Origin: Bryoerythrophyllum caledonicum
Lineage: Eukaryota; Streptophyta; Bryopsida; Pottiales; Pottiaceae
DNA: 64,000 nt
Assembly (NCBI GenBank): GCA_963971425.1
Contig: OZ020514.1
Span: forward strand, 14,823,218-14,887,217
Direction of reading: 5' to 3'
Positions 1 to 64,000 of this stretch are shown here, piece after piece. The first letter of the stretch is position 1, and the number at the start of each line of letters is the position of its first letter. The translations under genes were made by a program, and so were the position numbers. A model generated the notes under the pieces. The model was not told the DNA's origin and did not search any database. It saw only the letters and a list, made by a program, of their open reading frames with translations.

Positions 1-303
1 TTAGTGTATCAATAGACTTTGACTTCATTTGGTGTCCAACTTTTGCACTACTCAAGGTCTAAATTCATTACCACCATGTTAAGCATGATATCAATTCCTT
101 GTGCATCAGTTAATTGAGGTAAATAGAGGGTTCAGCATACTCAAATAATTTGTACAAGTAGTGGAGATTCAAAATTGTCAATTCACATTTGATTATGTTG
201 TGAACTTATTTTGTTTTAGAATGAAAATTAGAATGGTCAGAGAAAAGGTTTACATCACGAAATGCCGTAGGAAATATAAAAAGTAAAAATATGAAGATCT
301 CAA
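1..303 (+). mobile_element. Truncated copy of inverted-repeat element family R1
   Basis: This stretch matches about 2,365-2,655 nearly motif for motif: AGACTTTGACTT, CAAGGTCTAAAT, TTAAGCATGAT, a CAATTCACRTTT stretch, and AAATATGAAGATCT at its right edge. Similarity stops just after AAGATCT, so only an internal part of the element is present, and it is cut by the window edge on the left. It shows no coding potential. It belongs to the same non-coding family as the copies at 2,130-3,059 and 42,209-43,116. Confidence 0.6.
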
Positions 304-714
304 ATTTGGGCTAAATCCGCCATTTAGGAAATCAAGTCCGCAACCCTATTTTGCAAATTCAGTTGTTTACATTGACCAATATTTTATTCATTTATGCGTT
401 CATTTTGTAACTCCTTTTGCACATAGATTCTCTTGTCAATATGGACCAAAAGACCTTACAAACCAGTACAAGGCCAAACTTCAAAAAGTCTTTGCGCACA
501 CTTTGAAAGATGAAAGTCCGTTTTGTCTAGCTAGAGAAAACGGACTTCAAGTATCCATGAAAGTCCGTTTTGTCTAGTTGAAGACAGAGGTTTGACGGCC
601 GATGCGTTGGCTGGCTTGTCTTTCATCTCGTTAAGGATGTACCCACCTATTATTGGAATGCGATACAATGCAAATTATTTGGTTTAATAAGAAATTGTAA
701 GTCTTAGGGCGTAA
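304..714. other. Non-coding spacer
   Basis: I see no gene here. The only structured feature is the short hairpin plus third arm at 512-577. Confidence 0.5.
512..577. repeat. Hairpin with an extra direct arm
   Basis: An arm AAGTCCGTTTT is followed after 12 bases by its complement AAAACGGACTT. A further direct copy of AAAGTCCGTTTTGTCTAG follows about ten bases later. The function is unknown. It resembles, in style only, the larger palindromes that mark the elements further along. Confidence 0.5.
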
Positions 715-1305
715 TTGCCAGCACTGTCATTCAAGTTAGGGGCATTCCCGATGAATACGTCTGCTACGACATGGAAGAGGCAATTGCCTATATTGCAAGC
801 CAGACTAATTTTCCTAACATTTGGGTCGTTACAAGTTCCAACACAAGTTCCAAGACAATTGCAATGTGCCTAACTTCTTCTTGTAAGGTTGCGGAAGAAC
901 ATATATAAACACGATGTCAATGTGAATAAGATCATCAATAGAGATGTTGAGGATGGAACAATTATTCGGTACGTAGGAACTCTGCGGTGAACCATTGCCG
1001 TTGGAGACTCCCTTGTCGGGCTCCAAGCCATTCTATATGCCTGGGAAGAACAAGGCACCCAGCTCCGAGACAGACGTGCGCAATTACTAGACTCTCTATA
1101 TCCACAGAAAATATAGGCAGATATAACAACCTTCCTGCTTGAGATAGAGAGATTAAGGCAAGATAATAAAGACTTGGGTCCTCAAATCGTTGCTAGACTC
1201 CATGAGGCAAAGAATGATACTTGTAACTTGAAAGTGAGGGTCGAGGCTAGGCTCTTCCATCCGCAATCACAACCATTATTTCAGATAAACAAAGGAATTT
1301 GAAAT
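715..1305 (+). pseudogene. Decayed coding fragment of unknown origin
   Basis: The plus strand keeps protein-like stretches: first VRGIPDEYVCYDMEEAIAYI and onward, then GDSLVGLQAILYAWEEQGTQ, then LEIERLRQDNKDLGPQIVAR. The second half is rich in Glu, Arg, Gln and Leu and looks like a coiled coil. The fragment is broken and has no clear start. I do not recognise the family. A coiled-coil protein of this kind could come from a transposable element, and if it is retroelement-derived it should be read as a fossil. Confidence 0.3.
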
Positions 1306-2129
1306 AAATGACGTTCTAAGGCATGCAACAAATTTGGTGAGCAGAGGTCGACGTCTACACCTAGAGGATTTTCTTGTTGAGGGGGTAGATCTTAGCATTA
1401 GAGGCGGTTTAGGATTATCTTATGTAAGATTTAGGTGTTATACTTTTAAAATTTTGAGTGCATGAGACTATAACATTCAAACAATGTATTATATAAAGTT
1501 TTTCTCAAAAACCACAAACTCTTGAAAAGGTATAATTCAAGTTCACGTGCTCTATAGAGTAGGAGCCAAAACATAGAGGACAACGTAACCATATGTATCA
1601 GACTACTATATACACTATTCGATTGGCAGACAACTATGACTACTGGAAATCTAGGGATAAATATCTAGGGGTGTGCCTCTTAGTTCAATTATTGATTGCC
1701 AATCAATAACTAAACAAAGAGGTAAAATAATTATAGAAATTATTGGAACAGGCACAATTATTCAGGTGAGTTATTGATTTCTATAGTTATTTTTCTTGCC
1801 ACGTGGATTTTCATCCACCTACGAACATGGAACATCATCATGGGGCAATGATGAGGTGGCTGATGACGTGAATTCAAGTGTTACGTGGAATATGATGTGG
1901 ATATTGACGTAGATTTAACAATGACGTGGAGATTGAGGTGGCGGTTGACCTAAATGATGATGTGATTTCCTTGATAACGTATAATCATATGTGGCAACCT
2001 ATGTGTCACTTCTATTGAGGCCCACTGGCTACTATGTGGAAGCATTTGATTAGATGAAATCTATGTGCACACTTCATAGTTATTTATTAATTATTTTGTA
2101 GTTTTTCTCTAGTTGTTTTGAGGTATTTT
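1306..2129. other. Non-coding spacer with short TGACGTGGA-like repeats
   Basis: No supported gene. Between about 1,800 and 1,990 the motif TGACGTGGA/TGATGTGGA recurs several times in loose spacing. Otherwise the stretch is AT-rich and featureless to the eye. Confidence 0.45.
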
Positions 2130-3059
2130 TTAACCCCTAAACGACCACGACCACTTTCGCTCTAAAACCAGTCCAAAACTATCACTGCCAAAAAGAGACA
2201 TGAAAATCACATTTAAAAGTGAATTATATATTTTTAACCGTAAGATCTTAAAATAGACCTCGATATGAACATGAATTACAATTTTGGTTGCAATCCACCG
2301 CACGGATTGATAGATTTTAGTGCTTAAAGTAAAAACAATGGTTCTTTTTCTTCCCAGCGTTGAGTAGATCAGCAGACTTTGACTTAACCTTGTATCAAAT
2401 TTTTGCATTGTACAAGGTCTAAATCTTTTACCATTGTCTTAAGCATGATGTTATTTCCCAACTCACCAATTTTTAGAGGAAAAAAGGGGTGTTGCATATT
2501 CAAAACAAGTGTGCAAGCAGTAGAGGTTCAAAAGTTGCCAATTCACGTTTTTTTTTTTAACTACGTATGCATTCGAATGATAATCCAAACGGTCAATAAG
2601 AAGGTTTTCACCACATATTGTTGTTGAAAAAATAAAAAGTGAAAAATATGAAGATCTCTAGGTTTTATGTAGAGAAGATGAATTTTTTTCCCCTTGTTGC
2701 CCGACAATGTGTGAAAATGTTTGACTTGGAATATAATGCCTTTTCACACTAAAGACAAGATTTTTTTTGAAAATTTCCAAAGAAGGAAATATTCTTTATA
2801 TGTGTGAAAATTTTCAATGTCAATAGAAACTTTTGTCAATTTTTGGAGGTGCCCGGAGTCCCTACTTTTGGCTTTAAGTGGTACTAACTTTCAAACCACA
2901 AATCCAAAATATAAAATAAAAACATCTCCACGAAGCTCTTATCAAAGGCTATCTTATATTAAATTTTCAATTAAAAAGGATTTTTTTTTGAATTGTAGGC
3001 AATTCAAAACCCAAAATCCAATTTGACCCCAAGGGGACGTTTGGTCCTTTAAGGGATAA
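2130..3059 (+). mobile_element. Full-length R1 element with terminal inverted repeats
   Basis: The left end reads TTAACCCCTAAACGACCA and the right end, reverse-complemented, reads TTATCCCTTAAAGGACCA, so the two are imperfect terminal inverted repeats. The interior aligns, with gaps, to the reverse complement of 42,209-43,116: the order of CCGTAAGATCTTAAAA, GCGTTGAGTAGATC, TGTGTGAAAAT, CAATAGAAACTT and CCACAAATCCAA is kept in both. No protein is encoded, so this is a non-autonomous DNA element. I could not identify a target duplication with certainty. Confidence 0.65.
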
Positions 3060-3416
3060 TTACGTCACATTTACTCATTGATTATTGTAAAGTTTTTCCT
3101 AGAGTTGTTTCACATTCATTCTAGTAATTTTCTAATGGCTATTCAGATATCTTCACAGTTATTGAAGAGTTATTGATATGAACTCTTTACAGCTATTACA
3201 TAGTAATTAAAGAATCATTTTGAAGTGACTTGATTACTTATAGGATATGTATTACTACCAATTGAGTACACAATATGTGCTCAAAAACTCATATAGACTT
3301 AGTGATTTGTTAGTGATAGCGTCAATAAATCGTGAAGTATAGTCCCATTCAACAAAATGCTCCAAAGTTTGAGCCAAAACGTAGAACCACAATTGCTACT
3401 GATGCCAAAAAATACA
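3060..3416. other. Non-coding AT-rich spacer
   Basis: No gene, repeat array or hairpin stood out in this stretch. Confidence 0.4.
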
Positions 3417-3913
3417 TCCACCTATATAATAGGCGTCAGTCTGTCCGTCCGCCGCTCCCGGTCATGTGACCTCTCTTTCTTGATTTTGACCTCTTGATGT
3501 GAAAGGTGGAGCACGGTGATGCATTCTTCTTGACTCTTAATATTAGGTAGTAACCTAATGACTCTTGATTTTGACCTCTTGATGTGAAAGGTTTTCTCCT
3601 CTTACATTAGGTAGCAACCTAATGGCTCTTGATTTTGACCTGATATGAAGGATTTTCTCCTCCTATATTAGGCAAGTGATTCATATGTGCACAAAGGGTT
3701 GATCAAAATGCAAATGTTAAGCAAAAGTACTTTATTTTTGGAGTGGGTTTAAACTAGGGTAACGTTTACATGCACTCCAAAAATATAAGTACTTTTTCCT
3801 TTAGATTGGATTTGAGCTTATAGGTTTTAAAATACAAAACATACAAACATAAATTTAAATAATGTTGGGATGTCAGCACGACGGGATGTCGGGACGAGGG
3901 GTACCAACCCTAG
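3417..3913 (+). mobile_element. Short Helitron-like element with internal repeats
   Basis: The left end is TCCACCTATATAATAGGCGT followed by a GTCWGTCYGTCCGTCC-like run, a form common at plant Helitron 5' ends. The right end is a GC-rich tract (GGGATGTCGGGACGAGGGGT) followed by CAACCCTAG and then T, matching the CTRR-plus-T rule. The base before the 5' TC is A, consistent with insertion between A and T. Inside, 3,481-3,690 holds three imperfect copies of a 64-85-bp unit containing TGATTTTGACCTCTTGATGT. No helicase is encoded, so it would be non-autonomous. Confidence 0.45.
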
Positions 3914-4117
3914 TGCCTAATAAAAAACTAGCCATTAGTTATCGCTAAGCTTCATGAGTTGGATATTCTAACATATCACTAAATCTTTAATCTCCTACAT
4001 AGTATTATCAAATCTCCCACATGGTACTGCCAAGCCACCAAACACAATTGTAATTAAATAAACGATTCAAATGCATAACTATACAATATCTATATACTTA
4101 CTTAAAACAACTAGAAA

Positions 4118-4369
4118 CGCCATATTCGTTATATTGAGACTTTTCACAGTCTCAATTTAATGCTGATCTTATATTTGTAATCGATTTCTCGATTAATCTT
4201 ATATTTTTAATTGAATTTTTTATTATTATTGGGAATTTTATCCTCGACTCAAGGATAATCTATAATTCGAAAGTCATTTAAATGCATGAATCAGCTCAAA
4301 ATAGGTGCTGAAATTATAGGCAAAAAGTCTCAAAACTCTAAAATTGTCTCAAAATAATGAATATGACCA
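4118..4369. mobile_element. MITE-like element M1 with a central palindrome
   Basis: The ends are CCATATTCGTTATATTGAGAC and, inverted, GTCATATTCATTATTTTGAGAC. A hairpin TTGAGAC/GTCTCAA sits just inside the left end. In the middle is TTATCCTCGACTCAAGGATAA-like sequence at about 4,239-4,259, the palindrome that also marks element C. An inverted partial relative lies at 44,217-44,345. It is non-coding. Confidence 0.5.
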
Positions 4370-4398
4370 TTAGAGATTGATTGTAATATAACTACAGA

Positions 4399-4600
4399 AT
4401 GACTTTGATATAACTAAACAATGAAATAAACTTTAATATATTTATAGAATGTCTCTGATATAACTACAAAATGACTTTGATATAACTACATAATGACTTT
4501 GATATAACTAAACAATGAAATAAACTTTAATATATTTATAGAATGTCTCTGATATAACTACAAAATGACTTTGATATAACTAGAGAATGACTTTGATATA
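4399..4600. repeat. Tandem repeat built on GATATAACTA units
   Basis: The block from GATATAACTAAACAATG recurs after 94 bases (4,407 and 4,501). Inside, the shorter motif AATGACTTTGATATAACTA recurs every 20-25 bases. It is AT-rich and non-coding. Confidence 0.6.
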
Positions 4601-4609
4601 AAATACCAT

Positions 4610-5605
4610 ATTCATTAAGATTGGACATTTCGGAGCTCAATTTATCATGGTGTCTAGTTCTAATCAATTTTAAATTTCATTAATTTGAGACTATGTATTA
4701 GCTTGAGACTCAATCTCCATTGAAAATGCTAAATAATCTAGCCAAATCATGGATTGTTGAATTCATTTGGTATGAAATTGAATATCATATTTAATTGTGT
4801 GTGTAAAGGTAATAGATTATCAAAAATGTACCAAGATAAGGAGCATATTACCTAAGAAAAACTAATACATTCAAAAAAATCATTGCGAGAATAAAATTAC
4901 TCAATGAAAATAGAAGCGACAATAAATTTGATAACCCCTCTGAGTAGGGTTCAAAATTGGACTAAAATACACATATACACTCATTTAAATTCCACCTAGA
5001 ATGCATACCTTTTCATTTGAAAGAGAAATAATTACCAATTTCAAGAAATTATACTATTTCTAAACAACAAGGTCGTTGAAATACCTAGCATTGAAAAGTT
5101 AGCATGTGTTGTAGCAATCCATTCAATAATTGCTATCAATAGAAAGTATCGATGCATCAAAGATAAATATACGATTAATGATACTCACGATGTGGACCGC
5201 CATATTTACATCAATATTGTAACAAAATTCCCGGCTCCGTTGTATTATAATGAAAGCAACATAATACATCACTACATGGAACTACAAACACTAATCTAAT
5301 TCTATCTATAAATATTTGCACATTCAAAGTCTACAATTCCATCCTATAGATACAAGTTCAGTACATACTTAATAGTATATCTAGTACAGAAGAACAAAAA
5401 TTTAAATAAGAACATGCACCCCCACCTATTTTAAATTGGTAAAATAACTCCAGTCTCCAAAAACCACAAACTTTGTTGAAATCTATAATTCAGCTAAAGA
5501 TGCCTTGATTATGTCCACCTATGATTTTGGAATTTTTAACCTAGAGGAGCTTGTGTTTCCACGCAACCTAGGCTTCCAAGCCGTTAAAATACAATTTGTA
5601 TACAC
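4610..5605. other. Non-coding AT-rich spacer
   Basis: No gene seen. A further copy of the CCATATTCATTAAG motif sits at about 4,604, next to the tandem repeat above. Confidence 0.4.
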
Positions 5606-6084
5606 CTAGATTGGTTTAGATTCTATTTCTTCAACCCAATTATTCCCATGATTAGAATCCCACCCTTGGTACGTTTCCAAGTCCACATGACGTTGGGATG
5701 TAGGTTTGAAGTATTGCACTTTAATCTCATGAGAATGTTCACAATCCAGATGTGGATTAGTCAATGCCAAGGCAATCCAAAATGGGTGCAAATCCCCATC
5801 AACAGAATGCACCCCAAGTACATAGCGCTCGTACACATCTCTACCAACCCGAAACGATGGAGGGGACAATGATGTCGTTGTCCAATGAATGGAGGGTCCT
5901 CTGCATACTCCTCCCTCAAAGACCCATCAATCTCATATTCATCCACCATAGATGGAGGATATCTAGATAGTCGATAGAATTCCTCTCGTAGGAGATGCGA
6001 TTCTTCCAATGGCACCTCAAGGGCAGCCTTAACACCTCTTTGTGAGCTCCAAAATCGGCTCACGATGTCAAAAGGGGCAAACAA
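5606..6084 (-). pseudogene. C-terminal fragment of a DUF7869-type transposase-like protein (D4)
   Basis: Two overlapping minus-strand frames, with a shift between them, match the C-terminal part of the other family copies here. One has EEYAEDPPFIGQRHHCP, matching EEPEPFCGPRSSRP in D2 and EYGEDEHFVGQRRDCP in D3. The other has PFWIALALTNPH and IKVQYFKPTSQRHVD, matching LIAQAISDPN and VRIQFFRPISRYRD in D3. The catalytic-looking core seen in D1 and D2 is absent. It is an old partial copy. What this C-terminal module does is unknown; its form recalls small chromatin-reader-like domains, but that is a guess. Confidence 0.55.
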
Positions 6085-6990
6085 CTCACATATTAATGAT
6101 AGGGAGTAGTGAATTGGGTTAAAAGGTTGAATTAACTTGTGATTATTTTGCTAAAATGGCCAATTGGCCTCTTAAACTACCAATTCTCAATTTAGAAGCC
6201 ATATTATGGCAATTAAGGATTTTTATGTGGTTAATCAAAAAATAAATAGGATTAAAAAAAACAAGAAGAAAAAAAACAGCAATGCTAAAGAAGAAAAGAT
6301 AAGAATTAAAAAAAAAAACAACCTTCTCAACAATTTGAATGGCCACGATCAAACCGCGGTGTTTTTAACACAACAAAAAGGGGTGATAAAAGAAGGGAAA
6401 GGAAGAAATATGGTGAAGGAAAAGGAAAAAGAATATGGGTTAAAAGCCTAATAAAAATTAATTAAAGAGAAGCTTAAAAGGCTTGAGCCAAAGGCCTCCA
6501 CCAATCACTATTGAATTAAGGTAGTCACATGCAAAGGCGACAAGAGGTTAGATAGATTTAGGTAGAATTAGAACCTTGGAAGTAGTTAAAGGGCCTCAAT
6601 TATTTGGGACCCATGTGTACGCCTTAAGAGAAAGGTTAAAATTGCAAGAAGATTATTCTTAGAGGGCGGAGGCACCTCCTTAGTTGTTGCAAGGTAGCTT
6701 GGAAGGAATTTGCATAATAGCTTAAGGTTTTTTTTAGTTGGCCATTAAGGTGGCAGCCAAGGTGGCGGCTGATGAGGGGAACGAACGAGGGGAACGAACG
6801 AGGGACACGCTGGGGAACATGAGAGTCCCTTGGTCACTCGGGCAAAGGGATCCGAATGCAGTGTGTGACAGAACGGGAATGAAAAGAGAGAGGAGAGAGC
6901 TCGGAACTGTGGTGCTTAGGGGAGGAGTGATTAAGATTAGAAGAGAAGTCGTAATGATTAGGAGAAGCTGAGGGGAGCACCCCGACGCTG
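6085..6990. other. Non-coding stretch
   Basis: It is A-rich around 6,230-6,330, then GC-richer. The plus strand at 6,738-6,971 is open but has no recognisable protein, and I do not call it a gene. Confidence 0.4.
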
Positions 6991-6997
6991 TGGAAGA

Positions 6998-7380
6998 GCA
7001 GGTGGCGAGCAAGATCATGAAGAGCAACTGGCGAGCAAGATCACGAAGAGCGCTGGTGAACAAGATCACAAAGAGCAGCAGGCGAGCAAGATCACGAAGA
7101 GCGCTGGTGAACAAGATCACAAAGAGTAGCAGGCGAGCAAGATCACGAAGAGCTGCTGGCGAGCAAGATCACGTAGGGCAGCCGGTGAACAAGATCACAT
7201 AGAGCAGCAGGCGAGCAAGATCACGAAGAGCTGCTGGCGAGCAAGATCACGTAGAGCAGCTAGTGAACAAGATCACGAAGAGCGTTGGTGAACAAGATCA
7301 TGAAGAGCAACTAGCGAGCAAGATCACAAAGAGCAGCTGGCAAGCAAGATCACATAGAGCAGCTGGTGAAAAAGATGAGT
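6998..7380. repeat. 25-26-bp minisatellite
   Basis: About fifteen imperfect copies of a unit close to GAGCAAGATCACGAAGAGCA with a variable CTGGT/CTGGC tail. Two subtypes alternate in places: GCGAGCAAGATCACG and GTGAACAAGATCAC. It stays open in one plus frame as an Arg/Ser-rich repeat, but nothing else suggests that it is translated. Confidence 0.75.
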
Positions 7381-8332
7381 TGAATTAGCCGCGAGCTATG
7401 AAGATTATCGCCGTGAGCAGAAGATCAACAAGGGCAAAGGGTGAAGATCGCGGCTCCGAATCAGGGAGCTTCTCCTCTCCAACCAGTTGATCTCTTGACT
7501 TGTTGGAGTGAAATTGTGTTGTAATTGTTGCATGCATAAGTAAGGGACAAGAAAATTTCCAGTCTTAAACTTCCGTGCAGAAGCGTTGCTAAAATTAGGA
7601 CAAAATTAGGGTTCTTTAAACCTAAAAAAAAGAATTGTGAATGTGATTTTGCATAACATTCAGTCCATGAGCAGCCAAGTCGTGTGTGTGCGCGTGATGT
7701 ATGGGTCGTGAGTCAATGTGCAGAATTCACGTGAGTGTATGCGGTGATTGATTGTACTATTGGTTGCATGTGTGAGGTTTTCGAAGTTGGTTGACTGATT
7801 GGATAGCTCCATTCTGTAAAGCACAAAAAACTAGTAAGGTTAGAAGGAAAAAACGTTGAATTTAGAGTTACCATTAAGGAGTTAAGGCTGAACGAAGTTC
7901 TGGAATTTTGGAGGGGGTTTGTCTATTGTTGGCTGTTGTGGAGGTCGTGTCTCAGTCCTGACTTGGTCCTAAGTGGTCTCATCAAGTTGATAAGAACGTT
8001 TTGATCCTTTTTAAGACAAAAACATTGAACTTTGGAGCCATAAGGCAAAAGATATGGGCGTGTAAAGTCTGGCCATAAAGCGAAGGCAGAATCCATCTTC
8101 AATTCACCTATGTTGAACAAATCCTACTTAACCACGTGGTGAAACCCACTTCACCCTATTGTGATGTATGCATGTATGGGCCTGGGCGTTGTTTGTACAA
8201 GGGCTGAATCCCTAAAGTAGGATCTTGTGTTCAAAGTAGACTTCCCATTAGGGGGGGTTATATTTTGTTCGCACTTTCTGATAATACTTATTACGTTTGT
8301 TCTTCCTCCTATATTCACCCAAGAGATCCTCG
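7381..8332. other. Spacer downstream of the D1 gene
   Basis: No recognised gene. A minus-strand open stretch at 7,923-8,120 (65 residues, unrecognised) could be a remnant of the D1 3' end, which otherwise lacks the C-terminal module seen in D2. Confidence 0.35.
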
Positions 8333-10533
8333 TTAGCCATAGATTCCCTGAAGACTTTGAAATCCAGAGATACCCTTCAGAACCTCATCATAATTCTCAT
8401 GACCTCGCGAAATGAGAAGAAGCGGCTCTCCACGAGGAAAAACTGGCCTACCATCTGCCATTACTTTCCACAGCTGAATTCCTCCATCCTCCTTGAGCAA
8501 CCAATCCCTATTTGTACAAAGAATTTTGAATTGCATCTTTGGCAATCCATGTGAGCCCTTGTAGAACTTGAATTGTTGACCCTTTGTGTGACAAATAAAG
8601 GCTTCTTTGCCACTGCACAAATATCCTTCTAAAAAGCCCTTGAAGTTGGACACCTCTTCAATGAGGTGTGGAATAACTCGCTTTTTTTGAGCATCCATGA
8701 ATGATATCATGAAGAGTGGAATCGTTGGATAGCTATTTGACTTGAGTTTGGAACTCCATCTTCCAAACATTGCTTCAATATCCTTGTGAGTATGACCAAC
8801 AAGTAAGAAGTTGACATACACCTCACGCAAAATACCCATATGATCAAGGAGGGAAACAAAAGCAAACACAAATCTATTTTATTGTCCCCTATGGCATTAT
8901 CCAAATGCATTTGAAGGATTGGTGGTAGCTGTTTCGCAAGAACAAGTTCAACCGGTGGAGCAACAATGGATCCAAGACACATGTTAACATCCGCAAACAG
9001 AGCCTCAGAGAGAGGAGAAGCTCTTCCTCCCGTAAATAATTCACGAGAAAAATACACCGGTGGACTCTCTAAGTCCCAAAGTGACTTCGCAATGGATCCA
9101 ATAGTGTGGTTTGAGTCGGTAGGGAAGATGTCAAGAGTATAATGGGCATAACAAACATCTCCATGTCCATGCACAATCATTCTAGTTACGGCTACAGGCA
9201 GTTTCATGAAGGACTCCATTGCTTTATTCTTGTGAGAAAAATGAGGAGATGCAGTTTTGCTGTAATCCATTTTATCATGGATGATGCACACAACCTCATT
9301 GGATTTTGTTTCAGAGTTCTTCCGCTTCACATAATATAAAATACGATGAGTTTGTTGAGAGGCCTGATGTAAGTGCAATTTGACTTCCCACATTTTGTAT
9401 GCGGAGGACCCCTGTATACAAGCCTTCTTGAATCGCTTGAATTGGCCGCATCTTTCGTAGCGAGCAAAGTTGTCACCAGACTTCTTCGTAGAGTATAGTT
9501 CAAATTCATAGCTCCGAATTCGATTAGACCTGACAAAGATATTGGTTGAAGGCGAAACCAAGCATTCACCTCATTCACTTTGGGCAACACTGCACTCCAT
9601 TGAAAAGAGGCAGGAAGGTGTTTGGAGACCACCTTCTCTCGAGTGCCAAGTGTAGTAGTCTTATTAGAACTGTGATCAACAGCATCATCAAGTATATCAT
9701 GCAGAGTAGCAAGTGTTTGTAGAGTATGAGTCCGAGGCTTCTTTGTACCAACATAGCCGTGTGCCCCCGCCCGCATCCCATCCTTTGACTCTCGTTTGTA
9801 CCGGTAGAATGTGGCTCGGCTAACCTCCATGGTAGTAGACCATACATTTTGGCATGCATCAATTCCATCAAGCGTCACCACATGGTTGCCATTGGAATCC
9901 ATGTGAATCTGCCTAAGTACATCAAGCCAAACATGTTTCTGAAAGAAAACACCTCCAATGTCACGGTAAACTTGGGAGCAAAGTACATAAATTGAACATC
10001 GTGGAAATCGTTGAGTACAATTTCTTGGACAACAAACAGTGTTGGCTACAGAGTTGATCGATTGTGTAGTAAGAAGTACTTCCTTCTTTGGTGGGGGAGG
10101 ACCCTCTACCCTCTGACGATTGATTTTGTACTGTTGAATGCCTACTCTAGGTCCGCGACGAAATACTTTGAGAGCTGCATTATAAATGCTAGTTTGCTCT
10201 TGGTCATATGAACTCACATTACAAAGAAAGACCTGTCGAGTTGGCCATGCTCGGAGGGCAAACATCCAACTCAATGGAATTTCATTCTTGTCTAAACATT
10301 CGGTGATTAGAATAGCAACATGATAATCTCCAAGTGGCCAACCACTAGTTTTAGGAACAAATCCAGAATCAAGACTTCTGGCAAAGTCCAATTGCAACAT
10401 CAGTCCCATATGTGTTTCTAAGGATAACTCGCTTTAAGAACCACGACCCGCAAGGAAATCCGTCACATGAACCAACACCTAGAGGTAAGGTAGGTGGAAC
10501 TCGGACTACACCATCATATGAGCGTTCTTCCAT
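8333..10533 (-). pseudogene. DUF7869-type putative transposase (D1), nearly whole, frames shifted
   Basis: Read on minus, the parts run in order. An N-terminal region comes first, then a Cys pair region (NTVCCPRNC) and a helix-turn-helix-like stretch (MEVSRATFYRYKRE). Then come HDKMDYSKTASP, HGHGDVCYAHYTLDIFPTDS, LQMHLDNAIGDNK and VGHTHKDIEAMF. The last four match what I recall of DUF7869. The spaced acidic residues (DKMD, HLDN, HKDIE) look like an RNase H-fold transposase triad, which is inference. The open frames overlap at about 9,330-9,560 and 8,707-8,869, which points to at least two frameshifts, one in an A-run just after the DN of LDN. An ATG at 10,533 in another frame is a plausible start. 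It is flanked by C-type palindromes at about 10,640 and 10,911, so it may be the transposase of a C-family element. Confidence 0.6.
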
Positions 10534-10635
10534 CTTCAAGATATCACAATGAAAAGGAGAGAGGATTAGTTATCAAATTAAACGGCATATTTTTAAAGGA
10601 CGGCTCCTATCAGAGGAGATGAAAACAAATAAGAT

Positions 10636-10932
10636 ATGCTTATCCTCGACACAAGAATAATTGCAGATATGGTATATTTCAACATTGAATTAGGGGAACA
10701 TTCATTAATGCCACAGTCTGATATAACAACACATTGATGATTCAAACCCGGAGAAAACACACCAAATATATACAACACTTTGAACAAAGACCTGCATCCA
10801 GAAAATTATTCATCAATTCCGGATCTGTAAAAATATCTCCTTAAATAAAAAAATTGCAAGGAACCAATCTTCTATTACTTTAAAAAGTAACTACATGAAG
10901 CCTGTGTGAGTTATCCTCGACTTAAGGATAGA
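10636..10932. repeat. C-type palindromes beside D1
   Basis: Two degenerate copies of the TTATCCTCGA/TCGAGGATAA palindrome lie at about 10,640-10,660 and 10,911-10,930. The same palindrome is dense in element C (39.6-57.8 kb). This links D1 to the C family rather than to element A, which begins 200 bases further on. Confidence 0.55.
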
Positions 10933-11043
10933 TCTGCGAATGATATCTGAAAGATATGAGTGCATGAATAACATTATAGGCATTTCACCACCTAACATAA
11001 ATCTTATATCTGACAGCCTACATTCAACATGCATCTCAGATAA

Positions 11044-11070
11044 CACCATATTCGTTATATTGGGAGATTT
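11044..11070 (-). repeat. C-family terminal motif (right end of the D1 element)
   Basis: CACCATATTCGTTATATTGG followed by GAGATTT matches, inverted, the motif at 39,615-39,643 (23 of 24 positions in the core) and, direct, the motif at 57,746-57,773. The palindromes lie to its left here and to the right of the 39.6-kb copy, as expected if the motif marks element ends. I could not find a clear left partner for D1; a weak candidate is at 4,347-4,369. Confidence 0.45.
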
Positions 11071-11127
11071 AGCAACTCCCAAATTAACACATGCAGGACA
11101 TAAGAGCTAAAGTGCACATCTAAATTC

Positions 11128-11186
11128 ATGCCAAATGTAACTAAATCTAGACTTTGAATAGTCCAGAATGGTCAAAGTCTAGATTT
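11128..11186 (+). repeat. Left terminal inverted repeat of element A
   Basis: After the terminal 28 bases the sequence turns back on itself: ACTAAATCTAGACTTTG is followed 15 bases later by its near-perfect complement CAAAGTCTAGATTTAGT. The end is therefore both a terminal repeat and a hairpin. Confidence 0.65.
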
Positions 11187-11610
11187 AGTCATCAAGATAA
11201 TGTGCAAAAAATATGGCACACACGTGCATCGGGAGATCTATCGAAGAAATCGAAGATGGTGAAGTTCTTCTGAAAGGAAGGAGCTTTATGGAAGAAGCGT
11301 TGGAAACATTAATGGGTGTGAAATGGTACCATGTGCCTTTGCATTCCAATATAGGAGGATCTTCCGATGTGACCAATTGTACCTAGAGAACTTGGAAGTG
11401 AATCCCTCAAAAGTATGAAGAAAGAATAACTGATGATAAAAAAAGGTGAATGGATCCTTTACAAAACAACTGATGATGTTCCAAAGCAGATCAAGGGGGA
11501 CATGCTAGTAGTACATGCGAGAACAATCCGGTAGGAAACAAATGTGGCATACAGTCGGATCCAGTAGACACAACAAACAGTTTAAAAAAAGGCCAAGACA
11601 TTAAAGATAA

Positions 11611-12160
11611 ATCATGACAGCAACAGGCAAATCAATAATAGAATAAATTGAGATGTAAAAATCTAACACATGCAGATATAGGAGGGATAGATAGATCTTC
11701 CTATCTCTTGGACTGATTCACTGAAGACAATTCATGACAACAACAGGCAAATTCATAACCGAATGTATTAAGATACGCAAATCAAACACATGCTGGTACA
11801 GGTGCAATTGATAGATCTTTCTATCTCTTGGACTCATTCACTGAAGACAATTCATGACAAGAACAGGCAAATTCATAACCAAATGTATTAAGATACGCAA
11901 ATCAGACACATGCTGGTATAGGTGCAATCGATAGATCTTCCTATCTCCTACACTCAAAAGCACCCAACAAATGTAACATACAATCGGTCCCAGTAGGTAC
12001 AGAAGGCTTTTCCAAAGAGGATTGATTTACTAAAGAATTTTTATCACAACAACAGGCGATTCAATATCGTATGTATTAGGATGTGAAATCTTACACATTC
12101 AGATAGAGTAGGGATTAATAGATCTTCCAATCTTCTAGACTTAGGGTTGATATAGGATAT
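11611..12160. repeat. 120-bp tandem repeat carrying A-type palindromes
   Basis: TTCATGACAACAACAGGCAA-like unit starts occur at 11,611, 11,731 and 11,851, exactly 120 bases apart, with a fourth, more diverged copy near 12,041. Each unit carries one palindrome of the GATAGATAGATCTTCCTATC type. It lies just downstream of the D2 gene, near the left end of element A, where subterminal binding-site arrays are expected in plant transposons. Confidence 0.7.
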
Positions 12161-12195
12161 CCCCTGAGGATCGATAGGTCGTCTAGTCTTTGAAC

Positions 12196-14712
12196 TCAAG
12201 GATCCGCCACGTTTGCAACTTCAAGGTTTGTCATTGCTGCTATTCGGTCCCTCTGTGGAATTGTTCGAGTCTGAGGGTTCAATGTACTTGACCAAGAAGA
12301 AAATACGATGGAATAAACATGAACCTGCATCGGACGTCGTTTCTCCGAAACCCACGTCGCCGACCAACAATCCTCGTACTTCTTCTTGTGGTTCTTGAAC
12401 GCATTTCTTGGCTCCCATAATTGGATAATAAACATTCCATATTGCTCATCACCAACTACTCTATTGACTGCTGATTGCGCTCTCCCTAACCAGACATGAT
12501 AAATCTCAGGGTCAGATGGATGGAGAAGGACCTAAGATCCGGAAACGATGTCTTGCCATGGATTCAAAGCGACCTTCGGTCTGCTTGAACGTGGGCCACA
12601 GAAAGGTTCAGGCTCCTCATCTTCAGGTGTGACATCTCCTCTAGTAATAAGGCTCAAAGGAGCAGAAATTGTCGCACTCCAATCTTGAATCAGCCAAAAT
12701 GCTTCTACCAAAGCGAGGGATGTGGAAGGAAGAGGTTTCTCAAGTTTCTCAAGAATTGCATTCCAGTATGCAATATACGGTGGAAAATCACGCCGAAAGC
12801 CCTCATATTTCTCCATCCCCTTCTTCCAGAATTTTATATAACCTTGAATTCCAGATTTAATGAAGGACCTCTTATCAATTACTTTGGAAACCCTCTCTCT
12901 TGCCTTCTCAATTGCCTTTTCTTGATTGCTAGTTGGAGAAGGAACCTTGTCTCCCCACACTCGCCTGAAAGGCACTAGCTTTGGGAGGCCGGAAGGTATC
13001 TTGGGACTTCCGTCGGCATCCGACTTCCAAAGTTGTATACCAGAGCTGTTTCCGGGTAGCCAGTGAGTGTCAATTGCGTTCTCTTTGTAGCGCATGACGG
13101 GCCAACCATCATCATCTACATAGAATTTGAAGAGGTGCATATCTCCTAAACCAGTAAGTGTATTTTGGCCGTCACATAGAAAGCCTTTGACGAATGATTT
13201 GAAATCCGCAACCTCCTGAACAAACTCAGGCATAAAGCCCAACTCCTGCGATTCCATAAAAGACCTCATCAAATCCGCTACCACATAAGTATTAAGATTC
13301 TTAAGGGCCTTGGATAAGTGGCTGAAGTAAGCATCGATATCCTCATGCGTGTGGCCGTCTAATAAGAATCCAACTTGGATTTCCTTGAACACCCTACGAT
13401 AAGTCAACATCGATAAGAAAGCCATGAGAAACTAGTTCTTATTTTCCTTTGGGAAGTTGTCCAGCTGCAAATAAAGATTTTTGGGAAGTGGGACAACTGC
13501 AATTGAGTGGTTTGGTACCACCGTAGGTAAAAGGTTTATACATCTAGACTTTCCTTTCAGCATAGCCTCAAAAAACGAATTTCCCGGCTCGTGAGGAAAA
13601 AGTTTACCCGTAATGCGAATGGAAGGTTCTTCAAGACGACGATGCAATCTCGCTAGGGATGAGATTGTGTAATTTGAGTCCCCTGGCCACAAGTCGGTAG
13701 AATAGTGGGCGTACGCACCGTCTCCATGTCCATGCGTCACCATACCGGTGACGTTCATTGAGAGCTGACCAAGCGGTATAGTGAGTTTGGTGGAAACACG
13801 CATGCGCGGGTTCGCAATCTTGGCTGTATCCATTTTATCGTGGATAATGCAAAGAATCTCCCCCTTATTGCGCTTTGACTCCTCTCTCCAACTATGGTAC
13901 ACACGCCTACATGAAGCTTGAAGATTCAAGTGTTGACTTCGTTGTTTCACAAAGGATACATACTCGGCAGAGCCCTTCACCGATTTGTTGATAAACTGTT
14001 GAAGAGTGTTGCAGACGGTGCACTTGGCAAAGGAACTCCCAATAGGTTTAACCACAACGTTGTTGAAGAACTCCTTCTTGATTCTACTCACAACAAACTG
14101 CGAAACAATGGGCAACCCATTCTGTAGATTTGTCTACAGACAGAGCCAAACAACAGAAATCAGGAAACGTGTCATTGTGGGCAATGAAGGGATCGAAAGA
14201 TCTTCCTATCTACCAGGAGATGGAATCGATGCCAATTATTGGTGAGAAAATCCAAGCAATAACTCATGAATAGGATAGGAAGATCTACCTATCCTCAAAA
14301 GCATCCACATGAATGAGTCAAAGACTAAATTGAGGTGAACTGTGTCGAGTGATATCTCTGTGGCATCAGCCTGGATACTCTTCCAACTATGCCCAGAGGG
14401 CAGAAACTTCAATGTGTCCATCCGCCCTCGTACAGTCGTACGCATTTGTTGAGGCATGTGATCAGCGTTCTCCCTTATGATAGCAGAAATCGTACCCATG
14501 GCTTGCACGGTTCCGAGGCGCGGACGTTTGACGCCTTTGTTCCCGTGCATTGATGAAATGATGCCCTCCATGTACTGGTCGATATAGGTGTGGAACGTTG
14601 ACTTTATAATACCATGGATCTGGTACCATGTTGTTGAGCTGACATCTTGTCCAAGCAGAGTCACATACTTTCTTTTCCTATTATTTCCCAAGTAATGCAA
14701 TTGCCCACCCAC
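12196..14712 (-). pseudogene. DUF7869-type putative transposase (D2) of element A
   Basis: On minus, the first exon (about 14,743-14,350) reads through FWLIDLDDRQEYGRVVGG to KSIQADATEISLDT. An intron of about 220 bases holding two A-type palindromes follows, ending in CTGTCTGTAG. The main exon then has KCTVCNTL, IIHDKMDTAKIANP, HGHGDGAYAHYSTDLWPGDS, YLQLDNFPKENKN, DGHTHEDIDAYFSHL, and a C-terminal module PEPFCGPRSSRP to VLLHPSDPEIYHVWLGRA. The acidic residues of DKMD, QLDN and HEDID are all kept. Two in-frame TAG codons interrupt the main exon, one right after ENKN and one before VLLHPSD; both fit TGG-to-TAG changes. No frameshift is visible in the main exon. Such a protein would act in the nucleus. 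The RNase H-like assignment is inference. Confidence 0.6.
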
Positions 14713-14747
14713 AACTCTACCATACTCCTGTCGGTCATCTAAATCTA

Positions 14748-15618
14748 TCAGCCAGAACTTCTACCGAATGAGGAGCGTATCTTGGGGCCGGAATAATCTG
14801 ACGCATTCGTCAAGACAATATGACAACAAACTGACCGCCTAAATTGCTTCGGAGAGAGTCTTCTTTGCATAAGAGGTGAATTTTTCCTCGATTTGCGGTT
14901 TGCGACAAACAAAGTGGTATGCTGCTTTCGGACGACCACCAAGGTGGGCGTTGGGGTCCACAGGAGGAGGAAGTCAGATGAAGTGGTCCACTATCTTGCT
15001 CAGACCACGCCCCCCATCAAATCTACAATCAAGAATGGGCGGCCTCTGATGGCTTATGATGTCATTACGATCTCCGATGAATACGTCAAAGACAGTGACG
15101 CCAATGTTCCCCTCCCCCAATGTACTGTCCTGGAAAGGCTCAATAGGCAGGGTGCAATTGATGCAACCAGATGCAATCGGAAGTCCATCGCAATTATAGC
15201 GTATCACCACCATCCCCACCGATTTCTCTTGCGGAAAGAACGGACGAGAGTCCACAGATTTGGAATTGCCATCAAGTTCTGGGTCGACCGATATTGGCTC
15301 ATCTGGAAGGACAACGCATCTTGACACCCAAAGAACAGTTCTACCGATTGAATTAGCTAACAAAGTAACACCCTCTTAAATTGGATGAATCAAAAGACAT
15401 CGAGCCGGAGGACAAATTTCCACAGGTCAGAGAAGAGTCAGAAGAGGCATGTGAACGTTGATGTCAACGCCAAGCCAACGCCCTGAGGGGGCTGCTTCAA
15501 TAACAGTGGCGCGTCCCACAACCCCATGGCCGGCATAGCAAAGCAGAACAGCCATTCCGGGCGCTAGTTCACCTCGGCAGTCTCGCATGCCATTGTCACG
15601 GGCACAAGAAGAAAACAT
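14748..15618 (-). pseudogene. N-terminal part of D2, DUF8039-like domain
   Basis: Minus-strand reading from 15,618 gives GMAVLLCYAGHGVVGRATVI, then WLGVDINVHMPLLTL, then ARCLLIHPI and SIGRTVLWVSRCVVLPDE. This is the layout I recall for DUF8039 in plant transposon proteins: a VxLhh...VVGkgTh core and a later DAxGxxVxWP-like segment. Two in-frame stops interrupt it and a frame change lies before 14,743. A following open stretch (KQFRRSVCCHIVLTNASD) may correspond to the Cys pair of D1. It probably belonged to the same gene as D2. Confidence 0.4.
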
Positions 15619-15639
15619 TCTAAGTGGTCAAATAATGGC

Positions 15640-16480
15640 CCTGCGGAAGCATTCAAAACAGTCGATCAACAATCGGACAAGAACACCATCAGGCACAGAA
15701 GAGAGATGGACAGATCAACATATCCGGCAAAATTCACACTCACCCTGAGAGACAAGTCGACCACGAGAAAGATCGAAATACCTTCCTATCCAGTGGTTCC
15801 CTCCAAGGGACTCAAAGATCATCCAGCCTACAAGGTTACTCAGTAGCCATAGTAAACCATAAGACAGATCGAAAGATCTTGCTATCTACAGGGTCTTCCT
15901 AGAGACTGACCGGAAAATTAAGCGGATCGATAATCTTCCAATCCCCAAGGTTCCTCAAGAAATCGAAGTTAACCATGACAGTGATCGAAAGACCTACCGA
16001 TCATTAGGTCTCAAACACACCAAAATAATCTACGAGGGAGTTTGAAAGAAACTCCAATCCAGGAGGTCTCGAAAAAACCTTAGACGAACCAAGTGAGATC
16101 AAAAGATCTTCCTATCAAGAGGATCAACAAAATGGATTGAAAGATCTTCCCATCCACACCGTCTCACTCTTATCAAATATTTAGGAGCAATGGACTATTA
16201 TAGAATTGTCGAGGATTGAAAGATCTTCCTATCTGCAAGGTCCCCCTCTCCTAGAAGTTGTTGATGAGGAGATCGAAAGATCTTTCGATCAAGAGGGTCG
16301 ATGAAATGGATCGAAAGATCTTCCCATCCACACCGTCTCACTCTTATCGAATATTGAGGAGCGTTGGACTATTAAAGAATTGTAGAGGATCAAAAGATCT
16401 TCCTATCTGTGAGGTCCCCCTCTCCTAGAAGTTGTTGATGTGGAGATCGATAGATCTTTCGATCAACAAAAGCAACGAGA
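15640..16480. repeat. Field of A-type palindromes
   Basis: More than ten copies close to GATCGAAAGATCTTCCTATC occur in 840 bases, including a perfect 20-bp palindrome GATCGAAAGATCTTTCGATC at about 16,272. A block with two palindromes and CCATCCACACCGTCTCACTC recurs about 170 bases apart (about 16,130-16,260 and 16,310-16,440). It lies between the divergent D2 gene and the plus-strand cluster, where a shared promoter or a transposase-binding region would be expected. It is non-coding. Confidence 0.7.
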
Positions 16481-17525
16481 GGGTCTAGTGGTTATTAATA
16501 TACCTGGAGTTAGTGTGTTCTATCGGAATGGAAACAACATTGACACTGGAACGAAACCAATAGTATTGTGCGATGTATGAATCCATACCACAAGATTAAT
16601 TCCATTCACAAATAAGTCGACACTGGAACGGAATCATGTGCCTAGTCAATGAAGTCAATGTTGTAGGACAACATTGTCACTGGAACAAAATCGATAGAAT
16701 TGTGCGAAGTATGAATCCATACCACAAGCTTAATTACATTCACATACAAATTGTGAGAGCCTTGGAATTCGACGCATACAACAATTCAATTCTACTCGTA
16801 TATAGAAAGCACTAGTATGGAAGTGATCGACATTGAAGTTCAGGAGACAATATCAACCTTAACACATCGGATGAACGGCGTCATAGCAATTTCCTAATGT
16901 TTGAGATAACAAACGCACTCGCAGAAGAAATGCTGAAAGAGGGAGGCGACGGTACCGTTGTTGAGGTGAAACTTAGCAGAGATGGATCACGATCAAGCTC
17001 CAGACAATAGCATCAATGAACACAATCCAACTCCACGCACGAACACCCACGACCAAGCTTGCGCTGAAGGCGCCAACATCTACTAACGCTTAAGCGCTCA
17101 TACTCCAACACCACACTCGATACAACGCATGCCCAAGCTTTGCTGTCTTGAATACGAACTCCCTGACGACGTCCCTCACGTTCTCACTCTAACATTCGCT
17201 CTAACGTTGTGTCAACCTAATTGCGCCTTACTACACACGATGCCGACCACTTGCTGTAGTGCTGAAAAATAAAACTTGAAATTGCTTCAAGTCAGGGATG
17301 GAGCGTCTTCTTTCAAACTTGAGCGGGAAATTGTACGTCCAATTCTTGGCATCATAGAATGATTGACCATTTTGGCGGGGATGGAGAGTAGCGTTTGTTG
17401 TAATGATTGGAAGATGAAATGGAATCTTGAGTGTAACAGTTCTTGACAATTAAGTGGTCGGAATTTAATGATGAAGATTTGTAGTTCTCATGTGCATCCC
17501 ACGGTGCACCAAAGTGCTCATTGAC
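16481..17525. other. Non-coding spacer with a 140-bp direct repeat
   Basis: A block GTATGAATCCATACCACAAG with its flanks recurs about 138 bases apart (about 16,563 and 16,706), along with ACTGGAACRAAAYCRATAG. From 16,960 to 17,450 there is no recognisable gene. Confidence 0.5.
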
Positions 17526-17870
17526 ATCCGACGGTTTGAATTAGTCTAATGAAAGATTGAATACAAATAAAATAGAGAATTAGTCTAATGAAGGATTGAA
17601 TAGAAAAAATTAGAATCACAAAATAGAAAAGAGAATAAAAAAATAGAATAAAGAAATAGAATGAAAGATTGCATAGAAATAATTAGAATCACAAAATAGA
17701 AAAGAGAATAAAAAATAGAATAAAGAAATAGAATGAAAGATTGAATAGAGATAATTAGAATCACAAAATAGAATATAGAAATAGAATGAAAGATTAAATG
17801 AAAAAAACTAGAATAAAAAAATAGAATAAAGAATTAGAATGAAAGATTGAATAGAAATTACTAGAATTAT
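17526..17870. repeat. AT-rich tandem repeat, 53-73-bp units
   Basis: Unit starts GAAAGATTGAATAGAAATAA recur at about 17,550, 17,591, 17,664, 17,736, 17,788 and 17,841. The motif GAATGAAAGATCGAATAG appears again at about 19,338, after the block that follows, so the following 1.5 kb looks inserted into this repeat. Confidence 0.7.
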
Positions 17871-17879
17871 ACATACAAC

Positions 17880-18896
17880 ATACAATTATATATCGATACA
17901 TTTTATACATTTATATATATATCCAACATACAACTATACATACACAGGTCTTACATATATATATATATACATCACACAATTATGTATCCATTTGATTTAT
18001 ATCTATATATACAACATACAACTATACATGCATTCATTTTATTCATATACACAAGATACAATAATTATATATCGATACATTTTATATATTTATATATATA
18101 TACAACCTACAACTATACATACACAGATGTTTTATATATATTCAACAGACAATTATATCTCCATACAATTTATATCTATATATACAACATACAACTATAC
18201 ATACCTATATTTTATACATATATACAACATACAAGAATTATATGTGGATACATTTTATATATATATATATACATATATTTCCAACCTACAACTTTACATA
18301 CACAGATGTTATATACATATATATATATTCTACATACAATTATATCTCCATAAGATTTATATCTATATATACAACATACAACTATACATATATACAATGT
18401 CATACAATAATTATATATCGATACATTTTATATATTTATATATATCCAACATACAACTATACATACACAGATGTTATATGTATATATATATACAACATAC
18501 AATTATATCTTCATAGGATTTATATCTAATTGTTTCTCGATACGATATATATTATTGTACAATTATATCTCCATATGATTTATATCTATATATAATATAT
18601 ACAACATACAACTATACATACATACATTTTATACATATATACAACATACAAGAATTATATATTGATACATTTTATATATATATTTCCAACCTACAACTAT
18701 ACATACACAGATGTTATATATATATATACAAGATACAATTATATCTCCATACAATTTATATCTATATATACAACATACAACTATACATACATACATTTAA
18801 CTCATATATACAACATACAAGAATTATATGTGGATACATTTTATATATATATATATATACATATATTTCCAACCTACAACTTTACATACACAGATG

Positions 18897-18932
<36 letters not shown>

Positions 18933-19030
18933 TACATACAATTATATCTCCATACGATTTATATCTAATTGTTTCTCGATACGATATATTTTATTGTACA
19001 ATTATATCTTCATACGATTTATATAATAAA
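17880..19030. repeat. TA-rich satellite-like array
   Basis: Repeating phrases such as CAACATACAACTATACATAC, ACACAGATGTTATAT and CAATTATATCTCCATACGAT recur at irregular spacing of about 170-240 bases, mixed with (TA)n runs. The Tyr/Ile/Thr-rich open frames here are by-products of this composition. Such sequence often forms cruciforms and assembles badly. Confidence 0.7.
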
Positions 19031-19139
19031 AAAGAATCTATATCTTTAAAAGAATACAGGATGAGAAATACATCGATGGATGAACGCGTCGATGAATAAT
19101 GCTTTTGGATGGACAGCTAAGAGTTAGGGTTTTGGATAA

Positions 19140-19265
19140 ATGGACGAGGCGGGGATTAGGATTTGGGGACGACGTCGGGGGACGGGGACGGTGACGGGGG
19201 ACGGGGGACGGGGGACAAGGGGATAAGGACGGGGGGACGATGGATTGGAGGGAAAAGGCTAGGGG
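19140..19265 (+). repeat. G-rich GGGGACGG minisatellite
   Basis: Runs of GGGGGACGGGGAC, GGGGGACGGGGGACGGGGGA and AAGGACGGGGGGACGATGG make this the most G-rich spot of element A. It could form G-quadruplexes on plus. It lies directly after the TA-rich array and before a Helitron-like end. Confidence 0.6.
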
Positions 19266-19282
19266 ACGGGAAGGTGGGGATT

Positions 19283-19327
19283 CAACACAAAAAAATGTTG
19301 TGTCCGGAGAACGCGGGTAACACTCTA
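19283..19327 (+). other. Possible Helitron 3' end
   Basis: CAACACAAAAAAATGTTGTG can fold as a small hairpin, then GGAGAACGCGGGTAACACTCTAG is followed by T. A CGCGGG tract just before CTAG|T is typical of plant Helitron 3' ends. The matching 5' TC end was not identified in the TA-rich array to the left. Confidence 0.3.
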
Positions 19328-19419
19328 GTAAAGATATAGAATGAAAGATCGAATAGAATTAACTACAATCAATTTTTTATTTAGGGATATAGGGTTTGAA
19401 GGTTAAGGATGTAGGATGT

Positions 19420-19485
19420 AGGATTAGGGTTAGAACATGGTTTAGGGTTAGGGTTAGGATTAGAGTTTAGGGTTTAAGTTTAGAA
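19420..19485 (+). repeat. Telomere-like TTTAGGG/TTAGGG stretch
   Basis: GGATTAGGGTTAG, GGTTTAGGGTTAGGGTTAGG and TAGGGTTTAAG make an interstitial, degenerate run resembling plant telomere repeat. It is too short and impure to mark a chromosome end. Confidence 0.5.
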
Positions 19486-21057
19486 TTTTTTGTTGAATTC
19501 AACGTTTAAAAAATTTAATCTACACATGGAGATGTATATACCTTGATTGTTTAATAACAGTTAATCTTCTGGATTTTGATGTATTTAGAAATTGTATTCA
19601 AATTAACAAGACTTACTTCATTCATTTGTTAATTTTCAACTAACATCTTTCATTTGAAGGTTATTCCAAAGTTTAAACTTTATCATGTTCAAATACACCA
19701 TAATACATGTAGAATACCGCGGCCGCCACTTTGGAAATTAAATTATGAAAAGTAAGTTCATAAATCAAATGTGTAAAATTATATTTGGAAACGAAATGTG
19801 TGAAAATAAAATTTGCAAATGAAATGTGTAAAATTTAATTTGGAAATCAAATGTATAAATAAAATTTACAATTCAAAAAGTTCACGTAAAGAAAGTAATG
19901 AAAATTCATCAAAAGAAAGTAATGAAGACTCAAATCACACAAGAAAGTAATGAAAAGTCAAATCAAGAAAAGAACTTCACGACTTGTAGAGAAGTTCACT
20001 CGAGACAAATGATGAAAAAGTCATCATTAGAAGTGCCAAATGGTAACTCACCCGTCGTGGTCGACGGCTTGGTTCCATCATCATTACTTTTTCAATTACC
20101 TCCTTCCCGCCACCACCAACTCCAACCCTTCCAGCTCTTCCAAGTCCTCCCATTCTTGCTTTTCAAATGCTTCTTGTTTTCTTAGCTTCCTCTCTTCGTC
20201 TCTCTCCTCCCGCATGTTGATTTTTCGTGTTGTTTTTCTTTGTGTTGTGTATGGACTGTAGTATGTTAGCGTGAGTTTGAGTGCCAGGTCAATTTGTGAG
20301 TAGATGCAGTAGGAGTGCGAGTCCTAATTTGTGAGTAGCAACAGCAGGAGTGCGAGGTGTTAGTGTCGGTCGAAGGCGATTTCGTGAACGCGATCAAGAG
20401 CATCGTCGGAAGTTCCAGGAGGAGCAGGAGCAGTGCCGGTGTTTGAAGGTTCTCAGGGAGTGAGCAAGCGAGTAATTTTTTCGAGCGAGCAACTCCAGCT
20501 AACGGGTGTGTCCAACGGGTGCAACCCTAGTGCTAACTAGCGGGTGCCTCGAAGCGCTGATTCATACAGACAAAGGTAATTACAGCGCTCATTCTTATTC
20601 CTCAGTTTTTTCTTGCATGCTTGAAGGATTTTAGAACCAAAATAACGTACTAAACCTAGGTTATCTCTCTAGTTCGTTTTTTTTTCACTTTAGAATAGAG
20701 TTTCTCAAATGAATATCAATCTGCTTATACTAGTTACGTATTAATCATGTAACTAATCAATAACGACTAATTCCAACATGTTTTCTTGTAATCTTCAGAT
20801 TGCGCACTGTTTTGGATGCAGCACAATGTTCGAAACCACCTCAGGAAATCCCGTCAATTAAGATTCCATGCTCTGAATGATCTCTATTGTGATACACACG
20901 AACCTAGATCAATGAATATCATATGATATCCACTATGCTTAGTTATGTTATGTATTGCAATTCAAGGTGCAGTAGATAGAAAGTTCAATGTATCCCTCCT
21001 TATTGAGAGAAAGGTTTCCAAAGCACTTCCTTTATCAGTGGATATAGCGATATCTCC
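19486..21057. other. Non-coding spacer upstream of cluster A
   Basis: No gene recognised. CAACCCTAGTGC at 20,522-20,533 repeats the 3' end context of the Helitron-like element at 3,913 and could be another end. A tandem GTGAGTAGATGCAGTAGGAG/GTGAGTAGCAACAGCAGGAG repeat sits at about 20,297-20,360. A plus open stretch at 19,898-20,185 has no recognisable protein. Confidence 0.4.
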
Positions 21058-21732
21058 TTGAGGTTTAGGGTTTTAGATGATAGGAATATATTCCTATCGT
21101 ACTCTGCGGTGGGCTTGGGTTGCTTAAGAGTTTGTGGATCGGTAGATCTTCTCATCTATCCTTGTGAGGATATAGGATCAGTGTTGGTTCAGAGGCGATT
21201 TGTTGATCGGAATATAATCCTATCCCACTCTGCTGTGAGCTTGGGTTGCTTGAGTGTTTGTCGATCGGTAGATCTTCCCATCTATCCTTGTGGGGTCTTA
21301 GGATCGGTATTGGTTCAGAGGCTCTTTGTTGATCGGAATATATTCCTATCCCACTCTGTTGTGGGTTTGGGATGCTTGAGAGTTTGTGGATCGGTAGATC
21401 TTCCCATCTATCCTTGTGGGGTCATAGGATCGGTATTAGTTCAGAGGTTGTTTAATGATCGAAATATATTCCTATCCCTCTCTGCTGTGGGCTTGGGTTG
21501 CTTGAGAGTTTGTGGATCGGTAGATCCTCCCATCTCTCCTTGTTGGGCCATGGGATCGGGATTAGTTCAGAGGGAGTTTATAGATCGGATTATATTTCTA
21601 TCCCACACTGCGCTGGGCTTGGGTTACTTGAGTGTTTGTGCATCGGTAGATCTTCCTATCCCTTCGCGTGGATACTTTGCAACGTCTGGTTTAGTTTTGA
21701 TCAGTAGATCCCTATCCCATCATGCCGTTTGA
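21058..21732 (+). repeat. 126-bp tandem repeat with two palindromes per unit, open in frame
   Basis: Units start with GATCGGAATATATTCC-type sequence at 21,079, 21,205, 21,332, 21,457, 21,583 and, shortened, 21,699. The spacing is 125-127 bases except for the last. Each unit has a GATCGGAATATATTCCTATC palindrome and a GATCGGTAGATCTTCCCATC palindrome. Because 126 is 42 codons, one plus frame stays open for 224 codons, repeating SVDLPIYPCG and SHSAVGLGCL. It sits just upstream of the first cluster A exon. I favour a regulatory or binding array over a protein. Confidence 0.75.
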
Positions 21733-21798
21733 TCTGACCATTTTGTTTGTATGAGCAGTGCAAACTTGATTTCGTGTTTGGAGACAAACAAGGACTAG

Positions 21799-24700
21799 CG
21801 TCCTCACTGCCTCCGTGATGTGGTGAACTGTGGTGTCAAGGCCGTTGGCCGCACATTCAATGAACCTAAACCGAGCACCTTGTTCATTGCAAGTAATGTC
21901 ACTGAATGGGGTCTTGCTTGGGTTCGGGATGATTCGAAGCGGACAATCCAAATTGCGCCAGTTATGTTTGTAGCCGATGTCGCCGAGGGATGTGAAGAAA
22001 TGATAGCGCTCACGATTCAGAATGTGGAGGTGCTGGATGTGGTGGACTTGCCTGGAATTGAAGACACTGTTGTTCTTGATATTAGGGAGTTTGTTGCAAG
22101 TGCGAAGTGTTCGAGGATCTACGGCCTTTTTGTATCAACAAAGGATATGGTCCGCCGACTTTGTGCTTCGGTCAGAGATCACGGTTTTTCTATTGCTAGG
22201 ACGGGACCTGACGTTGATCGAATCATTGACAGTTGGGCGGAGCTCCGAGCTTGTTGTGATGCCGCCAATAGCAAGTTGGCCAAGCAAGATCCGCCTACAC
22301 CTCTTAGAAAGAAGAAGAGGCCGTCACAGGCAGCTGGGGAGACTTCAGGAGCTGGGGACACGAAGAAACAACGGAAGAAGTCAGATCCCAAGATTGAAGA
22401 ATTCTCATTGGCTCAGGCTGTGATGTTATCGAGCAGTTCTATTTCAAAGTATTCGGCACAGGACCTGCAAAAAGTGAGGGCTTTGTACGAGAAAGGATTC
22501 TCGAGTCTGCATATATTTGGTACGTGCCCGATAAAGAGACTCGACGATGCGAAGACTGACCCCGTCGTCGGAATTCAACGTCTGCATAGGGCCACACCCG
22601 GGGTGGTGGTGTATCGGAAGCTCGAGAAGAAACATGTTGGCGAGATCGTTGACCACAAGCGGACGATGCCGTTTCAAGCTTCGCTTCAGCATCTGTACGT
22701 TATGTCGATTAAGAACAAGCCTGCTGCTGACGATTTTGGTGTGATTTTCGTCGATAGTTTATTCGAGTATTTTGTGACAAAGCCGACAGGACGGGACATT
22801 ACAGATGATACGCACTACGTTATCATCGGTGGGCAACACTGTGTCGCTGCGCATAAAGTCCTTATTGCCGAGAAGTCTCTTAGTGATGATGAACTAGCCG
22901 ACGCACAAAGCTTCATAATTACCATCGTTTGGGCAGATCCAGCCAACTTTGGGAAGTTAATCTATTACTCAAGAATCCTTAACCAAGATCTGGCCGGAGT
23001 TAGGGCGGAGAGCAACTATCTTACTCAACTGGGACTTGCACGGAAGAGCTGGGCCGAGGCGGGGTGTCCGAAGCCGTCTCCACATGGTTCGGCACACTCG
23101 CTTCAATTCAATGTAAGTCTGAAACCATTTATTAAATTTCATTTTCTTGTCCGCTTTGTTATGTTGTTTACCACAGAATTGATCGGAATATATTCCTATC
23201 CCAAGGGTCCTCTAATCACCGCAGTGGTCACAGAGATCGAAATATCTTTCTCTCCGCAGTGTCCTTTGACGTCTGTTATTATTGTTGGATGTTGTCGTTC
23301 TAAGGATTTTCCCATGCACCTTTTGACCCCGTTGCATTAGCATATGCTCTAACTTCTTTGCCTCTAGACTTCGCGTCATTCTTATAGATTGAAAGATCTT
23401 CCTATCCTCAGCGTCTCACTAGATGGGAAGATCTTCCTATCATACCCTCGTGCTTTCTTCAATCCGAGTCTCTAATGATGTTCTTTGTGTCGATTTTTTT
23501 TGTGCAGGCTTGGCTAGATAAGGTTCCCGTTGTTTTCACAAAGAATGACTTCACAAAAGATGATGCCACTAGTCAGCCAAAGGTGCCGCTTCTCTTTGTC
23601 GATGAGTAGGTTTATCAGACCTGGCTTAGCATCCAGGAGAACTGGATTAGTGGTCTACTACCTGATCCATACAAGGTGCAATGCACTTTTCCTGGCGGTG
23701 TGGACGGCGACTCTGCCCACTAGGCCGATGATGCGGATGCTGTGGTGAGGAGGGAGAGGGCAAAGCAGAGGCAGTACCAAAGTAGGGCCTTGAGAAAGGC
23801 CGATCTTCAGCCGCTGTATGCCATGTGGGAGATTGATATTGACAGAGTTGCTAAGTTGGTCATGGAGAAGAAGTGCTCGATTATGTTGACCAAGTCCACA
23901 AAGAAGGCTCCTGTTCTTAAGAGACTTGAATACTGGTGCAGCATCGAGAAGAAGAAGAGACTCATCAAAAATGAGTTTATGCACTACTTTAAGTCGAAGC
24001 CGCTGAAGTCAAAGACTCAAAAGGATGTGTCTTATACGGAGACCGAGTACGGTGATGCAGTCAATGAATTCAAGGTTTTGAAGTTTGTCGTTGAGTCTTG
24101 GTATGACAGGTTGATGAAGGATAAGGGTGGCATTAAATTCTTTGCAAAGCGAGGGAATAACTTGGCGCCATCCTCCAAGCCAGAAGACTCTCCAGCCGTT
24201 CTGAAGTTGCTCTTTGATCAGCAGAGGAAAAATTCATCGCAGGAGCGTCTGCCCGAGCCGTCGACTGCCGTTGAGTCGTTTTCCGCCTTTTATAGGTGCA
24301 ACACCATGGATAGGCTTACTAGGGATGTTGAGAAGTCTACCCGCTTGTCCACATTATTGAAGAAGTGATGGTTGGCCATGGATGCAAACGTGGTGTTTGT
24401 TTTTGGCTTTGTTGATCGAGATACTGGCTGTGAATCCGATTTCAACGGTATCTATGAGTGGGTTGTGAGAACTTTGCAGGCCATGGAGTACAAAGATGAA
24501 CATCAATTTCGGAGGGCTCGTAATCCTCGCGTGTTTATCACCGACCGGGATGGTATGGGGGACGTTGCAAATGCTATTGCGGAGAAGGGTTCGACAGTTC
24601 ACTAGATCAAACCATGGAATTTCGGAGGGTACTGAGGGCTTGAAGAGACCTCCAACTCCTGAACTGACACTTCCTCTCTACTTTAATTTTGTCTATGGGA

Positions 24701-25670
24701 ATGAACAGGGTTGCCAGCCTACGGCATCCTTTCGTCGATTCTTTGGGAACGACATGCCATTCAAGTCTGTAGTATCCGCATCGGATTTCAAGAATGCGAC
24801 AACGCAGTGGAATCAGCTCAGGTGGGCGAATTTCAATATGGACGCGGTTGATGATATTATTGGGACACTTGCGGCGCCCAAGAATGTCATTGTGAGCATC
24901 GGTGGAGGCCCTGCAATAACTTGGCTTGGTTTGGTAAGTAGAAAGGAATATATTTCGATCTCCCCGCGGTATGCTATGATGTGTGTGATTCTCGTTGTTG
25001 CATTGTGATTGTTGGCATTCCAAGTTTTCATTTGTGTCGCTCGATTTTGCTTGCATAGAAAGGGCGCGCAAGTCATGGAGGTCGTCTATTCGAAGGACGA
25101 ACGTCTGGCTGCCATAAGACGGCCACATGTAACTGGAACTCTCAAAAAGTGGCTGCTGTAACAATTCTTGAACAAGAGAAACAAACCAAGAAGAAGCAGC
25201 CCAGGATGAAGGAGCCCATGATGATAGAGCCCAGGGATAGACAGCCCAGGAAGAAGGAGCGGGCCTCGAAGAGAGGGCACGATCGTAAGAATTTGGTCTC
25301 TACCGACGAGCAAGAGGTGATTGTGGCGTCCAGGCAAACGCAGAGGGAGGAGGCAAATGAGGACGAGGAGGAAGAGCAGGAGAACGAAGACCAGGAGGAG
25401 GACAACAACGCGGAGACGTGGATGAAACGACAGCAAGAGCCATCTGATGAAGAATTGAGCACAAAGGACGAGCGGGAGGACGAGCGAGAGGATGAGCGAG
25501 AGGACGAGCCGGAGGACGAGGAGGAGGAGGTCCAAGTTCGCCAGCCTCGAAAGAGTAAGATCTTAAAGAAGAAAGCCTCGAAGGAGCCGCTACCCCATCA
25601 GCATGACAAGTTTCTACCGTCTGAGGCTCCTGTAGGAGAAGGCTCCTCTCCGCACAGATCTCAAGTATGA
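21799..25670 (+). pseudogene. Cluster A, first gene: QH-core protein with basic and acidic parts
   Basis: Exon 1 (to 23,112) has an N-terminal part, a Lys-rich linker (PLRKKKRPSQ), then YVIIGGQHCVAAHKVLI and IVWADPANFGKLIYYSRI. These align with INNQHSIGASK/TQDPEKLRKISRYYN in B and HSVEASKQL/VVWSRDPLMLQRISKF in C. The GGQH core recalls ParB or DGQHR domains, which is only an analogy. Intron 1 is 23,113-23,507 (GTAAGT to GTGCAG), phase 0. Exon 2 continues in frame with a basic middle part to a donor at 24,934; intron 2 ends TTGCATAG at 25,058. The last part is strongly acidic (EDEREDEREDEPEDEEEE). The frame is broken by about five stops and two frame changes, so the gene is probably dead unless some stops are removed by splicing. 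The role is unknown. Confidence 0.5.
23113..23507 (+). repeat. Intron 1 of cluster A with palindromes
   Basis: It has a canonical GTAAGT donor and a pyrimidine-rich TTTTTTTGTGCAG acceptor. It contains GATCGGAATATATTCCTATC, GATCGAAATATCTTTCTCTC, GATTGAAAGATCTTCCTATC and GATGGGAAGATCTTCCTATC. Four palindromes in under 400 bases is the same enrichment seen in the B and C introns. Confidence 0.65.
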
Positions 25671-25988
25671 TGTAGTGGCTAACTCCAAACTCAATCACCA
25701 GAACAATTAATCTTCTGACGGTTTATAACAATTTTTTAGATGCTCGGTAATCTAATAGGGAATTTTTTCTGTTTACTATTGTAATTTTTTTTGTTTATTA
25801 TTGTTAATTTTTTTTGTTTTTGAAGTTTCTCGGTTAGTCTTTGTGGATTGGAGGATCCTTCATTCCTCAACGAGTACTGGAGGATAGGAAGATCTTTCGA
25901 TCCACATTGGTCTTACGCTTTGCCCGTTTTTAATACAAAAATTTGAGCACTCTAATTCTATCATATTCTAATTCTCTATCCTAAATCT
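25671..25988 (+). promoter_or_regulatory. Spacer before the FCP1-like gene, with palindromes
   Basis: It has T-rich stretches (TGTTTATTATTGTTAATTTT) and two palindromic motifs, GATTGGAGGATCCTTCATTC and GATAGGAAGATCTTTCGATC, at about 25,846-25,906. It lies between the end of the acidic frame and the ATG at 25,989. A promoter here is plausible, but I cannot point to a TATA box with confidence. Confidence 0.35.
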
Positions 25989-27788
25989 ATGCCCTCGGGG
26001 TTATGTGCGAAGGGGGATCCCTCCATTGGGAATGCTCGATGGTGGCCTAATATCCAGGACGTGAGTGCATGCACTGGTGAAGACGTGGTGGTACGTCTTG
26101 TTGCTCATACCGAGGCGATGGATGAAGTGGCGTCGTTGTGCGACATCGAGCATGGAGATGTGAGTGGAACGGCCAATGAAGGCATCGAGGACAACTCTGT
26201 TGAGACCCTTGTTGAAAAGCTGCCACAAGACATCAAGGCAGTTGTTGCGCCGTTGCCGAAATCGTCTGCTTTGAAATATAAGAAGTCAGTATTTAGATAC
26301 ACGACGGAGTATACTCCGGGAAAATCTGGCTCTAGGACGAGAGTGACATGTCCAATTGTACGTTTATCTCCACCGAAAGTTCCATCGGACGATGTTCAGC
26401 GTTCTATGTCCGGCGCGATGCCAATAGAGGTAGATGCATCATCTCAGCCTAGTTCCAGCGCTGCACTGGGGACTATCTCGGATCGTGAGCAACACTCGGC
26501 TGCAGATACATTTGCCAGACTTCTTGCTACTGATTGCTCTGCGTCTTCTCCAACTCCTCAAGCTCGGACTTCTTCCCGAGATGGCGTGGAGATTGCGGAA
26601 GAATTGTTGGCTAGGATATTGGATGAGGCCAGCGAATCTCTGCAGGCCTTCAGTCCTCCTGCGAACGTGTTGACGTCTGCGGTCAATGATGCAGATTCAA
26701 ACTCACTGAAGTTTAGCCAGGATTACAGGGTCGACTCGGAGTTGCTTCATGATGAAGCTGCTGTTGGGGAGAAGAATGCACGCTGCCGTGCCCATTCTGG
26801 TGGTCGACCGTCTACTGAAGGTACATCTCTTGGAGGCCGCTCTACCTTCACTACTCTCCTCTTTTTGCGATGTATCGATAGATGGGAATATCTTCTAATG
26901 TCATTGCCTTCTTAGTGCTCTATATATCTAGATGGGAAGATCTTCTGATGTCCTCGCCTCCTTCATTTGGTGCTTTATAGATCTTGATAGGAAGATCCTT
27001 CGATGTCCTAACCTCCTCCTTTTGGTGCTCTATATTGCTAGATAGGAAGATCTTTCGATGTCCTTCCCTCTCTACTAACGCTTGCTCTTTGGTTTGCTGC
27101 AGCTGAAATACCTCCACCCGCTCTGACTGTCGCCCCTTGCTTTGCAAAGGTAATGGATTTGAGGTACACGGTCGTCCTGGACTTGAATGGATTTCTGGTC
27201 CACAGAACTGATAGCGGTCGCGATTGTATCCCTAGACCCGAATGTGTTCTGTTTTTGAACTGGTTGTGGAGTAATGCCAATGTTGTAGTATGGAGTTGCG
27301 CCATTCTGAGAAACATAGAATTCATGTTAGACTGTGTTCTGTCTGGTTCTTCTCTCAAAGGAGAGCAACTGCCGGTTTTGTCACAGAACGATGTGACGTT
27401 TTCTTCCTTTCCCAAAAGCAAGGGCAAGACAGACAAGAAGTACATGATGAAAGATCTTAGAAAACTTAGAGGTGTTCTTGAGCATGTGGACCTTGATCGG
27501 GCATTGCTTGTTGACGACAGCCCAGAGAAGAACCTCCTCAACGGGCAATTCAACGTTGTTCATCCTTCGGAGTGGTCTGGTGAATTGCGGGACCGGTTCC
27601 TCATGAACACCATGCTTCCGTGGCTGCAGATTATGATTGCCTCTAAGCTCCCTATTGCTGATTTTGTTCGAGAGAATCCTCTTTCCGGATGTGGGGCTAG
27701 TACTGGATTTAGGAAGTCTACCATCGCACGTAATATTGTATTAGGGTGTTCTAAACTATGGGATTCCAAGAATGGAAAATTTCACTGA
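25989..27788 (+). CDS. FCP1-like HAD-domain protein, two exons, apparently intact
   Basis: Join 25,989-26,820 and 27,103-27,788; the GT-AG intron restores the frame and gives 505 residues. Residues 1 to about 290 are Ser/Pro-rich with no recognised domain. From about 298 comes an FCP1/SCP-type HAD domain: VVLDLNGFL (D304, N306), VVVWSCA, a Lys-rich middle region, and LLVDDSPEKN (D415, D416). Classic CTD phosphatases have DxDx(T/V); here the second Asp is Asn, as in the plant DLNG subgroup I recall, so phosphatase activity is doubtful and a binding role is possible. It is the only clearly uninterrupted gene of the three clusters. Relatives lie at 37,402-38,197 and 47,920-52,627. The domain call is firm; function and substrate are unknown. 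TGA ends the frame. Confidence 0.75.
26821..27102 (+). repeat. Intron of the FCP1-like gene with a palindrome array
   Basis: The 282-base intron runs from GTACAT to TTTGCTGCAG. It holds four spaced copies of GATRGGAAGATCTTYYGATG followed by TCCT and a pyrimidine-rich tail, about 50-60 bases apart. Most of the intron is this repeat. Confidence 0.7.
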
Positions 27789-27945
27789 CTAAGCACTGCT
27801 ATCGGTGATTTGTTCATTTGTTAATATGGCTTTAATATATCCTTGTCAATGGTTTACAACTACCACATGTAACACGCTTCATGTCCTCTCTTTCTGTGAT
27901 GCCTAGATAGGAATATTTTCCCATCTAACTTCCAGCTCTTCTCTT

Positions 27946-28590
27946 TTGTTATGTTCACAACAAGTCCGCGACGACTCAAAAAAAGTAATCGTATTATCTG
28001 TGAACGGATTGCTTTGCTTTGAGCAATACTATAACTGCACCCCCCGACGCTTCGATCACAACAATATTATTGTTCGACTTGGTCTCATACAGTTCTTCCA
28101 AATCCTATTGAGGTCCTTCCATGTTGGTATATGGTCGTCCATGGTCCCCGGACGGCTGAAGAGGGTTCTTCAAGTGCTCCTCCCCGATGACATAAGGTCG
28201 AAACTTCTCTTCGTTTATGGACGAAACAAGTGCTCAAGGCCACAATTTTATCCTTACTGTTACAAGGTTCTTCGAAGACTATCAATAGACCAAAAGACAA
28301 AGAAAATTTGCCTTCTTGACAAAGTGTTGATGGTAGATGATCAACGAATGCGGCATGTCTTTAACGGAGACATGGCTTGCTACTTTCCGAAGCCTTGGCG
28401 TGGTGAAATGGTCTTGCCCAATGCATCCAATGTCATACCAAATATTACTACAGCATTGATTCTGTTCATCCTTCCGCTGCGATCTTATGCCTTGGTGAAA
28501 AACTATCTACGTCAACATCAGATGGATGGAAAGTACAAACGAAGACTGCTTGAATCATGGCACAGTGACCGAGTGTTGCAAACTTTGTAG
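27946..28590 (+). pseudogene. Second FCP1-like copy, degenerate
   Basis: It follows the intact gene by 160 bases. KVIVLSVNGLLCFEQ stands where DLNG should be, then VGIWSSMVPGRLKRVL, SKLLFVYGRNKCSRP, KVLMVDDQRMRHVF and CYFPKPWRG, in the same order as other FCP1-like domains. Both motif I aspartates are lost (SVNG), while VDD of the last motif remains. There is no ATG upstream of the domain in frame, so it is either a 3' exon or a fragment. AATAAA lies 75 bases past the stop. A catalytic role is unlikely. Confidence 0.55.
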
Positions 28591-28671
28591 AACTAAACTG
28601 CATTACATGATTGGTTTTACCATTTTTGTTTTGCCACAGCTTCTCATTCACTTTTGATTTCTGAATAAAGT

Positions 28672-29052
28672 CTTCAATGAGTATTACTGTCTTTCTTCGA
28701 TTGCCCTTGAACACCTATTACTTTAATGCTTACTAGTTAATGTGTTTCAAGGATCGGCAAATCTATCAATGTATCTATAGGAAGATCCCTCTATGTAGCT
28801 ATCATTTGATAAGTTTCTTATTGTGTATTGGTGATCCATGATAACAATTCAATGGCTATTATTGTCTATCTTTGCGCCCTACTTGAATGCCTATTACTTT
28901 TATGCTTACTTGATAATGTGTTTCATGGATGGGCAGATCTATCAATGTATGTATCTATAGGGAGATCCCTCTATATAACTATCGTTTGATCAGTTTCTCA
29001 TTCAGTTTTGACCCATGATAACAACTCAACGGCTATTACTGTCTTTCTTTGT
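28672..29052. repeat. Direct duplication of about 172 bp near the right end of A
   Basis: CCTATTACTTTAATGCTTACT through AAGATCCCTCTATGTAGCTA to ATGATAACAATTCAATGGCT recurs about 172 bases later with scattered changes. Each copy has one AGATCTATCAATGTATCTATAGGAAGATCC palindromic region (given here as neighbouring motifs AGATCTATCAATG and TATAGGAAGATCC). It lies 150 bases inside the right end of element A. Confidence 0.6.
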
Positions 29053-29134
29053 GTTCGTTTTTTGTAATATTTTTCAATACTTTGCAATAATGGTAACATT
29101 GACAATGTTTTTGGGTCTAGCATCCTGTACATAA

Positions 29135-29190
29135 TATTGTGCCAGAGTCTAGATTTCATCCTAAAGTCTAGATTTAGTTAAATGTGGCAT
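29135..29190 (-). repeat. Right terminal inverted repeat of element A
   Basis: It contains GTCTAGATTT twice, the outer copy inside AAAGTCTAGATTTAGTTAAA and ending GTGGCAT. It pairs with 11,128-11,155. The flanking ATTC at 29,191-29,194 repeats the ATTC left of the element. Confidence 0.65.
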
Positions 29191-29631
29191 ATTCTACACT
29201 GTAGAGGGATATGAGTTTCCTTTAAATTAGGAGGTGATGTTCACTACAAAAATCCCTAGAAAAATAAGTTTTACGGATAACATTACATTATAAATCTAAC
29301 GATAATATTCAAAAGAAGAACATCTTAGTTGACACTTCTTTTATACCACATGTATTCATTGAATATGAATAGCTAAATATTCAAACTGAAGCCTTAGAAG
29401 TTACAAAATTCTCTCCAAGCTACTAACCTGGATTAACACCATGCTCCAAGTTTAAGTAAAAGTGAGCTACATGACGGACAAATAGTCACTTGTAAGAGAA
29501 TAAGCTAAACATATTTTGAAATCGTATTTTGATTCAAAAGAATTTCAATTCACCTTGTAGAATACATGGCTAAAAAATAAGTGACGAGTTTCAAATGATG
29601 GTGTTGAGAAGTGGAAAAAAGTTGCACACAC

Positions 29632-29796
29632 AATAGCTCTCTTTGAGCTAAAGTACCCATCACTTAGAGGTGCAATGAACTTAAAAAAGTAATTCTACAC
29701 ACTTTAGCTCTACTTGACCTAAAGTACACACCATTACTAAGTACAGTGAACTAAAAAGAAGATTTGCTCACACTTTAGCTCCTCTAGAGCTAAAGT
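29632..29796. repeat. B-type palindromes, left group
   Basis: Three imperfect copies of ACTTTAGCTC...GAGCTAAAGT occur at about 29,632-29,655, 29,701-29,726 and 29,772-29,796. They are the leftmost members of the family that continues in the introns of region B. Confidence 0.65.
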
Positions 29797-30108
29797 CTGA
29801 ACCAACATTTACTATCTATCATTCACCATGAAGGCAATTATTGGTATTATTGGTTTCAAGATTAGAAGCAACTTACCACATTGTTATTTTAAAAAAGAAA
29901 CAAAAACATACTGCAAATAATCACTGATACACAAAAACAATGGAGAGAATATTTCATAGCAATCATTGGCATCAGATATAGTCATATAGAGTGTAATCGA
30001 ATACAAATATCTATAATCTGAGCACCAATGGATCTAACCATACTACATGAAGTATCACGCATCAAAATCCAAAATCTAGGAAAAAGAAAGTCCATTTATT
30101 TAAGCCTG

Positions 30109-30791
30109 TTACAATTTGGACCTGACAAGTGCTTCTAAGGAGGCGTTGATAATCGCTACTTGCCCCTTCGGAATTTTTGTAGTTGAATCTTGAACATGAC
30201 CTCCATCCCATTTTGAAGACCTAGGTTTCCATGCTGTCAAGATTGAATCGATACTCTCCCACGTGATGGCTATCTCCTTTTCAATTGTCCAACAAAGGTT
30301 GCCATGTGTATCCCAATCTTTACAGAACTTTATAACATCCCGATAGCGCGATATAGGGCGGAAGAATTGGATACGGACAGTGTTTGGCATATCCGGGTTA
30401 GAGTTAGGATCTGAAATTGCTTGAGCAATCAAAAATAGGCACTCGTCTCCATCACAAGGCCGCAATGCAACAAATAGCCAACAAAAAGATCACAAATAAC
30501 TCTAAAAGAAGGAGATGGACAATCGCGCCTCTGGCCAACAAAATGCTCATCTTCACCGTACTCCTTGTGTACCTCACCCTGCGCTGAGATTAATATCCTG
30601 AAATTCCGGGTATCAACATTGAAGGTCAATGAATCGTGGTGCATCCACCAATCATACTCGAGGGTATTATCCCAATATCTCAGGATGCATCCCGAGGGTA
30701 TCGCCGGAGTACCATGCGGCTTCAGGTGCTCGAACCTCCACGGCTTAGGGTTTTTGAGTGAAATCACTCTAGAAGTCGGGTCGCCTGCCAT
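30109..30791 (-). pseudogene. C-terminal fragment of a DUF7869-type protein (D3)
   Basis: Two overlapping minus frames, shifted near 30,430-30,465. The first runs from MAGDPTSRVISLKNPKPWRF to EYGEDEHFVGQRRDCPSPSF. The second has CLFLIAQAISDPNSNPDMPN, VRIQFFRPISRYRDVIKF and DWDTHGNLCW. These match D4 and the C-terminal module of D2. The transposase-like core is missing. Its place left of cluster B, opposite in strand, mirrors D2 relative to cluster A and suggests that it is the remnant of element B's own transposase. Confidence 0.5.
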
Positions 30792-30797
30792 TTCTCT

Positions 30798-30856
30798 TTC
30801 TTGTGTTCGTGTTTGTGTCTGTGTTCGTGTTCGTGTTCGTGTTCGTGTTTGTGTTT

Positions 30857-30948
<92 letters not shown>

Positions 30949-31015
30949 AATTGTGTTCGTAATTGTGTTGGTGTTGGTGTTCATGTTCGTGTTTGTGTTG
31001 GTGTTGGTGTTCGTG
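30798..31015. repeat. (TGTTCG)n microsatellite
   Basis: A near-pure hexamer run TGTTCGTGTTCG spans about 100 bases and becomes impure on both sides. It gives long Val/Phe, Arg/Val and Asn/Thr repeat frames, which are not evidence of a gene. It abuts the start of the D3 fragment. Confidence 0.85.
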
Positions 31016-31955
31016 TGGTTTGGTATAGTGTTTGTTGAGTTTGTGAAAGTCGTAGCGCTATTGTTTATGATTTGTTGCGCACGTTATCTGCAGCGCTTTG
31101 ATTTCTTGCGGATAGGGTTTGTAGGAAGTGAAGGTTAGTATTGTATGAGGTTTTAAGCACGTAGGGATACAGACGGTTGTGTGCGTAGGACTGACGTTAA
31201 CTTCCAACGAGGAGGAAGAAGTTCAATAAAGGAGTCGGGATTTTTGACAACTTAAGGTATGTGCACAGATTGATATTTTTGACAACTGTTTGGTGGTATT
31301 TTCTAGTTTGGTGAATTGTTGTTTGTTGTTTGTTGTTTGTTGTTTGTTGTTTGGTGTTTGCAGTTTTTGTTTGTTTGTTGTTTTTGTCTTCAGGCATTTG
31401 CTTTGTCTGCATTGTTTTTGGTGTTTGTTTGTATTAGAATGCTTTGTGAGTGCGTGTGTTGATTAGAATGTTTAATGTGCTACTTCGTGTTTTGGTGTGT
31501 ATTTTATTATTGTGTTTATGTTGCGACACATTCTGTGTGCATGTTGTATTTTATTTTGTTTTGATGCTCAATGCGTGTTGACTGTTTGAGTTTTGGTTTG
31601 GTGTTTTGGTATGGAGTTACTGTTTGGTGATTGTGTGTGTTTGGATTCAGCTACGTGTGCTTGTGTTGATGTTGTGTGTGTTTTCTTTCATGTAATGTTG
31701 TTAATCTTCATGATCGATTAGTTGACTGAGTTTGTGATATGGTTTATGAGTAGGTTTTAGTGCTAATAGTTTGGAATGTTATTCTTGTTGCAGGACGTTA
31801 AGTTCCAACTGCATAAAATTGTGGTTGAAGTTTATTAGAAATGGCTGAAAGGTAAATTGAATTCTCTCGCCATAGAGTCTTAAACCCTACGCCTTGAACA
31901 ATATACAAAGGAAAAGAATCTGCACAAAAAGTAACAAAATCAAAATTTCTATCAC
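31016..31955. other. GT-rich non-coding spacer
   Basis: The composition is strongly T and G on plus, with a (TTGTTTG)n run at about 31,314-31,360. No gene seen. Confidence 0.5.
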
Positions 31956-32838
31956 CACACTTTAGCTTGAGCAGAGCTAAAGTGTGGCCAAGAGCGCACA
32001 CTGTTGGCTACACTTTAGCTCGAGTCAAGCTAAAGTGCGGCCAAAGACGCACTAGACCAATACACTTAAGTTCAAATTGAGCTAAAATGTATAGGCCAAG
32101 TGCATCTTTGGTCGCATTTTAGCTCGACTCGAGCTAAATTGGCGTTGATATCTACTCTCAAATCCCAACTCTTGAAGGGAATATCCCAAATTTCTTATGA
32201 GCCACTACACTTTAGCTCGAGTCGAGCTCAAGTGTGAAACAAATCACCTAAACCAGAATCCAAACACCACAACATATAGAGCTTTAAACAATTTAAAAGT
32301 TAAATTTGCCGATGGATGCTCATAACGTTCATCGAGACCTCCCAATGGCACACACATTTCTGCTCGTGTCTGCTTCTTGTGCAATTTCAAAATTTCCAAC
32401 CACTTGGGAACCATACTATTTAAGGATTGTGAGTACTTGGATCGGTTAATAAGTTGTTGCTCGGTTTATAAGATTGCATGGGAATAGGTTCAAGAATAAG
32501 CATTGTGTTTATCAATGCTTGTCTCAGTCATAGTTGCACGACAAATAGACGCGAGTTAATTCATAGGGTCTAAGGAAGTTTTCCAAATGACAATTTTGTG
32601 TAGCAAAGTTATACTGACATACTTTGAATCAGGGTACACTTTAGCTCGAGTCCGTAGAGCCATATTTTGGTACGGAAGTCTATGTGATGTGGATCTAAGT
32701 TAAATTTTAGTATGGAAGTCTATGTGATGTGGTTATAATTTACGGATGTAGTCTAGGAAGATAACAATCACATTAAGTTGCCCTTTGTGACAACCACTGA
32801 GTCCGTAGAGCCATATTTGTTTACTATTGTAGTGAACA
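31956..32838. repeat. B-type palindromes and spacer before cluster B
   Basis: Palindromes with arms CACTTTAGCTCGA and TCGAGCTAAAGTG occur at about 31,956, 32,011, 32,114 and 32,208, with half copies near 32,060 and 32,637. A direct repeat GGAAGTCTATGTGATGTGG occurs twice at about 32,682-32,740, and GAGTCCGTAGAGCCATATTT also recurs. The block ends at the first ATG of cluster B. Confidence 0.6.
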
Positions 32839-33951
32839 ATGTTGAGGCTCCTTTCTCTATCGAGGATTGTATCGAGAAACCTTGGGGCGTCTAAATTCGA
32901 TGAAGTAGTGGCTCAGATCGACCACAAAATCTCAATAAAGAAATGGGAGAATAGTAGTGGTCAGCCACTTAAAGCAAAGGTTGTAGCGAATAAACTCCGC
33001 GTCATTCTATCTAGAATGAATACCCTTGCCGCTCTAGAGAAGGCAAAGACAATCGCGGATAGGCGCCCTATATCGATTTCGATAGTTTCAGGGGCCTCGA
33101 CCAGTAGCTAGGAGTTAAGCCAAGCTACGGTACTGAATAGAACACATGGCGCAAAAACAAGCAGAAGCACCCTGCGCAACACGCTTTCCTCTTCCCTCGT
33201 CAAGAGGCGTTTTGCTGCCAAGAAGTCGGAGAGCTCTACCAGGAAGAAGACGAAGCTCCTCGTGGAGGAGGAGTTGGCCAATTCAATGGCTTCTGCACTC
33301 TCGGAGCTCCCTAATGTGCTCGAGTATGGAGAGACAGTCGACCACACCAACGACCTAGAAATTTACCAAAAATTCTCGACGGAGTGTTAGGGCTGCTTCT
33401 TCCTTAGAGACAGAAAGTAGAAGTTTGAGCTCGACATTATGAGGTTGTTCAATGCACCCCCGAAGTGGACAATCCGTGCATTCAAACCTCGAGGCATGGA
33501 GAAGTTGATGCATTATTACATCAAAATGCTCGACAAGTCGCAGAAGCCGACTCTCTACATCATTTTCAAGCTTGATGTTATGCCAACGCAGGTTGAGGAC
33601 ATCAACAACTGTGATTTTTATTTCATCAACAACCAGCATAGCATTGGAGCATCAAAGGCGATGATAAACGGCAACGTCCCGGAGCAAATAAGGAAGCACT
33701 TCTAAACCTGGCAGTGTTTCAGTGTCTAGACGCAGGATCCGGAGAAGCTGAGGAAGATTTCTAGGTATTATAATTGCGTAAACCACTTAGTCCAGTTCAA
33801 GTCGACGTGGGCAACTAATATCCTCGACTCTCGGGCTTTGTGGATCCACGCTGAGAGACCAATGCCGAAGCACTCCGCCGTGGGCATTCGCGAGTCTCAC
33901 AGGTTACGGCAAAGAACGGCAATGGAGTTTGCAAATGACAAGAAATTCGAG

Positions 33952-34181
33952 GTAATATTTTCAAACCAAGCTCAGGCACGTTAGTTCGAGTCGAGCTAAC
34001 GTGAAAGTATGCACCGTATCTGTATAGTGTTGTATTCTAATTCAAATCGATTACATTGTATATTCTAAGGTTGCAAGTTAGCTCGAGTCGAGCTAACTTG
34101 CAACTAACGCGCTGTGCTTGACTTGATAATCTTTTACTCTAATTTATTAAACTTATTCAACCCTATGTCTGTTATGTGCAG
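33952..34181 (+). repeat. Intron 1 of cluster B with two long palindromes
   Basis: The intron runs from GTAATATT to TTATGTGCAG. A 27-bp palindrome with arms CACGTTAGTTCGA and TCGAGCTAACGTG lies about 23 bases after the donor. Another, with arms CAAGTTAGCTCGA and TCGAGCTAACTTG, lies about 80 bases before the acceptor. The arms differ between copies but stay self-complementary, which suggests that pairing itself is maintained. Confidence 0.7.
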
Positions 34182-35549
34182 CCATTTCTTAACGGGGTTC
34201 GTGAGCGCTTCGCAATGATCGACGTGGCCAAGAGCCAGGCAGAGCTCAAGAAAGCCAGAAAGGCAAAGGTGCTCTCGAATACCAACGAGGTGAAGATCAT
34301 CACCGCGTCGGACGATACCTTCCAGCTCTGGTTGGAGGTCATCTCTTTGGCGGCGCACGGCAACCTCATCGAAGTCAATTCAAAATTAACGCCCTTGGCG
34401 AAGTTCAAGGACGCCAAATCTTGGATCCCGGAGAAGGATGGGATGCTCTCGCACGAGTTCTTTAAGTTTCTCGGCTACCAAAACCGAGGCTCATCACGCA
34501 AAAATGTGCAAGCACATTTTCAATTAATCACGGCCATCGCGGAAACAACCTTACTCTAAGGTGGTTGTGAAGGAGCCAACTTTTGTGCTAGAAGATTGTT
34601 ACACCGCCCGGGACTGGGACGATCGGAGGAAGAGAAAGGAGGTTGCTCGAATGGAGCTTCAAGTTATCAAGCTAGAGCTAGGCCTCTTCAACAGTGCTGG
34701 AGCGTACAATCGGTCCAACTAGCAGAAATTCAAGAAGGGCTACAACGCAAGCGAGGCTTCAAAGCGTGCCCTCTTGGATTGGGGTCCACCGAATTTGTAC
34801 TACACCGACACAAGGCACACCTAGTATCGCAACTACAAATGTGAGTATTTGTCTCCTTATGCAAAGGAGTTCTCCAAAGTCTTCCTCCATGTACGGTCGC
34901 AGTACGTTCCACCACAAGGGACCTTGCACTATCGTTCGTACAAGGCGCACACAAATTCGCTCAAGACGTGGCCCTTGGATTCCTGGCGCAACCTAGGCTG
35001 CAGCGTGAAGCTCAAGATCATTGATTTCCGAAACATCCTTAGTTTCTTTGGGAAGGAAAGGTCGTTGTTGGGAAACCCGTTCTTCGATGAATTCATGACA
35101 ATGTTTGCATTGAAAGGGTAGCCCTCCTTCACCAACCTTCCAGCCTGGCTCTTCATTTGCAGCAACGTGTAGTCTCTTTTTCAAGTGAAGGCGTTTGCAA
35201 AGGGCTTGTCATTGTGCCAAGTGTACAATGTGATGTAGTCGACGTACGTTCCCTCCGTGAAAGAGCGCTTGGGGAATTAGCCCCAAAGAGCAACAATGCT
35301 CCGGACCCTATTGGCCTCTTCTTCTTCTTCAAGAAAGAGCTCACGCAGATTCCAGCCGTGAAAAAGACCTATGCAGCTCTAGAGCATGTGTTGCACACAA
35401 AGCTTTGCAAGTAAAACAAGCTGGCGTACACAATGAACATGAACGAGTTGAGGATGGAGTTCTTCCTCAAGGTCCTAGAACTCTTCTACAATAGGGTGGA
35501 GGCAGTTGTCCAGTTGTTTGACGGGTCGAAATTACTTTTTGCGAGCGTG

Positions 35550-35836
35550 GTAAGTTCACTTACAGTTTAGCTCGAGTCGAGCTAAACTGTAGATCCCTTG
35601 ATGACTCGTGCATGGATTGTTTCAGAGAGCACCTTCTTCTGCAATGCGTATAGTAGCACTTTAGCTCGAGTCGAGCTAAAGTGCCGGCTTAGACTTGCAT
35701 GCTTTTGTATAGCAGTCAAAAATTGCATTATATCCCTTGAGTTTTCAATAGTTGAGGTGTGGTATCTCTATGCCTTAACATTCACTTTAGCTCGATTTGA
35801 CGTAAAGTGTAACTTGTCTTATCTATTCGTATGCAG
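35550..35836 (+). repeat. Intron 2 of cluster B with three palindromes
   Basis: It runs from GTAAGTTC to CGTATGCAG. Palindromes lie at about 35,563-35,590 (arms TACAGTTTAGCTCGA/TCGAGCTAAACTGTA), 35,656-35,683 and, degenerate, 35,783-35,810. As in intron 1, the outer arm bases vary together. Confidence 0.7.
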
Positions 35837-36962
35837 ATGTTGGATTTGGAGGCATTCTACATCTCGCACGACTCCGATGAAACGGACTTCGACGAAGCCG
35901 TGGAGGTCGCATTGACGCTGGACTGGGCCGATTTTGTCCTCGGTAGATATCACGTCAACAAGGAGGTCTTCCCGGAGCTTGGCAAGGCCGTTGCCAAGGA
36001 AAGGGAAAAGCGACTATTGACCTCGTCGATGAGGAGGATGTGAACCTAAGCCCCATGGGTGAGTGCCCAAGCTCGAGCACGGCCAATGCGGACAATGAAT
36101 CCCTTAACGACTTTGACAAGGCCACTTCGCTGGAGTTTCAGAGTGGCACTCGATCTATAGCAGTGGACATAATCGGTACCTCGCGGCAGCGACTCGAGTT
36201 CCCGGAGTAGGATTCATTGGATCTTTTAGATAGGCCTCATTCAGCTCCAACCTTGGGCGGGTCATTGGCTCGGCCTGCGGCCAAGAAGAGAAAGGTTGCC
36301 AGCGCGAGCGGCCGCTCTCCATTGGCTTCGGCCAGCATTGCTCAAGACGACAACTGGTTTATCAACCTCGAGAAGAAGCTTGAAGAGGAGGCCACCCAGC
36401 GGAAGTTGATGGAGCAACAGTTGGCGGAGCGTGACGAGGAGCTGAGGAGCCTGCAACTGAGGCCCGACGAAGAGATGAAGAGGGACCAAGAGCAGAGGCA
36501 TGTCGACATGATGCTCTTGTTGGAGAGATTCATGGCGGTTAAGTTGCCTGCTGCCGCCACGACACCACCCGCGGTTACCGGTGCGATCTCCTAGCCTTCC
36601 CTCTTAGCGGATGAAGGGACTGGAGGTTAGTCCCACGGTTCACAGCTACTGTCTCCGGCTGATTCCTCTCCCGTCTCCATGGCGGCGCAATTTCTTCTCG
36701 TTTCTTCATCCTTGTCGAACCCCCTCTCTTCCCCTTTGAAGTCGCCCGCTCGGTCCTTATCTTTCAAAGATGTCCCCAGATCATCATCGGGTTAGTGTGA
36801 TGTAGTTACGATTGTATAGGGACAAAACATTTAATAAATGTCCAATTTGGTACTCCCATTTTTTTGTTAATATTACAATGTTCAGCGAGCACTTCAGCTC
36901 GACTATAGCTAAACTGCTTGAAATCTAACGACTCTGCCTTGTATCACTGTCCTATGTGTTCA

Positions 36963-37265
36963 TCAGCTCATAGTTTGAAACTGTTGAATTTTCCAAGTTT
37001 GAGTTTTGGTAATGACTTGACCGCTCACCAACACATGGAAGAGGTCGTCTAAAGTGCAGTCCTTGTCATAGAAGAGGTCGTTCAAGCTTTGATCGTGCTC
37101 ATAGAAGGGATCAATCTTGATTCTGCTGTCTCGAAGCGACCTCTTCTTGTCCCGGAGCCACGCTCCCAAATGGTTGGGGGACACTTAGAACCCCTTGGCA
37201 ACATGCAGGGTTCGTTGGGATCAATGGGGATTTGAGACAAATTCCTGCTAGACGATGAAGTTCTC
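36963..37265 (-). pseudogene. Unrecognised coding fragment on the opposite strand inside cluster B
   Basis: The minus strand reads VSPNHLGAWLRDKKRSLRDS, then IDPFYEHDQSLNDLFYDKDC and TLDDLFHVLVSG, protein-like in composition, with open flanks broken by a few stops. It lies where an intron would be expected between the coiled-coil part and the FCP1-like part of cluster B. It could be a piece of another gene brought in by a transposon. I do not recognise it. Confidence 0.3.
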
Positions 37266-37401
37266 GAGGTATTCTTCTAATACTTCTCTCACTCTTCCTA
37301 GGACCCCCCCCCATTTGCCTCTTTCGTTCTACGTTTTGTTGACCCGTCGTTGTTAATGAATCTGTAGTAATATTGAACATTCTCTTGGCATTTTCAAACC
37401 A

Positions 37402-38197
37402 GGTTTGCGAGGCATCAATAAGTGTTGCCAGTAATCTAGAAGAAATACTAAGAGGCCTATCAGATATTGAGGGCAGGTGGTTGAATGTTGTGCTCGACCT
37501 CAATGGGATTCTATGCACGTATGAGCCTGGTTGGCAAGCCAAGGGATTCATGAACTTTGCCTCGTCTATACACTCGGCTTTGCTGCCGACCGAAGTAGGC
37601 CCTTAACTAGTCCAAGTGTGCCCATGTTGTGCTGAATTCCTAACGAAGTCGTCTAAGTTTGCCATCATCACGATCTAGAGTTCGATGATGACATCTACAA
37701 CCCCGCAGATATATAAATATCCTTTTCAGCATTGTCCTTCGTACCCTCTCAAGATCTTTGGTCAGGAGAATTGCGATAGGATTCCCAAGCGTAGAGTCGG
37801 TACCAAAACAATCTACATGAAGGAATTTGGCACTCAGAAGGACATCTTCTTGAAGACGTTATCGAACCATCTCTTCAATAGGTTGGGTTGTGAGTATACT
37901 CCGGAGAATACGCTTGTCATTGACGATAGCCCAATTAAACACATGCTCAATTTTCCGGAGAACGTCCTTCTACTTCCATCATGGTCCCACAATCATAATG
38001 GCGCAAGAGAGGATTCGGTACTGTTGGAGGAATTGTTGCCATATCTTTCTGACCTTCATCTATTTCCGGGTGGTCTAGCGCAGTATCATGCCGAAAATCC
38101 CTCGGACCGGGAGATGTTTTATAATGATCATAAGACGTGTCGTCAGTCTGCAATTATTTGGAACGCAATTCAAGCGTCTCAAAATTTCCGCTCTTAA
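37402..38197 (+). pseudogene. Cluster B FCP1-like domain
   Basis: After an acceptor TTTTCAAACCAG comes EASISVASNLEEILRGLSDI, then WLNVVLDLNGILCTYEPG (motif I, second Asp replaced by Asn as in A), KSSKFAIITI before SSMM (the conserved Trp is a stop), KIFGQENCDRIPKRRVGTK, DIFLKTLSNHLFNRLG and NTLVIDDSPIKHML (final DD present), then SWSHNHN. The order matches the intact gene of element A. A few stops interrupt the first third; the second half (37,685-38,197) is open to a TAA. Unlike A2 it joins a further tail (38,574-39,348). Confidence 0.6.
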
Positions 38198-38573
38198 TGC
38201 CGTTGGGAATGCTTAGATCTCTATCACACTCTAGTTTGGATAGGGCTAAATTGTATCGATTGACTGCAGCTCTATTTTGTAATATTTGTTGAATCAGCTT
38301 TTGTGTATATATATTTTTTGATAATACAAATCGAGATGTTTCACCACTTTGTTTGTTGTGCAGATTTGATATCTATTTTTTAAGTAATTTCATCTTATTT
38401 TGAATAACTAGAATTTTCATCTATTGTTCCGAGGTATGTGAGCGTTTCTTTGGTTGAAAATTCTACAAGATTGTGATTGTGGGGCGTCCGTGGATTCCTT
38501 GCAGAGCCCAAAGGAGTTTGCTCTTTCCTTTCGAAATAAAGGGCTTTTGTTGCACTCTGCAGCAACTGCGTAG

Positions 38574-39348
38574 TCAACCATGGATTATTTGACCATGGCA
38601 GTGGACGACGGAGTTGTTGAAAGCTCTGTTGCGCGGGAGCCAATTCATGATAGGATCAACTGCCCTTTGCATTTAGTGGCCTCGTTCAATTCGAGGGTCT
38701 CCGCGTCTGAATCTGAAAATTGTACTCCTGCAAAGCATATTCTTTATGACGGTTTAAGGGATGCTACTTACCCACACTTGCTCACGGTGCATTTTATGCT
38801 CACCTTCTAGTTATTGCACTATTAAGTTGTTCTTGCTTAGGCAATCTTGGTTCGTTGCTGAGCTCCATTGCACTCATGTAATTTAGCTTCATTTGAGCTC
38901 ATTTTATTTTGATGGATGGTAAATGTGCTCTGTGAATGTACCCTTCAGCATTTTAGCTCCATTCGAACTAAAGTGCACTTGGATGGATCTTAATGATATA
39001 CTTTTCATGTGTGCCGTATGGGAGTATTCAACCTAAAGTGTATTTGTTTGTGGCACCTATTGCGTAGGAACCATTTGGGATTGTATGTGGCACCTATTGC
39101 GTAGGAACCATTTGGGAAACGTCTCCGCCCCCACATTCTCTCAAAAAATACTGCTGGAAACAAATGTTCTCCTTCAGCTTCCAGCCGCCGCCACTACCTG
39201 TCCAAATCAAACATTGACAAGGTGGGTAGGCGGGATTTGCAGCGTCTTCTAGACAGTCCATTAATGCAAGAGAATGGTGCAACATGGACTCGGCAACGTC
39301 AAAGGGCTTTTTTGAAGACGCGTATAGAGGCTTATGGAGGAACTCCCT
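38574..39348 (+). pseudogene. Tail exons of cluster B
   Basis: The first exon-like stretch has MAVDDGVVESSVAREPIHDR and SENCTPAKHILYDG, matching KVDDGVVDSPPKRRAG and GNCTPKRQLYIYG at the same place in cluster C. After a spacer with B-type palindromes, a second stretch ends the gene: HYLSKSNIDKVGRRDLQRLL, DSPLMQENGATWTRQRQRAF, LKTRIEAYGGTP and TAG at 39,348. AATAAA follows at about 39,433. The function is unknown. The presence of this tail in B and C but not in A is a real difference between clusters. Confidence 0.45.
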
Positions 39349-39979
39349 AGACCATTTAATTAGTGATAAGACGATTGTGTTTTGCCTCGGGGTAAATAAG
39401 TGTTGTGTGTGATTTTTTTTGCATGAAGTATTGAATAAAGCTTGGATTAATGGTATATGCTTCTTTTACCGTTACCAATATTTTGGACATTTGGCTAATT
39501 TGGTCCCTCCATAGAATGAAATATAGTATTCTCGGTACATTGTCTTTATGCTTTGCACGTACAAATGTCTATATATATATTGATATTTCAAAGATCATAT
39601 ATCTTCAAAGTCATGGAAATCTCCCAATATAACAAATATGTTGTATGATGACATCAAACTCATAGTCAGTTATCCTCAATTTGAGAATAACCATCATAAA
39701 TAAGTTATCTAGTTATTAAATATCATACTTTTGATATCCTCGACTCGAGGATAACACCCTAGTAGGATATACCACCCATGTTGGGCAAAGTTTGAAGTGA
39801 CATCAAACCTTGATTCAGCTTATGAACTCATGCAATTTAATAATTATAATTTCATCGAATTACAACGAACAAATATCCGTTATCCTTGACTCGAGGATAA
39901 TTGCTATTTCATTGTCAATGGCCGTATTCGTACAATACTCAACATTTTCGAATTGGTGATTTCGAATGCACTAAAATTC

Positions 39980-41035
39980 TTTAGTACTATTCTCAAGTCA
40001 AGGATAAATCTATTAAGTATTTTCCTTTAAAATGATTCATCTCATCCGATTATGTGAGTTTAGGTTATCCTCGACCCGAGGATAATAGTGCTACAGTGAT
40101 TCCGTCATATGCGGAGTGTCATAGATAGAGATTTAGTTTATGTGCGAACAAGAACCGCTGCAATGCTCAATGGTCATTAACACTTAATAACGTGCCATGG
40201 GGAGACCTGTACTCTTGCACAAAAAGCAGAGGAGAAAACATTGAAATGACCGGTGCAACACAGGCAAAAAGAAAATGAAAATGATTTCAACCAACGTGCA
40301 AGAAATACAACCACAAAAGAAATACAACACACCTATAGTCCTTCCCTAAAAAACTATCCCAGACATTCGTGCCCCCAAAAAAGACCAAGAACAATATAAA
40401 CCAGTTGAGTATCTTACTACGCAGAGGCAAGAGCAAAAGCACAAAAGTGGAAGCGGAGGCAAGGCACAGAGAGCTTTAGAGAGGGAAGAGTTTGAAATGA
40501 GTTTTTCTTTAGTACTATTCTCAAGTCAAGGATAAATCTATTAAGTATTTTCCTTTAAAATGATTCATCTCATCCGATTATGTGAGTTTAGGTTATCCTC
40601 GACCCGAGGATAATAGTGCTACAGTGATTCCGTCATATGCGGAGTGTCATAGATAGAGATTTAGTTTATGTGCGAACAAGAACCGCTGCAATGCTCAATG
40701 GTCATTAACACTTAATAACGTGCCATGGGGAGACCTGTACTCTTGCACAAAAAGCAGAGGAGAAAACATTGAAATGACCGGTGCAACACAGGCAAAAAGA
40801 AAATGAAAATGATTTCAACCAACGTGCAAGAAATACAACCACAAAAGAAATACAACACACCTATAGTCCTTCCCTAAAAAACTATCCCAGACATTCGTGC
40901 CCCCAAAAAAGACCAAGAACAATATAAACCAGTTGAGTATCTTACTACGCAGAGGCAAGAGCAAAAGCACAAAAGTGGAAGCGGAGGCAAGGCACAGAGA
41001 GCTTTAGAGAGGGAAGAGTTTGAAATGAGTTTTTC
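39980..41035. repeat. Perfect 528-bp tandem duplication
   Basis: The block from TTTAGTACTATTCTCAAGTC to GAAGAGTTTGAAATGAGTTT is present twice in a row (39,980-40,507 and 40,508-41,035). I could find no difference by eye. Each copy includes two C-type palindromes. It is either a very recent duplication or an assembly artefact. Confidence 0.85.
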
Positions 41036-41589
41036 CAAGGGAAAGGCTGAATGTCGTGATGGACTTCGTTGCACAAAAAACGAAGGTGGGCGTGAAAGAC
41101 TTTTTCCAATGGTAGCATTTTTTGGGCGGGAAAACAATGTATATTTGTCACAATTTTTAAGCTGACGTTTCTAGGTTCTCGAGTCACTTCAATTTTGGAA
41201 TGCGACAAACCCAAATAAAACAAAATGAGATTCGTTTTGACAAAATTGGATTTTCTAATGAATGAAAAACCGAAAGTCATATTTGGTTTAACATGTAAAA
41301 ATTACCAAAAATCTGCTAAATTAGTTTTAAAAAAAAATGATTTAAAAATAAATGAACCTTATAAAATCATAATCGATTTAAAGAAAATAACTCTTAGAAT
41401 ATTAAAAACTTTAATCTATATAATTTTTTTCAGTATTGTTTTCAAATAAGAATTGAAGAAAATTTAATTTTGTCTTCAAAAAATTGTATATTCATTAAAG
41501 CTTTCTTCGTTTCATTAATAAAAAATAAATCTTTTATCAATTTTTTATCACTTTTAAGTAAGATGAGAAATGTTTTATATCACACACAA

Positions 41590-41690
41590 AAAGATGAAGA
41601 ACTCCGGTTCAAAGGGCCGGTGTGAATAAAGCGATTGTTTGTTCTACCACTAAGTCCATGTCCACCGAACTTATGTCACACACATATTTT
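41590..41690 (-). other. tRNA-like fragment, possible SINE head
   Basis: The minus strand reads GGACTTAGTGGTAGAACAAA and, about 30 bases on, CCCTTTGAACCGGAG. The first resembles a tRNA A box (TRGYNNARNNG-like TAGTGGTAGAAC) and the second a weak, imperfect B box. I could not fold it into a full cloverleaf, so it is at best a decayed tRNA-derived piece. Confidence 0.2.
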
Positions 41691-42208
41691 TCCATCAAAG
41701 TTGAGGAAGAAGTAGAAAAAATAAATTAATTTTGTCCACAATCTTTATAAATAAGTCAAACCTTAAATTAGATAATAAGAAAAATTCAATATAATATTTA
41801 TTTATTTTTAAACAAAAATCAATCTTGAATAACCTTAAAATATTTTTTAAATATTGGTTGAAATTGTTGTAGAATCTTAACCAAGCCTCTACAATATATC
41901 TTCACAAGTTTGGTATAAAAGAACACCAAACAATTAGATAAACCAAAATATCAATTATTGGAAAAATTAAACGTAAGACAAAGAGAAATTATAGACCAAG
42001 ATAGAAAACTATAAATAGTATCAATATTCTTAAATATCATATTGTTATAGCCTTGATTTTAAAAACAACCAATTGTTGTTAAATCATTCCATGTTTTTAA
42101 AAATGTATATTTCATAATACTTTTATAAAAACTATAATGAAATGTTTTTATAAAATATTAGATGAAATTAAAGTTTGTGCTCGTTCTAGCTCTTGTAGGA
42201 AATCTATA

Positions 42209-43116
42209 CTTAACCCCTAAAGGCCAAAATCTCCTTGAAGGAGATTTCTTGAGTCTTGGCAATTACCCATGATTTGAAATATATATAATTATATTTTAAA
42301 CTTTAATACTTGATTTTCATTGGTCAAAGCTCTATAGAGGTGTTTTTATTGTGTTTCTTGGATTTGTGGATTGAATGTTAGTACCACTCAAAGTAAAAAA
42401 TATAGACTCCGCGCAGCTCCAAAATTTTCGTAGAAGTTTCTATTGACGTTTAGATTTTTCACACATATTAATAATATTACCCCTTTTGAAGATGTCCAAA
42501 AACAAAATTTGTCTTTGAGTTTAAACATAATTTTAACCCAAATCAAAGATTTTCACACATTTTTTAGCAAAAAATACAAAAACATCTTTTTTTCCTCATA
42601 AACCTTATAGATCCTCATAATTTTTTAGTTTTTTTTATTCTACTACAAGATGTGAAGTTAACCTTGTAAGTGACAGTGTCCATCGATATTCTAAATCATA
42701 TTTAGTTCAAAAAAACCATAAAACATGAATAATTGAACTTTTCTGAACTCCCATTCTTTCCATAATATTTTTGAATATGCTACACTCTTCTACCTTTGAA
42801 TATTGGTGTACAAGGAACTAAAATCATGCTAAACATAATGGTAATGCATTAAGAATCCCATAAATAGTGCAAATATTCAATAACAAGTGAAGTCAAAGTT
42901 TGTTGATCCACTCAACGTTGGGAGGAAATCTTTCAATTGTTGCGGTAAATGTCAATGAATTTTTGTAAGTAGATTATTTGATAAGTATTTTTTAAGATCC
43001 TACGGTAAAATTTAGAAATACAGTATTTGTTTTCTTCTTTACTCATTGCACTAGAATCAACAGTTTACAAGCGATTTTGGTGTAAAATTGACGAGGAACT
43101 TTTATTGGGGTTAAGT
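42209..43116 (-). mobile_element. R1 element, inverted copy
   Basis: The ends are CTTAACCCCTAAAGGCCA at the left and, inverted, CTTAACCCCAATAAAAG at the right. TA lies on both outer sides (TA-CTTAACCCC and GGGGTTAAG-TA), so TA may be the target duplication. The interior is collinear with the reverse complement of 2,130-3,059. It encodes no protein. Confidence 0.65.
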
Positions 43117-44216
43117 AATATTAAAGTATTTTGTACACTTTAAGTGGTTCTACAATGATAGATAAGCTAGGAAATAGTTGAAATTAAAACTTACTTCAAG
43201 TAAGTGAGAGTCATCAAAGTATAGATGCAGAATGCCAAATCAATCTCAAACAATTCAGACACTATAAAATCTTAACAAGTTTGCGTTGAATAACAGTTTT
43301 GAAGAGAGTAAATGAGAAATTATCTCCGAGTCATTAATCTAAATTCATAATTCTTTAACTTTCCATTCATTTAAATTTTAGAACAAAGAATATTCATCTG
43401 AGAGAGGCCTAAAATAGAAAAAATTAAGGAAATATAAACCTCTTCTAAAGTATGTAACGCAAACAAACTTAACTTGGATAAAAAAGATTATACTTAAATA
43501 AATATTCATAAATTTAAAATATGTTACTTTTTGAATATTTGTATATTTCTAAATTTTTTGAATGAAATTAAGCATAACATATAATCATGCTTCTTCAATC
43601 TATCAATAATAAAATACCTTTAGCTTTATGAATATCAACTATTATAGTTAAACGTGTTATTTAAGAAATTCATTAAAGTAATTTTCGACTAAAACCTTGT
43701 TCCCAAGGATTCAAGGAAAACCTATATTTAGTTGAACTTATACAATTCATCTAGTTCATTGAATTCACTTACTATCTATTTAATCATTAAATTCAATTAT
43801 CCATTTATAATTACTAATGAAAATTCATATTAAAAGTTAAAGTATTCAAAATAAATTGGTAAGAGAGATGTTTATTTTTAAAGAAAGAAATTATATAATC
43901 ATTTATAAGATACGATTTTTAAAAATATTGTATTCAGTAGGTATATTTTAGGAACTCAAATTATGAATAACAATATCAAATTTAATTGGATCATGTTGAT
44001 CTCGATACTCATGATTTATCCAAAATATTGCCGTCTTGATAGCCATTTTAGCTCTCTAAAATAACAAAAATTTGAATATTACTACTCTTGTTGGAATAAT
44101 ATATCTTCATTTGGCTCTATTTTCTCAGGGGGAGAGGTTCAATGTATATAGAAAAAGTATTATAACAAACGTATATTTGTAAACTAGTTCAAATGATGTC
44201 AATCAAATATTATAAA

Positions 44217-44345
44217 TCGATCATATTCAATATATTGAGACAATTTTAGAATTTTGAGACTTTTTGCCGATAATTTCAGCAGCTATTTTGAGCTAATTCA
44301 TGCATTTTGATGACATTTTAATTAAAATTATCCATGATTTAAGGA
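44217..44345 (-). mobile_element. Partial M1 element
   Basis: From TCATATTCAATATATTGAGA through TTTTGAGACTTTTTGCCGAT to TTATCCATGATTTAAGGATAA it is the reverse complement, with changes, of 4,239-4,369. The palindrome is degenerate here. Confidence 0.5.
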
Positions 44346-45734
44346 TAATTTTTCCAATTATAATTAATAGTCAATTGCAATGTATTGAAAATTAGAAAAT
44401 ATTATAAAATTATAACAATCACTAAATTGCATAGTATAATATGATGTGAATTTAAAAACTATTCATGGATCATGGTGTCTGTATTCTTTATGTCTTTTCT
44501 ATCTTGTGACTTAAGTTTTATTGGATTTTATATGATTATTGATATAAAACTATAGTAAACCAAATACATGTAGTTTCTTTAGGAACAGTTTAAATAAAAT
44601 TTCATTGGTTTGGTATGCTTGTATTGTGTATCATAGGTTGTAAGAAATTTTAAATTGACAATTGCAACTTTAAATTTGAAATGGAACTTGTGGACTACTT
44701 TGAAAAATCAAGTGCAATGTCAAATTCAAGAAAAACCTTTGTCGTGCAATAAGTACAGTTTTTTAAAAATTATATAAGTTAAGTATATTATAATTCAATT
44801 TAATGAGTCATACATGATGTTTTTTTATTAAAGTATTGCAACATAGAATTCATAATCCAAGCAATACAAAAGAGAATAGAAATGATTCATGTCATTTGTA
44901 AGAATTAACCAATGTACACCTAAATTACAATTCGCACATGATTAGAAGAAAAACTTATTTCACATTGATTATAGCAATCATATATTTTTAAATTTATCAT
45001 GTAATACAATAAATTTTGAATGTGATACAATAAATTTACAGTGTAAAAAAAATAATAAACAATTCTCATCACATATACACTTCACAAATTTTCAATGTGA
45101 TACAATAAATTTTGAATGAATTACAAAAAATTCATTGAATCAATAGTCTTTACAACTGATGAACATATTTTTATACTTAATACAATTTGCAATCCATGCT
45201 ATAAATGGTCTTAGTCAATCATAACTAATTACAAACTTACAATGTACAATATGAAATAAACACATATCAAAAACAAAAATAACATACTAAATCAAAGATA
45301 ATTTAGATCCAGTCAAAAAGTCCTAATTTGATTCACAATGTCTCTAACATGATTCACATTGATTACAGAAATTAAAAATTTCTAAATATATTCATATCAA
45401 ATAAAATTTTAAGAGCTATCCAAAGAAACTAATTTAGAAAATATTTTCATCATGCTAGAGTATGCTAAAGTTGATAGTTTTCAAATCCTTGTTGCTATAA
45501 TCAAATGGACGGATGAAAACGTCCCATAGTCATTCAGATTCATGAACATTCATGAACCGAGTGTAGTAAAGCAACGCGTCATTTTGGTGTAGTTTCTAAA
45601 ATGGAATTGATTGGACATTCATCCGCCGCGTTGCTGTAAAACTAGGTTTCTATTGCACAGGAAAGAAGGCAAAAAAGTTCAAAAGCCGCCAGTCCCTTCA
45701 CTTTTTCCAAGAGTGAATGAGGGTGTGACACCTC

Positions 45735-45760
45735 TCACTCTCTCTCTCTCTCTCCCTTTG
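45735..45760. repeat. (CT)n microsatellite
   Basis: A run of about ten CT units lies after GGGTGTGACACCTCTCA. Confidence 0.8.
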
Positions 45761-46724
45761 TCCAATTGGAATTTCTAATATTTAATATCATGCGATATTA
45801 TTAAAAAGTAATCTCCAACCTCCCTTAACCTAGTAGATTTAATTACATTTAATATCCTACAATATTATCATAATGTAATTACCACCAACATTCCCACGTA
45901 CAAAAGGATACACGGTTGGGTACATGCTAGCAGGACCGGATACATACGAGGTATAAGCCACAAACCGACAGCTGTTGCTAAGAATGCAAAAGCGGGAGAT
46001 TTGTTTTTTTCCACATGCAAATATCCATATACTTGGATTGCAAAACGGAAAAAACAAATAAAACTAAAAGATATAACTTCTTCATCAAGAGAAGTTCTAG
46101 CTCACCCAACTACACTAAAACAGCCAAATCTGTGAATATTTTGGATCATTTTTGTTCATGACAGTTATCCCACTGTACACGTACTACAGCTATACGTGAG
46201 TGAATCTTTCCACTTAATGGACCGTGAAAGGACGCCCAGAGGCATTGATTTTTTTGTTCAAAAATCTAAACTTCAAACATTGAAGCTAGCCTTGATGAAT
46301 ACAAACCATACAAACACCATATTCATTAAAATGAGACAAAATGTGAGATTTGAGACTAAAAGCCTATTACTTCGGAAAGAAATTTGGTGAAAAGTTGTTG
46401 CAAAGGAAGGCATACATCATGCAATATACAAGAAACATCCCAAATCCAACAATAAATCATTGTGACTCATGATCATTGCGACTCATGATCATACAATCAA
46501 CATGATCATTGCGACTCTCCATCATTGCATTACACAAGACATATCATTAATAGATCATCATAGAGATATAATTCCATCCATAGTCAAAGAGGAGTAAGTA
46601 CAATGGAAAATAATGATACTAAAATTTTATTTTCATGACATTGTTTACCACAATAGACAATCGCAAACAAATTTCTATTCATAGTAGTCTAGGATCAATT
46701 TAATCGTCTCTACAACAAAATATA
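45761..46724. other. Spacer downstream of cluster C
   Basis: No gene seen. A C-family motif CACCATATTCATTAAAATGA sits at 46,315, in the same orientation as the right end of element C. A GACTCATGATCATTGC motif repeats three times at about 46,460-46,530. Confidence 0.4.
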
Positions 46725-47575
46725 GAAGAACTCCTGAAACATATACAACTGTTCCTACTTAGCAGTACCTCCTTCACTAGAAGGAATGGTTGAACCACCT
46801 CCTCTTGTCTGGAGAAGCAAGGCCTCATCCGCTTTCACTTATGCATACCCAATCATAATTTCCTTCCTCCGAGAATAGGGTTTATAGTAATCATCCACTT
46901 CCGTATAATTCACGGTTTTCACCAGAGGTGAATGACGTGATTGATGGCACTGACCACTATTAGCCCCAGAACCACCACCTCCACTCAAGCATAGTGAATT
47001 CCAATAAAACTTGTGAAGTTGCGGATCTCAAAGATCTAGGCTTTAAACCAAGAGATTCAGTATGCAATTTTGTTGAACGTATGGGAGGATTACTAACTCC
47101 TACAATACCTTCAGATCTTGAACTAGGAAGCCGCCTCCGCTTAGTAGGGGTAGGAGAAGGCTGGACAGGAATAAACGAAGGCGGAATAATCAAATTGGAA
47201 GAGATAGGCTCAGACTCTTTCACCTCATTTACACCAATTGCACCATAAATATAGAGCTGCCGTTTAGGAGTGCAATTGCCAACAGGCTCTACAGAAGCAC
47301 ACATCCGCTTGAGTGGCGAAGGAGATGCCACACAAGGAATTCCGGCCCTCCGCTTAGGAGGGCTATCAACAACACCATCATCGACCTTCTGTGTAGAAAA
47401 GTCCATGAAAGCAGAGAGAGCATCGGTTGTAGTGCACATAAGAAACGGCTTTGAATGGTGAGATTGGGAAAAACCTCCAGGAAGAGATCCAGCTTACTCA
47501 GAAAACGAGCCACAATTGAAGAGTTGTTTACTACGATCACTCCTACAAAGAGAAGGGATGGTAGCCTTCACAACC
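46725..47575 (-). pseudogene. Tail exons of cluster C
   Basis: The minus frame from 47,439 reads STQKVDDGVVDSPPKRRAG, GNCTPKRQLYIYGAIG, then PPSFIPVQPSPTPTKRRRLP and SLGLKPRSLRSATSQVLL. The first two match the tail of cluster B. Further stretches reach about 46,725 (QSRHSPLVKTVNYTEVDDYY). It is Ser/Pro/Arg-rich and probably disordered, with KRRR clusters that could serve in nuclear entry. A few stops are present. Confidence 0.4.
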
Positions 47576-47919
47576 TGCAAAAGAGACACGTTATAAAAGA
47601 AGCGATGAGTAGGACATAACAACATTCATAGCAATCCAATGCATGCTCGACCCTAGGATAAATATGAAACCAGGCCCGAAGAAATACAGTTTACCTTGTT
47701 TCCACAATAAAAATAGTAAGCTCGACGAGAGGATAAACAATAATACTGAAAACAATGATAAATCCTAGACCCGACCGAAAGATGAATAGAAGCACATAGG
47801 AAACAAAAAACACGAGACAATGCCATTACGTTACAATAAAACTTGTTGTAGTTGTAAAATATTTATATATTCAAAATGTAAAAGGGTGATTACAATGTCG
47901 ATACTAAATGCCTACTATA

Positions 47920-48560
47920 TTACAAAAAAGAAGCTTGAAACTGTGAAGCCAATGAAGTAGAACCGTGTGGAATTTCATAGACAAAACCAACGTTTTTGTT
48001 TGAGAGCGCCATCCCATCTACAATATACTTCATGCAAGGACTATTATGCGTTAACGGTGGAACCCCTATGCGATTGTTATTAACATAATCATGTAATTGC
48101 CCAACAAGGCATTCGGAAACCAAACGTCGCAGCCAAGGTATAAGTTCCTGAGTATGGAACTCGTCATCACAAGCCGCATGTCTCCACGGACGAAGAAAAA
48201 TGGCATTTCCCGTATGATTACAGACGCTCTTCTCCGGGCTGTCGTCGATGAGAAGGGTGTTGTCCGAATCTAGGACCATCGACTCAAGTTGGCGCCTAAA
48301 TAAAATTGATTACAGGGTTTTCAAGAAAATCATCTTGTTCGAATTATTCTGGTCCATCAAGAACTTATTGGGCGAGGTTTCAATTCTCTTACAGCTCTCC
48401 TGACCAAGAACCAAAGCTGGAGAAGCCATGTCCGAAAAAAGATACTTCGCGATTTCAACTACAGTGAACTTCTTCATGGAGCTTCAGACGACAATAGAGT
48501 TCGTAATGTTTTTGATTTTTGCAAGTGTGGGAATCCGTTCCCACAAGGTTCCGGAAGTTA
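47920..48560 (-). pseudogene. Cluster C FCP1-like gene, C-terminal half
   Basis: After an acceptor GCTGGATTTTTAG the minus strand reads LAKIKNITNSIVV before SSMKKFTVVEIAKYL (the usual Trp is a stop), LVLGQESCKRIETSPN, KMIFLKTL and NTLLIDDSPEKSVC, then LRPWRH. It is collinear with cluster B, including FLKTL and IDDSP. Its N-terminal half lies 4 kb away at 52,330-52,627, beyond insertion E. The final DD is kept. Two stops are visible in this half. Confidence 0.6.
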
Positions 48561-48837
48561 ACCTAAAAATCCAGCAAAAACAAAAAAAAATTAGTTTTAG
48601 AATGTTAGAAAGATAGATTTAAACCGTAGCAAAGGGAATTAGCAAATAAGACAAACAGAGGGGGACAAGATCTTTAAAAGCTCTAATGGAATGCTTAAAT
48701 CCGAAAGGTCCGGGTCCGGTAGAAGTCGTCACAACCGGAACCTTCCAGAAATATCCGAAACCGGATGAAATCGGAGCCGGAAACATCCGGAACCGGAGAC
48801 GTCATCATGACTACAACGGCCATCCGTACACCAACGG

Positions 48838-48960
48838 GAGTATAAGAGCAGGAGGCTATTTTTGTCATCTCACACTTCTCTCTTGCTCTCGTCCTCTTTC
48901 CCCTCACCTTCTTATCTTCTTACCTTCTTGCCTTCTTACCTTCTTGATTAAGTTAGACCG
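48838..48960 (+). promoter_or_regulatory. TATA-like box and CT-rich leader of insertion E
   Basis: GTATAAGAGCAGGAGG at about 48,839 is followed by a pyrimidine-rich leader (CTCTTGCTCTCGTCCTCTTT, CTTCTTACCTTCTTGCC) ahead of the first long frame at 48,988. This resembles a plant core promoter. Confidence 0.4.
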
Positions 48961-51034
48961 GAAGAATTTCCGAAAGAGAGAGTTTTAGTGAGGTCAATGC
49001 GTGCAGGTGTCACCGAAGAGGTTGTGAGGTATTTTGTGGACATGGTGGAAGAAGGGGCTCATCGGACAACGCGAGGCACTACGACGCAGCCATCGGTGCA
49101 GCATGTGTGTCCAAGTATACCGACAGATCCAGAGGAGCTTGCGGTCCTCGAGCACTCCCTCAGCAACATAGGATGCCGCGGACTACTCAACGTAGCGTGG
49201 GGTGTGAAGGACGCGAAGTTGGTGGTGGAGCTCCTCAGAACTCTAGACAATCGCTACGACGGCACGATCCGTGCACATCCCGAAACCGGGGGTGTGCCGG
49301 AATGGCAACATACTTACGCCTTCAGCATTGGAGACGTGAAGACGGCGGGACGGAACGACGAGGTATTGGGGGACGAGTTTACAAGGCCCGCCGACCCGAA
49401 AAAAGGCTATAGCACCAACGACTTGCGACACCAGGACGCGCAGATTGTGGTAAGGTTCTTGAATCCTATCTTCAACCGGAAAAGCCAAAATGGGTGGTGT
49501 CTAAATGGGCCACCACCATTCTAGGGTCGATGAGAGGAAAGTTTAGCGTAGATTGGGCCTCGTTTATGAGCGAGATGATCACCTGGATGGTGAAAGGACT
49601 CCACAAAGGTAAGAAGGCCAGAACCCCCCTTCCGTCGTACCTCACTCACCTTTATGCTCGGCACGACATCCTTACGCCTAACAAATAAGACGAGTACGAG
49701 GAGCTGCTAAGCATCCAGATCTACGGCGGCCCGGAGCAAGCATCCAACGAAGAAAGCATGGAGATTATCGAGATTCCCGAACTTGAGCCAACCCCCCAAT
49801 ACCAGAAGAAGAGCAGGTCTGTGCAGTAGGAGTCTGCACCGGGACCCACTCCCTTGAACCAAACCATAGACGCACCTGGAGCTCAAGGAAATCCCAAGAC
49901 AGTTCCTCGTGAAGGTCGAGTGCCGCCCGCCGATCCACCAACACTCATAGGAATCATCAAACCGGACCTGATGGAGCTCATCTACCATGTGGGATGGCGA
50001 GCAGCCCTCCTATGCTAGTAAGAGGTAAGGCATATGGAGATTTTGGAGGGCATTCGAAAGGAGCTGGAGGTGGAGAAGATGGTGGACATCCCGATTGAAA
50101 TCGCAGTGCTCCGAAAGAATACCCTTCGACTTCGAGTCTTGGAAGATCAGCAAGCAGCCATCATTTGGTGTCGGGACCAGTTTGCTGCGAAGTTAGACGA
50201 GACATACACCGCTCTAGCAGAGGCCAAGGAAAAGCGGAAGAAAGCCGAAGACCGGGCGAACGCCTCAGCCCACGCCTTGGCCGAGGTAAGATCATCCCTT
50301 AAGTTTCCGGTTGACACTGTCAACCGGAGCCTCCTCTTCACAGATCAGCTGGAGAAGGAAGAGAAGATGAACATGGTCCAGATCATCAGATTCCTCCACG
50401 ATCACGGCACAAAGATGGAAAAGATATGGAGCCGGATGCAAGATCTGGTGGCCAACATGACTTCGGAGGGACGAGAGACCCGGAGTACCCAAGCTCCAAA
50501 TGACAGGTCACTTCCGGTCCGAGTCCGGACCGCTCCGGATGAAGCCTGACCGTCAGGAGTACATCCGGAGCCCTCCGAAAAGCAGAAGGCGGTCATGTCC
50601 CAGTCGAAGAGTGTGGCACCGATGAGCTGGAGCATTCTCGGTGACTCGAATATCATGACGGACAAGCACTGGACGGAGTTATTACCAGAGGTAGGTCCGG
50701 AAGAGACAGAGACACCTCCTCCCGTCCAACCTGCTCCAACTCCTTCATCGAGCCGGAGGAAGTCAACTCCTCCACTAGCTCGGCACTTGGCTACGGATCC
50801 TCCCAGCCCAAGTGCGAGGTTTCAAGGTTTTGTTGGAGCACATGAGGCTATGGTTGCTGATACCACCACCGAGCCAACTCCTTCGGCAGGACCACAAGAT
50901 CCACCTTCCGGATCCGGATCGCTGAGGCAGATGGCAGCTACAACACCCCAGTGAAAGAAGGTCGGCAAAGCCAAAGCAAAGGCTTCCACAAGGCGCACCA
51001 GCTCAAGATTCAAGAACGTTGGATCACCCCCTTA

Positions 51035-52262
51035 GGTAGATATAGGATTAGAATTAGGAATAGTTTAGTGAACTAGGTTAGGTAGCAATTAACGATGGGG
51101 CTGAGAGTTGCACCCAGCTACTTATCCGGAAACTAAGTCATTTTGTAAACTTCCGGATTTTAGCAGTTTTTCCGGATGTCCGGAAGCCGGACCCGGAAAT
51201 TTCGGATCTAGGATTCACTGTCCCGGCTTTTTTGAGATAAGATCCTTACTTTTAGGGATGAGATCCTCCGGATTTCTTGCGAATAAGGTTAGACTAAGAT
51301 TAGGGATCTTAGTTAGTACTTAGGAGATGAGTTTTATCAAACTCATCATCTTTTTTTTCCTTACGTTGAATATATTTTCAGATCTATTTGCTAGAATTGC
51401 TACCTAGTTCTTATGACAAGAAGTGTTATCTTTGTGAGGGACATGATCCGTTGTGGTAGTCATTGTTGTAAGGAAGTTCTTTTGAGGTAATTGGTACTTG
51501 ATTTATTGGAGAGTGAACCAGTTGGGATCTACAGTGGGAGAACGCCCGGACGAACTGGAGGTGTATTGCAGAGGTGTTCCTCGTAACCTCCAGGGTCCGG
51601 AAGATGCCAGGAGGGGAAGAGAGTTATTGCAGAGGAGTTCTCGGTAAATCTCTAGGGCACAAATTCTTCCATGTGAACCCGGATTCCGGTCAAGGTTGGA
51701 ATTTACCCCCACGATGGGACAAAAGCTTGTTATGTAAGTCTAGAAGGAGTCTTTTCTATGTAAGTTGTGCCAATAGCTTCCGGAGAATTACAATAGTGCT
51801 ACCGGAACGTCGTTGTAGTCCGGACTTGTCTCTGCGTGAACGCGTCCGAAAGGCCTTCCGGGTATTGTGAGAGTCTATGTCTAGTAACAACAATCAATCA
51901 CCAGTTAGTGGAGTAGGGAGATTGGGAGTCCGGCCACTATAAGTTCCGGGGCAGTGGGTGTCTAGCCACTTAAAATCACAAGGCAGTGGGGAATCCGGCC
52001 ACTTATACAAAATAGGATCAGTGGCCTTCCGGTCACTCGTTTAAACCTTCCGGAAGTATCTCTGTGGAGGAACAGAGGTAAATCAAACTACCCTCTCGTT
52101 GTCCGGAAACCAATTCCGAAAACCCTTGTATGTATATTTCGGAAACTAGTTCCGGAAAGCTTTGTATGAAATCCGGAGTCCGGAAGGATCCGGATTTGTT
52201 ACTCAATAGAATAGCTAACCTAAGTGATTGTTAGTTTAGTTGTCTTTGGATATTTTGAAAGG
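51035..52262 (+). other. Non-coding 3' part of insertion E, dense in TCCGGA
   Basis: Motifs TTCCGGAA, ATCCGGAT and GTCCGGAA recur every few dozen bases. GCAGTGGG-like phrases with TCCGGCCACT or TCTAGCCACT recur about every 40-50 bases at 51,910-52,050. GTATTGCAGAGGTGTTC and TTATTGCAGAGGAGTTC form another short repeat at about 51,560-51,640. No gene. Confidence 0.5.
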
Positions 52263-52329
52263 ATCAATAGATCTCTGTGGGAACGAAACCGGAGTGGTTT
52301 ACTTTGAGAGTACTTAGTGACGATTGAGT

Positions 52330-52627
52330 GCATTCCTGAGGAATACTGACTCTACAAATTGCAACAGCGAGAAACACACGAACTCCAGGGCGAGTATATA
52401 CAACTTTGGGACCTATGTACGCAGGGACGGTGCAAGAATACGCTATTCGACTCCCGGAGCCTCTCGACAACCCGAGGGCACGTTCTATTTTGCAAAGGAT
52501 GCCATTAATATCCAGCACGATATTAAGCCACATGTTTGGCCGTTGGCTGAGGACTACGGACAAACTCCTCGGCAAACAGTCCTGGGACAGAATGAACAAA
52601 CAATAAGGTCAACGGAAATTACCTGAT
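52330..52627 (-). pseudogene. Cluster C FCP1-like gene, N-terminal half
   Basis: After an acceptor TTCATTCTGTCCCAG the minus strand reads DCLPRSLSVVLSQRPNMWLN, IVLDINGILCKIERALG and IGPKVVYTRPGVRVFLAVA, then loses similarity near 52,340. LDING is the motif I form seen in A and B (second Asp is Asn). YTRPGV is typical of FCP1-like domains. The rest lies at 47,920-48,560 on the other side of insertion E. Confidence 0.6.
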
Positions 52628-52974
52628 TAAATGCACATTGAGCAATACGCAAAGGAAGTGTCACATATTGCATCAATTCTCACCCTCATAGCGAACTCTA
52701 TAAACCATTCCCAATTTGAGGCTTCAATACAAGAGGTCGGTGAACAATATCATCCATTCTCATCTGAGAAAACAATTGAAGAAAATTAAATTGTTGAACA
52801 ATTCCATAAATTATAAACAAAGTGGTATTACAAATATGTACACTCCGCCTAATGTACATTAAAACTCATATGGATCCAATGCCTGCAAGCCAACACACCC
52901 ATATAAGACCTACTGGAGACTAGGAGTAGTCATCAAAAAAATACACGGCAATTGCTCGTGGGACATGAAAAAAA

Positions 52975-54603
52975 TAGTGGAAAAAACTAGCCAACCTTGT
53001 CAGGTTCAGACGTACCCTGCTCGAGATTTTTTGGTGACCGCTCGTAATCCACTCGATCCTCTTCCACTGCACATGAATCCTCCGCAACCATAGGAAGGTC
53101 AACAACGCAGGCCCCAACATTGCACTCTTCAAACTGGTAAAGAGGTACACGGAATTGACGTGGTGAGGAACTAGGAACAGAGGAGGCACCATGATCACGA
53201 TGCATTTCATTCTGGGCAAAGACAATGGTGTCACTATACTTTGGTGGACTCTGCTGAGGACTAACAAGCATTCTACCCTCGAGTCGAAGATAATCTAGTG
53301 GCGTTCTATCCTCGGGTCGAGGATAATCCATAGGCATTCATGGGGACAAAGATGGTCCTTCAGGAACAACATGAGAACGAGCCGGGGATGAATGTTGATG
53401 ATCAAATGTAAATGGTTTGTTCACCGCAAAGGGCTGGGACGGAGTCGAAAGACTAGAACCAGAGTTATCTTCGATGCAAGGATGAACTGCGGACTCTAAA
53501 AATATAGATTGTGAAGGACCTGATGAAGCAGCACCTGTAGAGAGAGGCTGAGGACATCATTGTGCTAGGTCTGCCTTCAACTGCAGATGTAGCTCAACCC
53601 AGATAGTGGCCGCAATCCGCTCCTTGTCCAAAGCAAACTCCAACTTCTGCTTCTCGAAAGCAGCCTCCATCTCAGCTTGCTTGCGCTTGGACGCCTCCAA
53701 CTGCTCCATAATATCCTGATTCATCTTTTCCTCCAAAGCGCGTCTGTATGCCATGTGGTGGAAATAATCTACACTTGGTTCATACTTCACAACGACTCCA
53801 AGTGTAGGAGCTTCTCTGGCAGTATTGATGCATATGCATGGAACACTAGATCTCTCGTCTTCATTGTCACTTGAATCAAAGAGCAAGATAACGGGGTCAG
53901 ACGGCGTTGAAGCTCTAGAAGGCACTAGTGTCTCAGGATTCTGGGTCTCCAAAATCGCTGTAGATTCTTCTAGCAATCTAGGAGAGGGCAACGGATTAAC
54001 TATATCTTGAAGCCCTTCCTCGTCATCTACAGCAACAGGAGTTGCTGATCGAGGTGATTCATATGTTGATGAGGGCCCGGCGTCATGGATTCCAAGTATC
54101 GAGAGGTCCACACCTTCATTACTCCTATACGGATTAAACTCGAAGACGTTGTCTTCATCATTATCCAGCGGGTTCAAACGAGGAGAGGACGGTCGCAAGC
54201 ATGGAGTGTCGGCGTCCTCCACAAAATCTTAAGGGACTCGTGATTCAATACGAAATCGAGAACCACTGAGATCACCGCGTCCCCGGACAGTCAAATCAAT
54301 GCCCACAGATGCTCTGGCCTGCGCATGAGTACGAAAAGGCGCAGCTTGTGAGGTTGAGGTTGTCTGTGCTCTTCCTCGCGAAGGCCTTTGATCAGCTCTA
54401 GCTGATGCAGTTTCCAGCCCACTGGATTGAGTTGGAATAGGCTTAGCATACGCACAATCCTTGTGGATAAAATCGTTGATGTCATACATGTGAATTTTTC
54501 TTGAATTCTCCTTGTATAACTTCCGAAAGCTCTTATCCACCAGAGTGTAAAATGACATCTCAGACATCTGCGGAAGACAAGACGAAACAAGTTTAGTAGT
54601 CAA
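52975..54603 (-). pseudogene. Cluster C: acidic and coiled-coil part
   Basis: From 54,603 minus: YTLVDKSFRKLYKENSRKIH, then Ser/Arg-rich sequence, an acidic stretch (LNPLDNDEDNVFEFNPYRSN, DSSDNEDERSS), and a coiled coil MNQDIMEQLEASKRKQAEME with AAFEKQKLEFALDKERI, matching the coiled coil of cluster B. Three stops and a change of frame occur. Near the end the element's own palindrome is read as protein twice in a row (MDYPRPEDR then LDYLRLEGR at about 53,270-53,337). The donor before the FCP1 part is probably GTTGGC at about 52,998. Confidence 0.5.
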
Positions 54604-54796
54604 GTTTGCCTGAAGAGTTAAATATTACGATGAAATAACATGACATGAGAAGAAAATTTACAATGCAAGACAGTGGGCCCACTGAATATCAAAATGCAAA
54701 GCTTCATAGTAGACACAAATTTCTACAAAACAAACGATGGATCGATGATTATCCTCAGGTCGAGGATAAACTCAGAAACGGAAAGGTGACCTCTTA

Positions 54797-57575
54797 CCTT
54801 ACTGGCGAGCAATAACTTTGAGCCGAAATATATTCCAAACACTCGGCTCATGGGCTTGCTGAAGTCCGTGAGGTTGTCGAGGTAGAACTCCATCCTAAGT
54901 TTGTAGCCATGGACCGCGAAGCAAGCCTCCAAATACTTGTTTCTCTCCGTGTAATATGGAGTATCAACAGCAGAGTAGTTCAGCTTCAGTTTCTCAAGCA
55001 AAGCGGCAGATTCAAGAAGGTCGTCTTTAATGAGGAATATAAGGTAAACCTCAGAACACTTTGACCTTCATGTCCCTAAATTAAGCCGCTCGTATGCAGA
55101 GGGAATGTATGTTGAGGAAAGACTATTGTACTTCGGCATCCTCCTTTCAGCATACTTCTCTGCTTGCTTGGTTCACTGCTCAGTAGAGGTGATCCACACC
55201 CAGACGGCAGGAAAGTTGAGGTTTGGAATGCTTTGTTGTGTCTTCAGGGTTTCCAGAAACGGTGAAAAGTAGGGCTCGCCAGAAGAGTCGTCTTTTGATG
55301 CTCACCTAGGGACCCGTCGAAGGTCAAGGAGTCCAAGGGACCACTCTTTGTCCTCAGCAGATGGATCACAATACAAACAGAACTCCATCTTTTCCCCGTT
55401 GAAGTCACGAAGCTTCGAAGGCCCATTGATGGGATCGATGTGGCTCTTCTCATTTAAGAACTTCCGAAAAAACGGAAGGATGTTGGGAACCTTCTCCACT
55501 AAGTGTGACGCGCACTTGAGTTTCCCTGCGTTTATCAACCTCATGGAGAAGAACTCCTTGTCCGGACGGACAAAGAGCATATCGTACATGGTGGTCAAAA
55601 CGCAATGCTCTTGCCTCCACGCTTTCCATACTGAATCATTTGTAGACCCGTTTGGCATAAAAAATGCAAGGACGGATCAATCGTGACCAATTCCCGCAAG
55701 ACGATGCGCTTTCTCTTACGGTGATTTGCCCACTCCTCGTAGTAATAGCACGACCCATGAACCACATTTGTTCTACAGAGTGTGACTTTGGGATATCCAT
55801 AAGCTCGATCACTGTATACCAGGTAGTGGAACAAATCCCTCAGGTCCTTTTCAGAGAGATGCCCCAATCTCTTGAAGAATTCCCGATGAATTGGTGAAGT
55901 GATGATAGCGGGCGTGGATACAAAACATAGTGTAATGCCAAGATTATCCTCGACCCGAGGATACAATACAAAACGTAATGACACACAGTATGTTGCACCA
56001 GACGGGTCCATATACGATATTGATTCCAAACATAGTGTGTTGCAAAGATTATCCTCGACCCGAGGATACAATACAATACATAATGAAATACACTATGATT
56101 ACACCAGACGAGTCCACATACGATATTCATACCAAACATATTGTGTTGTTAGGAATATCCTCGACCCGAGGATACACTACAAAGGGAAAGCTAACCAAGT
56201 ACTTCTCCTGGTCAAACACGACATCATTATTTTGGGATGCGGCCTCTCCTTGTTGATAACTTAGACGTCCCGAGTTTAGCCAGATTCTCCTGCAACTCAA
56301 GATCTAGTTATCCCATGTTGGTTGTGCATGGTCTAGGTAGTTTGTGACATTGCAAAATTTAGAAATCCTCTGCAACATTAGAGGATCCCTTGACCAAACT
56401 ACATTAGCACCCCAATTTCGGAGGCCGTTTTTCCGACTTTCCCCATAGTCGTCTTTGTCTTGAAGTTGCTTGGATGCCTCCACGCTATGCTATCTGTTGA
56501 TGAGCATGAACTTGCCTCCCTTGATATCGTCCCAGGAATTGGGCTTGGTCTTTATCAACTCACCTTCGTCATCGATTGGACATACACAGATTTTTTGGCG
56601 TTGATCGATTTCGCCAAGCTGGAGAAGAAAGTCCATTGTGCTTAGCACAATGCCCTCTTCCATTCCACGAATCACGTATTGAGCTTTTGCAACAACACAT
56701 TGTTCGATCCACACACTTTATGTTGATGATTCGAATGGAAAGCACCCTTTGCACTCCTCCTAGAAAAGGCGCTGTGACTCCGTGATCTTCTGGAAGTCAA
56801 CTTGGGGATCGCTCCGCGCCTTACTTGGAGTCACAGTTTGCGTTACCGTGGATGTCGAGCTTCCTCCGGCATTTGCTTTCCTCCTCTCTGATGATGGTTT
56901 GTCAGGCGTTGCGGCCGTTGTTGTTGGGCGCCTTAGAGGAGGACGGCTTGATGTTCTTGGAATGGATGAACCCGATGGATTCGCCACATCCGCAGTACTC
57001 GCTTGAGGACGACGTTGTTGAGTGCCTCTGACTAGAGCTTGTCGAGCTTCAAAGGCACACAATAACTGGTGAACTCGAACCAACCGCCTATTGACCTTCA
57101 CCGCGCCATCGTTATCCCAGGGTAGGTACTTCTCGAATGCCTCTTTCAGCGACCCCTAACCGTTCTTCACCACTCATTCAAGCAATTCTTGGAAATCAAA
57201 TTTCCCATGAGAAGTAACCACTTTGACGACAATAAAGTGGCAGTGTGGAAGATCATCTCTATCCTCATTGGCAGCCTGAACGCCAAGTACGATGAACTCC
57301 CGTTATTGCTGCTCAATAAATGAAACTCTTTTACTTCTGTTGAGGTGTACATACGGAACGTCGTCGTTAACTTTGAGTGTGATTTGGGTACACTTCCCAG
57401 CTTTTGAGAGTGACCAGCTCTTAACGACATCTTTGAATGCCCAAAGAGTTCCATTGTTCTCCATGACTTCCTCTATAAAGGGGGATGGGGCCATTGAATT
57501 CTCGAACCGCTCAATGAAATACTCAGAGGATGAGTAGTCGTAGTTGTCATCCCAATCCATTTCGGTTGTCGCCAT
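54797..57575 (-). pseudogene. Cluster C, first gene: QH-core protein
   Basis: ATG at 57,575 starts MATTEMDWDDNYDYSSSEYF. A disordered Pro/Ser/Thr linker follows (about 57,030-56,800), then KGGKFMLINR before HSVEASKQLQDKDD and GANVVWSRDPLMLQRISKF, the counterparts of the QH core in A and B (the Gln is a stop here). An intron at about 56,195-55,910 holds three palindromes. Next come YYEEWANHRKRKRIVLREL and, after a frame change, VWKAWRQEHCVLTTMYDMLF and KLRMEFYLDNLTDFSKPMSR before FGSKLLLASK and a GTAAGAGG donor. About nine stops occur; several are TGA where CGA is expected. It is a dead copy. Confidence 0.5.
55910..56195 (-). repeat. Cluster C intron with three C-type palindromes
   Basis: The perfect palindrome with arms TATCCTCGA and TCGAGGATA around CC/CG centres occurs at about 55,945, 56,055 and 56,158, each within ATACAATACAAARCRTAATG-like repeats of about 105 bases. 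As in A and B, the intron is largely palindrome repeat. Confidence 0.7.
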
Positions 57576-57999
57576 CTAACACATCAAAATGTAAATACAA
57601 ATTAGTGGCACAATATCAGCCTTATCCTCGGGTCGAGGATAAATCTTTATTTAATCAATCAAAGTTCTTTGATCTGTAGGCGAATATAATTTTTCTTTAA
57701 ATTTTTTCAACTGCTTCAAGAGTGCGAGATGTGGTATCCGATAAACACCATATTCATTAAATTGGGAGATTTCCGGAACTTTGAAAGGTAAATGCGCACT
57801 CTTATGTTGGAGCCCAGATGTGAATGGACAGAGCTAAACATGCACATAATACATAAACAATGCACATGCTTAAGTAAAGAAAAAATATACATTTTGCCTG
57901 CGACAAAAAATGGAAAGTAAATGAAGGAATAATCTCTTATCACATCCTTTATTGAGTAGTATTACTATAAGAAAATCGCGTTTTATGTAACGCGCCCAA

Positions 58000-59870
58000 A
58001 AACATGTATGAACATCAGAAAAAACATGCTCAAACGTTAATGTTGATGTCACCTAAAATTCGTCTGCCTAGACAGGCAAAAAACATGCCAAAGTTTACGT
58101 GACACGGGTGATTTGGGGTTCTTAACATCATGACGTCCAAAAGAATGAGGTCTGAATTGCTTTGGAAAAGGCTCCACGTGGACGGATGTACATGTCCACA
58201 TAAGCAATGATTTTGTTAGGAGTTGTCACTTGGGACTTTTTTTCATCCAACACCAATTTGACCGAGCAGTGCCGTGAAATTTTGTACTTTGCTGACGTGG
58301 ATCCTCCTGGTATGACGTGTACAGTCCACGTCAACTAAAGTCATTCATTTGGAAGCATTTTTATCCCACCCAGGGTTGTTGGAATTGACGTTATGTTGAG
58401 CATGTTCATTATATGGAAGACGTTTTTCTTAATGATGGCACGTTTTTTACAACACCAGAGCTAACATGGAGGGCTGCTGCTGAATGTCAATAACCCGTCC
58501 GGCGATGTGTTTACATTCACATTTGCCATGTTGGAGTCCATGTTCACTTGCACATTCTCTTTGTTTATTTCAATGTTTATTGTAACATCACAACAAGTAT
58601 GGCTAAATATGTGGTGTCCACTTTAGCGTGGACTAAACATGAGTACAGAGAAGCCATGATGTCAGCGTTGATGTGAAAGATGAACATGCCATCAACATCG
58701 GTTGTTGGCTTTGACATTTTTAGTAACATGTACGGTGGTGAACCCGACAACACCGTTGTTGTATTCGTCGTCTATAACAACAACAAATAATACATCTTCA
58801 TATTCTACTAGATCCAACTATGACATATACAACATGTCTCATCTAACGCAATAGAAAATGTGAGATGTTGTTTCAAACATCCCAAAAGACACTGCCCGTA
58901 CGTTGTGACATCAATGAAGTCATGCTAGCATCACTTGTTTAACAGAACTTGTAAAGGCTTGGGTAGATTGGCTCGCTTTGGTGTTGGGCCATTGCTTCCT
59001 ATTGCAATAGCTGTCTACTTTGCTGTCTTTGTAGCATGTCATAGGCGGGTTGATGGCTCACCTTGTGCTTCACTCTCTTCCTGCAAGAGTTCATAGAGAT
59101 GACATATTAATATGCAAAGGATTATCTATAATTTCACAACAGTGCTCCATGTAAATTAGAGGAACTGCCCTTGTGTGCAATGACATGACATTATGTTATT
59201 TGCGATGTCAACCAGGACGTCACAACTGACGTGAAGGTGTCATGTCTATCGCGTTTAAGTCGCAAAGTTCATCATCTTCAACGGCAAGAGGATTCAAAGA
59301 ATTTCCAAAAAAAGGGTTCATGGACTTTGTGTGTACCTAGACGTCTGCCTGATTGTTAGAAGGGGTTCAACCGCCTCTTGCTCCTTTATGTTCTCTTCAC
59401 CTACCACTTCATTGCCCGTATTCATAGTTTGATATACTCGATCTTGGCGATACAACAACATACCTTATCAATCTCTCTTGTGGAATCAGGATGGACCTTG
59501 TGCTTGTCCACTTGCTGCCGCTAGTACTCCTTTGCCACTTCCACATCTACCTCGGGGTCGAACGATAGCCTTCCTAGCACCATGGTCTACGTGACAAAGC
59601 GCACACATTCACATCAAGGAAGGATGTCAATAATTCTTTTGTTAGCATAAAAAAAACACGGAAGGAGGTACTAACGTGTTAATTTACAAATACTTGAGCT
59701 CTCCGTGGTGGCGAGCACTGAACTTGGCTATGGCTAGGGTTTCCTAGCCATGGCTGAGGTCAGCTACGGTTGGGGTTAGCTGGCTATGGCGAAACCTCCT
59801 CTTGCCCTCGTTCTTCTTCCCTTTGAGCTCTCCTCTTGCCGTCTTGATCTGCCACAAATCGCCTTCCTTG
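58000..59870. other. Left non-coding arm of the CACTA element
   Basis: It is rich in short TGACGTC/GACGTGG-like motifs (for example ATGACGTCC, GACGTGGATCC, CCACGTC), scattered over the first kilobase and also in the last 300 bases of the element. Such subterminal repeats are the usual binding sites in CACTA elements. No gene recognised. Confidence 0.45.
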
Positions 59871-59877
59871 CTCCCAG

Positions 59878-60303
59878 CTAGTTCTGTCCTCGCTCCCAGC
59901 TAGTTCCGTCCTCACCACTCCATGGCTTTAGCCATAGCCGCCGCCATAGCTGCCATTGCTTTGCTCCAACCTTCAAGTCACCTCTCTCTACTACTTGTTG
60001 TTCTCCTAATCTCCCTCTTCTTAGCATTGAAGTGAGCTTGGCCGCTCCCCACCTGCCATTGCTATCATCTAAGTTCAATTTGCTCTCATCCACACTTCGA
60101 GAAGTAAAGTGTGGGTGAAGTGGAGGATTCTTTTGTGTAAGTTGCCCTTCAGCTCTTCCTTCCATTCGACAAATTTCATCCACTATGGATGAAAGGTGAT
60201 CCGGCCTTTGATAATATTCATCTTCATGTTTAAATACTTCTGCTCTAAGCGGTCTTCTACAGCAATTCCGTTGATGATGACGTAGTTCTGTTGAGGATGA
60301 CAT
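59878..60303 (-). CDS. Unrecognised 141-codon open frame inside the CACTA element
   Basis: It starts MSSSTELRHHQRNCCRRPLR and includes YYQRPDHLSSIVDEICRMEG and LKPWSGEDGTSWERGQN. The composition is more protein-like than its surroundings, and the region (59,700-60,300) is richer in GC than the rest of the element. It could be a captured host exon. It may also be chance, as no domain is recognisable and no splice signals were confirmed. Confidence 0.2.
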   Translation of the reverse strand: MSSSTELRHHQRNCCRRPLRAEVFKHEDEYYQRPDHLSSIVDEICRMEGRAEGQLTQKNPPLHPHFTSRSVDESKLNLDDSNGRWGAAKLTSMLRRGRLGEQQVVERGDLKVGAKQWQLWRRLWLKPWSGEDGTSWERGQN

Positions 60304-60779
60304 AGTACCGTTAATGATGACGTAGATCCGTTGAGGATGTCTATACTAATGTCATGGGCGACGTCATTCTGGATACTCCATGTTTATAGTGACATTTTCA
60401 TACACATATTTGGTGACGTCTTCGATGATGTCTAGTCTTAAATGATGGCAATTGTAACGACAACTATAGTTGACAAACTTCAAGTTGTAAGTTAATGATT
60501 TGAATATTATTGATTATGGTGTATTTTACAATGTAGAGGAGCCATTAATACAACATGTGTGGTTATCTATTCTCTTCAAGTTGTTGCATCCTTGGCCGCT
60601 CTTTATATCTCTTTTAAGTTTATCCAATCTGTACTTGAGGAATATACATAGCTCTAATCATCAACATTTTGAAATGTTTGTACTAAAAAGGAAAACTATG
60701 AAGAAGTGGCTAGGCCAAAGAAAATAAACAATGTGATAAAGAAGTGCAAAATATGTTCCTCGGTTAAGTAGACTCATGT

Positions 60780-62960
60780 TGAACTTTTGCATTTACTATT
60801 TCAACTTTATAAACATTCCATTTTTCCCACAACCTTTGCCTTTTTTTATTCAATGTTTTTAGTTTTTAAATCACCCAATGAGCATTTACAGACTTTCCCT
60901 TTTTATATAATATTGAGACTTATGCCTAAACCCATGAGCGATTCAACCATTTCCCATTCTTTTTATTCATTGTCTTGAGTTTTGTGTAAACGGTAAACCA
61001 CTTGACGATTCCCCAATTTTTGTCATTCGGTCTTGCAAATTTGATAACAGCCCAAGACCATTTCATCCATGTGCATTATTTTGTTTTTAACCTTCTATGT
61101 TTCCAAACACCAAAAGAGCACTTCAAGTTTTTCCATTTTTTTTAGTCTTTTCACTTGTAAAACAATCGAGAAGCACTTCAACCAAGATCACTTCAACCTT
61201 TCCTCTTTTATTAATTTACTCCTAAAACCTCTAAAGACAACTTTAAGTTTTCCCATTTTTTTCTTCAAACTTGGGGCAATTCAAAAGACCCAAAAAACAC
61301 TTACACATTTCCAAAAAAAATTCTATATTCAAATCTTTGAAACCCTTCAAGAGCACTTCACCCATTTTCCATTTTTTCTATTCACTCTTTTTAGTTTTGA
61401 CTAAACGGAAGACCATTGTTTAATTTCCCATTTTTTTCTAGTCACACTTGCAATTTCTCTAACTACCCAAGACCACTCGTGCATTCCCATTTTACTTTTT
61501 TTAACCTTCCAAGTTTCCAAACATATGAAGAGCACTTTAGCGTTTCTCAATTATTTCTTCAATGGGTTTCTATTTAAAAAACACCGAATAAGCACTCACA
61601 CATTTTTATTTTTTTTACAATCTTTAGATGTAAGAAACACTTGATGGCCAATTCAACCATTTCTTATGTTTTTGATTCAGTCTTTTGAGTTTTTCCTGAA
61701 CCAAAGACTACTTAATCATTCTCCATTTTTTTTTCATTCACTTTTGCAATTTTCAGAGAAGCCCATGACCAATTCATTTATTCCGATTATTTTTCATTTT
61801 TTTCAAGGCACTAGGCTGTCATTTATGTTTATCATCAAATATTTAAAAGAACCCAGCACCTCTAAACCTTACCCATTTTTTTAATACACTCTTTAAAGTT
61901 TTCTAAAACTTAAAGTCCACTTTCACCTTCTTCATTTTTTCCCCTACAATCGCATTTTTTTAACAACCACTCAAACATTTGCCACTACTTCATGAATTTA
62001 AGGAATGAATTACTAAAATTACTATATTAACAAGCATGCTCTATGATATCATTTAAATTAATGAGAAAATAATCCCATATTTAATCAACTTAAAAATATT
62101 ATGTATACAAATTATATGTAACATGTGCATATAAGTTGAGCCATTAACATAGTTTTAGTTTCAATTGTTCCTATAAGTCCATTCTAGAATTAATCTAGAA
62201 GACAACTTATACCTTTCCTAATTGAATTTATTTATTTTTGTCAGTTTTAATATACCCAAAGACCACTTTCACCTTTCCATTGTCTTCAATCACTCAATTT
62301 ATGTATAGAACACTCCAAGACCCATTGCCACTTGGTTCATTTCTATATCCACTCTTTTAAGTATTGTAACTTGTAAACACGTACCTGAAGAAAACCTACG
62401 GTGCATTTTCCAATAAAATTTATCCATTCTTGTGAGTTTTAAAAAACTCGAAAACCACATACACCTTTTCCATTTTATCATTTGCTCTTGGAAATGTGAC
62501 AAGATCCCAGGACCCCTTCAACCATTCCTAAAGGTTTTATTCACTCTTTTAAGCTACCCTAAAACTGAAGACCACTTGTAAATTTATAATTTTTTTCTAT
62601 TCAAGGTAGGGATATTTTAAAAACATTTTTATTCCACTTCATTCACTTCCGTAAATTTTTTGTCTAATTCTTCAAATATTTAAAACAACCCAACAACTCT
62701 AAATCTAACCCATTTTTTTTAATTCACTCTTTTCAATTTTCCTAAATCCAAAGACTACTTTCACCTTTCCCATTTTCTTAGTCGCTCTTGCAATTTTCTG
62801 AACAAACTTACAGTAGTTCGTCCATTCCCAATTTTTGTTAATTACTCTTAGAACTTGAAACACCACAAGACCACTTGCACCTTCCTCATTTCTTTTTTCC
62901 ACTTTCACAATTTTTAACAATCCAAGACCACTTAAACATTTGTCATTTTTCAGAATTCAT
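60780..62960. repeat. Degenerate tandem array inside the CACTA element
   Basis: Phrases such as AAGACCACTTTCACCTTTCC, CCCATTTTTTT and AGAGCACTTCAA recur roughly every 60-80 bases on plus for 2 kb. Copies are too diverged to give an exact period by eye. It is non-coding and T/C-rich. Confidence 0.55.
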
Positions 62961-63190
62961 TCTTCTGAAAAAATGAATTTAAGGAATGAATGACTAGAAT
63001 TGCTATATTAACAAGCATGTTGTGTGATCCAATTTAAAATAATGAGCAATTAATCCCAAATTTTATCAACTTAAAAATATTATGTATATTAAATATATGT
63101 ATAATGTAACATGTGCATCTAAGTTGAGCGACTAATAAATCTTAAATGCATAGGGTTCATGTAAGTCCATCAGAATAATTTATCCCATGT
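61990..63190. repeat. Two diverged copies of a 200-bp block
   Basis: ATGAATTTAAGGAATGAATT, then ATATTAACAAGCATG, AACTTAAAAATATTATGTAT and GTAACATGTGCATATAAGTT at about 61,991-62,200 recur in the same order at about 62,972-63,190. The two lie about 980 bases apart, bracketing part of the tandem array. Confidence 0.65.
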
Positions 63191-63713
63191 AAGCAAAGCC
63201 AATGTTTCCATACAAACAAGTTTTGTCTATCTATGTAGAGGAGCTGCCCTTTTTGCTTAGTTTATTACTTTGGGGCAACAGTCTGCAGTCATCCCACAGT
63301 GAAAATGAATGCAATGGTTGACGTGGACCTCCCGCGTTTTCTATGACGTTGCACTCAGAGAGCCTGAGGTGACCACGTTGTTATTGACGTCTTCCAAAAC
63401 GTGTCTGTCCATGGTGACATCTGCGCATTTTGCCTTTGACACGAACACGTTTCATGCAACGTCAAAAAAAATTTTAGATACTGCGGCCATTGTTCGAGAA
63501 ATGTCTGACATCTCAGAAAATACAACGTGTTGCAACCTTGACACCACCTAAAACACGGTTTTCTTATAGTGTATATAACCCACAAATAGATACATATGTT
63601 TGAGCGTTGGGGAATTCAACTCTTATCGAGGTAATTAGTAGCTTCATTATATTAAACTCGAATTCATGAGCTCTTATATGGAAGAACATTTGCAATACTG
63701 ATCACAAATGTCG

Positions 63714-64000
63714 CACTACAAGAAAGAACCAATCTTGCGCATCTCCTATCTAAATTGAATCATTTTTCGCATCCCCTAGAGCATCTAAACATGCCCACAA
63801 CATTGCTGATCGACGGCTCGAATTATTGGCAGGGAACAAATTCGCTTAAATAGTGGACCATCCCTTCTTACATTCAAGAGACTTAGGCTGTGGAAGCGAG
63901 TGGCGTCGGGATGGAGCCGATGATGTCGTTCTATATTCTCTACTCTTCTTTGAAACGAGCCGAGGATGTGGCGGTTCCGACGTTGCATTCAAATAAGAAC
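63714..64000 (+). mobile_element. Start of a second CACTA-type element, cut by the window edge
   Basis: CACTACAAGAAAGAACC at 63,714 has the form of the common plant CACTA end. The other end would lie past the window. The sequence inward (CTTGCGCATCTCC, TTCGCATCCCCTAG) repeats a CGCATC motif. No coding sequence is assigned; a minus open frame at 63,785-63,988 is unrecognised. Confidence 0.4.

Follow-up and report, generated by a model that had tools for sequence, protein, structure and literature searches.

Palindromic words sorted by element family in large transposon-like elements of Bryoerythrophyllum caledonicum

Three classes of palindromic words are sorted by element family in a 64,000-nucleotide stretch of Bryoerythrophyllum caledonicum DNA (the window, by which we mean the whole stretch analyzed). 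Part of the sites has been amplified in tandem, and homologous introns of one element and its C-class relative carry different words. The elements, here called A, B, CD and Z, resemble large eukaryotic DNA transposons that have decayed, and they represent three related families. An earlier note on this DNA had claimed that each large element possesses its own palindrome family, and the claim is borne out, as each of the 62 strict sites falls within the element or element family of its class. The best reading of the sequence is that the words are element-specific sites of a candidate dimeric DNA-binding protein encoded by the elements, since their distribution tracks element borders and family, they recur in tandem units, and related elements carry different ones at homologous introns. 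This agrees with the proposal of the same note, with DUF7869, QH or another protein as the candidate binder.

Word classes and their partition among elements

Sites were defined as two 10-base arms, with strict cut-offs, out of 20 letters, of 16 or more for classes B and C and 17 or more for class A, and with at least 7 letters per arm. Under this definition the window contains 29 class A, 14 class B and 19 class C sites. Every class A site falls inside 11128-29190 (element A) and every class B site inside 29191-39603 (element B), while the class C sites are divided between 39604-57785 (element CD, 16 sites) and the DNA before 11070 (element Z, three sites). The words had been described as dense inside one element and nearly absent outside it. 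The partition upholds this description, but class C extends to the left of the interval originally given, to sites in Z at 4238..10931 (centres 4248, 10650 and 10921). Chance matches are rare. The mean number of matches in 100 first-order Markov shuffles (2-kb blocks) was 0.01 for A, 0.04 for B and 0.01 for C (maxima 1, 2 and 1), and 200 permuted motifs gave means of 0.125, 0.035 and 0.04 (maxima 20, 1 and 2), the maximum of 20 presumably reflecting a class A permutation very close to the original motif.

A looser threshold placed 42 of 42 class A matches in element A and 18 of 19 class B matches in element B (the remaining one at 63625), and its 25 class C matches comprised 21 in Z or CD and four that are B sites. 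The core CTCGA-S-TCGAG is common to the B and C words, and the class A word differs. An unbiased count of 9-mers likewise ranked fragments of the palindromic words at the top, alongside simple repeats and a 26-bp minisatellite. The 9-mer AGATCTTCC occurs 19 times between 11693 and 27045, CGAGGATAA 15 times with every copy in Z or CD, and TCGAGCTAA 13 times with every copy in B. Stray copies of some other word fragments were found elsewhere, for example one of TATCCTCGA at 33819 and two of CACTTTAGC (58619 and 61533). The fields of sites end at the element ends that inverted repeats define for A and CD. Tandem arrays, six in number and of differing periods, hold 22 of the 62 sites. Sites outside the arrays keep the same word amid flanks that, judged by eye, are mostly unrelated, and an origin of the words from a MITE or satellite was therefore set aside.

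Elements, genes and placement of the sites

Element A is bounded by a 28-bp terminal inverted repeat (11128..11155 on the plus strand and 29163..29190 on the minus strand; 26 of 28 bases complementary) and flanked by a 4-bp repeat, ATTC, at 11124-11127 and 29191-29194. It appears to be nested in element B. The short piece to its left (11071..11127) carries an exact B half-site, GAGCTAAAGTG, at 11104, and from this half-site and the ATTC flank repeat the piece is probably the left part of B, into which A inserted. Searches for terminal inverted repeats of B found none, as the top scores failed to exceed the shuffled maxima or exceeded them only slightly, and the highest-scoring pair fell in the CD end. 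The limits of B are therefore those of its neighbours, the right border being the start of CD. An exact CACTACAAAAAT lies in B at 29242, and its partner was not found. The inverted repeat of CD spans 41 bp (39604..39644, plus strand, and 57745..57785, minus strand; 83% complementary), and no target-site duplication was seen at its flanks. The right-end sequence of Z, a second C-family element (11042..11070, minus strand), agrees with 57744-57772 at 27 of 29 bases. The borders of A and CD were thus found independently of the words, and Z and CD are separate elements with similar ends that both carry class C; each of these observations supports the binding-site reading.

Related proteins are encoded across the elements, namely DUF7869, a protein that we call QH, and NIF-type phosphatase domains. 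Element A contains a decayed DUF7869 gene on the minus strand (12199..14760; Pfam PF25273, E=1.9e-22 and 1.5e-11) with in-frame stops at 13432-13434 and 12532-12534. The first large exon of its QH gene lies on the opposite strand (21799..23112, with a VIIGGQHCVAAHK core), as do two open frames with NIF-type domains (27042..28587; PF03031, E=1.3e-12 and 3e-06). The QH and NIF exons of B (33421..38194, plus strand) are homologous to those of D, within CD (47923..57575, minus strand), which in-frame stops interrupt. Element Z has a DUF7869 gene over three overlapping frames (8336..10433, minus strand; PF25273, E=4.1e-22 and 5.9e-10), and QH was not found there although Z carries class C sites. 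One open frame of B (30112..30489, minus strand) resembles Z frame 5486-5800 (E=4.6e-14), gave no Pfam match, and is tentatively taken as a relic of the 3' region of a DUF7869 gene, a link made by eye only.

The QH proteins of B and D are the closest pair (best segment E=7e-07 over 43 aa), with E about 0.02 against the QH of A. The correlation between QH and word across elements rests on three families. QH gave no significant match in Pfam, PHROGs, NCBIfam, PADLOC or PDB sequences, and DUF7869 returned a single chance-level match in PDB sequences (E=0.94). AlphaFold models of both proteins were too poor for use, with mean pLDDT values of 35.3 (QH) and 36.0 (DUF7869). A ParB-like assignment of QH, considered for the resemblance of its short GGQH..A motif, found no support in profile and PDB-sequence searches. 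Viral contigs contained no matches to the A QH exon, to one DUF7869 frame or to exact patterns of the three words, and Rfam at the gathering threshold gave no match. The split genes would suggest a eukaryotic host.

The class A sites are spread across their element. Downstream (3') of the DUF7869 gene, at 11686..12133, strict centres 11696 and 11936 and loose centres 11816 and 12123 are found, the first three sites in a 120-bp tandem repeat. Two sites (14191..14294, centres 14201 and 14284) lie in a probable intron of that gene, the latter inside an open frame, and the region upstream of the gene (15771..16465) has a cluster of 10 strict sites, some of which belong to a 174-bp tandem repeat. 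Directly upstream of the QH frame, 21079..21661 holds six strict and 10 loose sites in a 126-bp tandem repeat with two sites per unit, and four more sites (23181..23442) occupy a QH intron read from sequence as about 23113-23507. The remaining strict sites (24941..27926) are centred at 24951, 25893, 26996, 27051 and 27916, those at 26996 and 27051 belonging to a 55-bp tandem repeat that precedes the NIF domain.

Class B sites occur in a 71-bp tandem repeat in the left part of B (29700..29798, centres 29713 and 29784), upstream of the QH gene (31957..32235, centres 31971, 32024, 32076, 32128 and 32221), in its intron 1 (two sites at 33977..34104; intron 33952-34181), in a later intron (three sites at 35561..35809; intron 35550-35836) and at 36890..38975 (centres 36903 and 38962), both introns being read from sequence. 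In the later intron the first palindrome begins 11 nt past GT. In CD, seven class C sites lie just inside the left end (39670..40613), where two of them recur through a duplication with a 528-bp step, and one lies in an AT-rich part (44328..44348). Four others (53273..54769) are centred at 53283, 53316, 53475 and 54759, the last in an intron homologous to B 35550-35836. Three sites in a 106-bp tandem repeat (55944..56175) occupy an intron homologous to B intron 1, and the final site (57622..57642) lies between the D QH gene and the right end.

B and D share the same gene order, and the site-holding intervals between their homologous exons coincide. The counts for B and D are 7 versus 1 in the 5' flank, 2 versus 3 in intron 1, 3 versus 1 in the later intron, 1 versus 3 in the next interval and 1 versus 8 in the 3' flank. 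No sites were found in exon segments common to B and D, in 34701-35427 or its D counterpart, or between the NIF exons. None of the 62 sites overlaps the drawn gene model (rotation p=0.0075 for A, 0.033 for B, 0.33 for CD and 0.57 for Z), but the exon limits of that model were set while the sites were visible, and the avoidance is therefore weaker than these values suggest. Segments homologous across elements, which were drawn blind, are also free of sites (0/62), with p=0.060, 0.19, 0.42 and 0.63, and with blind exon sets avoidance is non-significant in every element. Open frames of at least 90 aa on either strand contain 14 of 29 sites in A, 3 of 14 in B, 6 of 16 in CD and 0 of 3 in Z (p=0.11, 0.060, 0.41 and 0.21). 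Exon avoidance may nevertheless be a rule of these words.

Arm symmetry and rival explanations

The earlier note had also claimed that outer arm bases change together so that self-complementarity is kept, and it named a hairpin, maintained in RNA or DNA, as the alternative to a binding site. Covariation was assessed by permutation of within-copy versus between-copy arm complementarity in four windows per class. Class B arms do covary (p=0.037, 0.008, 0.0018 and 0.011; 14 copies, the signal driven by three). Class C shows no covariation (p=0.69, 0.83, 0.24 and 0.50; 17 copies, two exact duplicates left out) and class A none overall (p=0.31, 0.81, 0.69 and 1.00). Arm position 2 of class A covaries by itself (p=0.0005). 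Of its five double changes, three belong to a single tandem array, and another shares 25 exact bases with that array. The claim of joint change consequently holds for class B only. Maintained hairpins in introns and leaders, with a role as signals for splicing, small RNAs or processing, could draw on this covariation (lowest p of the four windows, 0.0018), on the very stable folding of two perfect B copies (-19.9 and -25.1 kcal/mol) and on the fact that in B and D the first site of an intron begins 11-28 nt past a GT read as donor. The class A word, however, is a fixed imperfect palindrome whose halves differ at two arm positions and of which two common forms fold weakly (-1.3 and -3.8 kcal/mol), full complementarity of both 10-base arms is rare (2 of 29 A, 4 of 14 B and 0 of 19 C sites, 6 of 62 in total), and many sites are intergenic. 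With covariation confined to B and class A imperfect, hairpins are disfavoured, and we consider them very improbable, while a dimeric element-encoded DNA-binding protein is favoured.

Other readings were weighed against the same sites. The words might be functionless, copied within each element by tandem duplication and template switching (selfish spread or quasi-palindrome repair). The tandem arrays agree with this, as does the non-significant exon avoidance with blind exons, and the longest B palindromes exceed the consensus in both arms, as expected of templated repair. Retention of the word by non-array sites amid mostly unrelated flanks (by eye) and the occupation of the same introns in B and D by different words speak against it, and it appears improbable. 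Somewhat better placed, although still unlikely, is a role as transposase or TnpA-like helper sites for excision (end synapsis). CACTA subterminal repeats (En/Spm, Tam1, soybean Tgmt*) are bound by TNPA/TNP1-like proteins and adjoin the element ends, and, according to PMC2613891, they are repeated motifs able to form palindromes that vary by family, with diverging DNA-binding proteins, the presumed binder being encoded by the element. In CD, seven class C sites lie within 1 kb of the left end and one lies 153 bp from the right end, and Z combines DUF7869 with class C sites. Many sites are nevertheless kilobases from the ends and mostly internal, some intronic. The strict A site closest to an element end is 568 bp away (loose A sites are closer), and site-end distances show no confinement to a few hundred bases from the ends. 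CACTA-type ends with a 3-bp target duplication are absent from A and CD, A beginning with ATGCCA beside the 4-bp ATTC and CD with TTCAAAG, and Pfam named no CACTA transposase domain in the scanned frames.

Known systems and meaning

The closest parallel, by analogy, appears to be the VANC proteins and motifs of VANDAL transposons, followed by the TnpA sites of CACTA elements. VANC proteins are anti-silencing proteins of Arabidopsis VANDAL (Mutator-like) transposons (PMC5735166; Sasaki et al. 2023, PMC10398659). VANC21 sites, as described by Hosaka et al. (2017, PMC5735166), are family-specific, occur both in introns and in intergenic and terminal non-coding DNA, and expand by tandem repeats. 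The present words resemble them as family-specific short motifs in apparently non-coding element DNA, introns included, that are amplified in tandem and differ between related families encoding related, diverging proteins. Unlike the palindromic words, the VANC motifs YAGTATTAY and AGTTGTMC are short and non-palindromic, and the VANDAL transposase family and accessory proteins are unlike those found here; no VANC domain or Mutator-like transposase was matched by Pfam among 30 frames scanned. Sola1-1_Ec32, a giant Ectocarpus transposon (PMC12477816), is an element of similar size (21.5 kb versus 18 kb here) with a ParB-like and DNA methyltransferase accessory gene opposite the transposase, a strand arrangement shared with the present elements; the accessory protein has been proposed to bind the element that encodes it and to modify it. 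A methyltransferase was not found here, the ParB homology of QH is a reading of a short motif, and 'palindrom' is absent from the main text of that report. As regards ParB-parS systems, the words are approximate palindromes that may be binding sites, and QH gave no significant profile or PDB-sequence match to a ParB domain. Searches of the open-access literature returned no paper on DUF7869 and, for CACTA palindromic subterminal repeats and ParB-like or anti-silencing transposon motifs, nothing recognized as these elements; passages of PMC8226300 and PMC6431247 contain nothing on such words.

By analogy with VANC, we infer, as somewhat the more probable account, that the family-specific words serve relief from silencing, gene control or both through a VANC-like accessory protein. 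A protein made by the element would recognize its own family through the word as a landing site, presumably as a dimer, and the diverged QH protein would be the best candidate binder. Sites upstream of element genes, in introns and near C-family ends would be placed to control transcription and chromatin while leaving coding sequence untouched, and the accessory protein would relieve silencing sequence-specifically and/or control genes, as VANC does on VANDAL transposons. A bolder version, to which we give little credence, is a ParB/parS-like self-recognition system of bacterial style in a eukaryotic transposon lineage. A distantly ParB-like QH would load at the family palindromes, spread over the element and keep it open for transcription, aided by a partner of NIF type that resembles a Pol II tail phosphatase, and word and protein would be swapped together in each family, even at homologous introns, insulating neighbouring or nested elements.

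If the VANC-like account is true, these elements, a lineage outside VANDAL, would carry VANC-like address labels that are specific to each family and read by a protein, with another protein set and palindromic words. Families that stand side by side and hold different words in the same introns would make the co-evolution of word and reader directly testable, and the words could be used to classify elements and to predict which protein controls which copy.

Palindromic words and the element borders

The earlier note proposed that each large element carries its own palindromes, dense inside it and nearly absent outside, and a half-site scan of the window at a fixed threshold bore this out. Each word is built from two 10-base half-sites, and strict sites were those whose arms together matched at least 16 of 20 letters (classes B and C) or at least 17 (class A), with at least 7 in each arm. 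The scan returned 29 sites of class A, 14 of class B and 19 of class C, against means of 0.01, 0.04 and 0.01 in Markov shuffles, and all 62 lie in their own element or family: 29 of 29 within element A (11128-29190), 14 of 14 within element B (29191-39603), and class C with 16 in element CD (39604-57785) and 3 in 1-11070, to the left of A. Exceptions appeared at a looser threshold: one hit at 63625 resembles class B, and four class B sites scored as C too. Because the motifs were derived from the same window that was then scanned, an unbiased 9-mer count was added; its top 9-mers are fragments of the three words, alongside simple repeats and a minisatellite, and the fragments occupy the same regions as the scanned sites, bar a few stray copies.

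Read from outside to centre, the half-site consensus is CACTTTAGCTCGA for class B and TTATCCTCGA for class C, both words having the centre CTCGA-S-TCGAG, and GAT.GGAAGA for class A, which is a mix of GATCGAAAGA and GATAGGAAGA. Many A sites pair these two half-site types with each other, and the A word is therefore usually an imperfect palindrome. Perfect complementarity over the 10-base arms was found in 2/29 (A), 4/14 (B) and 0/19 (C) sites, and six tandem arrays together hold 22 of the 62. The further proposal that the arms change together was assessed in four windows of each class by setting the two arms of a copy against arms taken from the remaining copies, and it stood for class B only (14 copies; p=0.037, 0.008, 0.0018 and 0.011), with 64 of 70 positions matched versus 57.4 expected at positions 9-13 (p=0.0018). 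No covariation was detected in any of the four windows for class A or for class C; arm position 2 alone covaried in A, its double changes being largely of one origin. The words follow family, and in A and C they are kept as words without tight arm pairing.

Ends and genes of the elements

An inverted-repeat search identified 28-bp ends for A (11128-11155 and 29163-29190) and 41-bp ends for CD (39604-39644 and 57745-57785), with local alignment scores of 46 and 47 against shuffle maxima of 28 and 22 (60 shuffles each). The CD end sequence recurs at 11042-11070, where it forms the right terminus of another C-family element, termed Z. One more copy, at 4116-4144, has the same orientation; Z may therefore comprise two elements, or one end may have been duplicated. 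ATTC lies on both sides of A (29191-29194 at the right flank) and an exact B half-site lies immediately left of it (11104, within 11104-11127), which together suggest that A is nested inside B. For B itself the search gave no ends. Its left part has an exact CACTACAAAAAT at 29242-29253 that resembles a CACTA-type end; a search for a partner end found none, and the pattern with at most 2 mismatches occurs 17 times versus 11.2 expected, barely over chance. ARAGORN reported a tRNA-Thr (AGT) inside B (29380-29455, minus strand), which is absent from Rfam matches at gathering threshold. Near its left end, CD contains a 531-bp exact direct duplication (39977-41035, offset 528) that includes class C sites and is either recent or a duplicate from assembly.

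Pfam searches placed DUF7869 genes in A and Z, both broken, and NIF-type phosphatase domains in A, B and D (the part of CD with exons homologous to B); the D domain fell under the curated cut-off (E=0.0035) and aligned to that of B at E about 1e-14. The usual first motif of such domains is DxD. Translations of A (first copy), B and D have DLN or DIN instead, which makes phosphatase activity doubtful and suggests that it is weak or lost; the Asn replaces the second Asp in the domains at 27156-27665, 37457-37603 and 52408-52551. A plus-strand open-frame block between the two NIF exons of D (48650-51867) is probably a further inserted element and contains a 23-bp perfect palindrome (50306-50328). 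The two gene halves of A are separated by a large TA-rich tandem array (17868-19100) containing a 34-bp AT palindrome. A, B and D also encode the QH protein, named for its GGQH/NNQH core, in which D has a stop codon in place of the core Q. Its A-B and A-D alignments reach E about 0.02 only, at 18% and 22% identity versus about 33% for the NIF segments, and profile searches including Pfam gave no significant family match.

Location of the sites relative to genes

None of the 62 sites overlapped an exon of a hand-drawn gene model (rotation p=0.0075 for A, 0.033 for B, 0.33 for CD and 0.57 for Z). The exon limits had been set with site positions in view, and the test was therefore rerun blind. 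Overlap was 0/62 for cross-element aligned segments (p=0.060, 0.19, 0.42 and 0.63, same order), and 23/62 sites lay inside an open frame of at least 90 aa (p=0.11, 0.060, 0.41 and 0.21). Given these blind results, avoidance of exons is likely but not proven. Sites lie upstream of genes in class A (15771-16465 and 21079-21661), class B (31957-32235) and class C (10640 and 10911 in Z; 57622 in D), and four class A sites lie in the intron of the A QH gene. B and D have a common gene order with the same intervals occupied: 7 and 1 sites, respectively, in the 5' flank, 2 and 3 in intron 1, 3 and 1 in a later intron, 1 and 3 in the next interval, 1 and 8 in the 3' flank and zero in shared exon segments, with splice sites read from sequence only and the acceptor of D intron 1 ambiguous.

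A putative element-encoded binder

VANC21 and VANC6 are related proteins of different specificity whose targets are family-specific, lie in introns, intergenic and terminal DNA, and expand via tandem repeats (PMC5735166). Like those targets, the words described here are family-bound and partly multiplied with tandem units. The main rival reading takes them as sites of a transposase or TnpA-type protein (cf. PMC2613891). The resemblance to VANC targets leads us to favour an element-encoded dimeric protein that would bind the words and act on its own family, its most likely role being to counter silencing, or gene control. The first candidate would be the QH protein, since A, B and D all have it, it seems to have diverged furthest among the shared proteins, and its divergence parallels that of the words, although three families are not enough to test this parallel. 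VirB, a bacterial protein of ParB-like type, is reported to relieve silencing (PMC10653881), and a published giant transposon carries, opposite its transposase, a gene for a ParB-like methyltransferase (PMC12477816), which shows that accessory binders of such kind have already been proposed. Profile searches gave no support for ParB homology of QH.

The palindrome pattern is real and ordered, and the sites are probably functional. We regard the system, whose binder and function are putative, as a new form of family-specific self-recognition among transposons.
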